A DNA stretch of 64,000 nucleotides from Linnemannia hyalina. Lineage: Eukaryota > Mortierellomycota > Mortierellomycetes > Mortierellales > Mortierellaceae. The translations under genes were made by a program, and so were the position numbers. Below are positions 1 through 64,000 of this stretch, piece after piece. The stretch covers positions 62,001 through 126,000 of the forward strand of contig JAHRHY010000011.1 of NCBI GenBank assembly GCA_019671135.1, given 5' to 3'. The notes beneath the pieces were generated by a model. That model worked only from the letters and a program-made list of their open reading frames with translations, ran no database searches and was not told the DNA's origin. Positions within the stretch are counted from its first letter, which is position 1, and each line of letters opens with the position of its first letter.

Positions 1-702
1 GATTTTCCTCCATCGGTGGAGCTCGAGCCGTGCACAGCGGTAGTCCAGCTCTCGATCGAGACGAGAAACCGATGTGGAATGTGTCGGATCTCCTCCGCGA
101 CATCACCCCCTTGAGCATGTTGACTGAATGGTCCGCGGTTTTCCGGACCCCAATGTCCATCGCCAAGACAGTCCTTCACAAGTTTGTTGGCTACCTGGAG
201 GCGCAGGCCTCGGAGCTGATCTGGAAACCTCGGTGCTCCGCGACAATCGCATGGGAACAAAGCCAGGGCATCTCTGCCAAGGATAAGACATCCAAATATA
301 CAGGCCCCCGAGGTGATTGGAGTCAAGGATACGGTTACATCACGCACGATGGTTTCTGTCCGTGTGGCGCTTCGCTAGCCACACATTGTGAAGGAAGGTG
401 CCCTGGGGCGACCAAGGACCCACGCGCTGCTGACGAGCGGTTGTCGGAGAGTTTGTTAGGAAGGAGGAGGTTGTCAATGATGGAGAGGATGGGAAGAATC
501 CCCTTCATTCGTATCTAGTTTTATTTTCTTCCGTTTAAGCTGTGAAGAGCAGCGACAATTGTTGCGCAGAGCCAGGTTCTGGACCGGACTGCGACTGGCG
601 GATGGTGCACTGAAGAGTTTAGTCTGTAGTCCCCTTTTACTTCCAAATAACTTCTCTATGCTGTTTGTTAGAGAAATAAAATTGTGTACGAAAAAAAAAA
701 AA
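1..702 (+). mobile_element. LINE (non-LTR retrotransposon) 3' fragment, copy 1
   Basis: This is the 3' end of a LINE. Position 1 aligns with position 45823 of the longest copy, so the element continues left of the window. An open frame to 518 encodes the C-terminal tail of the element protein, with a Cys/His cluster (CPCG, then HCEGRCPG) and the end RIPFIRI. A 3' UTR of about 170 bp follows, with an AATAAA signal (672-677), the terminal motif GTGTACG and an A tract at about 691-702. The same tail recurs in copies 2, 3 and 6 of this window. AATAAA next to an A tract at the element end is typical of LINE retrotransposition. No reverse transcriptase or endonuclease is included. Confidence 0.85.
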
Positions 703-1349
703 TGTCCATCGCCAAAACCGATGTGGAATGTGTCGGATCTCCTCCGCGGCATCACCCCCTTGAGCATGTTGACTGAATGGTCCGCGGTCTTCCGGACCCC
801 AATGTCCATCGCCAAGACAGTCCTTCACAAGTTTGTTGGCTACCTGGAGGCGCAGGCCTCGGAGCTGATCTGGAAACCTCGGTGCTCCGCGACGATCGCG
901 TGGGAACAAAGCCAGGACATCTCTGCCAAGGACAAGACATCCAAGTACACAGGCCCCCGAGGTGACTGGAGTCAAGGATACGGTTACATCACGCACGATG
1001 GTTTCTGCCCGTGTGGCGCTTCGCTAGCCACACATGATGAAGGAAGGTGCCCTGGGGCGATCAAGGACCCACGCGCCGCTGACGAGCGTTTGTTGGAGAG
1101 TTTGTTAGGAAGGAGGAGGTTATTAATGATGGAGAGGATGGGAAGAATCCCCTTCATTCGTATCTAGTTTTATTTTCTTCCGTTTAAGCTGTGAAGAGCA
1201 GCGACAATTGTTGTGCAGAGCCAGGTTTTGGACCGGACTGCGACTGGTGGATGGTGCACTGAAGAGTTTGGTCTGTAGTCCCCTTTCACTTCCAAATAAC
1301 TTCTCTATGCTGTTTGTTAGAGAAATAAAATTGTGTACGACAAAAAAAA
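703..1349 (+). mobile_element. LINE 3' fragment, copy 2, abutting copy 1
   Basis: A second copy starts directly at the A tract of copy 1 and ends in its own A tract (about 1342-1349). It is more than 90% identical to copy 1 by eye over the tail ORF (to 1167) and 3' UTR. The first 14 bases (ATGTCCATCGCCAA) do not belong at this place. They match a sequence that lies about 80 bp further downstream in the element, and then join the normal sequence at a shared AA. This looks like a 5' junction made by template switching or microhomology. The head-to-tail arrangement suggests that a new truncated insertion used the A tract of copy 1 as its site. Confidence 0.85.
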
Positions 1350-2264
1350 GGGGGGGGGTCTAGCTCGTTTACGTACCATCCTTCTCGGTTGTCAACGATA
1401 TCGTGTCCTGTTCTTGAAAAAAGCCAAGAACGACAGCCAAGTCTCAAGGAGATGCCGTCGGTGTCAGCTCCGTACAGAGACATCAAATGCGACGTCAACC
1501 ACATGACAAATAACACTCTTGTCCGCAAAAGGCACCAAGTACAGGAATGTGAAGGAGAAAACAAAGGGGTTGCCAGTAGCGCCTTTGAAGCATTGAGTAC
1601 GAGTGGAGGCGTAATAAACCAATACAATAACATATTTGCAGGCGACGCTACAAGACAGAAAAGGAGTGAATAGAAAATACCATCTCCTCAGATATGGAGG
1701 CGTCGATCTCCAACAAACTCCGCTCAAAACAGGGACGCCTCCTTGCCCTTTTCGCATTATCGTGTTAAAGATTGCACTAAAACAGGCATAGAAGGACTAA
1801 CTCCTATGCAGAGTTACGTACAAATCATTGCGTCGCCATGAAACCCTTCGTCCACATCGTTCTTATATATCTGGAATACATCCTGCGTCGGCGATATGTT
1901 TTGTCCAGAGAAATAGCGATGAGAAAAGGAGAAAGACAAGTTTATTTTTAGTCCTCTGCGGTGATGAGATGGTATGGGATGGAACATGTTCGAGGGGAAA
2001 GACACGTGAGCATGAGGTGAGAGGAGGGACGAGGGGATTGAGTGTTCACATTTCTGTTGCTCTGAGACCCAAAGTGAATGTTGGTAAGGAAGACGCTTTG
2101 CCTCCAAGGCCATCATTGGTGGCGTCAAAAATTTCGCTATGAAAACGTGGGGAACGAAGTCAAAAAAAAACGTAGGCACCAATGACGGCTTTCGCTTCGG
2201 AGGCGCAGACAATGACATTGGAGCAAACGAAGAGGAAGAACGCAAAAAGAAAGAAAGGAGCAAA
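1350..2264. other. Intergenic, no gene recognised
   Basis: After a G run (about 1350-1358) I see no convincing gene. The open frames are short, overlap on both strands and match no family I know. The right part (2160-2260) is A-rich and leads into the 3' end of the tRNA-like gene. Confidence 0.5.
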
Positions 2265-2389
2265 AGAAGAGGGTGGGATTTGAACCCACGACTGTTCTTA
2301 GAACAGACCGCAATAATTTTGATACTCCAAGAGAAGATCAAATGTATTGGTAAGGGTTGCGGCGCCTTGGACCACTCGGCCACCTCTTC
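2265..2389 (-). tRNA. Class II tRNA (Leu-like) with insert; possibly a pseudogene
   Basis: Read on the minus strand: acceptor GAAGAGG pairs perfectly with CCTCTTC; the D arm is GCC..GGC with a Leu-like loop; an anticodon stem CCGCA/TGCGG follows; then a long variable arm CTGTTC-TAA-GAACAG; then T arm GTGGG-TTCAAAT-CCCAC. A-box and B-box promoters are therefore intact. The loop between the anticodon stems is 45 nt, so an intron of about 38 nt is expected; it contains its own TTTGAT/ATCAAA stem. Oddities: in no phase that I tried does the anticodon loop have the near-universal U33, and the discriminator base reads T, not the A (Leu) or G (Ser) expected. I cannot name the anticodon. It is either a decayed tRNA gene or one with an unusual intron position. 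Confidence 0.6.
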
Positions 2390-2510
2390 GTCAGCTCTGG
2401 TTGATGCAGAGAGTTCCATGTCCCTCTTTGACTCTGCGTGCTGTGACCAACTTTCCTGCCTCATCTCTGCCCACGTGAAAATTAAAAAAAAATACCTATC
2501 GACTTCCTTT

Positions 2511-3281
2511 CAAGCCAGGAAACTGCAGCAAAAGGAAGAAGCACTCCATCAACAACACCGCTTAGTCGTCGCTAGCCTGAAAGAAACCCTTTCTCGTCTC
2601 AAGGAGACGACACCATGACCCAAGCCAGCCTTTGGCACAAATGCTAACTTTCTTTTGAAAGATGTGGAACGTGTCGGATCTCCGCGGCGTTACTCCCACG
2701 AGGATGTCGACTGAATGGTCCGCGGTCTTCCGGACCCCAATGTCCATTGCCAAGACGGTTCTGCGCAAGTTTGCTGGCTACCTGGAGACGCAAGCCTCGG
2801 AGCTGATCTGGAAACCTCGGTGCTCCGCGACGATCGCATGGGAGCAGACCCAGGGTATCCCTACCGAGGACAAGACATCCAAGTACATAGGCCCCCGAGG
2901 TGGCTGGAGTCAAGGATACGGTTACATTACCCGCGATGGTTTCTGCCCATGTGGCGTTTCGCTAGCCACACATGATGAAGGAAGGTGCCCTGGAGCGACC
3001 AAGGACCCACGCGCTGCTGACGAGCGTTTTTTGGAGAGTTTGTTAAGAAGGAGGAGGTTGTTAATGATGGAGAGGATGGGAAGAATCCCCTTCATTCGTA
3101 TCTAGTTTTATTTTCTTCCGTTTAAGCTGTGAAGAGCAGCGACAATTGTTGTGCAGAGCTAAGTCCCGGACCGGACTGCAACGGGTGTATGGTGCACTGA
3201 AGAGTTTGTTCTATAGTCCCCTTTTATTTCTATACCTCCTTTGTGTTGTTTGTTAGAAAAATAAAATTCTGCACAAAAAAA
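2511..3281 (+). mobile_element. LINE 3' fragment, copy 3, 122 bp upstream of a tRNA gene
   Basis: It begins in the region that encodes the coiled-coil repeat of the element protein (GCCAGGAAACTGCAGC matches about 44336). It then jumps to the C-terminal tail, so an internal segment with the RNase H domain is missing. The tail ORF ends at 3105 with the same RIPFIRI end as copies 1 and 2. An AATAAAATTC signal and an A tract (about 3275-3281) close the element. It is more diverged than copies 1 and 2. Its 5' end lies 122 bp from the 5' end of the minus-strand tRNA-like gene at 2265-2389, and it reads away from it. Confidence 0.8.
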
Positions 3282-3640
3282 GGCGATTGCCCGTGGGGCT
3301 TTTAGTGTTCACATATTGCAGTTCCAGTTGCTTTATCGTCAGTGCCAGTTCCCGCTTTCGCTTTACAATAGTAGCTTAGTTGTATCTTGGGTTAGCCTTT
3401 GTTTGTTTCTTCCAGCAGCACATTTTCGAATTTTTCTCCGTTTTGTCGATATCACTTGCCTCCTCTACTATGAGGAGTCCGAAGAGGTTTTCAGCGTTAC
3501 TTCATTGTATGTTGCTTGACCCTCTTTTATTTTACTTTCTAAGTGGGCGATTTCATTTAGCTTTCGCCTTCATTGTCCTCATCCCTTTCCCTCTCATTCC
3601 CGCCTTATATTATTTTTCAGCTTACGTTTTTTTGGTCAAT
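3282..3640 (+). repeat. Diverged dispersed repeat, partner at 40684-41000
   Basis: The sequence after the A tract of LINE copy 3 starts with AGGCGATTGCCC. It resembles the sequence after an A7 run at 40684 (AGGCGCCGATTGCCC). Scattered matches continue for 150 bp or more: a GCAGTT block, GTCAGTGCCAGTTCCCG versus GTCAATGCTGGTCCCG, and a T-rich stretch before a CAGCACA/TAGCACA box. I see no protein in it. It may be the distal flank of a duplicated tRNA/LINE locus. The alignment was made by eye and is patchy. Confidence 0.35.
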
Positions 3641-3928
3641 TTCGGGTAACAAAAAAATCAGTGAAGACATCGTACAGTACAATAGTATGCATGCAATTGA
3701 CGCAAGCCGCACAGGACATATTTGCCACTGGACATAAAAATGGTGGATGATGAAACGGAGGACGTAAACTACATTATGTGGCCACTGATCAGTCGAGTTG
3801 TTGGTCTTTCCAATTTTTGTTCACCGTTAACACTATCAAAAATCAGGACCCAGGTACAAACCTCGTTGTTTTTTACTAATGACAAGGAGTGAAAAAAAAT
3901 AAGGTGGCAAAAATGTACCGCGATTGTG
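3641..3928. other. Intergenic, tRNA-Pro 3' flank
   Basis: No gene seen. This is AT-rich sequence downstream of the tRNA-Pro gene, which is on the minus strand. Confidence 0.4.
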
Positions 3929-3999
3929 GGGGGTGTCCGGGACTCGAACCCGGGCCCCTTTGACCCGAACAAAGGATTATACCCCTTAACCAACACCCC
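3929..3999 (-). tRNA. tRNA-Pro (anticodon CGG)
   Basis: The minus strand folds as a standard cloverleaf. Acceptor GGGGTGT pairs with ACACCCC. The D-loop contains GGTTAAGGGGTATAA, as in eukaryotic tRNA-Pro. The anticodon stem CTTTG/CAAAG encloses loop TTCGGGT, giving anticodon CGG for codon CCG. The T arm is CCGGG-TTCGAGT-CCCGG. No intron is present. LINE debris begins about 128 bp upstream of its 5' end (4127 onwards). Confidence 0.93.
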
Positions 4000-4126
4000 T
4001 GGCGAATACGCTTTGCTGTTTTTTTCGCCAGTGGCTTAAAAATTAGAGCATAAATCATACTCAAGACTTATCGTCATGTGACACTAATGCCTGGATCGAA
4101 TCCGAGTTTGGACAGTTCTTTTTCTC

Positions 4127-4322
4127 GTGTACGAAAAAAAAAAAGACAGTTTCTTTTCTCTTTCGCTTTGACCGGACTGCGACTGGTATGTTTGTTAGAG
4201 AAATAAAATTGTGTACGAAAAAAAAAGGACAGCAACTGGTTGATGGTGCATTGAAGACTTTGGTTTGCAGTTCCTTTTAACTTCCAAATGCCTTTTATAT
4301 GCTGGTTGTCAGAGAAAATATG
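4127..4322 (+). mobile_element. Cluster of three tiny LINE tails upstream of tRNA-Pro
   Basis: Three 3'-terminal pieces of the same LINE lie in series. Piece 1 (4127-4144) is only GTGTACG plus A11. It is flanked by near-identical 16-bp direct repeats (4111-4126 GACAGTTCTTTTTCTC and 4145-4160 GACAGTTTCTTTTCTC), which I read as a target-site duplication. Piece 2 (about 4168-4226) is a 3' UTR fragment with an internal deletion, an AATAAA signal and a poly-A tract. Piece 3 (about 4228-4321) is an older 3' UTR fragment. All have the same orientation. The cluster shows repeated, strongly 5'-truncated insertions into one spot. Confidence 0.75.
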
Positions 4323-4333
4323 AAAAAAGCAAT

Positions 4334-5927
4334 AATTATATTTAGCTATTAAGAGTTAGGAAGGCGAGGAGAGAGTTAGATTTGTAAAACAGATACTCGT
4401 CATTACTACAATCGCGAGTCCAAGACGCCATAGAAACGATTAGTACAATCGCGTTTGCTTTAACAGGCATAAAAAAATAGATAGATTAGGATCGAGGCTT
4501 GAAATCAATCATGCTGCACTAATGCGCTTCTGTACAATCGCGCATCTGAGTGTTAACTCACGACAGAGGAACCGAAAAGACACAGGAATCGCTTTATTTT
4601 CCATTGACAAAACCAGAAAAAATGAAGCCTACGTCCAGCATCCTAGGCTCATCTCCGGAAATGAACCGCATCGAGTACACGCTGTCCTTCATGTTTCGTA
4701 CGAAAGAGTATCATGCAAGTAGTTCATCCATCTACTCGAGTGAAAATACGGAGACATTTTGGCAAAAAAAGAAGAAACGTTATGAGCATGATCGATTGAC
4801 TGTTTATCCGCCCCATGTTGTCACATCTAGGGCGCAATGTCCGAGTCGACTAGAGGAGTCATTTGCTTTCGGTGTCATCGTCCATAGTGCAGCCAAATAA
4901 ATTAAACAAGTGTGTTGGCTGGTTGGCACTCTAGCTCATCATGATCCTTCTACGTACGTCGAACAGAGAGCAAAGCGTGTAGATGCAAAGGAGCTTACAT
5001 CTACAATTCATACCTGGATGTGTGGTCGCCGGAGAGATGGCAATCAGTAAAAGTGCGCGTTGCTCTTCTTTTGTAGACGAGCCGTGCAGAGTTTAGGTCA
5101 AGATCCAAAAACGCCACCAACTTGCTTGTTTTTCTCACTCAAAGAACCCTTTTCTTCCTTCTTCTAATCGCGCTGCTTATGGCAGAGGGACAGAGGCGTT
5201 TGGTTTGTTTGAAATGGTTAGCGTGTGAGTTGATACAAGCTAGCGGTGAAGAAGTGTGAGGTAGGGGGTGAGGAGCAAATGTTCGTGCATGTGTGGCATG
5301 TGTGCTACTGGTACAGTGCAACGATAGAGAATGGGCATCGGGCCATGCATTGCTGCTAAAGGTCGCCATTTTAAAGGGAGGGACCAATCAGCGTCGTTGA
5401 GCGCGAGATGTCTGTTGTGAACAGCCAAAAAGAAAAAAAAAAGGGTTTTCGGCCGGAGAGTGGGTGTGCCATGTGTCGGTCGTACCTTGTTGGACGATAT
5501 GCTCTCACACTCTGTTGGGACATGTCTAGTGGGAGCCATTGGCATGAACAAAGACACAACAACAACAACAGCAACAATAAAGAAGGGGAAAAGGGGAAGC
5601 AGAGGAGGAGTCGGTCGTTCTTTTCTATTTAAAATGACCAAGGGAGCGCTGTCTGTATCCATGCGCTATTTTTCTGTATTTTTCTTTCCCATCGTCTTCT
5701 CCCCTCTCTCTCCTCTCCTCCTCCCCTCTCCTCTCCCTTCCTCTTTCTTTGCTGTCTCTTGTCCTTCAAACCACCCCTACTCACCCTCTCGTCCACGCCC
5801 TTCTCCCTCCCCTCTCTCCCTCTTCTCTCTCACAACACCCTCACACTCTCACTCGTCCTCATCACCCCAACTCTTACTCTCAGTTCAACATAAATCCACA
5901 CCAAACACAACATACATAAGAGACGAG
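4334..5927. other. Intergenic; leader of the FNIP gene at the right end
   Basis: No gene recognised from 4334 to about 5650. From about 5680 to 5900 the plus strand is strongly pyrimidine-rich (CTCTCC, CCTCAC runs). This is the usual look of promoters and 5' leaders in this window and leads into the start codon at 5928. Confidence 0.45.
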
Positions 5928-8900
5928 ATGCTAAAGTTCTTCACAAAGGGCTTCTCTGCAAACGACCCCGAGGACAAGCACACACGCGAGTTGCTCGAGC
6001 AGGAATGGCAAGTCCCGTTTCCTTTTCCTTCGTTAACACATACGCAACGCCCTTTTCTCTCTCCTTCAACCCTTGACCATCACCCCACACCCTGCCTCCT
6101 ATATAACAACCGCCGCCGGCTGCATTCATTCGATCAGGCAAAACAGCCGACAGCAGAATAAAAAAAAAAAGAATTGAGAAGAAGAAGAAGAGGAAGAAGG
6201 GGTGATCAACGATCGTGCGATCGAGCTCATGTACAACAAACAGTTAGACAGGAAGTCAAGCACAACGACAAAGACAAGAACAAGGAGGGAGTAACACTAG
6301 TCCGTCTTTGGAAGCAAATCATACCAATTCCAATATGAAAATACGAAGGACATTAATAACAATTCATTACCATGCGTGCTGTTCAGCCCTCCCTCTCTTC
6401 ATCCGTCCTTTCTTCCTCCACCTCCTCCTCCTCTACCCGTCCTCGTCGATTTCCTGCTCACAGCTCACTTTCTCTTCCTTTTTCTTGAATGTTGACAAAC
6501 CATGGATCAATTGTTTGTATCTATCTGACCTGCGTCTTTTCTTCCTACCTCCTTCGTGGATGTATTCATTGGAATTGACACAGCTGGAACTTGCCCCCAT
6601 TTGGCACAAACGAGATCCGGGTGTTGATGTGCCAGGAGGTCAGCGCAATCCATGATGTCGTCCTCTTTGACAGCCAGCAAGTCTCGGGCTCAGACTTCAA
6701 CCCATTAGAATCACCCAGCCCGTCGCCTGCCAAGAGCTCCTTCAAGAGCAGCAGCATGAACAGTCTCTTTGGCTCCCTCCGGAGCGACCGTTCCCTCCCT
6801 ATCAACCTCGCCGGCAGCCAAACTGTCCCCGTCCGCCGCACAACAAAGATTGTAAGAAAAAAGGACTCTTTTACATTCAGCGTTTTCTACCTATTCCACA
6901 AGCAAGCAGGAAAACAAACATTATCTCCTTCATAACCCTGGACAATGAGATCGGATCAAAAGCGTGTCTTGTGTTCAAATGGCTACAAGAGATCGGAAAG
7001 GAACGAGTACATTACATGTATGCATGCATCGCATCTATCGTTTTTGTAGCCTCTCCCATCCAAATATTTCTCGAATGACGCCAGATCACGTCGCAGACGG
7101 AGCAACGACGAACTCATACAGCGGATATATTTTCTTTCTTTCTCGACGATGTGGATCATCCCATCGGTCGCCGTTGTTTTGTTCACCTGTTCAAACGCAT
7201 CACCAGTTTTCTTACACCTCTTTTGCTTTATGTTCCTTCACCTTCTAGATCCCATCCATCATCCCAAAGCTCATGTTCGGCACAACCCCGCTCGCCTACA
7301 AGGGCTCAACGACAAAGATCCATCTCCTTAACGAGCCCGCCCGGATCATGATGACAAAGACCTTCAGCATACACCCAACCGATGTCATGGCCTACACCGT
7401 CGCATCCACTCGGAGAGGCTCCTTCTCGTCCAACAACAGCGCAAATGCTACGACCGCAGAGGTCAACTACATGTCTACCATCAGCGGCCACGGCGACTAC
7501 AGAACACACCCTCGTGCCTCACGACCCATGACAGCCTTTATACCCGAGTCCGCCTACACTCGAGATCGGGACCGAGACGAGAATAGGAACGGGAACATTT
7601 CATCCTCACTACCCAATGCCTCTCATATCCGGACACGGTCCTCAAGACCAGGGTTTGACATACGTAGGCAAAGGCGGGCCAGTCAAACCAGCATGGAGAA
7701 CGGCACCTTCAACCCCACTCCCCTCCCCAGCTCCTTTTCGCATCTCGACAGTCTCGGCAACGCCAAGGTATGTTGTGTCGCCTTCTGCTTCTTCCCGCCA
7801 ATGTCCTGTTTGCTTAATTCTAAGGGCACGGAACTCATCATCGTGCACTGCCTTTTTCCATTGACTTTTTCCTAGCCATATCTTACTCAAGCAGCGCGAT
7901 CTAAATCATTCTCAATTGCAGTTTTCATCGAGGTCAACGACAACACTCGGTTGCGGGAATTCGTGTTTTCGCACTTCGCTCTGATCGAGACACGCCTGCA
8001 CCACCTCCAGGCATTATGCCTGGAGCTATTACTCCCTGTCTGCCGTCGGATGATGAACGCTGTATGCACCAACACAAGATGAATCCTGGAACCCATTTTA
8101 GAAACATATGTAAACATATATGATCTCTACAGACAACACTAACTTCTGAGCGCCCCGTGTTTAACTATATAGAAAGCGGGACTGTCAGGAAACGGGACTG
8201 TCAGATCAATACCGGATCTGGCGAGACTTTCTTTTCAGCAGGACCCAAGGCTTCAGGAAGCAGTGGCTCGACTCCAGCAGGCGATCTATCAGCTCTACAG
8301 CGCGCCACGGATACAGGTACGCCTGGGATGTCGCTGAAAAAACAGCAGCACAGTAGATATCTTCAATCGATCGTGCATTCCATGTATGCGACCGACAGTA
8401 GGCACGATTATACTAACAGTGCCTTACAAACGTCGTTTCTACTACTACAATAGTCGCCTCTGTGGCTCAACATGAACACCTATCCAAGTAAACGATCGAC
8501 TTACTCGTCGTCGTTTATGGGGGAGCTCACTTTTTTGATGGAGGAAAGTCCAGCGTCGGGTCAGCTGGTGTCGGAAGTCATCACAGCAGTGTTGAGTCAC
8601 CATATGTCCTGGGTTCCTACGGTAGCCCCCATTGACCAGTCATTAGTAAGAGTAAGGACCTCATTACCACATCTGTCAGCCACCAAGGAAACGTTGCAGC
8701 GAACAATCAAGTAGTCATGCTGATATCACTATACTTTCCTTTGAATATTTGACAGGCCAATCCTCAGGGAGCATACGACCCGCTCTGGGCGCAGCTGAGC
8801 GATTTGTACGGGAACATCGGGACATCTTCCAGGATCAGTAGAACCATTGTGGTGGGCTCGAACGGTAGCTTTGTCCGACGGCTACTGTTCATCCTCAGCT

Positions 8901-10408
8901 ACTTTATCCGCTGTAATGAGGTTTTCCAACGCGTGACAGAGTTCAGGGATGACCCTGAATCGCTGCTGAACCCACCTGCACCCACCAGGAACATGAACGA
9001 ACTCGCAGAGGAAAATGAAAGCGGGAGTCCGGCGACACTGGTGCGATCGATCAGTATACCGAAGCGACCCAGGATCGATACGTTTGTGACTCGCGGCCTG
9101 TCCGTCTCTCGTGCATCCGTCTCTTCTCGACTGACCTCGATTGGAGAGCCTCCAACACCAACCTTGATGGCTCACAACGACAACGATAGACCCATCACGC
9201 CTTCGGTCTCCCGGAGACCATTGTTTGACACCTCTCGACCAAGACTTGACACCAAGGACTCTCTTTCCACAGAGTCGACACCTTACCACTCCCGACCTAC
9301 AACCCCAACCACTATCGAGAGCCGTGCAGATTCTGACCGAGTCTCGGCAGCGGGCGAGGAGAATGGATTTCAATCACAGAATCGGCATTCATCTGTTCAT
9401 GGACCCAGTCATCAGCTTCGCGTGGACACGATGCGGTCCCGAACTCATTCTTCAGATACATTGAGCACGGATGCGCCACGGAGTGCACACGACTCTGGTT
9501 GCCCAGCACAGGATGTTCTTGCAGATGTGCCATTGCCACCGTCAAGGGTCGTTTGTTCTTTCCCCCCGTTTCCTAGCACTCCACGCTTTAATGGCAGCGG
9601 AGCTGTCAATGGCGTCAGCAACGGGACAGGAGATAGTCAGGAGGAAAATGTCTTGCCTGCAGATGTACTTTTCTGCAAGTCGTACGGACGATCGCTCATG
9701 GCACCGTACTGTGACAAATACATGTCCGATTTTGCGCTGATGGGTGTTCCCAAGTTTGACTTCCAGCATTTTATGGAGACGGACATGCGGGATACGATGC
9801 GTCACTTTGAGATTCAGGAACGGGTGTCGTCGACGGTGTGTATAGTGGCAGATGTGAACACAATGAAGTGTAACGTGTTTTGCGCCAAGGCACCTGCACT
9901 TCTACCTCAAGCGATACTGGATTCTGGAGATATGAGAGGAGGTGTCAACGGTGGAGGTTTCAATGGAGGAGTGGGGTTAGACCTGCGAGGCGAACCTGTG
10001 ACTCGGCTACCCCATGCCTCCACCAGTTCGTTCATGGACTCGACTCTACATCAGATGGTTGACCTCGGCCGCAGCGGTCTCGCCGCAGAGCTCGTAAATA
10101 TCTCTTATTTGTTTTGTTTATGATCTGGCCCTTATGGCGAGAATTGTGTGGGATCGATGTAGTAACCGCAGAGTTTGCATTTGCATGTTGATATTTAGTG
10201 CCTTAATTACTTGGAAGACCGACTTCACCAGTTATACCAAAGCAGTCGGATGCTTTCCAGCATGGCGCGGGACAAGGATTTTTTGAAGAGTTATCCTACG
10301 TTGGACTCTATGGCACCGTTGCTGGGACTGCACCGGTCGGACATGTCGCTTCTGGCAGCCATCTGTTCTACATATGACGACCTAGTATGTACTGTCTTTG
10401 AGAACTAG
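5928..10408 (+). CDS. Folliculin-interacting protein (FNIP/Lst4 family)
   Basis: Partner of folliculin/Lst7. In animals and yeast the pair is a GTPase-activating complex for RagC/D-type GTPases and links amino-acid supply to TORC1 at the lysosome or vacuole (family knowledge). Nine exons (5928-6007, 6584-6851, 7249-7767, 7876-8061, 8133-8156, 8239-8316, 8454-8645, 8756-10093, 10199-10408) stay in phase and give 964 aa. The N-terminal longin-like part has EIRVLMCQEV followed by VLFDS. The middle has YKGSTTKIHLL, FSHFALIETRL and ITAVLSHHMSWVPTVAP. The C-terminal FNIP block has CKSYGRSLMAPYCDKYM, VSSTVCIVAD and LLGLHRSDMSLLAAICST. Ser/Thr/Pro-rich linkers separate them, as in the family. Intron 1 appears to be GC-AG (GCAAGT). 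Exon 5 (24 nt) with donor GTGTTT is the least certain piece. Confidence 0.88.
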
Positions 10409-10412
10409 AGCC

Positions 10413-10439
10413 TTTTTTTTTTTTTTTTTTTTTTTTTTT
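10413..10439 (+). repeat. Poly-T run between convergent genes
   Basis: An uninterrupted run of about 27 T lies just after the FNIP stop codon, before the 3' end of the minus-strand MZM1-like gene. It may serve as the shared 3' region. It could equally be the A tract of an old minus-strand retro-insertion; no element sequence is attached that I recognise. Confidence 0.6.
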
Positions 10440-10579
10440 CTTTTGTTTTTGGACATTTTTTTCCTCCCTCTATTCGAGTAGTTGTTTTCACCCAAGGGGC
10501 CGAGTCGAAGAAAGAACAAAAGTGTGTCAGAATACAATTATTTTTAATAAGTGCCCTTGAAAGAATAGAGGCGGTTGGT

Positions 10580-11730
10580 TTAGTGGCCGGAGCAGCAAGA
10601 GGGAGAGCCACATCCGCCACCGGTGGAGGGCTGTCCGCCAGCTTGCTGGTTCTTGAGGCGGCGCAACTTGGAAGCCTGGCGGAGAGTTTCATTATCACCC
10701 AACTCGTGCTCCTCGTTCAGCTTTAATGCTATTATGGAGGTGCGAATAAGAGACAGAGAAATGTTAGTGGACCTAAGCGAAAACGATGATATTATTTCTT
10801 TCGTGTTTGCCTCCTGCGCAGAAAAATATGGTGCTAAAGACTTCAGAAAGCACGAAGAGGAACCGAGAGTCTTAATAGGTAGCGTACAGTAGAGGTTCTT
10901 ATTGCCATCGACTTGGACGGCTTGGGCAAGGTTGTGGCGGAGGAGGGAGGCGACTTGTTCAGCGAGGTGGAGTTGCTCCTTGATCTTTGTCTCGTCGGTT
11001 TCGCTGCGCTTGAGGTTGAATTCTGTGTATGTCTTTTCCCGAGCGGCTGTGATACGTTGGAAAATAAGGAAAGGGGGGATTTCGTGGGTTAGGATGTTGG
11101 GTGTAGGCTTATTTAGAGGTTGGCTCCGGTCCTTCCGGGTTCCTTGTTCAGTTGTCCAAGTTCCTGGACACTGATGGTGTCAATGGCGATACTGATAGTG
11201 TTGTTGCTCTTGGCGGGGGTGGTGGCGAAAGATGTTTGGTGTTCTCGGTATAGTGTGGCGATCCTTGAGGTGATTATGTGCACCACCGTCTTGTTTCAGC
11301 TGCAAACGTGAACAAATGTGATCCATGAGCTCGGTTTCCGATAGCCAGGGGTTGTTCAATTGCTCAAGTCTTGAGTCAAAGTTGAGAGGTTCTCGCTTTG
11401 CTGGGATTGCTTGTTTTCCAGTTCGGTTCAATTGCCCAATTCCTGCGGGTATTCCAAAGCATGTGTACGTTGCTGCCTGTGTCCTGTTGCTTGGGGATGG
11501 TGTTGATAATATACCTGCGAGTGTGGCCCAGTCACCTATTATCAAGGAGAGGAACATACGACGAGGTCAGTCCAACTTGTTTCATTTAAATGAGTACCTT
11601 TAGTCGCACAAATAGCTTAGCGAGTGTGTGCGCAATAAATGAAGAAAAGAAACGTACCCTTGAAGGTCAGCTTTTGTGCCTTGAGGAGGTTTCTGTAAGC
11701 TCCGAGAACCTGGTGCCTTGATACGGACAT
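10580..11730 (-). CDS. MZM1: Mitochondrial LYR-motif protein, MZM1/LYRM7-like
   Basis: LYR-family matrix protein. Mzm1/LYRM7 stabilises the Rieske iron-sulphur protein during late assembly of complex III (family knowledge). Four exons on the minus strand (11730-11658, 11535-11515, 11046-10888, 10728-10580) keep phase 1 at each junction and give 133 aa. The N-terminus has the LYR-type motif AYRNLLKA. The middle has AEQVASLLRHNLAQ, like the Mzm1 helix that precedes IVQG. The C-terminal part has HELGDNETLR, also typical. Exon 2 is a 21-nt microexon encoding GDWATLA. The protein ends in a Gly/Cys tail (GGGCGSPSCCSGH). It is divergently transcribed from ATP12, 414 bp away. Confidence 0.82.
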
Positions 11731-12144
11731 GTTTGCTGTTGTATAGTTTGTGGTGGATGTGCGGAGACGAGGGTGAGTGAGAGCCGGAAAGAAAGGGCGG
11801 AGGGAAGAGTGGGAGATGAATGAAAACGATTGAATGCGCGGATGGGGGAGATGTGAGGAGTAAAGAAGAAAGAAATATATCACAATTTCCGCACTTTGAA
11901 CAATGAGAGAGTGGGAGGGCGAGTCGTCCGAAAGGCGTGAAACGAGGACGAACAACAATCGGAATCGTGCTAAGCCACTCCGCTAACATGGATCGATTGC
12001 CACCAACCTCAGTCGCACGCTGTTGGTCTACAACTGCCAATAGTCACTTGCGTTTGTACTTTTGTCAGCATTTCACACTCAAAACGCATTCGCTTTCATT
12101 CTTGTCACTCATTTTACCTCTCCTTCTTAAACAACAAAACCAGC
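11731..12144. promoter_or_regulatory. Shared divergent promoter of MZM1-like gene and ATP12
   Basis: These 414 bp are the only space between two start codons that point apart, so both promoters must lie here. There is a CCAAT box at 12037-12041, about 104 bp before the ATP12 start. CCAAT is the site of the HAP/NF-Y complex, which controls respiratory genes in fungi (established for yeast; its use here is an inference). A pyrimidine-rich leader precedes each start. No clear TATA box was seen. Confidence 0.55.
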
Positions 12145-13549
12145 ATGTTCCGCACACTCGCAGCAAAGATCGCAGCGCCTGCGCGTCCTCTTACTAACTC
12201 AACCCGCCTGCGCTCATTCCACGCCAATGCCACCCTCAGCGATCAGATGTCCCGTACGTGGAACAAACGACATATTGGACTAATTGTTCATTCAACCTCG
12301 TCCTCTTGGATATGGCGATCATTTCCATGTGAAAGATATTTGCGAAGGATCGGGGAGGATGATTAGCATATTTTGCCAGCCAGATCAATCCTACCATGGT
12401 TCAATATCCAATGTGATCCATGTGTTGACCTGTATGATGTAAACATTTTGTCCGCTCGAATAGGCGCCGAGGTATCTGGAAAGCGCTTCTGGGAGACTGC
12501 TAGCATCAAGGAGGTTGGAGGTAATAGCACTTACAGCAATATATCCTTGTTGTTTCAAACGGTTGATTCACCTTGCAATCATGTCGTCATGGACTCAGGG
12601 GTCGCATGATCGAGATAAAGATCTAACATCTCACAATGGTGAACACCTTTGCGCAAAATAGACAGGATCGAGGTGACATTGGATGGAAGAGTACTCAAGA
12701 CCCCCGCTGGAAACCCATTGACGCTGCCCAAGGATCAGAAGCATCTCGCTCTTCTTATTGCCGGCGAGTGGCATGGCCAGAAGGCGCTCCTCAAGTCACA
12801 CTCCCTCCCCATGGTAACTGACCCACTGGCGGCTTGTTCAGGTTATTACGTTACCTTATTTCAATGTCAACTCTTTATGCTGACAAAATCACCCACAATT
12901 ACCTTCTACGAACATATAGACATCGTTGGTGGCAAGAGCGATTGACGGGTTTATTGGAAACGCAGAGCTGCGGGAAGAGACATTGAACAGGCTCATCAAG
13001 TTTCTGGATACGGACTCGATCTGCTACCAACAGGATTTCCCTGAGTCGATTGTCAAGGCACAGAAGAAGCATTGGGACCCGATCTTGAAGTGGGTCAAGG
13101 AGGAGTATGGGTTGGAGATTAAGGTCTCCCAGGGGATTAGCTATGTCCAGCAGGAGGATCATGTCAAGGCCAAGTTGCGGGACATCGTCAATTCTATGAC
13201 TGACATTGAGCTCTCTGGTACGAATACGGCAATGCTAATATGAGGAATGAATGTTAAAAAGGGTTCAGAGGAAATGATGACAACCATACTAACCGTTATC
13301 TTGCACTTATCGGAATGATGGTCAATGATAGCATTCGAGAGGGCGACGTTGACGGCAAAGTCGTTTTTGATTGGATTGGCGGTGGTGAAGAGACACTTGT
13401 CGGTGGAGAAGGCGTGGGCAGCAGCGCAGTTGGAGGTGTTGGACCAGATCGAGCGCTGGGGCGAGGTCGAGGACAGCCACGATGTCGACCGGGAGTTTAT
13501 CAAGAGTCAGTTAGCTAGTGCTCGTCTTGCCAACATCGGCGCCTACTAA
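12145..13549 (+). CDS. ATP12: ATP12 chaperone for F1-ATP synthase assembly
   Basis: Matrix chaperone that holds the F1 alpha subunit before alpha-beta hexamer assembly (family knowledge). Five exons (12145-12253, 12464-12520, 12662-12813, 12920-13217, 13332-13549) keep phase and give 277 aa. The first 35 or so residues are rich in Arg, Ala and Ser, without acidic residues until later (MFRTLAAKIAAPARP), as expected for a mitochondrial presequence. Diagnostic blocks follow: GKRFWETASIKEV, VTLDGRVLKTPAGNPL, LIAGEWHGQ, LIKFLDTDSICY, HWDPILKW and the C-terminal EKAWAAAQLEVLDQIERWGEVEDSHD. Length and block order match the family. Confidence 0.92.
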
Positions 13550-14927
13550 AATGGTGTTTGGTAATGTTGCATGTATGTAAAGCGTTTTGTAGGATTTGAA
13601 AGCAAGAGTCTTTTTTCATGATAAACATAGCAATCATTTAAATGACTCCGTTGATTTGTCAATTTTTGTTTTTGTGCTAGGAAAAGACTGTATCTGTGGT
13701 TACAATAGTAGGCAAAGCACAAACAGAAGGAAGAAGGAAAAGGATGAGAAGGAGCGACAAAGATGGGTATGATGAAGCGGATGTAAAGTAGCCACTTGAT
13801 TCATTCGCGAACTATGTTGTCAAAGGGGATCTGCATGCGAGCACCAGTCGTCGGAGATAGAGAAACATAGCAGAGTACCAATGTCTCAGAGAAGGGTGTA
13901 CGGAGGGAGACTCGGTCTGGGTTTGCGATGCGCCAGAAGGGGTAGGCGAAGGAACGGGAGGATTGAGCGGAGACTTGAAAGAGCGTTCGACATGTTCAGG
14001 TCGCAGAACTCTTGGACCTGGAAGACTTCTTACACGCTCTTGGCCATCTTGAACCACAGTTGGGTGAGAGTTAGGTTAGACGCCGAGGTACAGCCTCACC
14101 CCTATTTCTGCGGCTAGGCGACTTCTTTTCACCACTGTTAATGATGGGCGAAGATGGTGATAAAACACGAATGTTCGATGGACGGATGGATCGACGCGCG
14201 GCACATGGTCTGTCTGACTTGTGTTTGATCAGTGATTTGATCATTAATTTAATCGATTGTTCGCGTTTCGCGTTTCGCGGCTTGGTGGAGATGATAAGAA
14301 GGTAGAGAGTGTGAAGAACGAGAGAGGAGGACGCATCTTCGATTCGAGTTGGCGGCAAAAATATGCACACTAATATCGGGAAGAGTGAGGGCGAGCCAGA
14401 GATGGGGATTTCGCCCTTTTGCTCTACTGTCCATTTGCTCTGGAGTACAACAGGTCATAGTACATGACCGTATTAGAACAAAACAACAGATGAAGAAGAA
14501 GGTTCAGACATGGGCCATGTGCATTATTAACTTGGCAAGCAATTTATTTTTATGTTTGGTCTCCTGCGAGGGAAAGGGAGGGAAGAGGGGGGAAGAGAGG
14601 CAACGGCTCTCGTCTGTTCTATTTTTCATGCCAGCCAGCCTCTCTGTTTTGTCGTTCCTGTTTACCCTTCCTCTGCCTGGTGCTGCCCCCTCCACTCCAC
14701 TCCACTCCACTCCCTCTTCACCTTCTCTTGTGTTCACTTCGCCTCTTTGTTTATTTTGCTCTACTCTTAAACCGCTCTACTTCTTCTTTTCTTTCTTCTT
14801 TTCGTCATCCTCTTCCTTCTTCACCTTCGCCTCAACACAAGCACAAACACTCACACTTTGCATATACCTCCTCCCCTCCTTCTACAACTTAACAACATCC
14901 AAAAAAAAGAGATCATTCCTTCCTTCA
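13550..14927. other. Intergenic; promoter and leader of the Sec7/PH gene
   Basis: No gene recognised. From about 14660 to 14920 the plus strand is C/T-rich (CCACTCCACTCC repeats, then TTCTTTTC runs), typical of the leaders in this window. An open frame enters from 14349 in the reading frame of the next gene, but it is low in recognisable protein sequence and I treat it as leader. Confidence 0.5.
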
Positions 14928-17900
14928 ATGATTCCGTCTCCATCCTCGCGGTCGACTTCCTTGCCTTCTTCGGCCCAATCACCTACATCTGCCTCGCCTG
15001 TCTCGCCCTCGCGATCCCGTGGAAACCAGTTCTACCACTCTGACCCCATCCCTCAGTCCCCCACCCGTCCATCCATCGACCTCGCAAGACCCTTTTCGCC
15101 TGCACCCTCCCAGCCACAACCACAGCCCCCGTCCTCACCTACCGCAACAAAGCACACCTCCCTAGGCGAAATGCCCACCTCCCATCGCAACTGGATCAAT
15201 AACATTAGTAATAATACCACAATCGACCAGAATCTCCATTCAACAAGCAATTTCACAACAAAACCTGCGAGTTCATCTTCAGAGAGAGCACTGCAGTTTA
15301 ACACTTCAGAAATAGAACGCAGCTTCCAGGCCCTGCTCAAGAAGCAGCCCATAGCCACTCCAGGTCCTTCGTTGCTCCAGAGCAAGACCCATCGACACTT
15401 GCACCCCAAGGATGCTAGCCAGCCTAGACACTTGCTGACCACAGGAACACAGATACAGCTGCGACCATTGCCAGGATCACCCAACAGCAGCCATTTGTCA
15501 CACTCCCCTATCTTTGGGTCTCCCGCCGCAGAGCACGCCCGACATTGGATTAAATCCGCAGGACTCGGTCGGGACCATATCAGTGACTCGGAGAGTGAAC
15601 AGCGGGAGAGCAGTGACCATGACAGTTATGAGGATAGTCAGCAGCAGCAGTGGCAGATTGATTACGACCACCATATCGCAGGACACGTCGAGCTCGAGAT
15701 TGAGGCAGAGTCTTCTTCCAACACTGCTGTGGACTCAAAACAACAACAACTACAGCAACAACTGCAGCAACGACAACAACAACAACCATCTTGGACAGGA
15801 AAAGTACATCCCATGTTCAACATGTCGGGTATGGAAACAACAACATAATCCCTGTTTGATAGCAGTAATGCGAATGTTGCCAGAAATGCACTCACGCTTG
15901 ACAGTAAAACCCCTCCTCATTAATCGACCCATCCGCCCTCATTTTTTGCATGATTAGACCCGCAAGGAGTGAGGGACCATGGGCTGTATCCAGGACTGAT
16001 CTCACCAACAGCAGGACAACCCTCTATTCGCACCAAGGACCAGTCTGCCATCCACCCTCTCTCTCCCGTCCCACCCTCTCCTAGCTCGGGAACTTCAACA
16101 CCCAGGATGCCACAGTCGCGATCGCCCGAAATTCGACCACAGGTGGTTCTTCACCCGCCAGGAGACGCTGCCCTTGGCTTTGATCTCGGATCGATACCTC
16201 CCCTGGCGCCTATTGCAGTCAACCAACCGCTCCCACCTCTCCCACCTCTGCCTGCTCAACCACCCTCAACACCTGACCAGTCTCGACTTCGATCCAAACA
16301 GGTCAACAGCAACAGCAGCTGCACCAGCAAAAGGTCAAACACGCCCACCAAAAAGTCATCCAAGACCAACCTTCTTGCGGTCAAACCAATACCATTCACG
16401 GAAAAGAAACCCGTCTCGCTTACCAACCCGCCGCGAAAGTGTATCCATCACGGCAAGATCTTGCAGGTCATCAACACCTCGACCGTTAAGGATCGATATC
16501 TCTTCTTGTTCAGCGACATCCTGGTCATTGCCAAGCCTATGTCGGACGGCCACCCAACTATCGATAGTCGATTCCAAGTCAAGGATGTTATTGAACTCAA
16601 AAAGATCTCTCTTAGTCTGTCCAGAGACAAGTATGACTCAAAGTCTGGCGATGCAGGATCGTCTGGAAATCGCAAAATACCCCCTGTCCTCGCAGAGTTC
16701 ATCCACACCTTTGACCAAAGTCCCATCCGGGCGCTCAACACCTTTATCCAAAAACGCGCTCTTCATCCGGATCCAGTCTCTGTCGCCCACCTCTTGTTTA
16801 AGACACCAGAGTTGTCAAGAACCCAACTCGCCCTGTTCCTCTCCAACCCGGCGAACAAGCATGTCTACAGAGCATTCTTGGATCAGTGTCAGTTTGCAGG
16901 AGTCTTGTTGGATGAAGCCTTGCGGACGCTGCTTAGTCGCCTCTCTCTTCCCAATCGTGTCGATTCTCAGCGCTCCAATGGACATTCGGACCGAACCTTC
17001 AACAGTGTCGACTATTTACTGGAAGAGTTCACCCGACGGTGGTACGAGGTCAACGTGAATGTTGTCGTTTATGACGCATCCATTGCCCACAAGCTGGTCA
17101 TTGCCATGATTGTCCTCAACGCACAACTGCACAACAATGAAGGAGCAGGAATTGTCCGAGACCGAGAGGAAGTTGGCACCCTTGTCAGACCCCGAGTCGC
17201 TTCTCAACCGTCTACGCCCACCATACCCTCGACACCCGTCATGGAGTCGACCCTCCCTGCACCTTTGGTGCCTGCACCACAACAGTACCTGGCCATGGAG
17301 CTGGATGATTTGACGCTGTTCCCGACTCCGACCAAGGACTCTTTTGTGGAAATGTTCCAGCTCTTGGATCAACAGCGCATTGTCTCCAGGGATACTCTCC
17401 TCAACATCTTTTTGTCGATCAGTCACCAGCCCCTCGATATCGAATTCGACAAGATGGACACGCACACCAGCAACCCCAAATCCAACTTGGTCGCTGCGCG
17501 CAAGCTGTGGCCTATCCTTATCTCGCCTGCAGTTCTCCCCCCACGGTTGACACTCAAGATCCCCTCGGACTCTATTACCATTACTGTGCCGGTCCTCAAT
17601 CCGCATTTTTCGATCCATGTCGGCGGACGCGATCTCAAGTGCGAGCCCTCAGTTCTAGAGTTCGGTTCACACCGGAGTCAGCGGTTCAAGATCACGGGTC
17701 TGGTTCCTGGCAAGAAAACGTTGACGATCCATCCACGGCTTGTTTCCGACAAGGGATCACCTGAGCAGTTCTATGATCTCCAGAACTTGCCAACCAAGCA
17801 CACTGTTGCCATTGAGCGACAGTTTATGCGCCACACTTTCCAGATTTCACTGTTGAACGATTTGGGGACGAGGCGCCGGTACCTCTTTGGCACGTCTTCT

Positions 17901-19145
17901 GCTACCGAGAAGGATGAGTGGGCTCGAGTTTTGACAGAGTGCCTGTTGGTAGCAAAGGGTCAGAATGCGGTCCGGTTGAATGAGCATACGGGTCTGGAGC
18001 AGTCGATTGGACTTCAAATCCTAAAGGAATTGTTGCTGGGAGTTGAGGCTTCGGATGAGGATGAGTTAGGGGCTACACAGCCGAACGGGAAACCGGAGCC
18101 CGTCCCTTCTCTGCCCATTCCTATCCCTCTTCCTGGCGTGCCGCCGCCTGCACTTGGGCTGGGGATTCCTTTGGATGGTCTTGGCATGGCGGGTAAGACT
18201 GTTGTTGGTTCACCGTTATCTGCTGTGAGTCCAAAGGTGCTTCCACCCACGGGCCATGCTAGTCCAACGCTGGGGACAGGGGCTGCCGTAGGTATTCCCG
18301 GAGGTCCAGTTTCGGGAGGAGCCAATGGTGCCGAGTGGACCTCAGCTAATATGCTCAAGGATGCGTGGATGTGCAAGATGCCTCGTCCTGGTTCAGCTAT
18401 TCCTGACCGACACGGGTGGGAGTTGGTTCGGTTGGTGGAGCAGAATAGTTTGATGGCATTGATGCTTGGGTTCATGGGAGCTCTTGGTCGAGACCGACTT
18501 CGGCGGGTGGAGGCGGTGAGGAGGGCTATGGAGGAAGAGGCAAGGCTGGCAGAGGAGGATGGTTTTGAGGAAGAAGAAGAAGAGGAGGAAGAAGAATATG
18601 AGGATGAGGATGAAGATGAAGGATTTGAGGAGGATGAGTATGAGGATGGGTTGTACGAGGACGTCATTGAGGAAGGAGCGGAGGCGGAGGGAGAAGAGGA
18701 GGATGACGATGGGAGCCGCAGTGAGAGCACTGCCTCCAATAATAATAACAGTATGAATGGATATGATTCAGGAGGACGAGGAAGGCGACGACGCCCTGGG
18801 CCGAATTTTTCACGATTGCCGCAGCCCCCAAGAAGAAGAAGGTCGGTTATTGTTGGAGCTGAGCCCGCGTTTGAGAGGTTTGCCACCACCGCCTCCAACC
18901 ATAACGCCACCTCGTCTGACTCTGCGTTCGGTAGGATTGCCACGACCGTTGTCGTCGGCGCAGCAGCGGCAGACGCAGACAGGGAACGTGTCGAGAGGAT
19001 GGAGAAGCTAGAGGAGGGGGACGAGGAGGAGAGCCATGATGACGAGAGAATGGCACTATCGGAAGACTCTGAAGATGGAGTTGTGTCTGCAGTGTCTGGC
19101 AAGGTGCGCCAAGTTAAAGGCAAGGAGATTTGGTGGACGCAATAG
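14928..19145 (+). CDS. Sec7-domain/PH-domain protein (ARF-GEF family), altered catalytic loop
   Basis: Sec7 domains exchange GDP for GTP on ARF GTPases in vesicle traffic (family knowledge). Two exons (14928-15828, 15958-19145; phase 1) give 1,362 aa. I use the ATG at 14928 because the sequence before it is leader-like. Order: Ser/Pro/Gln-rich region with a poly-Q tract near residue 270; PH-like segment about 460-520 (GKILQVINTSTVKDRYLFLF); Sec7 about 545-700 (helical core with HVYRAFLDQCQFAGVLLDEALR); second PH-like segment about 830-960, ending in DEWARVL; Pro/Gly linker; Glu/Asp-rich stretch about 1165-1215. The loop that normally reads FRLPGEAQ reads LSLPNRVDSQ (629-638), so the catalytic glutamate position is Arg634. 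Exchange activity is therefore doubtful. Confidence 0.8.
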
Positions 19146-19980
19146 GTTGTTCCTGGCTGTATGTTCAAACAATAACACCTTTCTTTGTTTCTTTGTTTTA
19201 ATTGCATGCTTTGTGTGTGCCTTTTTTCAATTATTTGGTGTCGTTTGTGGTTACTCATAGCATAGACGATGCAACAGAAGAACAAGGAAGAGCAAAAAAG
19301 AAGGAAGGGTGCTTTGACGTGAACAAGCCTTTTGTCTTTGGTCATCTCTCTCTTTGTGTCCCTTCTGTTCTTCTCGACAGAGGGGAGCGAAAAGAAAAAA
19401 AGACAAAGAGAAGAGAAAAGAAAAAGGTAAGGAGACGAGAAGAGAAACGACACAGAGACAAAAGTCGATGATAGTGGTCATGTCATGTATGAATGGAACC
19501 CCAAGAAAAAGACAGAGAAACAAAGACAGTGTAGAAAGGAGAATGAGAGCGAATAATATCTGGTGGCAAGCACAAGCAAGTGGAAGATGTCCAAGAGTGG
19601 ACTAACGAGGCTTCTGTGTGCCTTTGTGGTCGCTGTGTCCCCTTTCTTATTGAAAAAGAACTTTGTTTTGCCACATAGTGACAAGTCCGACAGTCAGAGT
19701 GTTGCCACCACCACCACCACTGCCTTCGTGTCAATTTCTGTCGACTCCTCTGCCATCGGTAATGAGAGCGTGGTGTAGCCATGTAGGTATGTGTATGGCT
19801 GCTAAGCCACGAGCCTAAAGCCAGGAGGCTATTAAAACCGATTGGCCATAAATCTTCTCTTGCCTTCTTTCCTTCCTTTCCTTATCCGCCACTTCCCCCT
19901 CCTTCCCTTCCCCTCCAACCCACTCACTCACTCGCCCAAACAAAAATCACACAGACAGACCAATACATATTCACGACAAT
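19146..19980. other. Intergenic; SKP1 promoter region
   Basis: No gene seen. A reverse CCAAT box (ATTGG) lies at 19841-19845, about 140 bp before the SKP1 start, just after ATTAAAA, which could act as a TATA-like element. A C/T-rich leader (19857-19945) follows. The left part is purine-rich 3' flank of the Sec7/PH gene. Confidence 0.45.
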
Positions 19981-20460
19981 ATGACCGTCATCCTCGTTTC
20001 CTCAGACAACCAAGACTTTAAGGTCGACAAGGAAGTCGCCGAGCGCTCGATCCTCATCAAAAACATGCTCGAGGACGTCGGAGAGTCCGACTCGCCCATC
20101 CCCCTTCCCAACGTCACCTCCGCCGTTCTCACCAAGGTCATCGAGTACTGCGAGCACCACCGCAACGACCCTGTCCAGGTCCCCGAGGAGACCGACGACC
20201 CCCGCAAGCGCTCTAACGACATCGAGGAGTGGGATATGAAGTTTATGCAGGTCGACCAGGAGATGCTCTTCGAGATCATCCTCGCCGCCAACTACCTCGA
20301 TATCAAGCCCCTCCTCGACGTCGGCTGCAAGACCGTCGCCAACATCATCAAGGGAAAGACCCCCGAGGAGATCCGCAAGGCCTTCAACATCGTCAACGAT
20401 TTCACACCCGAGGAGGAGGCCCAGATCAAGAAGGAGAACGAGTGGGCTGAGGACCGCTAA
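19981..20460 (+). CDS. SKP1: SKP1, adaptor of SCF ubiquitin ligases
   Basis: SKP1 links F-box proteins to cullin-1 in SCF E3 ligases and also acts in other F-box complexes (family knowledge). It is a single exon of 159 aa, the normal family length. The BTB/POZ fold begins [20 protein letters not shown]. It continues with [21 protein letters not shown] and a short acidic loop. The conserved F-box-binding C-terminus is complete: [55 protein letters not shown] and NEWAEDR. Codon use is strongly C-ending, unlike most neighbours, which fits a highly expressed gene. At least two F-box proteins are encoded in the same window. Confidence 0.98.
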
Positions 20461-22345
20461 ATCAGAGGGCGCCGTGAGCTCTGGTGTCTCTCGTCGACGA
20501 CACACCTACACACACACACACACACACGTCGTTGCACTCGACCCCAAGGCTTATTCTTGCTCTCTCTATTTTGCCCTTCTGTATTTGCTCTCGTTTTCTT
20601 CCTTTTTTCGCCAGTACAGACGACACACAGTGGACAACGGAATAACAACACAAAAAACAATCAAAAAAATCCCCTCACCTTCCCCTCCGATTCAACGCGC
20701 GTTTGTGTTTTTTACTACCTGTAACTTTTTTTTTTTTTTTTTTTGCTTTCCACCATTCTCTTTCGCGCGTAGTTTTCTCTCCCGTCTTCTTTTTGTTCTT
20801 CTGATAGTCGTTTTTACTTGCTTGTACTTTTTCTCTGCCATAAAAAACCCTCGCTTTTTTTCCCACTCGCAAACCACAGTCAACCATGAACATGACGGAC
20901 CTGACAAGGAAGAGCTTGCTTCGCTGACATATGCACGAATGATGTTTCAAACTGATATTCATTGATAGGAACAAAAAGAGTGAAAGGAAAGGTATTGTGA
21001 CATCAACGAGGTGTAACAAATTCTACAGAAGTAACAATAGAAAAAAGACGCTGAGTGCAAGACAAAAGAGTCCTCGTGAAGAAACATGGCGACCCCAGGT
21101 ATCTATCTCTGTATGGCATAGCAAAGAACTATAACAAAAGGAGAAAGTCGAGGGACGTGAACGTGGAACACTGGCGAAGGAAGAACGGAGTAGAGCAATA
21201 CAACTTCAGAGCATGTAAAAAACATGTTCTTTACCACACTTTATACCGCAGCTTTACCTCATTTGCGTTTACCACACAAGAAAGAAAAATTGTCAGAAGG
21301 AAAGAAGGAGGTGAGGTTTTGTGTCGTTTCTTTTTTGTGTGCATCTGGGTCCACTTCAATGCATGAGTCTTTTGCATCCTCTGGGGTTGTTCTCCGGAAT
21401 AGTAAATAATAACGGGTAACAACTGATAATAAAAGGAAGACATTCCATTTTGTTCACAGTAATCAAGTAAATGGCATCAGCGAGAGACAACAACGATGCG
21501 CAGAACAAGAGCAGACTGCGGTTCATTTGAGTTTGTCCCTCTGCTCCATTGGCGAACCAATATTATTTTTTTCTTATTGCCTCTTTCCTTGTTTTCCCCA
21601 TGCTGGACAAACACAGATAGACCTACAAGGAAGAGGAGACGGACGAGGTATAAGTCAAGAAAAGAAGGAAGGGAGGGGGTTTTATGGGTTCATCCAACCA
21701 GTCACTATGCGTGCAGAGTATCGCGCCAGTCAAAGCGGAGCACGCCAGGCCAGGGACTCTTTCGTGTGTTCGTTCGTCCGTCACTCAGGGGGTCGTCTCT
21801 TTTTTTCTCTCTCTCCATCAAAACTCAAAAAAAGCGGCGGTGTGGTGAGAGCAGAAAGAGTGGTACACGATATGCATCATGTGACTTACCCGAGGAGCTT
21901 GGCGAAAAATAGCGGTGAGGGTGTCCACAAGAAAACAGTATAAGCAAGGGCGTGTTCTTGAAGGAATCGGTGGCGGCAACATGCTCAGTGGTATCGTAGT
22001 TCTAGTTCTCGGGGACAGACATAGGGGTTGAAGTGATACGATGGACTTTTTCTTGGTTGCGGTAGGGGCACGGTTCGAGACCCGGTGGAGGCAAAATCAT
22101 TTTACTCTCCTTGGTGGTCTGTGGACAAGTAAGGAAAGAACAAAGAAAAAGAAAAAGAAAAAAAAAGGGTGAGCTCATTCCTCTTTCTTCTTTTCCTTCT
22201 TTTGCATTCACACAGACACACAATCCCAACAACCAGGAACAGCACACGACACTACTACCGCTATATACGAGCACCAACCTAGACACTAACAGCCAGTCAG
22301 ACAGACAGACATACAACTAGACACGGCACGGAACAAAAAGGAGCC
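20461..22345. other. Intergenic, no gene recognised
   Basis: The 3' flank of SKP1 has a (CA)n run at about 20506-20527 and a T run at about 20728-20743. From 20900 to 22000 only short overlapping frames without family signal are seen. 22110-22345 is A/C-rich 5' leader of the Bro1 gene. A tRNA B-box-like string at 22069 was examined and rejected. Confidence 0.5.
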
Positions 22346-25300
22346 ATGAGCAACTTGCTGGCAATCGACTTCAAGAGGACAGAGACCCTGTCGATGACAA
22401 AGGCCCTCAGCGACTACATCTCAACCTCATATGCTGAACACCCAGACACCTACCAGGACGACTTTCGCGTCCTTGACGAGCTCAGGGCAGACATCGTCAA
22501 CCTCGAGCCCCACCAAAACGCGCTCAACCGTCTCCTCAAGTACGTCCCCCGGATTAATTCATGCTCGTCAACAACACAGGTCTTGGCAAATTTTCATATC
22601 CGAGAGGAGATCCTTTTTTTGTCCAAGGCGCAAACGAATATATACTCATGTTCGTCCCTTCCCTCCTTGTCTCTCTCTATTGCCGTCTGCTGTCTTTACC
22701 ACCATCTGCGTCGGTTGCTGTCCCCAACAATTTCAATGGCTTTTTCCATCAGGTATCATGCCCAGTTGGTTTTTATCAGCTCAAAGTTCCCTATCGATGT
22801 AAGTTCATCTCTTCATCTCTTCGCGCACTGTGAGACCATTGATGAGCAAGCTGAACTTACACTCTCATGCATGCCCTTCACTGACTGACAATTACCACCT
22901 CCCGCTTACACTGATGCACTATCTAGACCGGCATTGAGTTTCCCTGGGCGCTCGTTAACAGCACAGACAAGAAAATGAGTACGTCCGATACAGAAAAACA
23001 AGACTTTTGTCCAATTATACTCAAACAAGGGTCATCAGATATTTATTCTTTTAAGCAAACATACGACCACGAGAGCACACATGGTATTAAGATGACACAC
23101 GCCCACTGACAATTTGGTATTTTCTTGTCAATACTTAGATTCGTTCAGGAATATGTATTATGAGCGAGCATGCGTCTGCTTCAACATTGGAGCTATGTAC
23201 TCTCAACTGGGCAACAACGAGAACAGGAACTCGGCAGAGGGACTCAAGCGTGCTTACTCGTACTTCCAGGTACACTTCGTTTGCTTACGCCAAGGACATA
23301 TTCGTTGGATCGTTTTATATTGCCAAGCACCGTGCCAAGAAAGAAAAACTCACAATTTCGTCCGCTTCTCGTTTCATCGTACAACTGGATGGTTTTCTAG
23401 AACGCGGCGGGGAGCTTCCAACATTTACGCAATACAATTATCCCGGAGTTGAGGATTGCTCCAACAGTGGACATCTCGACTGCAGCTCTGACTGTCTATG
23501 TCCAGCTAATGCTAGCCCAAGCTCAGGAGTGCTTCTGGCAGAAAGGCGCTCTTGGTATGTGTAACATAGGACAACAGCAATCGCACACACTCCAAGAACA
23601 GGATGGCAGCCATGAGGCTCAAACTAACCAATGTATCGTCCATTGCATACCATGTGTCGTTTAGACCAGATTAAGGATGGATTGATTTCGAAACTGGCAG
23701 GCAAGGTCGCGGATTACTATGAGGCGGCTCTGGAAGGCGCAACCCACAGCAGCATGTCGTCGCTCTTCACCAGCTCATGGACCAGTCATATACAGGCCAA
23801 GGCGCTTCACTTTAATGCAGTCTCGCAGTACAGAAAGTCGTGCGAATGTATTTCTCAGAACAAGTACGGCGAGGAGATCGCTCGCCTTCAGATCGCAGAG
23901 AGGCTTGTCAACCAAGGGTTGAGTCAACGGGATCTTCGGGACACTGTGACAAATGACCTCAAATCGCTCCAGAAGGCCATCCACAAGAATTTGTCGCGGG
24001 CAGAAAAGGATAACGATATCATCTACCTGGAGCCGATTCCAGCAGAGGCGACTCTCGTTACTATTGGAAGGGCTGATATGAGCAAGCCGACGCTCATCCC
24101 CGAGATTTCGAACCCTGTGCCCTTGATGAACGAGCACAACATGCTTCTGGGCGTGCCATTGTTTTCGAGGCTAGTCCCCTTTGCGGTCCACCAGGCCGCA
24201 AGTGTCTACACGGAGCGCAAGGAACGGATCGTCAAAGAAGACATTGGTGGTAAATTTGATGAGCTCACCGGAGTCTGCTACAGGTATGCGCGCTCGCTTC
24301 AATCGCGGACATCGTGTAATTGCAGACGAAATATGGTATGTTCATACTGACGCTGCTTATATTACTGATACTTTTATATAACAGCCAGATGCAGGCGCTC
24401 AACTTGCCGGGAGCATTGCAGGCGATGGAGCAACCGGTGGGGTTGCCTCCTTCGTTGCTGTCACACATCGATGAGATTCATGCGGAGGGAGGCGTTCGGG
24501 GCTTGCACGACATGATGGAAACTGTGCGGACACTCTCTCGGCAAAATTCGGCCATCCTGGACGAGATTTTTGAAGCCTTACAGCAGGAAGCGGACGAGGA
24601 TGAAGCGATGCGACAACGATTCCAGGGACGATGGAACCGGCCCACATCTGCATCTTTGACGGTTGCGTTCGTGGAGCAAGGGCGGAAACATCGCGAGACT
24701 TTGGAGACTGCCAGGAAGAGTGATCTTATTGTCAAGAACAAGCTGGAGGCTCTAATGACCACCTGGGGCAGGTCCTTGGAGCTCCTGAGCAGCGGACGCG
24801 TAAGACCTTGGCTTTGTTCGATTGCAGGCATGATTCCGCGAATACTGCCTCCTCGTTGTGAATATACTAACGACTAGAATTCCCCCAATGACCATAGGCG
24901 GAGGTGGAAAGAGCTGTGCCGAATACTACGAGCGCACCAGGATCATCAGACCCGGAGATTGTGGACGACTTGAAGATGTTGCTGGAGGAAGTAGACCAGA
25001 TGATCAAGGCGCGTCGGATCAAGCTGGAGGAGATCAAGCGGATCGCGGACGAGGATGATATTGGACCAGCGCTGGTGTCGATCACCAACAAGCTGACTGC
25101 AAATTCGTCTGCGGTCAAGATTGAGCCCGCCCACTTTGAGGCACTCTTCCAGGAACAATTGAAGAAGTATGATGGATACAAGCGACTCGTCAAGGAGGAG
25201 ACCGCCACTCAAGAAGACCTTATGGAAGCCATCCAGGTACGTCTTCCATCCGCTACATGCTTGCACTATGTTCCTCTGTAAAATGAGGCTGTGACGCCTT

Positions 25301-26314
25301 ACACACGCTAACTTATTATGCCGCTGATTACTTTTTTGTGTAGGAAACAAACAAGGCATTCGTTGCGTCGAGGAGAAGTAATGCTATGGTTCACCAGCGC
25401 GAGAAGGCACTTCAAAATCTGGACGCTGCGTTCCAAAAGTACAAGGGTATCCTCGCCAACTTCAAGGAGGGCACCCAGGTATGCTACACCTCGATGCTCT
25501 CCCTCTTTTTTTATTGCTTGAGTGAGACTCGATGCAGCATATGTACGAGTGCAAGCCTCTTACTTGACCGTTGTGTTTGTTATGTGTGATAGTTCCACCG
25601 AGATTTCGAGAAGATTTTAGTACGCCTGCGTGATAACTGCCGAGATTACTTTTTCGCCCGCAAGATGGAGGCCAAGGACTACTTGAGGTACGACCCAATG
25701 CCTTGTTGGGTGTCCGCTGTTAGGACATTGATGTGTTGTCGATTTGAAGCCTCAAAACTAATGATGTCGTTTACACATGTACTATCAATAGTGAGGTGAC
25801 GGTGGGAATGTCGGCGATGGATTTGAACCGGACACAACCGCAGATTCCCGTCCAGACCTCGCCCTATGAGGTAGCGAGCGCGCCTCCTCCAGTGTCAGGA
25901 GGCGGCGCATGGAATCCGAGTGTTGGAGTTCGCTTTGGAGGATCACCAGTTGCAGCACCAACAACCACTCCTCCCCATTCCGGAACGGTGCCGATTTCAG
26001 CATTTGACCACAGTCGACCCAGTCCTTACAGCACGCCAAACAACAGTCGTGGGTACATGGATGATTCTGCGGGAGGGGGACCACAGAACTTTGCTCAGCA
26101 ACTTCAGCAGCAGTTTCAGCAGAAGCAGCCGGCACAGGCACAGGGGCATGTTCAACATCAACAACAGCAACAACACCATCAGCAGCAGCAGCACCAGCCT
26201 CAGTCAACGTCTCCTCCACCAGCTTACCCTCCTGCACCAACGAGCGGACAACAGAATAACAGAGGATGGGACCCGACCAAAGGACTTCACTTTGGCGGCA
26301 AGCCCAAGAACTGA
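22346..26314 (+). CDS. Bro1-domain protein (Bro1/ALIX/Rim20-PalA family)
   Basis: Bro1 domains bind the ESCRT-III subunit Snf7 at endosomes; fungal members act in multivesicular-body sorting (Bro1) or the alkaline-pH pathway (Rim20/PalA) (family knowledge). About eleven exons (roughly 22346-22539, 22753-22798, 22927-22978, 23139-23269, 23401-23554, 23665-24282, 24386-24799, 24899-25234, 25344-25478, 25592-25687, 25791-26314) give about 899 aa. The Bro1 domain (about 1-390) shows [45 protein letters not shown] and [14 protein letters not shown]. The V domain (about 400-730) is helical coiled-coil sequence. The tail is Pro/Gln-rich, with a histidine-glutamine tract, and ends [10 protein letters not shown]. 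The ALIX-like tail does not decide between Bro1 and Rim20. Confidence 0.9.
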
Positions 26315-26784
26315 ATTTAGATCGTCGTGAGGACGGTTTTGTGGTTCTGCTCAATAAAACGAGAAAAAAAATACACACGCTGGCTTGTTTACGACGCGCT
26401 ATCCGACCATTCCATGGCATGATTCGTAACGGCTGGGATTAGAAATTGTGCAAGAGTGTGAGCAGAAAAATATTGCGACAAAAAACAAGGAGGTCGATGC
26501 AAACATGAACCTGTCTTATTCCTCGACACCGTGCCCTTATTTACTGCATGCTCCCATTTTCTCCCCTTTCTCGTTATCTCTTTCACACTTCCCTTTTCAC
26601 ACTCACTCGTTTCCCCTCTCGTTTCCCCTCTCGTCTCCATTTGTCCTTCATTGACAAGTTCTTTCATTGTACATCGGCATTCAAGAACGGTCATCAGTCT
26701 AACGAGCCGGTTTTATATTCTGACCAAGGCGAAAACAGTTGTTTGTTTGTGTGACAAAAAAAGGAAGAAAAAAAAGTACAGGGC

Positions 26785-29700
26785 ATGGAGACAGTGTTCC
26801 AGTTGGTCAGGGTTCGACTTCCGTCGTCCTCGTCCTCGTCCTCCTTGTCGTCGCCAACCTCTCCAGTTGCGAGTCCATGGAGCCTTGAAGTCCCTGAATC
26901 CACCAGGACGCTGCTTGAAGACATTACCCAGCCAATCGTCGTTATCTCTTACTGTGAGTTGTCCGTTTGTTTGTGTTTTGATCAAGCGATGAAATGATCA
27001 GAAACATCAAATACCTTCCTCGTCTCACTTTTCCTTCTTTTTCCTCTATTGGTTAGTGAGTCAGGATCGGGAGGTGCGGGATGCGTTGTGGACGGCATTC
27101 AAGGATGTATATGGATGGAATGCTCAACCATCAACGACGACTACGACGACATCTGGAGGACAGGAGATAGCAACAGGGTTTTCGATGGGTGTCTGGGGAT
27201 GGATCTCTCCGCCTGATACTTCTCAGGATGATGACGAAGTAGCAGCAGCAACAGGAGGAGGAGACTCCAAGGCTGTGAGGAGGTTGCATCTATTATTTGG
27301 GGGTGACAACAACGAAGACCTTGCGGATGATGACACGGCTGCTGACGAAAGATTGGCCAATCAGGATATGGAAGGAGTTGAAAGAGTCGTCTGGTCGCTA
27401 TTGAGTCTTTGCTCGACGTATCTGACGGTTATGTCTCCTGGTCTGGAAGCGACACGGCAGGATATTGAGAGACTTGTCGGGTTGGTGCAGCCTCTTGTTG
27501 GGGATCGTAAAGGAAGGAATGATGCAAGAGAGAAGGCGGTCTTGGAATGGCGTTGGGTCGGACAGAATATCGTAGATAAGGACCAGGATCTGGATGACGG
27601 TGACGAGAACGAAGGACGAGCCGTCCTGGAGAGTGTCCTTGACGACTATGACGACATCGAACAAACAGGAGATAGCTGGAAGGTGTTGGATACAGTGTGC
27701 AAGGTGTTTGATGGTGTGAACTGTAAAGCACCTACGCCGGTGGGTGTTGAGTGGAGTAGAAGGGGGTCAGAGGTTGATGCGATTCGGGCCGAGGCCGCGA
27801 CGGGAACGTTCCGGATCTTGTGTGATTATAGCGTTGACGACAACAAGGCCGAGAAGCGATATCAATGGATCCGGAAGCTGTGGATGTCGTTTGATGGCTG
27901 TGGGTCTGGCGTGGAGGAATGTGAGGTGGAGTATCCTAAGATGTTCTCTGGTAAGTCTGTTCTTTTATTTTTTTTGTCTGTGCAACAGAAGTCGTTGACC
28001 TTGAATTGACGTTGAGCATTCGCCCTTTTTTACAATAGGAGCGATCTTGTGTTGCAGGATACAGGCATGTCAGGCACAACTGAACAAACACCTTCACCCT
28101 TCTCTTCACCACCCTCCGCTACAACTACAACAACAGCGATTCAACTTCAAAGAGCTGCAAACGACACTACAGAACCTGATCCGGGAACGAGCATTGAGTA
28201 TCGGGATGCGGACATACCATCGAGAGATGAATACGTTTTTAGACAAGAGGCCGATCCCGTTGCCGTGGCATACTTTGGCAATGGTCCACTTGCGGGCGCA
28301 ATCGATTGCCTGTGAGGAGATTGAGGCGCGATTTTGGGGAGCAGGTGGTGGTGGGTTGGGGCTAAAGCGGGTGATGAAAGAGTTTCGGAGACCTTGTGTT
28401 GTCACGGAAGCCGATGAAAATGAAGTGGGAAAGAGGGAAGGAGGTGGAAAGAAGGAGGAGGTGAAAGTAGAGGTGAAAAAGGGGAGTGAAAGGGGAGGGA
28501 TGGTGGTGCCAGGTGGAGGGCTGTATTTGGAGTATTATTCTGCGAATGCGGCGGCGTTGCAGGAGCACCACTTGAGTGCGCTGGATGAGCATTGGCAGGC
28601 GCTGTTGAAGAATCGGCTGTCTGGAGCCAAGAACGGAGTTAGTGGTGGCAGTAATGGTAGTGGTGGTGCTTCACTTGTAGAGGGATCAAGCTCTGGGCTC
28701 TCGAAAGCAGCTCCTCACATCAAGGTAATCAACATTGGTTGCTGGTTATTGTGAATGTAAATATTTATTGTTGCTTGTGCACCTTGAAAGCTGAAACACT
28801 GCAGGTATTAAAACCGCGCGCCTCTCACGGCACTGAAAAACTACGATAGGATTATACAGAGTTCTTGTTGGCGGTAGATCAGGTACGGAGAGGATACTTG
28901 GAGAGCTGTATCCCAAGCCCAGAAGCACTCTCGGTGCTCGAGAACCTGGACGAAATGCAACAATCGGAATCGATCTTGTTCTTGCAAACCCTAGCTGCTA
29001 CAGCTCCGGCCGTAAACATTACAGCAACAACGACGGCAAACACGACAACGGCGAATGCTCAGCAGCAGCAACAGCCAGCTTCAGCAAAGAGTCTGCGGTC
29101 AAAGCGGTACTCGATCACCAACCATCCGACTGTGGCGCTAAACGGACGAGAGTTGATGATCCACCCTGCGGCGGGGGATGATTCCAGGATCAGTAATACC
29201 AGCGGTGCCAGTATAAGTAGCACGCGTCGGCCGAGTAGTAGCCAGGCGATGGAGGCGCCGACAGAGTTGGAGCAGCAGATTGCCGATATCTTGATGTCGA
29301 AGCGTGGACGGCGCAATTCTCAGGATGACTCAGCTCTGACCTCCAGGTTCGTTTTCTTATTTCAGGGTTGTCTAAAAAGCACTGTCGAGGGACTAACTTT
29401 TGAATGTATGTTGAACAATGGATATTCAAGTAGGAAGTCAATGGGTAGCAACAGGTCGAGCAGTCGTGGAACCAAGCGAAGTGCAATGTCGTTGTTCCAG
29501 GGCATGAGCAACGGCGCAGGAGTTGAACAGACAGCGGCTAACGGAAGTATAGGCACAATGCAGAGAAAGAGTGAGGATAAAGACAAGGCGGTGGTGCAGT
29601 TTGGATGGACGTTTTATCTGCGTCACGCCAACAGCCTGCAGTATGCCTGGATCTGGGATTGGCTGTCCACCCATACCGGATCGTCCCATCAGAACGTTGG

Positions 29701-32684
29701 TAAAGTTCTCTCTGTTGTCTTCGAGCAACAATGGTTAAGCATGACCGATACCTGCAACACCCAATTAACGACTGAGCTTTTTTGAATCGTGACTCCTAGT
29801 GGCGTGCGATAATAAGATATACACGGCTTCAAAATGGATGATCCTCCCTGCAAGGGATACTGTCGTCGCAAGGACAAGGGCTGGGAAGCAAAAGGAATGG
29901 AAGATTGCGTACGGAGATCGAGTATGGTTGGTGTCGTACTGGTACTCGACACGTAATGCGATCATGGAGCTGCCAGAGTACCTCCCTCGGGCAAGAGGTG
30001 GAGCATGTGGACATGTTTTGCCTTATGGCGAGACGTATGTCATTTGTCGGACGTGTCCTGCCGACGTTCTGTGCATGCAGTGCTTCCGGGGTAAGGCGAT
30101 AGATATTGTTGCTTCAGGCGAGATGTTTGAAGTAATGTGACTGACAGTAATCATTTTTTACTATGTTGTTGTGGATAGCTTCGGATCATGCCGATCATTC
30201 GATGTATCTGCAGTGCTCTTGGGGAGACTCTGTCTGTATGTGTGGGGATCCAGCGAGACTCAAGGAACATGGCCACGGTCATGGCTTGCATTGTTCAGTA
30301 CATAGCGCAGAACCTGAACGGGCGTATTCTGGGCTTGCAAAGGGGCGACCATGCGGGGTTATGTTCCTTCCAGGCGAAACTATTTACAAGTGCAAGGTAT
30401 AAGAGACCTCTTTGTCAGTTCACTTCATGCTGTTTGATGATGGCGGCAGTGATATGCTTTACTCACTGGCTGTTCCACTTTCTCTAGTCTTGCTTGATCG
30501 ATGAAGAGGATAACAGGGCCCTGTGTGTCCGATGCTTCCACTCGGTAAGTCGTGACAAGGAGCTCAATTGCAAAGAGAGGAAGTACAGCGGCACTCAAAT
30601 GGCTGACGCGCTTACTCTACTGAATCGTGTACTTCTCCAATAGCATAACCACTACAAACACGATGTGGTGGTACAACTGGCAGAGGCAGGATCCAGCTGT
30701 AGCTGTGAAGATGGCTATTCCTATAGGGACGACTTGATCTGCACTTACCATAGTCCAGGCGAACTAGAGGTTGAATATCGTCTCAGGACCATTCCAACTG
30801 GTCACAACTCAACGGTTACGGAATCAGACGACACTCTGACCACGACGGCGGCGACTGTCAGTGAAGAGCATCGATGCATGCACGTGTTCCAACAGGACGA
30901 AGATGTTTACCACTGTCAGGACTGTAGCACTCATGACGGTGTGGCCCTTTGCAGTAGATGCTTCTTTGCCTCCGACTGTGTGACCCACCAATGGCGTGCT
31001 GGCCAGTTCTCGAGTGACATACACGGCAAACGCGGCGGCAGCACTGGATTGGCAGATGACGCATTGGCCTCCGTTGTTGACGGACTCGGGATCAGTCAGG
31101 GCGCGTTCGGAGGCAGCACCGGTTCTATGCATCCGTTGGTGCAGCAGCAGCAGGATGAAGCTGAAGTGGAGGAGGATGTTGTTGTGAGATGCGGATGTGG
31201 CGACCCAAGTTTATTCAAGAAGGCGTTTGATTGCAACTACCACCTCCCACAAGAATTCCGACCAGTGGCTCAGTCGCACCATTGCAGCTATCTCTTCCAG
31301 AGACAGGAAGTCATGTTTCGATGTCGGACATGTCATGTATCCAAGAACAACGAGGATGTTTGGATTTGTGGACGGTGCTTCGTTCCGGCACAGCATGTGG
31401 GCCATGAGACTGAGGAGGCTGTGAACCATTGGAATGAGGGGCTGTATTGCCGTTGCGGAGATCCTGGTATCTTTCAGGATCAGGCTGTGTCAGAAGGATT
31501 GGTGGCAGGGACAGAATTGAGGTGTTGGGATGATCATAATCGACAGACTGTGTTGTGCGCCACAAAGATCAAGGACGGCATGTTCTACTACCGATGCCAG
31601 GTAACTATGCACTGAGGAGTATCAATTGAACTGCGACGCCCCTTCTTCTTACTAACATCTACGACCTTTCCTTACACTCAACGAAATACAACGAAATAGT
31701 CGTGTCAGATAGATGCAAAGTGGGTGTTCTGTGAAGGGTGCTTTGTCAAGGAAGCTCACGAGGGCCATTCATATGAACGACGACTGGCAACAGTGGCTGG
31801 AGGGTTAGAAGATTTGCAGTGTGGGTGTGGTGAGAACAGCGCGTTCCGGTGTGCGACTCATTGTCGACAGCATGAACGTATTGGAGGGACCAATGTCGTC
31901 CTGAGGTGCCGATACATTGCCCGTGCTGGCGAGTGGGTCTCCTTCTGCAGGTAAGGTCCTTGTTCTTTGTTTCTGTTATACCTGTCATTGTTGTATGCAG
32001 AGAACTAACAATATCTCTGTTGCTGTCAATGATAGTGACTGCTACTCGAGCGAGGGAAGTGCTGGAGGGGTTGGTGGGTACCTTTGTCAAAGATGTCGCG
32101 AGACGTCGGACCATTCAGGGCATGAGGCTGAGTGGGTACAACTGGAAGAAGATATGATCCTCTCCTGTGTATGTGGTTCACGGCGGCGGACATTGCCGCC
32201 AGGGGAAGAAGACGAAGGGGAACATATGGCTGTGATAGGACAGTGTCCTTCTTCACCCCCAGCGGTGTGCGGGTACCATACGATGGTGTACAAATCGACA
32301 CCCTCGTCAACTCTGTTTCTGCACTCGTCTCGGGACCATCAACCAAGTAACTGCCACCACGACGATGAAGACCGGAGCGAAGTCAGTGGGTGCAAGTACG
32401 AGGACTCTGACAACGACTGGATCCTTCACCGCTCACCCTCCTACTCGCCTTCTACGAAGCACGAAGAGACTGGCAGGCAGTTGCTGAGGTGGAAGGATAT
32501 GATATGGTTGGAGCATGGGAATACGGGGCGACATTTAAGTTCAATGGCTGGGTACAAGAATGGACAGGGTTTCCAGGAGGTGGTGTGCGCGGATGAGATG
32601 GATGAGGAGGATGGAGATGGGGACCATGAATGGATTGTCGAAGAGACTACCTGGGTCCGCCAGCACATCCTTGGGCAATGTTGA
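26785..32684 (+). CDS. Large protein with six tandem UBR-type zinc fingers
   Basis: The UBR box is the zinc fold that N-recognins use to bind type 1 N-degrons (family knowledge). Eleven exons (26785-26953, 27057-27950, 28039-28724, 28850-29346, 29434-29699, 29800-30090, 30179-30396, 30488-30544, 30644-31600, 31700-31950, 32036-32684) stay in phase and give 1,644 aa. Residues 1-890 match no family I know. Then Cys/His units repeat: about 905-980 (ACGHVLPYGE, CMCGDP), 993-1062 (CGVMFLPGE, CSCEDG), 1104-1226 (CMHVFQQDE, CGCGDP), 1240-1320 (CSYLFQRQE, CRCGDP), 1330-1405 (CQSCQIDAKW, CGCGEN) and about 1410-1530 (degenerate, CVCGSR). Units 1, 3 and 4 keep the C-x-C-G-D signature of true UBR boxes. 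I see no RING, ClpS-like or HECT domain, so ligase activity is not supported. Described UBR proteins have one box. Confidence 0.85.
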
Positions 32685-33757
32685 GTATGATGCTAAACTT
32701 CGATAATAATATTATACAACTTGCAGCTATTAACAGAAGCCTTGCTTGATTCATGTGGAAAATACGATGGCAGTGCGGTAACTGAAAGAGGAGAGATAAA
32801 CGAGTGCCCAATACAGATTCTTATGCGCCCTGATAGAAGCGGTCAACGGTATTCATCTCCATCATTGTGAGCATGTCCGCTGGGTTGAATGGGCACATAT
32901 ACATATACACATACGGAGGCTGTGGGGGAAGATGGAAGCCAGAAGCGTGTAAACTGGAATAAGGAAATAATAAGGCTTCTTGAAAGGGGAAACAGAAACG
33001 GACAATAGTTATGACCATTGTACACAACCGTCAATTGAGCTGTTTCTGCCTTCTCTTCTCCCTTTCCTTTGCTCCTTTTGCCTACACCCCCTTCATCACC
33101 CTCATTAACAATTCGTTCTTCATTGTTTGCGAAGTGTTCATTCCAACTGCATACTCTCAGGACATATTTTTTACTTTAAATTTTTAACGACCGCCCCTTC
33201 CCTGCAGTCCCTGCACTGGCCCACAATCTATACTTCCTATTCTCTCTCTTCTTTCACGTCCCTCAACATCCTTCTTGACAGTTGGCACCTCGCTTTGTCC
33301 CTTCACCGCTTACACCGATCCCTGTCAGTCTCTCCTTCATAACGCCCTGTCTTTACTCTCACAGAAGCAAGGTAAGAAAACCAACCATCCCCCATACGAT
33401 CCTTTGATGCCTACTTTTGGGCGTACATGTACTCCACCTACATCTACATCCCCAATTGCAGACAAAGAAGAAAGAAAGGACAAAAAAGAATGACAACTCT
33501 CCTGTGGATAGTAGTATTGGACCACGCAAACCAACAAAGGCGGTCCATTTTGTCGGCGAGCCACCCCAAGTCGAACAGCTTCGGAGGACTTGAGGCGTAC
33601 TCAGCTTCTCCCGTGCTTCTTCGTTGCCTTCTCCACCCATTCACTACGCACAACACATCTTTTCGCGTCGCTCACTCTTCCCCCCCCCCCCCCCCCCATC
33701 TCTCTCCCTTCACTACATCCTTGTAATAGGCAATATCTCACCTACCAGTGCACAAAC
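32685..33757. other. Intergenic; leader of the RhoGAP-like gene
   Basis: No gene seen. The right half (33040-33720) is C/T-rich leader sequence and contains a run of about 16 C at 33682-33697, just upstream of the start codon at 33758. Confidence 0.5.
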
Positions 33758-36700
33758 ATGTTGGCGACAAGCTCAATCAACGGCAACTCCTCAAAGGCCA
33801 TAAGTGCCAGCACACGCACCCTCAACCAACCACTAGAACACCAACAACAGCCACCAGTCCCTCTCCCCCGCCTCATCGCCGCAAACGACAACAACATCAC
33901 CAATACCAGTGCAGCGAACATGAACACGCGTACAGCGCAAAGAACTCGTTCCTTACGCTCTCACAAACCACTGACCATCACGACCCAGAAACCTACTACC
34001 GGCTCCGAAGGCATCTCGCAGATGCAACAAGGAGGCAGCGCACAGGAGATATATACCTCAGTGAAGACCCCGCGATCTGCCAGTGTGCGTCGTAAACCCG
34101 TGGCTGCCGTCCCTTGCTCACCCGTGGGCACCGCCCCTTCAACACCTCTTCCTCCTGGAAAACCACCTCTGCAGACTGCAAGAATTAATTCCGATGTATC
34201 GCCACCTGTAGCCATGTCAGTCAAGGAGAGAGTTGTCCGAGCCAACAATAACAAGAACATCACTAACGGTGACCGCGACCAGGATATGTCTCATTCAGCA
34301 GGAGTAGCGCCGTTCCTTTCCGGAAACAGCAGCAACAACCACACCAGCAACAACACTATCACCTTGCAGAGAGGAAACTCGATGAGACAGAGCAGTAACG
34401 GCAGCAGTAGCAGTGGACATGGCAGTGGAGAGAGTATCAACAGCTCCAGAAGTCTTGGTAGCGCCAGCAGCAATGGAGGCGGACTCTTATCCAGCAAGAG
34501 AAAGATAAGCAACGGGAGCCCCCAGAATAAGAGCGGAGGAGGTGGTATCGGGGGAGGAGGAGGAAACGTGGGACAGAAGTTTGGCGAGTTCCTGGCGATT
34601 AGCGGGTCGTTGCTGGGAAGCAAGAAGCCCGGGAGTGACACGAGTATAAAGTCTGCTTCTAGTAATACAGAAGCAGCTTCGTCCTTGTCTTCGACTTCCA
34701 TCTCATCATTGACCAAGGAGTCGATAACCTCTGGCATCAAGATGGCAAAGATGACAGGGACGATGCTGTTCTCGAAAAAGGACTCTTCAGCATCATTAAT
34801 ATCGCCCAAGGCACCCAAATCATCGCTCTTGGCCAGCATTTTCAGCCCTGACAGCCGTCCACAACCACACCTACCTCACTCGCCCTCTCGCTCAATGCCA
34901 ATGCAGCACACCAGTAACAACCACACCAAGGAGGGCAGCAACAATTTGCCACTCTCACCTATGGACCACGACATGGGTGTTGACGACTATGGATATCCTA
35001 CAGGAACGCAACAGCAACAGCACGGTCGTCACCAGCACAACGGGTCTTCATGGGACATGGTCGATGACGACAAGATTGTCAATTGGGAGCTGAACAAGAC
35101 AATACCGACATCATATTACGAGGACGAGGCGTTTGGTCTTTGGATCCGACCCAACCATGAAGCCCGCACGACTATCAGTGGCGCCGATGTTGAGAAGGCC
35201 GAGAAGGAAGGTCGAGACAATATTACAACCAGCTATCCGAATGCAGGAGCCAAGAAGAAGAATCGACCAGAGCTGGAGGACATGGAAGTCCTCGAGGAGG
35301 TCCTTGACTTTTGTAAGTTCTCTCTCTCATTTTTCGTTGCATTGACCTCTATATCTAACTAACACGTGTCCCATGTCATTATTGTTACTTGTGTTACGAA
35401 TAGCAATTATTATTCTCATGCGGGCATCGGCCAGTCTGTATCCATTCATTTCCAGTGCACACTCAAAGTCGATCCCCTTCAACATCCTATGGAGATCTCT
35501 TCAATTCGTAAGCAATTGTTATCTTTGCGCTCGGCAACTCTACTTATGTTGTAAAATGCCGCATAGCAACCGTACACTCAATTCTTACCAACTGTCGTTT
35601 ATGCTCAAACATTGGGTGAGAATAGAAGGAGCGCAGCTTCAGGCATCAGAACATCCGGGCTCTCAAGGAGTACCAGGACTATGTGATGGCCGACATTGGA
35701 TGTGCCATTCAGGCCATGAACGAGATTTATGACCAGCTGGAGCGGCCCTTTGGTCACCCGGACAACTTTGCCCGCGATACCAAACCCCGCCCCGGAGTTC
35801 GATCGCCTCCTGTCATCATGCCTCCCAATCGTGTCATACAGCTTACTGCAAACAACATCAAAAATGGCATTCTATCCAAGGGACCTGCTCATCATGCGAG
35901 TGCCATGCACAACATCAACACTAGCAACGGTGGTCATCTCCTCAATGGCAGCAACCTGCATATCCAAAGCCCTCAAAAGCACATCTCGAACCAACAACAG
36001 GCACTTTTAACTCCTTCGTCGGTAGCTTCGCCGTTCAAGAAGCATCGTCATCACACGTCTGTCCCTGGAGGTCGACCAACCATCGCGAGCATGATCACGT
36101 CGATCAAGCAGAGTATCCCTTCACCCATCTCACTACACTCTGCGCAATCTGCCCGGGGTAATAGTACCGAAGGCGGGTACAGTCATCCGTACTACTCTTC
36201 CTACCCAGATGGAACACCTTTCCTGTCAGGGTTCCCTGCAGGTGTACCCACGTCGTACAGCCAGGCGACTTCGCCAGATTCCCATTACCAGTCGTCGATC
36301 ACGCATACGTTCACTAGCAGCTTCTTGAGCTCAACTAGCAGTGGTGGTTGCAGTAGCGCCGGCAGCAATCATAGCGGAGGAAGTCACTACAGCTTTGCGG
36401 GATTAGGCGGTGTGGGTGGAAATGGAGGTGGAGGTGGAGGTTTTCTCCCACAATCAATCCAGACGGTGATCAACTCTTTCAGGCACTCGGCGATCGGAGG
36501 CGGAGGAGGAGGAAGTATTGTAGGAGGGCACCCTCTAGTCTCTTCATCGAGCTCGCAGTTCATGGCCCACCCATCCAACCTCGCCATCTCCCCCGTTCCG
36601 CTGACCAAGCAAGAAGAAAAACGCCTACATCTCGAGAACCAGTGGCGGGTCGACATCATGCGCCGCAAAGCCCATCTCCGCGGGTGGGCCTGTCGCTCGT

Positions 36701-38182
36701 TCATGACCCTGTACGAATTTTCACTCCAGAGTGCGGCGTCGTCGTTACATGAAGAGTTCAAAGACTTGTACCGCATCATCCGAGCGATTGTTGAAGTTGA
36801 TGCGACAGCGACGGAGAAATCACACGAGATCCTGGCGATGGTGTTGGCGCAAGCTCAGGAGTGCGAGAAGGAGCCCTTTCAGCTGCGGTATAATCAGTAC
36901 AGTACCCCTGCGCCGACTGGGAAGGAGATCCGCGATGCGAATGAGGAAGCTATCCGAAAGTTTGAGGCCGTGTTTAAGGAGGAGGAATCTAAGGAACCGG
37001 TTGTAGCAGCTGCTACAGCTCAACAGATGACGCGTGGGGTTGCTGATAGTGCCGGCAGTCATCAGGGACAAGGGTCATTTAGGTTGAGCCTTAATGGTGT
37101 GGACCATGACGACCGGGTGGCACCTTTGAGACCTGTCGTCACAGTGGCGAGTGGACGTGTACGCGACGGATCATCTCTTTCAGGTGCATCCTCCATTTCT
37201 TCAACCTCATCCCCGTCGTCGTCAGGATGTACCCCTTCGTTGACATCCTGTTCATCAAACTCCTCGTCACCAACAACGCTATCAGCGACTTGCTACTCAT
37301 CCGCCTACGAGAACATGGACCTCTTTGGCCTGCAGCGTCACCCTGTCTGGGACCCGCTCATGGACCGCCTCACAAAATTCGACACCACGCACCACGAATT
37401 GGATGCCCGCAACATCTTCCACTTTTTCCGACGCATGAGTCTGGACTACCCTTCGGTTTCTGAACCACCCTGCAGAGACGTCCTTGCCGACGAGTCCCGC
37501 GATGAACTCCTGGCAGTTCTGTGGGTACTCGAGAAATGTGTCCGCGAAAGACCTGACGCGCACCAATCACCCACATGGTTCCGGCTATCGTCGAGCGTAA
37601 ATGCGGTTCAGGCGGTCTTCCGGGCTGGTGGAGTGATCCCTTACTTGAAGGAATTGCAGGAGAAGGATATAAGGCACCGGGATCCAATCCAGACGGTACA
37701 CCCTGTTACACTCACGGGCTACTTTAAGAGACTGCTGAAAGATTGCGGAGGGTTGCTGCTCAAGGAGACCACGGCCCTGTTCGTCGAACTCGCTCGTCCC
37801 GCTACAGACAACGGAGGTAACCTTTTACCTTTTGCTTTGCTTGCTCAATGACTTATTTGCCTTTGCTAGCAACTGTTGACTCATCGTGCATCTTTTTTCT
37901 TTTCCCAACAACCTAGATTTCTGGAACCTGGAAAAACTGAGTAGGATCGACCGCGCATTGCTGTATCGCGTCATCTGCCTGGACTACAACCGCGGCAGAG
38001 TGTTCCTCAGAATCTCACGAGTCATGGAACAAATTCTCGAGTCATCACCCAAAGATATGGAACTGGATGCGTTTGCGTTGTCAAAAATGGTCCAGGTGGT
38101 TGAGTTGAGTGGCGTGTTGGATCTGAAGGCCTTGCGGAGGTGGAATGGGGCATGGTCTTCTATCATCCTTGGATACATGTAA
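33758..38182 (+). CDS. Large low-complexity protein with C-terminal RhoGAP-like domain
   Basis: Four exons (33758-35312, 35404-35507, 35626-37816, 37917-38182) stay in phase and give 1,371 aa. The first 430 residues are Ser/Asn/Gln-rich. A structured helical segment starts around 470 (DDDKIVNWELNKTIP, SYYEDEAFGLWIRP) and continues past 560 (ALKEYQDYVMADIGCAIQAM). A Ser/Gly-rich spacer follows, then helices near 880-990 (LTKQEEKRLHLENQWRVDIM). The C-terminal 200 residues resemble a RhoGAP fold: TWFRLSSSVNAVQAVFRAGG (Arg where the arginine finger sits), HPVTLTGYFKRLLKD, then IDRALLYRVICLD. RhoGAPs switch off Rho-type GTPases (family knowledge). Similarity is weak and the assignment tentative; the gene itself is clear from its splice structure. 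Confidence 0.72.
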
Positions 38183-38846
38183 CATTTCCTCTTTCGTCTT
38201 CGATGTTTGCGTAGATTGAATTGATTGAGTTGGTTTGAAAGTACGAATACATGATTCAATTGAAAATCTCAAGGTTTATTAGCGTTGTCTTGGGCCTGAA
38301 TTCTTGCGCAACCCTATCTTGGCCATTTCATCAGATATTTGATCATCTGGGAGATGAACGCTCATTTGACATGAAGCGACTCGCCCAAGACATTAGAGGA
38401 TGAAGAAGACAATGAAAACAAGATGTAAAGGAACCCAATCAACGGGCCACAACTCCCATGGCAGGCCAGAAGACCAAGTCTCGCTGCTGTCCACATAGAC
38501 CCATGGGCGCACCTGCATGACCACCAGCCAAAGGAGTGCATGAACCACCATTGGCATCCCTCTGCTCAGAAGGTCACATCAAGGGTTTCACCCCAAGCCA
38601 TCCTTTTAGTGCATCGCCCATTTGTCATTTCCTCTCATATAGAAATCGGTGTGCCCCAGTACGACTCCAGTATAACCATTGTGTGTATGCAGAGTAAGTG
38701 TTGAATGTCGAAGTTGGGAAAAGAGTGAAGAAAGCAAGTTGAAAGAGAGGGTGGAGTGGCAAAAGGAAAGTGGATGTAAAGACGAACGAGGATAGATAGG
38801 CATCGACCCTCACAAAAAAGTCAGTCATCCTCATGGAAAAAGATAA
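38183..38846. other. Intergenic, no gene recognised
   Basis: The 3' flank of the RhoGAP-like gene runs up to the tRNA-Glu 3' end. Only short frames without family signal are present. Confidence 0.45.
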
Positions 38847-38918
38847 TTCCCAGTCCGGGGATCGAACCCGGGCCTTGTCGGTGAGAGCGACAAATCCTGA
38901 CCACTGGACCAACTAGGA
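38847..38918 (-). tRNA. tRNA-Glu (anticodon CTC), copy 1
   Basis: 72 nt on the minus strand with a complete cloverleaf. Acceptor TCCTAGT pairs with ACTGGGA (one G-T pair). The D-loop has GGTCCAGTGGTCAGGA. The anticodon stem TGTCG/CGACA holds loop CTCTCAC, giving anticodon CTC (codon GAG). The T arm is CCGGG-TTCGATC-CCCGG, followed by discriminator A. It is identical over its length to copy 2 at 44111-44182. The 84 bp upstream of the tRNA (38919-39005) are also shared with copy 2, up to the point where LINE-derived sequence begins. Confidence 0.96.
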
Positions 38919-39006
38919 ACTTCTGCTGATGATTGCTAGTCGGATTCAGATAATCAGGTTCCTGGAACAGTAAATTGTCCCAGCAGATTAGCGCCACCAA
39001 TTTTCC

Positions 39007-39026
39007 ATGCCGAAGAAAAAAAAACG

Positions 39027-39060
<34 letters not shown>

Positions 39061-39071
39061 CCGGAAAAAAT
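39007..39071 (+). mobile_element. Ultra-short LINE insertion: A tract with target-site duplication
   Basis: A tract of about 32 A (39027-39058), preceded by ACG, lies between two near-identical copies of a 14-bp string (ATGCCGAAGAAAAA at 39007-39020 and ATGCCGGAAAAAAT at 39058-39071). ACG is the last triplet of this LINE before its A tract. I read this as a LINE insertion truncated to almost nothing but its tail. It lies 89 bp upstream of tRNA-Glu copy 1, in the orientation that reads away from the tRNA. Confidence 0.6.
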
Positions 39072-39189
39072 TGTGCATGGATGGAGGTGGCGTCGTCCAC
39101 TTGAAAAACGACACAGGGAGGAAGTACTTTTGCTATCTCCTGGTTGTTTATGAAGGCGTTTTAGTTGAGAGTAATAACTAGATAGATAG

Positions 39190-39382
39190 CTTTGGTATTT
39201 TCTTCCGTTTCTGTCGTGAAGAGCGACAGCGATTGTTGCGCAGAGCCAGTGTTAAAAGAACCGGACTGTGACTTGGGGATGGCAAACTGGGATGGGGTCC
39301 ACATTAATAGTTCCTTATGTTTGGATTACCAGCACGAGCTGTTTCTGAGAAAAATAAAATCGCGTACGAAAAAAAAAAAAAG
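39190..39382 (+). mobile_element. Diverged LINE 3' UTR fragment
   Basis: Recognisable 3' UTR blocks in the usual order: TATTTTCTTCCGTTT, GTGAAGAGCGACAGCGATTGTTGCGCAGAGCCAG, ACCGGACTG, then GAGAAAAATAAAATCGCGTACG and an A tract (about 39369-39381). Identity to copies 1 and 2 is clearly lower, so it is an older insertion or a different subfamily. Confidence 0.7.
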
Positions 39383-40012
39383 CCTGAAAAAATGTCAGTC
39401 AGTGGTGCCTTCGCCGCGTCATCACACCCATAAGCATGTTGACTGAATGGTTCGCGATCTTCCGGACCCCAATTTCCATCGCCAAGACAGACTTTCACAA
39501 GTTTGTTGGCTACCTGGAGGCGCAGGCCTTGGAGCTGATCTGGAAACCTCGGTGCTCCGCGACGATCGCGTGGGAGCAGACCCAGGGTATCTCTGCCAAG
39601 AACAAGACATCCAAGTACACAGGCCCCCGAGGTGACTGGAGCCAAGGATACGGTTACATCACGCATGAAGGTTTCTGCCCGTGTGGCGCTTCGCTAGCCA
39701 CATATGATGATGGAAGGTGCCCTGGAGCGGCCAAGGACCCACGCGCTACTGACGAGCGGTTGTTGGAGAGTTTGTTAGGAAGGAGGAGGTTGTCAATGAT
39801 GGAGAGGATGGGAAGAATCCCCTTCATTCGTATCTAGTTTTATTTTCTTCCGTTTAAGCTGTGAAGAGCAGCGACAATTGTTGTGCAGAGCCAGGTTTCG
39901 GACCGAATTGCACTTGGTGGATGGCGCACTCAAAGTTGGTCCGTTGTCCCTTTTTACTTCCAAATGCCTTTTCTGTGCTTTTGTTAGAGAAATAAATTGT
40001 ATAAAAAAAAAG
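39383..40012 (+). mobile_element. LINE 3' fragment, copy 6
   Basis: It starts next to the A tract of the preceding fragment and encodes the C-terminal tail of the element protein. From about 39436 the frame is open to 39837, with the same RIPFIRI end as other copies. A 3' UTR follows, with AATAAA and an A tract (about 40003-40011). It shows the same head-to-tail series of truncated LINE ends as copies 1 and 2. Confidence 0.8.
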
Positions 40013-43000
40013 CATGTTTGACTTTCCTTTCTTTCATACTTTCTACGGCCTAAAGAGCTTTGTTTCGGTCGTCTACCCGGATAAACCTTCGTTTGTTTTG
40101 ATTGTCTTTTCTTTTCAATGCTCTTAATGTTTTTCTTGTACACTTTCACATTCTCATCTTTTTTTTCCCTTCTCTTCCTTTCTCTCGTTGATGATTCCCT
40201 TCACATTCACTTTCGCCCTCTCCTGTTGTCACCAACCTCATGGCCCTTTTTTTGATGAAGCCTGGCTCCCACCTGTTTGTATGTTCAACCCCGAGTCATC
40301 GGTCCTTTTATTTTTTTACACTTTTCTTCCCACTCTTTTCAATTCAGTCGTCGTAGCTGTAGTGTAACTAGATAGTATAAAAGGATACCTAGAGTGAACG
40401 TTAGGACAGTATATTCCGCCTGCTTTCTATCACATTCACATAGGTTGAGAACCTTTACCGTGCGCCCGATGATGTGCATACATTTTGTCGTCACCAGTGA
40501 TCTAGTTGAGACCACACCCTCTCCCTATTCCTCTTCCTCCTCCTCAAGCTTTTCCGGTCTAGTTGTAACCGTGTGGGACCTCTTGCTAGTGTGCCTAAGT
40601 AGCTTTTCCCCACATATACCTGTCGGGCTCTGTCAGCTATGATCCAGCAATGAATTGTGTCAATTGACAAACGCCACCAAATTTCAGGCATAAAAAAAGG
40701 CGCCGATTGCCCTTGGCACTCTTGATATTGATTTGTCGTTGTGCAGTTGTCTCCTTGTCAATGCTGGTCCCGTTATGGCTCTTACATTTACAGCTTGAGT
40801 GTATTCCGTCCGTCTTTTTTATTTTTCTTCTAGCACACCATTATCCATAGAGGTTTAGTTCCCGATTCCTTCCTTCGATGCATACTCTTGCCTTTTCTTT
40901 CCCCGCGTTGTCTCGCCTCATCTCACGTTTTTCAATTCTCTTCTCATGCGGCTATCATTCCACACGCTCATTTTTTTTCTTCTAGTGCGATTAATCAAAT
41001 CGGTGTCTCTTGTGTGCAATAACTGAGTGGTGGTGTACGCTTTGTGTTTAGGTTGTTACGCTGCTTCGATCTTTGTCACCTGTAATAGTTCGTGCTCCGC
41101 TTTCTTTGGCGACACACCCTCTTAGCATCTTTACTTCCTTTTGAACGATTTTGGTCGTTTTGACTATTACTTTGGCAATAATTATTGAATACTGAGATGC
41201 AGAAACGTATTGCGTTGTTTTTAGGTACGCGCAGGGAGAAGAAGGTAAACAGCAACAACAGGGACGGAAAAGGGCCGAAGAATACCCAACGGGATTCGCC
41301 AAAAGGATAGAAAGGCGGCGATGCGGATCCCAATTACATTCGGTTCTCAGGCCTTGGCCTATGGCATATTACCCATGTTTGCACTTTTGCTTGAGGTGCC
41401 ATTTGGGAAGAGAGGCTAAATAAGTGAATGCATATGTGGATACGACATTTTTACCGCGTTGTATGTGCACTGAGCTACCACATGCAGCAACGATCGTTCC
41501 TTGATAGTCCTTTTCCACGAATCTCCATGCTTATGCTTCATCCCTGGAAAAAATTGGTGCCTTGAACTATAAAAAAGAGAGATGCAGTGACCAATATGCC
41601 ACCCCTTTTTCGCATGCACTATATTCAACAAGACCTGCTCTCTCACACACGCACACGCTCTTTGCTTTTACTGAGAAAGCATATTCTCTCACTTGATGCG
41701 TTCAACCACTTATTGTGCTCTTCTCTGCATGCACGTTGATGGTTGCGCCAGTCCAGCTGTTCCTCTGAACGCTCCCTTTTACATTCGCAGCACAGCGCAA
41801 ATTATGTTGTTCTGGTCTGTTTTTGAAGTGAGTGCATGCCCCTATTTTTTTAGTGAATCAACTTGTTTCTTTTTTTCCTGATCCACATAGAGTCGGCTGC
41901 TATGTTTTTTGAACCGTCGCAGAAAAAAAGCTCACTCAAACACATCGTCTCTCAAAGACCAACCAACTGGCGCCATGGGAGACTCACAAGGGAGAGAGCC
42001 TGACAAAGAAACAAATTTGAAAGCGCTCTGCTGATCGTATCCTTCCTTTTTCTTTCTTTCTTTTCATTCACACCTTCAGCCACGACTTCTGTTCCATTCT
42101 TCTTTCCCACTCACCTTTCCCTCACCTTTACCCTCCCTTTCTTCGTCCATCAACTTCCAGTCCACTAACACATTCTCACTCTATCTTAGGTCGCACACAA
42201 CAAATATATCGATCGGTGGCTATCGCGCGCCTGGCGGTCTCTTCTCGTAATCAACTCCAGAGAACTACTCATCAACGGATCGATCTGCAGCCCAATCTTG
42301 GACAATTGTACGTCGTTCATGCTAGGGGACGTTGCTAGGAGTGGTGAGGATATGTAAAGGTTGTTGCTGTGAAAATCACAGAGTTTACAACGAACACTTG
42401 GCAACACAAGCGTATTCCTCAAAGAAGACTGCAACGGTGTGTAGCGCACAGGACCAATTAGGTGCTTTGAATAGCCTGGACGCGTTCTCTAATATTCAAC
42501 CATCGAAAAAAAGATCAGTAATAAAGCGAAGCGGCAGCAGTGTGAGAAAGAGTCTCAACTCAACCCACTCTCAGGAAGGCAATGAAGATCAGCACCACTC
42601 TCTACAAAAAAGAAGGGTTAATCTACTAGGCAACCTAGTTTATTCGTTTTATTTGACAGCCCTCTGTGTGTTCTGCGCCAAGTCAGTGCAAAGTTATTTT
42701 TCCGAAAATGGAGATTTATGTAACACTAGTCAATGCTTCCCAACCCATCCATGTCAGTTATCTTTCCATGCTCTATTAGAAAACTGATTGTTTCCTGGAA
42801 CCTTGCCTTCATTGTTGAGGTAGGCGTTTTTTTTGCAATGTCTCAGACACCGCCCTGCAAGAATCCCTTCTTTGTATTTTGGTGTCACTATCAGTACGTT
42901 ATCGATGTGAAGATATAATAATAGCAGCATGGACGTAACGTAGGAAATATAAGGGGTTGTCAAACAAACGAGCAGCCCAGGTTGCCAAAAACACCAAAAA

Positions 43001-44110
43001 AAGAAAGGAGATGGTTAAGATACGTTGCCACCCATTTTTGGGGCCTTATACGGTGTGCCCCATAGTGTTTTCCTTCTATTTTCCTTTAAATGGTGCCATT
43101 GGATTTTCGACATCTGACCATGGCCATGGTTTATCGATAATCATTGCCCATTATTGAAAACTAACCGTTGCCAGCTCCCGCGGAGCCCAATATGGTGACA
43201 CCAAAAGCCCGACCACGCAGCAAACGGCTGAAGCTCCAAGCAGAGATTACCAGCGAGAGAGAACCAGCAAGAAGTTCGAAGTTCATGACTCGGAATTCAA
43301 CGTCTAGTACTAGCCGTGAACTGCCGGCACACGCGATCACATTCCTTTTTCTCACCTCCCTGCTTCTCTATCACAATACTCTTATGTCGCATGCTCCTTA
43401 ACCTTGTCTATGATCCATATATAGCCATACATCCGATTATGTGTCAAGCAAAGTGCCATACAAACCCCGTTGACATTGTTGCCGCGGCTAGGGGCTGGCT
43501 GGGTAGGCAACGTGTATATCAACCTGTGGCAAAGCCTGAACTCTAAATCGAAGTCAACGAGAGGAAATTGCTATTGCTATGGGGCACCGTAAGGTACCAA
43601 AAAGGAATAAGATAATATGACATTGGATGTCAGAATAACAAATCAGACATGTTGTACTCATAGGGCGCTCTCTTTTAAAAAACTGTTCGACCGTAGTAAA
43701 GTGGATCTAAACGTTGTTTTAAGCAGTGACTTGAAATGGGAACGTGCGTAATAAATACTTGATCCGCCACTGCTAGGTTTGTTTGAAATGGGTCGATTTG
43801 ACGAAAGAGGCACTCAGGAAACGCCGATATAATGCCATCAAGAAAGGGAGTTCCATTGCGGAATCTTGAATACATGGCAAGCCAGATGGTCTAATTTGTC
43901 AAATAGATTCACCGAAAGGAAAAAAACTCCCATGCGGTTGAGACGGTCGTGTCGGTTGAGGGAAAAGCTCTTAATATCTTCAATTGTGTGTGAACACAGC
44001 AGCTACTCTGACTGTACAAAAAGATATTCTGACATATCTCCAAAAGCATGGTGTCTGAATATCAAATGGAAACAGCTCCCTAATTTTTTCAGGAAGGAGC
44101 AAAATAATAA
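40013..44110. other. Gene-poor repeat-flanking region
   Basis: No convincing gene in about 4 kb. A good TATA box (TATAAAAGG, 40376-40384) is present but is followed only by a short unrecognised frame (40394-40642). 40600-41000 contains the repeat listed separately. Around 42190-42358, just after a splice-acceptor-like CTATCTTAG, a 55-codon stretch without ATG looks protein-like (DRWLSRAWRSLLVINSRELL). It may be a relic exon, but I cannot place it. 42332-42787 is a weak 151-codon frame without family signal. 41640-41680 has (CA)n-type sequence. Confidence 0.45.
40600..41000 (+). repeat. Repeat related to tRNA-Glu upstream flank and to the flank of LINE copy 3
   Basis: The left part (about 40635-40684, ending GCCACCAAATTTCAGGCAT) resembles the distal half of the 84-bp upstream flank shared by the two tRNA-Glu genes (GCGCCACCAATTTTC). 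After A7 the right part starts AGGCGCCGATTGCCC, similar to the flank after LINE copy 3 at 3282. So this place joins the sequence left of an insertion point directly to the sequence right of one, with only A7 between. No tRNA is detectable at the expected position to the left. Alignment by eye. Confidence 0.35.
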
Positions 44111-44182
44111 TTCCCAGTCCGGGGATCGAACCCGGGCCTTGTCGGTGAGAGCGACAAATCCTGACCACTGGACCAACTAGGA
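44111..44182 (-). tRNA. tRNA-Glu (anticodon CTC), copy 2
   Basis: 72 nt on the minus strand, identical to the copy at 38847-38918, with full cloverleaf pairing, anticodon CTC and discriminator A. The 3' flanks of the two copies differ apart from about ten bases. The 5' flanks are similar for about 84 bp and stop matching at 44266, where LINE copy 7 begins. Confidence 0.96.
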
Positions 44183-44297
44183 ACTTCTGTTGATATTCCA
44201 TTAGAAATCTGACAATCAGGTGTCTGGATCAGTAGATTGTGCCAGCAGATTAGCGCCACCAATTTTCTGAGCCTGAAAGACCCCTTGACTGGAAACC

Positions 44298-46283
44298 TTG
44301 GTGAGTCCTCGGATGAACCACCGCCTGCCCTCCCAAGCCAGGAAACTGCAACAGCAGAAAGAAACAGAGGCGCTCCATCAACAACACCAAGCCAGGAGAC
44401 TGCAGCAGAAAGAGGAAAAGGAAGCACTCCGTCAACAACACCAAGCCAGGAGACTGCAGCAGAAAAAGGAAAAGGAAGCACTCCGTCAACAACACCAAGC
44501 CAGAAGACTGCAGCAGAAAAAGGAAAAGGAAGCACTCCGTCAACAGCACCGCTTGGTCGTCGCTCGCCTAAAAGAGATCCTATCCAGCCTCAAGGAAACG
44601 AAACCACGATACAAACCAGCCTTTGACACAGATGCTAGCTTTCCTTTGCAAGAACGCCATCAAGTCCAACCACCACCTGTACCAGGACCCCCGACCACAC
44701 AGATCGGCCCCCTTTGCCTGTCTCCAGTAGAGGCGGCGTCCATGCGCGTAGTTCAGGACACACAAGTCGACAACTCCACCCCTCGCGTCCTGTACTCTGA
44801 CGGATCTCTTCTGAACTCGGGAACGCTAGAAGTATCCCAGGCCTTTGGAGTGGTGGATCTCACTCAGGACAACCCTCTGACAGTACAAGGACGAACGGAC
44901 GGTCACGCATCCTCGGCTAAGGCCGAGCTCATGGGCTTGTTAGCCACAGTCTTGTCAGCACCACCGGAACAGGACATTGTGGTCAAGCTGGACAATCAGT
45001 CAGTGGTGGAACAGTATAGTCGCCTGGTGAAGAATCGTCGGGACACCTTACCGAGGAAGTGATTCAGGAGTACATATGCGGGTATCTGGGCGGTGCTTCG
45101 GCAGGTTGTGGAATCTCGGCCAGGCAGGGTCGACGTAGTGTGGGTCAAAGGACACAGCAACATCCATGGAAACGAGCTTGCGGATCAGGCGGCGAAGGTG
45201 GCAGCACAGAGTGGTTCAGTGCCCTGGATGGTGGATCTCACTCAACAGACGGATATCACGACCTTTGCACATTGTTACGGCGGGATTGTTGAAATCGATC
45301 TACGTCAGCTCCTCAAACAACAATCGACAATCCGTCACCATCAAGCCTGGACATCACAGAGACGGGTCAAGAGGGCGATCCCTGACATCGAGGACGTGGA
45401 ATGGAACTCGACCTTGGCGTATGTCCACAACAGACATGCAGTCTTCACTTCTTTTTACAGCAACAGCAAGGACTCCCATCAACGAACACATCACACTAAA
45501 AAGCTGCATGGAATGCTGCCCACTCTGAACTCCATGCAGGCTCGCAAGCCCAACCTGTACCCAACATGCGTATGCCGACGATGCGAGCTCGAGAAGGAGG
45601 ATAACGATCATGTCTGGAAATGCCCCTTGGCAGCCGAGACCACCACTGAGATCTGGAAGGAGGCCATGGGCAAGATTAACGAGTGGGGTGTGCAGGCGAC
45701 AAACAGCTACAACGCAGCCAGAAAGCGGGAATACAAACGCACGGTGGACAGCGGTCGTCAGGTACCAAGGCCAGTACCCATACACTGGTGGCCCCCTTCG
45801 GATGCGGATCATGTACGAAGATTTTCCTCCATCGGTGGAGCTCGAGCCGTGCACAGCGGTAGTCCAGCTCCCGATCGAGACGAGAAACCGATGTGGAACG
45901 TGTCGGATCTCCTCCGCGGCATCACCCCCTTGAGCATGTTGACTGAATGGTCCGCGGTCTTCCGGACCCCAATGTCCATCGCCAAGACAGTCCTTCACAA
46001 GTTTGTTGGCTACCTGGAGGCGCAGGCCTCGGAGCTGATCTGGAAACCTCGGTGCTCCGCGACGATCGCGTGGGAGCAGACCCAGGGTATCTTTGCCAAG
46101 AACAAGACATCCAATTACACAGGCCCCCGAAGTGGCTGTAGTCAAGGATACGGTTACATCACCCGTGGTGATTTCTGGCCTTGTGGCGCTTCGCTAGCCA
46201 CGCATGAAGACGGGACCTGCCCTGGAACGACCAAGGACTCACTCGCCACTGACGAGCGGTTGTTGGGAAGTTTGTTAAAATGA
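44298..46283 (+). pseudogene. LINE ORF2-type C-terminal half: coiled coil, RNase H, zinc cluster, one nonsense codon
   Basis: One frame from 44298 to 46283 is broken only by a TGA at 45060-45062. The flanking parts are in the same phase, so this is a nonsense mutation and not a frameshift. Order: Lys/Gln/Glu-rich coiled coil made of a repeated 19-residue unit; Pro-rich linker (QPPPVPGPPTT); RNase H domain with the catalytic set visible: Asp in LYSDGSLL, Glu in SSAKAELMGLL, Asp in VVKLDNQS and, after the stop, WVKGHSNIHGNELADQ with the final Asp. Then comes the C-x2-C-x8-H-x4-C cluster common at the C-terminus of LINE ORF2 (CRRCELEKEDNDHVWKC). It ends in the Cys-rich tail shared by all copies. 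RNase H removes RNA from the RNA-DNA hybrid during retrotransposition (family knowledge). Confidence 0.82.
44336..44550 (+). repeat. 57-bp minisatellite within the LINE ORF
   Basis: A unit beginning CCAAGCCAGGAGACTGCAGC and ending near TCCGTCAACAACA is repeated nearly four times. The last two full units differ at only one or two bases. In frame it encodes a Gln/Lys/Glu/Arg-rich unit, QARRLQQKKEKEALRQQH, of about 19 residues, which would extend a coiled coil in whole steps. LINE copy 3 has only a single shortened unit (2511-2570), so unit number varies between copies. Confidence 0.85.
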
Positions 46284-46432
46284 CCGGCAGGCATTCTGCG
46301 TTTATCAAAGAGCTTCGGATGTCGCATTGAGAATGGTACGAATTTTGAGAAGGATGGTTAAAAATGCAATTGTTTTTTAGTGTAAGTTAATGCAGCTACT
46401 GTAAATGATAGATGGTATGAAAAAAAATATGT

Positions 46433-49400
46433 TTAGAAGCGGCCACCAGTGTTGACGGCGCTCTGGAGGACCTCACGGACAGTGTTGCATCCCCACTTGA
46501 CAATCTCCTTCTCGCGTTCGTTCTGGCAGACCTGGCCCTTCCTCACAAACGCCTGCAGGAAGAAAATGATACCCTGTGCCAGTGTAGGGTTGACAGCAGC
46601 GCGGATAAAGATATCTGCCACAGCCTGGGCGTTCAGTTTAGGTTTCTCCTTGGACCCCTCCTGCTTTTGTGTCTGCTGTTGAGGCTGGGAGGAGAGGATG
46701 ATGTTGGTCATCAAGAGCTGGAAGAAAAGAGTTGGTTGGGCAGGAAGGGAGGTGAAGGTGACAGTCTTGAGCATGACAAGACTGAGGTCCTGAGAGGTGA
46801 TGAGGAAGGCGTACAATTTGCTGATGTTGACGATGCGACGGAGGGGCACCTTTTTGCCGTCGCTGTTGCTGATACCGTCGTCCAGACCAATGACCTGTCC
46901 GTCCTTGACCTTCTCCATGCCACCAACATCGCTCGCGCCCATCTCGCGTAATAGATCCCAAAGCGCGTACTGGAATGTGATCTTGAACGAGTGGTCATGC
47001 TGGCAAAGGCGCTGACCAACAAGAGTGTAGTATGGGTTATGCACCATTTCCTATTAGATGAAGACAAAACATGTCAGTGACACTTGCCTTGTAACTCCAG
47101 CAGCCACACTATCAAACAAAGATATGACTTAAGGACTTACGTTTCCAGCACAGTGGAGGACGACGCGGACAATCTCGCGCTGCTGTACCTCCTTGAGGTT
47201 CAATTTGATGAGGCGCTCAAAGGCATCGATATAGTCCTCACTGCTCATCAAGACCACAAAGATACTCCTTCTCACATCTGTGTTCATCTTGTTCTTCCTA
47301 GCCAGCTTCAGCAGCTCGTCCTCAGCCTCCAGCATATCGTCAGCGGTCGTGGAGGAGGTCGATTTCCGTGAGCTCTCCTCTCCAACCATGTTGTTCTTCC
47401 AGCTGGAACCAACCAGCCACCATTTGCCCTTGGCTCCGACCTGTCGAATATCCGCCAGACCCACACGCATTGGTTCACTGGGGAACGTCGTCCGTTTCTT
47501 GCTCAAGCCTGACAAAAACTTCTTCATCCTGGCAGCGCTCTCTGTGATCGTTCCTGATGTCGTAGAGTTTGCCGAGGGACCCTTCATCCTGTTGGCCTTG
47601 AGAGCTGTCAAAGTCTCGAGCAAGAATCGAGTACGGGACGAAATAGGTGCAGCAGATCCCGATCCAGACTTGGCCGAGGCATTGTTGGCAAGGACGGTAA
47701 ACTCCTGGATGATAGTCTTGAGAGTTGTTGGGTCATCCTGTCGAAGTTGGTATCCAGAAGTCTTGACAATCTTGACCACGAGCTCGACATTCAGTTCAGA
47801 CAACTCTGTCATGAACCAGCGGACCAGCTCATAGACGAGGACACAGGCAACGACGTGCATGTTGTACAGCTCCGAGACGAGTACAATCAAGTTGGTGCAC
47901 TGCTTGACGGCGTTGAGGGTTTCGTCCGTCATCTCCGTGCTCTTGGTGCTGGAGGCCAGGGCGTGATGTCCGTCAAACTGCTCAACGAGAGTCTGGATAA
48001 AGTGGGCGGCAAACTCGATACCAACAAGGCGATACAAACTGGCGACCACCGTGGCGTACAGAATGACGAACGAATCCAGCAAGTTGGCCTTTGAAGAGAT
48101 CGCGCTCAAGATCATATCCGTGATCGTCTCAGATACATCTGTATGTTCCAAAACAGAAGTTGAAGGTGAGAAGCTGAATCAATACAATAACAAACCAAGA
48201 AGACAATTAATGATAATGCAGAGCCCAGACTCACCTGCTCTGGGGTACTTGCGGTAGAGGGCTTCAATGTCCATGAGAATCGCCTCAATGTTACTCTCAC
48301 TCAGCTTGTTGAGCAATCCCTGGAGCTGGCGGCGCAGTCGAAGAAGTTCTTCGGTATTTTGTCGGGGAATAGCCTTGGCCAGGGCAGAAGCACCACCACC
48401 TGCAGGTTCTGTGGCAACAGCAGCAGCGGCGGCTGCACGAAGGTGTGGAGGCACGTACTTTCCGGCTTGCGCCGCAGGAGTCGCCATTGCCTTGGATCCT
48501 GTGTCCTCTTGGTCACTCTCTTCACCGTCTTCGCTCTCTCCGCCATCAACGTCCTCCGATCCGAGTTCGCTATCCTCGTCGTCGAATCCTTCAAGTTCCT
48601 CATTATCGTCCTCGTCCGATTCAAAGCCAACACCTTCTAGTTCCTCATCAAAGCTCTCCATACCCTCCTCATCCGAGCCCATTCCCAACATCTTCTCATC
48701 CTCGTCCTCGTCCTCGTCCTCGCCCAGTTCCGAGTCGTCCATATCATCAGGATCAACACCCTCCAACTCTTCGTCAAAGCTGCCGAAGCCTTCCTCCACG
48801 TCGCTACCGTCAAGATCGTTTTCATCCTCATCGTCGTCTTCGCTGTCATCCTCCTCCTCGCTCTCGAACTCCTGAGCTTTCCTCTTCTTGTCGGAAACTG
48901 AAGCAGCAGGCTTTGCAGGAGCCTTGGTGGTAGCGGCGGACGAACCGACAACGGCCTTCCTTGGTGTAGCAGCGGCGTTCTTGCCTCTGGATCCGAGCTC
49001 GATACCCTCCAACAGATCTCCAAGACCGTCATCCAAGAACGACTTTTTGGAGGCCAGCTTGCCAGAGTCCTTGCGTTTGAGACCCAGCTTCTTCTCGTAG
49101 TGGCGAATGAACTGTTCATCCTCGTCAAAGCCCTCCTCGAAACCTGGACCACCTCCTGCAACGACACCGTCCTCCTGAAGCATGGCGTAGAAGGCAGGGT
49201 TCGACTTTGCCAGCTTTTCCAATCGGCGTGCGTCCATATCCTTGACGTCCTTGGATAGGGCAGGCTTCTTATCCTCCTTGGTGGCCTTTGCAGACTTTGA
49301 CTTTGACGAAGATGCTTTCTTGCCAATGTCGGTGACAAGAGTCTCACCCTCGTGCTCGTTCAAGTCAACCTCCAAGTGGTCCTGACCCAGTTTCCGCTTC

Positions 49401-49900
49401 TTGTTTTTGTTGTTGGAATCCTTGTTGTTGTTATTGCTGCTGGTCTTGGTCTGTGGTTCCATGTGTTGTTGCCGTGCTAGAATCTCGATCTTGGAGAGTG
49501 TGGGTGCTCGGTGCTTCTTCTTCTCTGCGCGTTCCTGTTTCCTGCGAACTTTCCTGCCGGCAGCCTTGTTTTTGAACTTTTTGCTAAAGTTGCGATCGTC
49601 GCCGTCAGCAAAGAATGTCGACGAACCTATTGGGGGGGGGTTATCGCGTCGAGTTGAGTAGTGGTTAGCAAATATGAACAATTTGCGGCTGTAAATAAAC
49701 CAGTGGACCTGTTATTAAAGTACGAAGAGTCACTTACTCTGCTCCATCTCTTCGCTGAGGGCAGAGGGCAGGTTGGTTGTGCTTGTCTTGAGACGACCTC
49801 CTGGGGCAACACCGTAACGTGCATGACCTCTTCCACCACCGCGGCCTCCCCGTCCTCCCCCACCTCCTCGTCCTCCGCCTCTGTTGAATGGAGGTGCCAT
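46433..49900 (-). CDS. SGD1: Nucleolar MIF4G/MA3-domain protein, NOM1/SGD1
   Basis: NOM1/Sgd1 is a nucleolar protein needed for 18S rRNA maturation and 40S subunit assembly; it binds an eIF4A-like helicase (Fal1 in yeast) through its MIF4G domain (family knowledge). Four exons (49900-49741, 49626-48235, 48138-47141, 47050-46433) keep phase and give 1,055 aa. The N-terminus is an RGG box (NRGGGRGGGGRGGRGGGRG). A basic segment (KKFKNKAAGRKVRRKQERAE) is followed by a Lys-rich and then a long Glu/Asp-rich region with repeated SFDEELEGV. MIF4G starts near 490 (LLNKLSESNIEAILMDIEAL) and spans to about 700. MA3 starts near 805 (RRSIFVVLMSSEDYIDAFER) and continues across the last intron (NPYYTLVGQRLCQ). 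The gene is complete. Confidence 0.93.
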
Positions 49901-50863
49901 TATGTCCTTATGTGCCTTTGTGAGGGTGTGTCTGTAGTGTCGATGAATGTGGTAGATGCAGGGCGTGTTTGTGCGTGAAGGAGTGAAAAGTCGAGAGTTA
50001 TAGAGACGGAGGTACTGAGAGTGCTGTCAAGTTGTCTGTCTGTCCGTCTGTGTAGTGTCCGGGTGTGAAAGTAGTGCCAGAGACACTCCTAAAAAAAAAA
50101 AAAAAAGAAATGTAAACGTAAACAGATTGATGGTCACAACGACTGTGAAAAAAATTTGATCGTTGATCGAATTTGCATTTGTTGAATATCCCCATGGAAC
50201 CGACCCCGTCATTTACATCTCATTTCCACTAGAGAGAAGCTGGGATCGAACAGCCGGAGTCTGTTTGTCACTGTTCAACAGTCACTGCTCTCCAAGGCAG
50301 GAGTATAAAAAGAGAAGCCTCCCTCGACCTTAATTTAAAAAATTATCAGAAGTAGGCTTTGTTGGCCAGTGACTCCAGGGGGTAAAACCCTCGGTCAGTC
50401 CTGGCTGGCTCAGCACCCGGCATTAGGCATCCTTTTTCGTAAAGAAGAAACTTTTTCTTGATGTATATCTGGCGCCGGCTACTTCGAGACCGATGCGGCG
50501 GGATTGTAGCTCGGTCAGGTTCACACCTGACCTTGCTCTCCTGCAAGTCAGCAATCGCCATTCTTTGCCAGGTGGAGTTAGGCCATAGTGCCAATTCTCC
50601 ATGTGGAAAACCGGCGGGGGCATAGCCATTCTTACTTTTATTCAACAAAAAAAACAACTTCCCTTCTCTTTACACCTTTACACATGTTCGCGTTTATCTG
50701 CGTGTCCAATTGTCTGTCGTTCTCGTGGCAGGTGCCCCTCGACCTTTAATTTCCCTTTTTGTGCTTTGTCCCTCCTCAGCCCGCACCCTTTTGTATCACT
50801 CTCGATTGCACGTTTAACCTTCTACACTCCTTTCTCTTTACATCTCTCCTTCGTTCTCACACA
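49901..50863. other. Divergent intergenic region between NOM1 and an F-box gene
   Basis: It serves as promoter space for NOM1 (minus) and the F-box gene (plus). There is an A run at 50091-50106 and a TATAAAAAG motif at about 50304-50312. 50340-50657 looks like inserted repeat sequence (listed separately). 50690-50860 is the C/T-rich leader of the F-box gene. Confidence 0.45.
50340..50657 (+). repeat. Possible short retroelement (SINE-like) with A-tract end
   Basis: A GC-richer block differs in texture from its surroundings. It ends TTTTATTCAAC followed by A8 (about 50649-50656), as a retroposed sequence on the plus strand would. Inside is a string resembling a pol III A-box (TAGCTCGGTCAGG, about 50508-50520). 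The next box-like string (GGTTCACACC) is far too close and mismatched to be a true B-box. I know no family for it and see no second copy in the window. Confidence 0.25.
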
Positions 50864-52852
50864 ATGGCATCACCCTTCAAGAGCAGGCGTCAGTCCATGG
50901 CCAAACAACCAGCCTTGCCAATGCCCATGGCCTTGACCATCCCAGAGATTCTTGAATGCATCTTCTCATTCCTCACCAACCGTCGTCGTCTAACCGTTGT
51001 CCAGTTCGTCTCCAAGCAGTGGCACGCCGTTTGCCGTCATATGGCCGACCCACCACCCACCGCCTGGGATTTCTACCTCATCGAACCACAATACAACGTC
51101 TTCGTCGCCAGCCTCTCAACCTCGCGCATCCTAAGCCTGTTCACCAAAAGATCGCATTTTCAGGACGTGACAGAGTGGAAAGATGAACGCTGGAGGAAAC
51201 TCCTTGGTATTATCGATGGTCTCCAGGCCGAAGGCAAGATCCAGTTGCGGGAAGTCCATGTTGGCGACGAACTTGCCTCTGTCCACTTCCTGAAGCCGCT
51301 GTTGCCTGTCCTAGACCGCTGTTCTACTACTATTTCGATTCTGCGTCTGCAGCTGAAGGAACGACCTGACCGTTTCCTTCTGCATCTCATTCTCCGGGTG
51401 TGCCCCAATCTCCAGGTCCTTGAAATCAATACCGAACATCCCATGTTGATGCCGCTGATAGGCGGGACTGTTGCAGCTTTGGAGGCCAAGGAAGCAGAGT
51501 CGCCCTTGGAGGCGTTACCTGTACAGAATCGGCTCAAGACCTTGGAAATTGACCACCTAATATTGACACCGGGCGCAGTGGAAACCGTCATTGATGCATG
51601 CACCCCCCTCCGACAGCTCAGTATCTGGCAGGCGTATCCAGCCCAGTTCACCAAGGAGGACGGTACCCGAATTATCCGCCGAGTAGCTTCATCCTGTCTC
51701 CTCTTGAAAACATTTCACTTTTCGGTCCAAGGTTGGGGCTGGACCAACGCGGACATGGCCATGTTTCTCGACTACCAACCGCCTAGTCTTACTGGCTGGT
51801 CGTTCTCTGACAAGGACATTGAGATGAACCTGCCGTCCATGGCGCTATCTCCGTCGGTCCAGTCCAGGCCACCTCAGACCCCTTTATGCAGGACGCTGCA
51901 ATCGACTGACTCTCTCTTGCTGACGAACCACCATCAACGACTGACATTACTCGAACTGAAACGTACTCCGCGGAACAATGGTCGCGATCGAGTCCCAGAT
52001 GTCCAGTGTGCAGGCGCTCTTCACCAGTTCCTGTGCAATGCACCTTGTCTTCAACACCTCCTCGCCCCTAATGTCGTCCTGGAGATTGAAAACCTTGACA
52101 TCAACAACATCCTTCAGCAAGAACGACTCAGTCAAAACAACATCAAATCAAAGCCTAAGAACACCCAGGATACACTCCCACCACTTTGGGCTTGTCGCAG
52201 ACTCAGGACTTTACATGTCACCTTTGACCACGACCAAGGGATCGTCTATCAGGGAGTAGCCGCCGCCTCTGGCAAGGGCAAAGATGTTTCAACTCTGGAC
52301 AGTCTGATCATTTTTGGATACCTGAGCAGGTGTTGCCCGGACCTGAGGGATCTTCAGATGCGGCGCTGGAGCACAACTGTGTCGATGGAGGCTGGGTTCT
52401 GTTTGTTGTCACGACTGGGGCGACTCGAGAAGCTGAGTCTGACAGGACGACATTTTGATGGGTTTACCAAGCGGGATCTGGGGTGGATCTTGAAGGAGCC
52501 CCAAGGATCGACAACAAAGTGGCTCCCGAGTTTGTCAATGTTATCGGTTGCTGCGCCTTCACAGCCACGGTCACCCGGTGGGAACCGATTGACGGTTGGT
52601 GACGGCGAGGACCTGAAATTGGGTCTGGTGGGTCGAGTCGAGGATGTGCATGAGTGGGAAAGGGAGGTTAAAGCACGCTGTGGAAGAGAGAGGTTGAGCA
52701 GTTGGCCAGGACTGGAGTATTTGCAGCTGAAGTGGGTTGATTCGCACGAAGGGGCTGTGAACAAGATGCGGCAGGAGGTGGTTGGTCTCTGGAGGGAGCG
52801 GTGGCCGGCAGTTGAGATTATTGTTGAGAAGATGCGGTTCTTTGAGTACTGA
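50864..52852 (+). CDS. F-box protein with LRR-like repeats (662 aa)
   Basis: F-box proteins bind SKP1 and bring substrates to SCF ubiquitin ligases (family knowledge). It is a single exon. I start at the ATG at 50864, which follows the C/T-rich leader directly and gives 662 aa. The F-box lies at about 24-60 (LTIPEILECIFSFLTNRRRL, then VSKQWHAVC). The remainder has regularly spaced Leu-rich segments like LRRs (LILRVCPNLQVLEI, RLKTLEIDHLIL, CPDLRDLQMRRW, LSRLGRLEKLSLTG, SWPGLEYLQLKWV). The substrate cannot be told. SKP1 is encoded about 30 kb away. Large families of such F-box/LRR genes are common in Mortierella-like fungi (recollection, not checked). Confidence 0.85.
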   Translation: MASPFKSRRQSMAKQPALPMPMALTIPEILECIFSFLTNRRRLTVVQFVSKQWHAVCRHMADPPPTAWDFYLIEPQYNVFVASLSTSRILSLFTKRSHFQDVTEWKDERWRKLLGIIDGLQAEGKIQLREVHVGDELASVHFLKPLLPVLDRCSTTISILRLQLKERPDRFLLHLILRVCPNLQVLEINTEHPMLMPLIGGTVAALEAKEAESPLEALPVQNRLKTLEIDHLILTPGAVETVIDACTPLRQLSIWQAYPAQFTKEDGTRIIRRVASSCLLLKTFHFSVQGWGWTNADMAMFLDYQPPSLTGWSFSDKDIEMNLPSMALSPSVQSRPPQTPLCRTLQSTDSLLLTNHHQRLTLLELKRTPRNNGRDRVPDVQCAGALHQFLCNAPCLQHLLAPNVVLEIENLDINNILQQERLSQNNIKSKPKNTQDTLPPLWACRRLRTLHVTFDHDQGIVYQGVAAASGKGKDVSTLDSLIIFGYLSRCCPDLRDLQMRRWSTTVSMEAGFCLLSRLGRLEKLSLTGRHFDGFTKRDLGWILKEPQGSTTKWLPSLSMLSVAAPSQPRSPGGNRLTVGDGEDLKLGLVGRVEDVHEWEREVKARCGRERLSSWPGLEYLQLKWVDSHEGAVNKMRQEVVGLWRERWPAVEIIVEKMRFFEY

Positions 52853-53200
52853 GATACATGATGGTTGCCAATGGTTGGATTGGCCAATAGTCAAAATAAA
52901 AAAAGAAAAAGAAAAAAAAGGGTGCCATGGTTGAGCAGGAGCGGAAAATGAAAAGTCGGGAAAAAAAAAACAATTCCAACGTCACTTTTTGGGTGGAGTC
53001 TGCAGCTCCAAAGGAGGGTGTTGTTGGCTCTTTGCCTCTTTGACAAATCAACCCCTCCTCTCCTCTCATTCTTCATTCTTTTCACTCTTAAACCCCTCTT
53101 TCATCACTACACAAACAAAGGCGCTCATTCTCTCACTCTCACTTATACCGCTTTACACTCGCCCACCCCCACTCATTCAAATCAGTACAGGAAGACAACA

Positions 53201-56200
53201 ATGGACGAACAGTTTTACTCGTCCATATCGCTACTCGACTACTCGGTGATTCTACAGGACTGGTCAGCAGCACCAGACAAGAAACAGACCTCAAAGCGCC
53301 GTGCCGACGCTGCTCCTTCTTCTACATCTACCTCTTCTACTACCGACGGGTCCTTAGGAGCCAACAAACGCAGCTGTGTCACCCAGGCATGCGACCACTG
53401 TCGTCAACGCAGAGTCAAGTGTGGTAAGGGGTTTGCTCTAGACTACAGGACAAAGGAAAATACAATAGGGGGTTGTCGTCTTTGTGGTGTGGGGGAGAGT
53501 GTGAGAGCAATTGAGGTTTTTTTTCTGTTTGTCTAATTGATATCCTATTTTTGCTACTTCCAACAAAAAACAATAGACCTGACAAAACCTCGTTGCTCGC
53601 AGTGTGAACGAGTCGGCAACGACTGCACCTTTCTCATACAACCCAAGAAGCGTGGACCCGCAGCTAGAAGTGCTATCAAAAAGGAGGCGTCTCACGAGCA
53701 GCTCACTCTAGATACCTCCAATCATCCTCGAGACTCGTCGCAGGTCAATTGGGCTCAGCAGCAGCAACAACAACAAGAGCAGCAGCAGCAACAACAAGAG
53801 CAGCAGCAACAACAACAAGAGAGGCAGCTGCAACAAGAGCAGCAACAACAGCAACAACAGCTGCAACAGCAACAACAGCAACAACAGCTACAGCAGCAGC
53901 AGGATAACTACCATCGGTTGCCTTCACCCCGGTCCCAATCACCTCCAAGTCTGTCTATACCATACCAACACCACCACCAGCAGCAGCAGCAGCAGGATGG
54001 CCATCATCAACTGCTTCAGCAGCAACAGATGCTTCAACAGCAACAGCAGCAACGTCAACTTCTACAGCAACAACAACAGCATCAGCATCACCAATTGCTA
54101 CTTCAACAGCAACAACAAAGACAACAACAACAACATCTGCAGCAACAGCGACAATCACAACAGCACCCACAACAGCACCCACAACAACAACTACACAATA
54201 TACAGCAGCAGCACCAATTGCAACATCATCACCAAGTACAGCAACACCAGCAACAACAGTTCCCTCAACAGCAACATCCACGACATCATCAACAACAACA
54301 CCAGCAACAGTTGCAAGAGCACGAAGGACTTCAACCAGTGGGCAGGAGCGCTGGGCAACTTGATGTTGAGCTGTCGAATATCTTCAGCGATTACATCCAA
54401 TGTCCGATTACTAGCCCTTCTCTATCGACCACGATTCCACCTGGGAACCGGGCACCTTCTTCCTATGACATTGTAAACTCGAGAACAAGTGGACCTACAG
54501 CACTCTTCCCCTCCGTGGGGTCAACATACAGGACGAGTAATGCTTCCTCACTCGATGCCAGACCCTCTCCGGATCCCAGCCCGCAGGTCTCTGACTACTC
54601 AAGCATATCGAATTATTCCATGTCTCCTTCAGTCGTCGGCACACCGCCGCCTATACCATTGCCCACATCACTGTTTACAACGGCTTCAGCAGTTCCTTCC
54701 ACCAACCCCTTCTCCAAGGAGGTGACCGACGAGCTGGTCGGGCTGTTTTTCGAGTACAGTTTCCAGGATCACCATTTCATCAACCCGATCGCGTTCCTCA
54801 AATCATACGCCAATGGATCAGCCAACCCCACGCTCCTCGATGCGATATGCATGGTCGGAGCACGTTTCTCCACTCACCCCTCCGTTCTCAAGAACCCACC
54901 ACATACATCAGGAGAACCCTGGGCGGAAAGGATTCGAGCACGGATCGGCATGCTTATCATGGAAAACTCGATCGACAATGTACACACCCTGGCGTTGCTA
55001 TCGTTCTACGAGTACTGCACAGGAAACAGTCTAACCGGGTATCGATTCGAGGGAATTGCAGGAAGGATGGCGCAGGAGCTGATCCCCCGGAGTAAATTGG
55101 AGATTCGGCATTCGTTTCCTTCGGAGGAAGCTCGGTTGGTTTTCGAGGTCAATGTCAGGACATTCTCGTATCTTTTGTTGTGCGACTGTCTTTCAGCAGC
55201 AATATCGGGCCTTCCACCTTCGCTGGGCAACACATGGCAGAACGTGGCGATCCCAAGTGACGACATTGAGTGGTGGGCTGACAAACGACAAGACAGACAC
55301 GAGAAAAAGCCCTTGGACGATTTTACAGAGCTGGTTCTAAACAGGATCAGGCGACCTCGGCACATTCGCGGATACGGGTCCTACGAGCACATTTGCTCCA
55401 TCTTCCAAATCATGCCCTTGATTGCCAAGTTCACCAATGCTGGAGTTGAGAAAGACGAGTCCGCTCAGCAATCAGGACACGTCAACACCAACCTGTTCTC
55501 GAGTCCTGAACGCAAGGCGCAATATATCCATCTAGGACAGCAGCTGGAGAACTTTAGGAACAAGGTGCCGGAGGAGTATGACCCATGGAGAGCTAGGATC
55601 AACATCTCGCGAGTGGATATGAACGCCATGGGAGTTTCGACCTACTATTTCGTCCTCCAGATTTTGCTCCACCGACCCATTCTGATCAGGGCGACGACGC
55701 TAGTCCAGGCCAACCAGGCGGCAATACATCATCAAAGCATAGAGCAGGGGCTGGATGCCAATGGTGGTGTCGCCGACCCTGGTAACAATGGCGAGGAAGA
55801 CGGTTACAACAGCGGTACTGACGACCTCATGGATCAGGACGAGGACGAGGAGGCGGTGAACGATGACCGGGCGCTTCTGAGAACGGCTCTGGAGACGTGT
55901 TCCCTTGCCGCCAACGAGATTGTCGGAATCATCGAGCACTATAGCCATGACTGGATCAAATACCGCGGCAACGTCATGTCCTACCAGGTCTTTATCGCAG
56001 CCACTGTGTAAGTCTATTGTTTAGTATTTCGGTTCATGCATTGAGCGGTATGGGTGATTTTGGGATGAGGAGAAAATGACAGTGTAGGTGTGCTAATGCC
56101 GAGAGTTTTCAATTTTTTGCATATAGGCTTATTATGATTTTGTTTTCGAGCAAGAACGCAGACCAGTTGGCGCGTGCCAAGCAGCAGCTGGAGACGTGTT

Positions 56201-56688
56201 TCCGGTTTTTGGATGATGTTAGTCCATACTGGGCAATTGGAGGTGACCAACTGCAGTTCCTAAAATCCCTTCTTGCAGGAGACCTGTCAGGAATTATGGG
56301 AGGAGAATCCGCTGCAGCAGCAACAGCTGCATCAGAGACGGCAACAACTGCGATGGCTGATGGATCAAGCGCTGACCCAGGATCAGGAGGGCACCAGAGG
56401 GGTGCGATCAATGACAGCAGTTCGGACTCAGCTGGTTCAGCAGGGCAGGCAGTTGTTGATCGGTTGACAGTCAGCCATGCTGGGGTGAATGAGACGTCGA
56501 GCGCGTTTTTGACGACGGACTCTGGGATGAGTACGGTGTGGCTGGATGCTGAGTCGTTGGGAGCAGTTGAGGAGGCGACGGTCAAGTCCTTGAGCAAGAT
56601 GAGTCTGCTGCACCAGACGACGACGACGGATAAGCCCAAGACTGGTAGTAAGAAACCCTCACCGCCGCCAGCATCGTCGTTGTCGTAG
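53201..56688 (+). CDS. Zn2Cys6 (Gal4-type) transcription factor with long poly-Q region
   Basis: Three exons (53201-53423, 53577-56007, 56127-56688) keep phase and give 1,071 aa. The binuclear zinc cluster is exact: C64-x2-C67-x6-C74-x6-C81-x2-C84-x6-C91 (CDHCRQRRVKC, then PRCSQCE). Intron 1 splits it right after Cys74, a common place in this family. A region of about 200 residues that is mostly Gln with His follows (about 125-325). Next is a linker and the fungal-TF middle homology region (about 450-760: LFFEYSFQDHHFINP, LLDAICMVGARFSTHP, LALLSFYEYCTGNSLTGY). The C-terminus is Ser/Ala/Thr-rich. It binds DNA in the nucleus (family knowledge); no target can be inferred from the neighbours. Confidence 0.92.
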
Positions 56689-57270
56689 CAAGCGGGGTCA
56701 GCAGCGATTGCCATTGACTCATGGACATAATACAAGTGTTGTAGAAGAGGAAGAGGTCCTCGCATGTATTTCGATGGATGTAGGCACATAATGATGCAAG
56801 AATAAACCTGAGCAGTTGGCGTTCGCCAAACAACGACTCCAGTCGTGTTCGGTTCCTGCAAAATCTTTTGCCCCGTACTGGGCGATGGCTGGCGGTCAAT
56901 TGGGCTAAGTGTGTCTCGGGGGCGTTAATGAGGTGGGGGTGCGGGATATCTCTTACGACTAGTAATAGCGGAAACAAGTAAGCAAGGAAGCCTACATGCC
57001 ATTGGAAAGTAAAAGGCATACTGTTTCTCGCATGGGTTGAACATCGATATGGGCAACGTGTTGCTCTGCGAGGGTCGATTTGGGTTTAGATTGGACCCTT
57101 GTTTGGTCCTTTGTCTTGCTTGTCTTGGTTAGAGTTTAGCCTGGGGAGGAATAAAAAAAGGGGACAGACCTTGTTCACACTTCATTCCTTCCTCTTTTCA
57201 TTGACATCCACCATCCACTCTCCTGCCCACACACACACAACTCAACTCACTCACTCACCCACTGTTCCCC
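56689..57270. other. Intergenic; leader of the second F-box gene
   Basis: No gene seen. At 56815-56900 a stretch (TTGGCGTTCGCCAAACAACG, then CCGTACTGGGCGATGGCTGGCGG) repeats, in decayed form, part of the preceding coding exon at 56166-56245 (TTGGCGCGTGCCAAGCAGCA, then CATACTGGGCAATTGGAGGTG). This is a partial duplication of the last exon. C/T- and CA-rich leader follows from 57180. Confidence 0.5.
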
Positions 57271-58836
57271 ATGACAACCATTCTCGATCTTCCGGACGAG
57301 ATTCGTCTGCTCATTGGAAAAGAGCTCCCCAAAAAGTCAATCTACACCCTCATCCGCGTCTGCCGCTCCTTCTACTCTTCTTTTATCCCCTGTATCTGGT
57401 CAGACCTGAGCCTCACAAACCTCAACAAGAGCACCGTCATCACCGCAGACCAAGTCCGGCTCAACGCCCACCGCATTGAGACTATTTCCTTCCCGACCAC
57501 CCTGTCAAAGGACTATTATGCCATCACCTACCCTTGCCTGCATACGCTGTGGATGCTGGCCTTTTACCTGGACGGGAGCGACGACGATCATTTACAGGTC
57601 CAGCTGCAAGAAAAAATCGACTTTCTGAGGCGGCATCCGTTTCTCAGGAAGTTGAACTATCAGCAAAAAGATACATTGTCGATGGAGTTTTGGGAGGTTG
57701 TTGCAACTGAGTTGGCGCAGCTGGAGGATTTAATGTTTATGGGAGTTGTTGAACAGGATGCGGTGGATGCGTTTTGGAGAACCTGTGAGCGGGTACAGAA
57801 TTTGCACCTGATGGACGTGACCTTCCATCCGGCGAGCATGCCCATTTTGTCCACTCGTTCCTTTCGGCGACTTAGGGACTTAACGATCAACAAGTACTCC
57901 TGGGAAGAGAGCCTACCTCGACGAATGTGGCCTGTGCACTTGCTGGAGCGAGCCAAGGAGTCGGAGAATCTGAAGAGGTTGGAATGGAGTGTGAGGGATA
58001 TTGACTTTCCGGTCCAGTTGGTCTTGGATGCGTTCGAGAAGAACTGTTGGCGAGAATTGTGTGAGCTCAGTATTGGAGGTGTGGCCTGCTCTGATCAGGA
58101 TGTGGCGATGGTGCTCAGGAGTTTGACATCGAGGCGGTTGACGGATTTTGAGCTCTCGAGCGGGAGATTTGGGCCGCTGATATATAGCTGTCTGAAAGAG
58201 ATGTATTTTGGGCACCTGAGGGATTTGAGGCTGGGACAGGCTCCAGGGGTGACCAGTGGTATGGTCCAGGAGATTATGACAGAATGTGTGCACCTTGTCA
58301 ACCTGGAGGCGCCCTACATCTTCGTGCGGAGCATTGCTACGGCTTCGAAGAGCTGGGGCTGTTTGAAGCTTGAAAAGTTGGTTGTGTATATTGCGAGCCA
58401 GGCGGGTGATGAAGCTGACTGGGACGGACGAGCGTTTGAGCAGATTGCGAGGTTGAAGAGGGTGAGGACTCTGGGTCTGCAAGGGGATCCGGATGGGCTT
58501 TCGTTTGTTGATGATGAAGATAGCCGGTCGCAGGACATTATGTACATGCAGACATTGGACTTGCGACTCCCCAGCAGTAGGACGATGTTGGAATCTTGCA
58601 ACAATGGCGGTAGCGGCGATATCAGAGGGTGGTCCAGTCTGCTGCAACTGAGAGAGTTCTCGTTTGATGGCGACCGACAGTGGATGGGTGTTGACGAGTT
58701 GGAGTGGATGACTGAGCATTGGAAGGATCTGACGTGTATCAGTGGCAACTTTCGGGCCGCTGTTGGGATCGCAAGTAGTGACAGGTTGAAGCAATTGTTG
58801 AATCAACATGGTATAAGGCATTATGAGGATGTTTGA
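57271..58836 (+). CDS. F-box protein (521 aa), intact member of a tandem family
   Basis: Single exon, 521 aa. The F-box is at the extreme N-terminus (about 5-45: ILDLPDEIRLLIGKEL, then LIRVCRSFYSSFIPCIW). The rest has Leu-rich repeat-like segments (HPFLRKLNYQQ, LAQLEDLMFMGV, RVQNLHLMDV, ECVHLVNLEAPYIF, LKLEKLVVYI). Two decayed relatives follow on the same strand (59075-60662 and about 60970-61115), so this is the surviving member of a local tandem expansion. It is expected to act with SKP1 in an SCF ligase (inference from the F-box). It is unlike the F-box protein at 50864 outside the general layout. Confidence 0.85.
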   Translation: MTTILDLPDEIRLLIGKELPKKSIYTLIRVCRSFYSSFIPCIWSDLSLTNLNKSTVITADQVRLNAHRIETISFPTTLSKDYYAITYPCLHTLWMLAFYLDGSDDDHLQVQLQEKIDFLRRHPFLRKLNYQQKDTLSMEFWEVVATELAQLEDLMFMGVVEQDAVDAFWRTCERVQNLHLMDVTFHPASMPILSTRSFRRLRDLTINKYSWEESLPRRMWPVHLLERAKESENLKRLEWSVRDIDFPVQLVLDAFEKNCWRELCELSIGGVACSDQDVAMVLRSLTSRRLTDFELSSGRFGPLIYSCLKEMYFGHLRDLRLGQAPGVTSGMVQEIMTECVHLVNLEAPYIFVRSIATASKSWGCLKLEKLVVYIASQAGDEADWDGRAFEQIARLKRVRTLGLQGDPDGLSFVDDEDSRSQDIMYMQTLDLRLPSSRTMLESCNNGGSGDIRGWSSLLQLREFSFDGDRQWMGVDELEWMTEHWKDLTCISGNFRAAVGIASSDRLKQLLNQHGIRHYEDV

Positions 58837-59074
58837 GAGAGATAAACATTGGGCTTTGACACGTTTGTAACGGGCATGCGAGAAAATTGTATCTATTCCC
58901 GCAGAACGCTCAACCCTTTTCAATTTCGACTCTTCTCTTTTCATCCTCCCTTCTTTCCTTTTTTTCCTTTCTCTTTACTCAACCTTGGAACTGGCCCTTT
59001 CTTCTCCAAGTACAGCGATCAACTCTTCTTTTCTTCTTCTTCCTCTTCTTTTCTCACTCAATCTCTTCTTCCTC

Positions 59075-60662
59075 GTGGCGACCATTCTGAATCTCCTCAA
59101 CGAGACTCACCCACTCATTACCAAAAAAAAAAAACTCAACACAAAGTCCATATACTCCCTTATCCGAACCTGTCGCCCCTTTTACATCCTCCACACTCCC
59201 TTTCTCTGGCCCGACGTGACTCACGTGTTCAGACGACGCGGAGCCATCGACGCCAGCCTTGTCCGAGCCAATGCTTATCTTATCGAGGCCGCCACTTCTC
59301 GCCGAGCCTGACAGAGGAGTGCTACACCATCGATTACCCTCGACTGCATAGGTTCCGGATGATCACTCTTTACTGGGGCAATGAAAGGCTCCACTACCCG
59401 GGGGTTATACCAGCCCAGAAGATTCGGTTATTCGACCTCCCCCTTTTTATCTGGAAATTTGAATACGAACACAACGAAACCTTGCCGAGAGAGTTCTGGG
59501 AGGCTGATGGTACAGAGTGGACATAGCTAGAGGAGTTGGATTTTTCAGGAGTTGTCGAGGACTCTGGACGCGTTCTGGAGGGGTTGTGAGCGGGTTAAAT
59601 AACATCTCCATAACAGAGCGAACCTTCCGGAGAGTGCTCCTATCTTGTCAATATTTTTCTTCCAACGACTCCAATGCTTGATGGTCTCACAAATTCATCG
59701 AAAAAAGAACCCCCCCTCCATGTGAGGAATGGCCAGCACTGTTGCTTGAGCAAGTCAAGAAGACATCCAAAGGTCTGAGACGACTTGAGTGGCGCATGTG
59801 CAATGTCCCATTACCTGTTTGGATGGTCCTAGATGCGTTTGCGGAGGAATGCTGGCGGGGTCTGTACGAGTTGGTCATTAAGGACGAAACGATCTCCGAA
59901 GAAGATGTGGTCGAAGTCCTCAGCGCTCTACCCTCACAAAGGTTGACGGTCTTGGACCTTAAAGGTCGTGCAGCTGCCGGTGAGTTAGGTGGGCCGTCGA
60001 TCGATTGTCTGAGGGGGATGGAGTACTTTAGTCGGCTGAGGGAGCTGAATGTTAGGATATGCGAAGGCGTGACAAGCACGATGGTGCAGGAAATTCTGAT
60101 AGGGTGTGTGCACCTTGTCAGTCTGGATGCGCGTTACATCTTTGTGCGGGATATCGCTACAGCTTCGAAAGGCTGGGACTGTTTTAAGCTTGAAAGGTTG
60201 GTTGTCCGCATTGCTAAGCAAGAAGGGGACGAGGCCGGGTGGGGGGAGCGAGTGTTTGGCCAGGTTTCGAGGATGAGGAGGATGAAGGTTCTAGACCTGG
60301 AGCGAACGTGGTTTACGGCAGAGGATGATGCGATTATGGTTTTAAAGACTTTGGATTATCAATTGTTGACTTCTCCAGTTAGCTCAGAGACCTCTGGGAA
60401 TAATCAGGACAGGGGCGGTGATGGCGGTGGTAGTAATAGTGGTGGTAGTGGCGAGAGATTTTACGATATCAGATGTTTGTCGAGTCTGGTGCAGCTACAA
60501 GAGTTTACATTTGACGATGGCCGACAGAGGCTTGGGATGGAAGAGGCGTTGTGGATGATGGATCATTGGCAAGACGTGGTGGTTGTCCGAGGGGACTTCA
60601 AAGGTGCCGAAGGGGATGTTGCCGCTAGAATGAAGCGGTTGTTTTATGAGAGAGGCATTTAA
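59075..60662 (+). pseudogene. Decayed tandem copy of the 57271 F-box gene
   Basis: Collinear with the 57271 gene over its full length, but broken. The start codon region CCATGACAACCATTCTC has become CGTGGCGACCATTCTG (no ATG). An A12 run at about 59125-59136 sits in the F-box. Frame changes occur near 59310, a TAG stands at 59524-59526, and the middle (59530-59740) is scrambled. From 59742 a frame of 306 codons is open to the normal end and clearly homologous (GVTSTMVQEILIGCVHLVSL, versus GVTSGMVQEIMTECVHLVNL). It contains a Gly/Ser repeat insertion (about 60410-60450). The long open 3' half might still be translated, but without an F-box. Confidence 0.85.
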
Positions 60663-60969
60663 ACGAGCACCGAATTTACTAGTGTAAATAATGTAATAGA
60701 TGAGTTACTCCTTTTCACAGCCAGCGTCAGGGTCCGTACTTCACAAAGTGTCCAGGACGGTTAAAATAAAAGAGGGAGGTTAAATAGGAAGAGGTGAGAC
60801 GGGGCAGGAACCAGCCGGCCGCTGATCAAAACGATAAAGGACTTTGAGACCGACTTCCTACATTGATCATCACTTGATGATATGACTCTCTTGCTGTACC
60901 ATAGCTGGTCTTTCTCTTGAGAGAGGGACGAAAGGAACGACTCGTCTCCCTTTCAATTCTTTGAGGTAC

Positions 60970-61115
60970 CGATATTAGTTGCTGGTCAAGTGTGGTGCAG
61001 TGTAAGAGTTTACGTTAGATGGCGGCCGGCAGACTGTTGGACTGGAAGAAGTGTTATGGACGACTGAGCATTAGAGGGATCCGGTGACTGTCGAAGAGTC
61101 CCTAGAAGGCAGTGA
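60970..61115 (+). pseudogene. Short remnant of a third F-box family copy
   Basis: About 145 bp align with the last part of the two preceding copies. Matching blocks include CGATATTAGTTGCTGGTCAA, GTGTGGTGCAG, AAGAGTTTACGTTAGATGGC and ATGGACGACTGAGCATT. Stops and indels break the frame. The rest of this copy, between 60663 and 60969, is not recognisable. Confidence 0.7.
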
Positions 61116-62328
61116 GCGTGAAAAAGTAAAGAATCCCTTCTTGAGTAGGGCATCAATTACAAGTATAGGGCAAACATACAGGGGTCTGTTGGACTATTAA
61201 ATATGATTCGATGGACAATTACTGTAGGATGCAGTGCTTCACTTAGCACTCCCGCTATTGTATCTTGTGTCCTGTCTTTAATTCCAGATCCACATTCACC
61301 GCCCCCTCTTGGACTTGGTTTTTCTTCCTCTCCTCTTCTTTCCCTCTTTTCCCACTCTTTTATTCAGGAGTCCAATCAATCTCTCTCTTCCTTCCTCCAT
61401 TCTCAATTCTCCTCATTGTTTTCCTCTCTCCTGTCACCCAAGTAATATCCCCTACCCCCACAGGCCATGCCTTATCCCTAAAACTTTTTCCGAGATGGGT
61501 CACAAGGAACAAAGGAACAAGGGTATATGGCAAGTTGTTGCGGCTTTGCGACACCCCGTATAACAAGGCGGTCATCCCCAATGATGGGCAAGCCAATTCA
61601 TGTTACCACCCTGCCACGCTCCACTTTCCGCCCCTCTGCCGCCCGGAATCCGAGCTAAACAGTGGCTGCTAAAAAAGAACCAGCATATCCGACAAGATGT
61701 TACGGTTGTTGCCGCGATTTGCGCAATAATAATCCAGGCTCTCATTCGTTTCTTTACGATGAATAGGGCAGCACACAGTGTAGGGTAGAACGCAGCTCCA
61801 AATGATTCCACGAGATGAATATGCGAGCAAGCAAATAGGGCTAGTCTTAACCTCTCAAGAATGGCTGACTTGCGATAGATACGGATCTCCTTTACGAATG
61901 TGAAAGCGAGAATGAGCGGCAAGATGGAGGAGGTGGTGGACGATAGATATAGGGGAAGGGGGTACTGACAGCAGGCGTGTAATTAGTAAGAGTGCGTGAT
62001 TACGAAAACGCGAGTGAGGCGACAAAATGGCGTGAGACATCGGTGCGGAGGTAGGCGGCAAGGTGAGAGATAAAGAGTGGGTGTGGGTAGAGCAGTGGCT
62101 AATGAAGAGGTGGAATAACACTGAGGGGAAAAACGGCGAGTGCTAATTACAAGGGCATGGGGAGACAGTGGAAAGAGGGACAGCAGACTTAAGGGAAAAA
62201 TACGGGTACTAATGAGACGCACTTTTACATGGAAGAGAGAAGCGTCACTTATTCGAGGACGGCGAACAGAACCAATCAAGGAAAATACCAAAAATGAGAG
62301 GGGAAGGCATCAAAAAGTATGGGGCGCC

Positions 62329-62370
62329 TGATTGACACGACTGATTGACACGACTGATTGACACGACTGA
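62329..62370 (+). repeat. 13-bp tandem repeat, three units
   Basis: TGATTGACACGAC occurs three times in a row without mismatch, followed by a partial TGA. There is no coding context. Confidence 0.9.
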
Positions 62371-62619
62371 AAGGTAATGGAGAAGGAAGGCTTGCTGGAT
62401 AGAAGCGTAGAGAGTAGGGATAATGGAGAAAGAATGTGTTGATGAGACAAAGGCAAAGCGACCAACACTGAGCATCAAAGATATCGTGAAGTGAAGGAAG
62501 ACGTGCGTATAGAAGGCGAAGGTGAAGGGATCGCTACCAGTGGTAAGGAGAAGAAACGTGTTGATGAGAGACAGTGGCAAAGACGCGAAGGTTGATGGAG
62601 AGTTAAAATAAAAAGTCCA

Positions 62620-62675
62620 ATCTATGTCTGGATTTACGGAGCCATACCGCGAGATCCGTAAATCCAAGCATAGAT
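62620..62675. repeat. Inverted repeat with 21-nt arms (hairpin)
   Basis: The left arm (62620-62640, ending TGGATTTACGGA) is the reverse complement of the right arm (62655-62675, starting TCCGTAAATCCA), apart from a two-base mismatch. The loop is 14 nt (GCCATACCGCGAGA). The core TGGATTTACGGA/TCCGTAAATCCA is 12 bp perfect. It could be a binding site for a dimeric regulator, a structured RNA or a remnant of a terminal inverted repeat. No element ends are recognisable around it. Confidence 0.75.
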
Positions 62676-63550
62676 ACGGTGGACAAAAAAGAATGTACTC
62701 TACTTGATATGCTCGTTTCAATGCCACACTCAGTCATAACGCAACGAACACTAAAAAAAAGAACGGTTCGGTGATGCCAAGGATGGCGCCGCTCAAAGAC
62801 GTTTTTTTATTATCCTGATCTTCTCGCACTGGTGGTCAGCTGCAATTGTCTATAAGAACAGTGAGGAAGGAGGCAAGGAGAAAGACAGAGGTAGAGTGAA
62901 AGATCAAGTGCGGGTGAGGCAAACGAGCTCTCTTAGTCTCACTTACTGATGTACCTGGATGACAGCAACGAAGATAGAAAAGAGAGAAAAGAGAGTGACA
63001 CAGAGGGGCATATCGCTGACGAAATTGAGCGATTCGCACCGCGAAACATTCCTACTATCTCCTACTTCCACTTGCTACCCTTCTCATTCTCACTTTCCTC
63101 CGCCAAGGAGATAACAACATGGTAAACTAGGATACATGCTAACACATATGTCCGACCCCTTACATTCGGTAAAAGCGGTTACAGACAGGTGACGAAGTTG
63201 CTTATTCTCGCAACGGTCGTGGGTGAGGTGATAAAAAGAATAGAGAGCGAGAGATGGGTTTATTTTGGTACATCAATGGAGCCGAGTACGGGATGTTTTG
63301 GGGCGAATATGTCATAAACTATGCGTCTGGTTTGAAAAAAGAACGGTCTTGTAGAAGGGGTAATATTGGTGGGCCGTGGGCGATACCGATCGGGAAGCTC
63401 CTCATCGTCCTCAACGCGTTTGGTTGGTGTTCTGATGTATCGTTCAGTTTCAACCACGTCCATTATGGTCTAAAAGTACAGCAGTCAGACTTTCTGGTCA
63501 AGATATTACTCAGCAACAGAGTAAGGTCTCAGCATGCTGGAGATCCAAGA

Positions 63551-64000
63551 TTATCGGTTGACTTTCAGCGACAGTTTTATCTTGAAGGTCTTGAGCAACT
63601 CCACGGAAGCCATGGCTTTGCCGATATCGTAATGGTCCTTGGGCAAATAAGAGGTGTGAACGTTCTGCCACAAATAGATGCCAGCCTGGAAGGAGAGTTG
63701 ATACAATGTCATTGCCCTGTTTACATCGTTAATGACGGCGGCGGCCTCCTCCTGCGGTCGCTTGAACGGCTTTCCAACGTCAATGCCCTCAATCTCAAGC
63801 CCAGGAAGGACAATTGTAGCCGCGTCGAAGAAACATTGAGGTGACAGGTCTTCTTCCTTCTTGCGCAGCCACCGCTGCTGCTGCTGTTGACCCTTCCTTT
63901 TCTGTCGCGGCTGCTCTCGCTCTTGTTGACCCCCTTCCAATATAGCTCGTCGCCGTTTACTGCCTGCTGCCGTACCTGCTGATCGATGCAATTCTGTGTC
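63551..64000 (-). CDS. Unidentified ORF, 3' part only (runs off the window)
   Basis: An open minus-strand frame enters from beyond 64000 and ends at a TAA at 63551-63553, giving about 149 visible residues. The first part is basic and Gln-rich, with a possible nuclear-localisation string (GSKRRRAI) and Q5. The remainder looks helical (VNRAMTLYQLSFQAGIYLWQ) and ends KIKLSLKVNR. I recognise no family. A plus-strand frame of similar length overlaps (63254-63844), but its N-terminal part has less protein-like composition. The call is tentative. Confidence 0.35.
   Translation of the reverse strand, partial: DTELHRSAGTAAGSKRRRAILEGGQQEREQPRQKRKGQQQQQRWLRKKEEDLSPQCFFDAATIVLPGLEIEGIDVGKPFKRPQEEAAAVINDVNRAMTLYQLSFQAGIYLWQNVHTSYLPKDHYDIGKAMASVELLKTFKIKLSLKVNR

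Follow-up and report, generated by a model that had tools for sequence, protein, structure and literature searches.

The window (the whole 64-kb stretch of DNA analysed here) contains four tRNA genes, all on the minus strand; cmscan recovered three of the four, as did ARAGORN. Using copies from outside the window as queries (BLAST, E 1e-4), we found seven pieces of a LINE family, all on the plus strand (1-702, 715-1349, 2505-3281, 4189-4317, 39072-39381, 39414-40011 and 44329-46277), and no further piece of this family elsewhere in the 64 kb at that threshold. The features are as follows, with the tRNA genes numbered as targets.

1..702, plus strand: LINE 3' part that extends to the left, within the array lying upstream of tRNA-Glu C3:59137-59208 (BLAST)
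715..1349, plus strand: second LINE 3' part in the array of the same tRNA-Glu (BLAST)
2265..2389, minus strand: target 1, tRNA gene of 125 bp, probably intron-containing (cmscan RF00005, 43.5 bits)
2505..3281, plus strand: LINE 3' part, 5'-truncated, with internal deletion and oligo(A) (BLAST and sequence)
3929..3999, minus strand: target 2, tRNA-Pro(CGG) (ARAGORN)
4111..4160, plus strand: tail-only insertion at 4127-4144 (GTGTACG and an A run), flanked by 16 bp repeats that are nearly identical (4111-4126, 4145-4160; sequence reading)
4174..4239, plus strand: nested insertion, LINE tail at 4187-4226 between 13 bp repeats, 4174-4186 and 4227-4239, 11/13 alike (sequence reading)
4240..4317, plus strand: rest of the older LINE copy interrupted by 4187-4226 (BLAST)
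38847..38918, minus strand: target 3, tRNA-Glu(CTC) (ARAGORN and cmscan)
39007..39063, plus strand: probable tail-only insertion with A run and imperfect repeats starting ATGCCG (39007, 39058), 89 bp upstream of target 3 (sequence reading)
39072..39381, plus strand: 3' part of a non-autonomous partner family, not the LINE itself (BLAST)
39414..40011, plus strand: 3' part of the LINE bearing oligo(A), in distal position within the target 3 array (BLAST)
44111..44182, minus strand: target 4, tRNA-Glu(CTC) (ARAGORN and cmscan)
44268..46283, plus strand: LINE copy comprising a repeat region, RNase H and the C-terminal part of ORF2 (BLAST at 44329-46277, and sequence)

Each of the seven pieces is part of an array upstream of a tRNA gene and points away from that tRNA. 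An earlier, sequence-only reading of this DNA had counted eight pieces and taken all of them as LINE. The count falls to seven and the piece at 39072-39381 belongs to the partner, a second, non-autonomous element, whereas the other BLAST pieces are indeed LINE. The clustering at tRNA genes that it had described stands and extends to the two left-edge pieces, whose target is the minus-strand tRNA-Glu just outside the window, in the neighbouring 10 kb that we read. The first LINE-derived bases lie 116 bp upstream of target 1, 128 bp (the tail-only insertion) or 190 bp upstream of target 2, ~89-95 bp (the tail-only insertion) or 154 bp upstream of target 3, and 86 bp upstream of target 4; the earlier reading gave 122, 128, 89 and 85 bp. 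These distances hold as junction values, but the junctions are 5'-truncated, and the first nick would have fallen nearer the tRNA by the length of one duplication (12-16 bp). At tRNA-Pro, the first 16 bp repeat begins 112 bp upstream of the gene, and the 13 bp repeats around the nested tail are themselves LINE sequence. The copy at target 4 is without 3' UTR and A tail and has 95% DNA identity to L068, a copy with a single continuous frame of 1902 residues from the RT through the C-terminus. Given this frame, we dropped the idea that L058-type copies are RT-less derivatives.

The host is a Mortierellaceae fungus, with one host protein 97% identical to Mortierella hygrophila. The element has an ORF1 with an RRM domain and an ORF2 in which APE endonuclease (PF03372, 2.7e-14), RT (PF00078, 2.1e-16), a long linker and RNase H (PF00075, 4.6e-11) follow in that order. 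APE and RT share one open frame in the copy in the tRNA-Met array, and RNase H shares one with RT. The best solved relative in a ranking by similarity is human L1 ORF2p (2.2e-18), with R2 weaker. Unlike a Ty3-like LTR element, the three open frames scanned gave no integrase or protease domain, and an APE endonuclease and A tails are present instead. The element combines APE and RT in one ORF2 with 5' truncation, an A-rich tail and target-site duplication, as in APE-type non-LTR elements. Its partner, ~1.04 kb long and non-autonomous, has a tail ~70-74% like the LINE tail and uses the same targets. A profile search with 12 ORF2s returned 14 matches at E 1e-10, many without a name and none listed under a dictyostelid name, and no relatives were confirmed in viral and genome contig collections. 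The relatives that do carry names come from Linnemannia, Entomortierella, Mortierella and Geosiphon. The genome also holds older relatives of this LINE (37-87% identity) and unrelated LINE families; the counts given here concern this family and its partner.

To sample the genome, we used 57 nuclear tRNAs from the best 63 by covariance score, chosen without regard to LINEs. Five tRNAs on C32 and C34 and one on C38 were excluded as probably organellar, judging from five tRNAs within ~510 bp on C32 and low scores on C34 and C38. A LINE diverging from the tRNA lies within 1.5 kb upstream of 39/57 genes, and a LINE faces the tRNA in 1/57 (two-sided p 7e-11 for 39 against 1, with five near-identical segmental copies counted in). 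When the five are removed, 34/52 tRNAs have a diverging LINE. Grouping loci by common upstream sequence was rejected, as it merged different tRNAs that have only LINE sequence in common; only the five true segmental duplicates were removed. Junctions lie 80-230 bp upstream in 34/39 cases. In a separate count of 32 junctions found within 300 bp, the median is 144 bp and 31 fall at 80-230 bp. The interquartile range of the junction distance is ~30 bp (128-157). The sequence-only reading had judged chance unlikely, had the LINE always reading away from the tRNA, and had proposed plotting distance and orientation across the genome: the sample bears this out, with a sharp peak and one main orientation, and rules out chance.

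The reverse search gives the same picture: of 17 LINE 5' ends, 13 lie no more than 1 kb from a tRNA, 12 of them diverging with junctions 120-156 bp upstream. Nine of the ten isoacceptor types in the sample carry the LINE, and the types targeted elsewhere are Glu, Pro, Trp, Phe, Gly, Asp, His, Val, Leu, Ala(AGC), Ser(AGA) and Arg(ACG). Two tRNA-Lys copies share 99% identity in the first 108 bp of their flanks, beyond which each carries a different LINE piece, at 128 and 136 bp. A LINE downstream of the tRNA was found in 7/57 cases, and each of these pieces lies upstream of, and diverges from, another tRNA there, three of them loosely. No diverging LINE match was found within 1.5 kb upstream of 18/57 tRNAs, one of which (C47:949773) has a tail-only insertion. 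Exceptions to the rule are C47:962685, where the LINE faces the tRNA, and L083, where it shares the orientation of a tRNA-Asp and lies 135 bp downstream of it. Three LINE-family ends had no tRNA within the sequence checked (L093, 1 kb; L007, 992 bp; L100, 845 bp), and a low-threshold Rfam scan for a hidden Pol III gene at six loci, including L100, L093, L082 and L007, yielded nothing new.

Candidate target-site duplications were present at 26 of 79 loci, and 19 were retained on curation (15 LINE, 4 partner). Low complexity removed C1:1971620 and three C17 copies; also left out were C47:1678413 (a duplicate), the 5S locus C21:41888 (a 9 bp repeat without LINE match) and C6:423422, whose duplication flanks a 39 bp insert without recognisable LINE match; C12:2466939 (start -83), where LINE 3' UTR sequence is present, is counted among the 19. 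The curated duplications are 12-16 bp long and start 83-174 bp upstream (median 127). They mark real target-primed insertions. The base preceding the nick is a pyrimidine in 18/19, A being excluded by construction, and there is otherwise almost no sequence preference. Variable 5' truncation, oligo(A) tails and repeated events at one gene are further features of the insertions. The same genes collect tail-only, truncated and long copies, which makes the tRNA flanks a layered insertion record.

Insertion also reaches a Pol III gene of another kind. At the 5S gene C22:118796, a piece of the partner is flanked by a 15 bp duplication at -113, and LINE pieces lie behind it. This is one of nine 5S genes, and the piece that adjoins the gene is partner, not LINE. 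No insertion was found at the other eight 5S genes or at the single U6 gene read. The RNase P RNA gene was also located in the genome, and the SRP RNA model gave no match, a result that carries no weight either way.

The LINE thus targets the region upstream of tRNA genes, and the question is what guides it there. The variety of tRNA types, together with the one 5S insertion (by the partner), fits the Pol III initiation complex as the guide. TFIIIB is a component common to tRNA and 5S genes. In the mechanism that we propose, the LINE proteins would dock on the Pol III initiation complex, which would set distance and orientation. The first nick would hit the tRNA's coding strand ~90-150 bp upstream of the gene, giving new copies that read away from the tRNA, and target-primed reverse transcription would then proceed with little demand on sequence. 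The next nucleosome may explain why the offset reaches past the footprint expected for TFIIIB.

The guide might instead be a sequence-specific factor that binds CACGTG or GCCACCAA and tethers the LINE. These motifs lie 46-103 bp upstream of tRNAs, just inside the insertion zone; CACGTG is found in 29/74 tRNA flanks, 59 times background, and GCCACCAA in 20/74, and the 5S target has CACCAA at -96 and -18. However, CACGTG or CACCAA is present at 19/32 LINE-bearing and 11/20 other tRNAs (p 0.78) and so does not predict occupancy. Nor is the distance to the motif tighter than that to the tRNA (junction-to-motif SD 26 versus junction-to-tRNA SD 25 at the same 19 genes). We regard such a factor as an unlikely guide. 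It is less probable still, and in our view quite improbable, that the endonuclease enters any nucleosome-poor DNA without a protein tether, the regions upstream of tRNAs being the most open. The near-absence of sequence preference at the nick agrees with this, but open chromatin gives no reason for a fixed orientation, and the 39:1 ratio counts against it, as do the narrow distance and a window otherwise free of pieces. Moreover, downstream flanks of tRNAs are entered only when a further tRNA follows on that side.

Random insertion followed by selective loss except beside tRNA genes appeals to the general argument that harmful copies would be purged from compact intergenic regions. It accounts poorly for the narrow interquartile range, the near-single orientation and the repeated events in one flank, tail-only insertions included, and we give it very little credence. 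Joint copying of tRNA and LINE cassettes through segmental duplication or transduction, as the near-identical copies at C17:372-399 kb and C47:1670-1681 kb might suggest, is hardly credible, since isoacceptors, 5' truncation points and duplications differ, flanks are mostly unrelated, the target-site duplications at different loci are independent and 34/52 tRNAs remain LINE-bearing once the five duplicate loci are removed.

We conclude that the element is likely to be an L1-like non-LTR retrotransposon, autonomous and with an APE endonuclease, whose insertions in its Mortierellaceae host fall upstream of Pol III genes, presumably with Pol III components as the guide. For the fuller picture, we lean with some reserve towards an independently evolved, nearly sequence-blind L1-like machine in fungi, which would be guided by the Pol III complex, read position and polarity from the tRNA or 5S initiation complex ~90-150 bp away, bring its non-autonomous partner to the same sites and re-enter its own earlier copies, building LINE arrays at tRNA promoters. 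If this is true, dictyostelids are not the only hosts of LINEs that target the upstream side of Pol III genes, and the trait may have an independent origin in fungi, with another offset and architecture; such an origin would make it a separate Pol III-targeting solution beside TRE5, NLTR and Ty elements. The element would also open an approach to the question of how target-primed insertion is aimed when the endonuclease has little sequence preference. As the position rule is strong, the element is worth study as a model for safe-site insertion.

LINE insertion in front of tRNA genes, at roughly 100-150 bp in the present element, is known from social amoebae, and we found no fungal case in the literature. 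Among fungal L1-like elements, Zorro3 of Candida albicans goes to poly(A) sequences and Zorro1 and Zorro2 are subtelomeric; the account of Zorro in PMC7175516 reports no tRNA link. NeSL and LIN elements that target tRNA-Pro, tRNA-Arg or tRNA-Glu genes are also non-LTR elements and are reported to be specific to single tRNA gene types (PMC4640811), whereas many isoacceptors are used here, at a distance and with no common target sequence. Ty1 and Ty3 of Saccharomyces cerevisiae are guided to Pol III genes and insert upstream (PMC5911963; PMC7175516), but are LTR elements with integrase, Ty1 inserting over ~1 kb and Ty3 at the start site. NLTR-A and NLTR-B of D. purpureum and P. pallidum are APE, RT and RNase H non-LTR elements found upstream of tRNA genes (PMC5911963; PMC5006619). 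Like them, the present element has RNase H downstream of RT and lies upstream of tRNAs, but their hosts are dictyostelids and their distances (2-6 bp and ~50 bp) do not match the one here. The parallel with TRE5 of Dictyostelium discoideum, which the sequence-only reading had drawn, is a good one: TRE5 insertions lie 44-54 bp upstream of the mature tRNA sequence in opposite transcriptional orientation, and the element also inserts upstream of 5S genes (PMC5911963). Unlike the fungal element, TRE5 lives in a dictyostelid, its ORF2 as described carries a zinc finger with APE and RT and lacks RNase H, and its insertions lie nearer the gene than the duplication starts found here. A feature of TRE5-A is that its ORF1 interacts with TFIIIB subunits. 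TRE5, itself L1-like, nevertheless resembles our element as an APE-type non-LTR element with an oligo(A) tail that sits upstream of tRNAs and is transcriptionally opposed to them; 61% of D. discoideum tRNA genes carry a TRE of either kind (PMC5006619), compared with 39/57 carrying the LINE here.

Among 57 tRNAs surveyed, 39 have LINE-family sequence upstream that diverges from them, i.e., reads away from the tRNA, and one has such sequence upstream but facing it. These tRNAs were chosen independently of any LINE, from the best 63 listed by a covariance search; at least 1.5 kb per side was read for 62 of the 63 (a tRNA on contig C38 was left out), and five on C32 and C34 were excluded as probably organellar. 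LINE-family sequence occurs downstream of seven of the 57, and all of these downstream pieces sit upstream of, and diverge from, another tRNA on that side. The second tRNA is close at C2:1215914 (tRNA-Ser) and at three C17 copies. Two assignments are loose: the piece downstream of C47:1826253 lies 1.9 kb away from C47:1829320, and C12:3013842 and C12:3014875 share a single downstream piece that is 306 bp away from a tRNA-Phe, a tRNA-Ala lying between the two. Removal of five near-identical segmental copies left 52 tRNAs, with diverging sequence in 34 within 1.5 kb and in 32 within 300 bp. The junctions of these 32 (the LINE ends nearest the tRNA) were 80-230 bp upstream in 31 cases, with a median of 144 bp, and nine of the ten isoacceptor types among the 57 tRNAs bear a LINE.

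BLAST detected no diverging match in the 1.5 kb upstream of the other 18 of the 57 tRNAs. One of these (C47:949773) does carry a tail-only insertion that BLAST missed, and the 18 include two head-to-head tRNA pairs spaced only 106 and 152 bp apart, in both of which the usual insertion site would be at or inside the neighbouring gene. These two pairs, neither with a LINE, are C23:2280486/2280665 (L030, 106 bp) and C33:2328274/2328499 (L062, 152 bp), the spacer of the former being itself an inverted repeat by eye. The exceptional LINE at L057 lies upstream of a tRNA-Ser and faces it. Inverted and direct segmental duplications with tRNAs and LINE arrays occur at C17:372-399 kb and C47:1670-1681 kb.

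We also read about 1 kb of 5' flank at 17 LINE 5' ends obtained by searches whose queries were LINE sequence alone: of 42 matches in total, 19 start at or beyond query base 53, and 15 of these were used, together with two reverse transcriptase matches. A tRNA is present in 13 of these flanks. Twelve of the 13 LINEs diverge from it with junctions 120-156 bp away; the exception (L083) shares the orientation of its tRNA-Asp and lies 135 bp downstream. No tRNA was found in 1 kb of 5' flank at L093, and three ends speak neither for nor against, as the LINE fills the stretch (L091, L098) or 167 bp of flank is left (L082). Diverging tRNAs also occur in three flanks outside this count (L101, L102, L103), picked partly for a nearby B-box-like pattern. 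The LINE match at L007 has no tRNA in 992 bp, which counts against the rule. Seven copies have 94-100% identical reverse transcriptase; the genome also contains older relatives with 37-87% identity. Five of the seven sit in arrays found upstream of tRNA-Thr, tRNA-Trp, tRNA-Met, tRNA-Ser and tRNA-Leu. One is ~4.7 kb upstream of a 5S gene, and we infer it to be continuous with the LINE-family array in the flank of that gene. The array of the last (L100) has no tRNA at its end within the 845 bp read.

Within the window (bases 62001-126000 of contig 3; assembly 51.5 Mb, 50 contigs), the sequence-only reading had located four tRNAs and eight LINE pieces. Its positions were confirmed, off by a few bases at most, and its count becomes seven, one piece being the tail of a non-autonomous partner element. 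The two left-edge LINE pieces, which it had left open, are part of an array upstream of tRNA-Glu C3:59137-59208, and BLAST (E 1e-4) found no further LINE piece in the rest of the window. Three insertions are stacked at tRNA-Pro, as read by eye:

Member 1: older LINE (by eye)
Member 2: tail piece whose flanks are a 13 bp near-repeat of the older LINE's own sequence (by eye)
Member 3, window 4127-4144: tail-only piece, closer to the tRNA (by eye)

The LINE copy from 44268 ends at 46277-46283, ahead of the 3' UTR and without an A tail, unlike most copies, through either later deletion or internal priming. Elsewhere in the window, two 235 bp stretches 1.8 kb apart (58245-58479 and 60065-60299) are 74% alike and are perhaps paralogous exons, and an encoded SEC7 protein matches a Mortierella hygrophila protein at 97% identity and a Linnemannia elongata protein at 91%, which places the host in the Mortierellaceae.

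The C20 and C5 copies agree at the LINE 5' end, and we estimate a full length of ~10 kb, summed from the 5' end, ORF1, ORF2 and 3' UTR. ORF1, broken by a stop in the C20 copy, encodes an RRM and a CCHC knuckle that scores below the curated cut-off. The ORF2 open frame is 2470-2491 residues in two copies. Domain scans, each covering part of a copy, identified APE endonuclease and reverse transcriptase in one and reverse transcriptase and RNase H in another, and all three occur together in one protein in the homologous ORF2s P0003 and P0009. A Ser/Pro linker, a coiled coil and a C-terminal cysteine motif were recognised by eye. Human L1 ORF2p is the best solved match to the endonuclease and reverse transcriptase, and named sources of protein relatives are Entomortierella, Linnemannia, Mortierella sp. 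and Geosiphon. At window 44333-44548, ORF2 contains 54 bp tandem repeats (coiled coil by eye), inside which the copies at C47:1857868 and C1:1971620 start.

An automatic search for direct repeats around an A run yielded candidate target-site duplications at 26 of 79 loci, and 19 were kept (15 around LINE and four around partner sequence). Duplication length is 12-16 bp, and the copy nearer the tRNA begins 83-174 bp upstream of it, at a median of 127 bp. As LINE orientation is fixed, this start would correspond to the first nick, on the tRNA coding strand, if insertion follows the usual scheme of target-primed reverse transcription. A pyrimidine precedes the nick in 18 of 19 cases (18 of the curated duplications and C6:423422), A being impossible there by construction, and no strong preference beyond this pyrimidine was seen in the 19 duplications. 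Some inserts are merely the last 3-11 LINE bases plus As (C47:949773, C2:1486018, C48:1897311), and C47:1670629 has a LINE piece into which the partner inserted. In two tRNA-Lys copies, the first 108 bp of flank are 99% identical, and the LINE pieces that follow, at 128 bp in one copy and 136 bp in the other, differ from each other, which argues that position is recognised rather than target sequence.

The partner is ~1.04 kb long, its tail is 70-74% like that of the LINE, and seven copies agree on the 5' end within about 20 bp. Three copies, located upstream of tRNA-Thr, tRNA-Lys and tRNA-Glu, are flanked by duplications of 13-16 bp, and further copies lie upstream of tRNA-Leu and tRNA-Arg. 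The partner is probably mobilised in trans, like SINEs. Nine 5S rRNA genes were read, out of 13 above cut-off. One of them is accompanied by a piece from the partner's 3' part (99% identical), which diverges from the gene at 129 bp; its 15 bp duplication begins at -113, and more LINE-family pieces extend out to about -1.9 kb. The flanks of the other eight and of the one U6 gene read contain no LINE-family piece. Upstream sequence is shared among several 5S genes (L072-L081), over as much as about 775 bp, and the copies may have spread together with a long flank. A separate repeat beginning TGTCGTGAATTGCC is found at L073 (5S C22:898-, from -7), L058 (tRNA C8:89743, from -17), L014 (from -514) and L100, with about 830 bp common to L073 and L014. 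It begins nearly at the 5S gene 5' end and close to a tRNA, and may represent an LTR or, alternatively, a unit of the 5S spacer.

Two motifs, CACGTG (29 of 74 tRNA flanks) and GCCACCAA (20 of 74), are strongly enriched 46-103 bp upstream and may serve the fungus as upstream promoter elements for its tRNA genes; 18 of the loci underlying the 74 flanks were reached via LINEs. CACGTG or CACCAA is present in 19 of 32 tRNAs with a LINE within 300 bp and in 11 of 20 without, which is no difference, and junctions are not at a fixed position relative to the motif. Polarity is constant across the many isoacceptors targeted and the one 5S gene. tRNA and 5S genes have TFIIIB in common, and not their internal promoter type. 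As the motifs are not predictive and these genes with common TFIIIB are targeted alike, the guide we favour is the Pol III initiation complex, on which the element would dock.

Judged by titles and abstract openings in the open-access literature, with subscription literature largely outside, no fungal LINE with this tRNA-upstream habit was found, and PMC10886601 concerns LTR elements. NeSL and LIN elements are described as targeting single tRNA types (PMC4640811). The non-LTR elements that reviews place close to tRNA genes are the dictyostelid TRE5, TRE3, NLTR-A and NLTR-B, and the yeast elements they list are of the LTR type (PMC5911963; PMC5006619; PMC7175516). For TRE5-A, whose ORF1 protein is reported to interact with TFIIIB subunits, Pol III docking of the kind favoured here has been suggested (PMC5911963).
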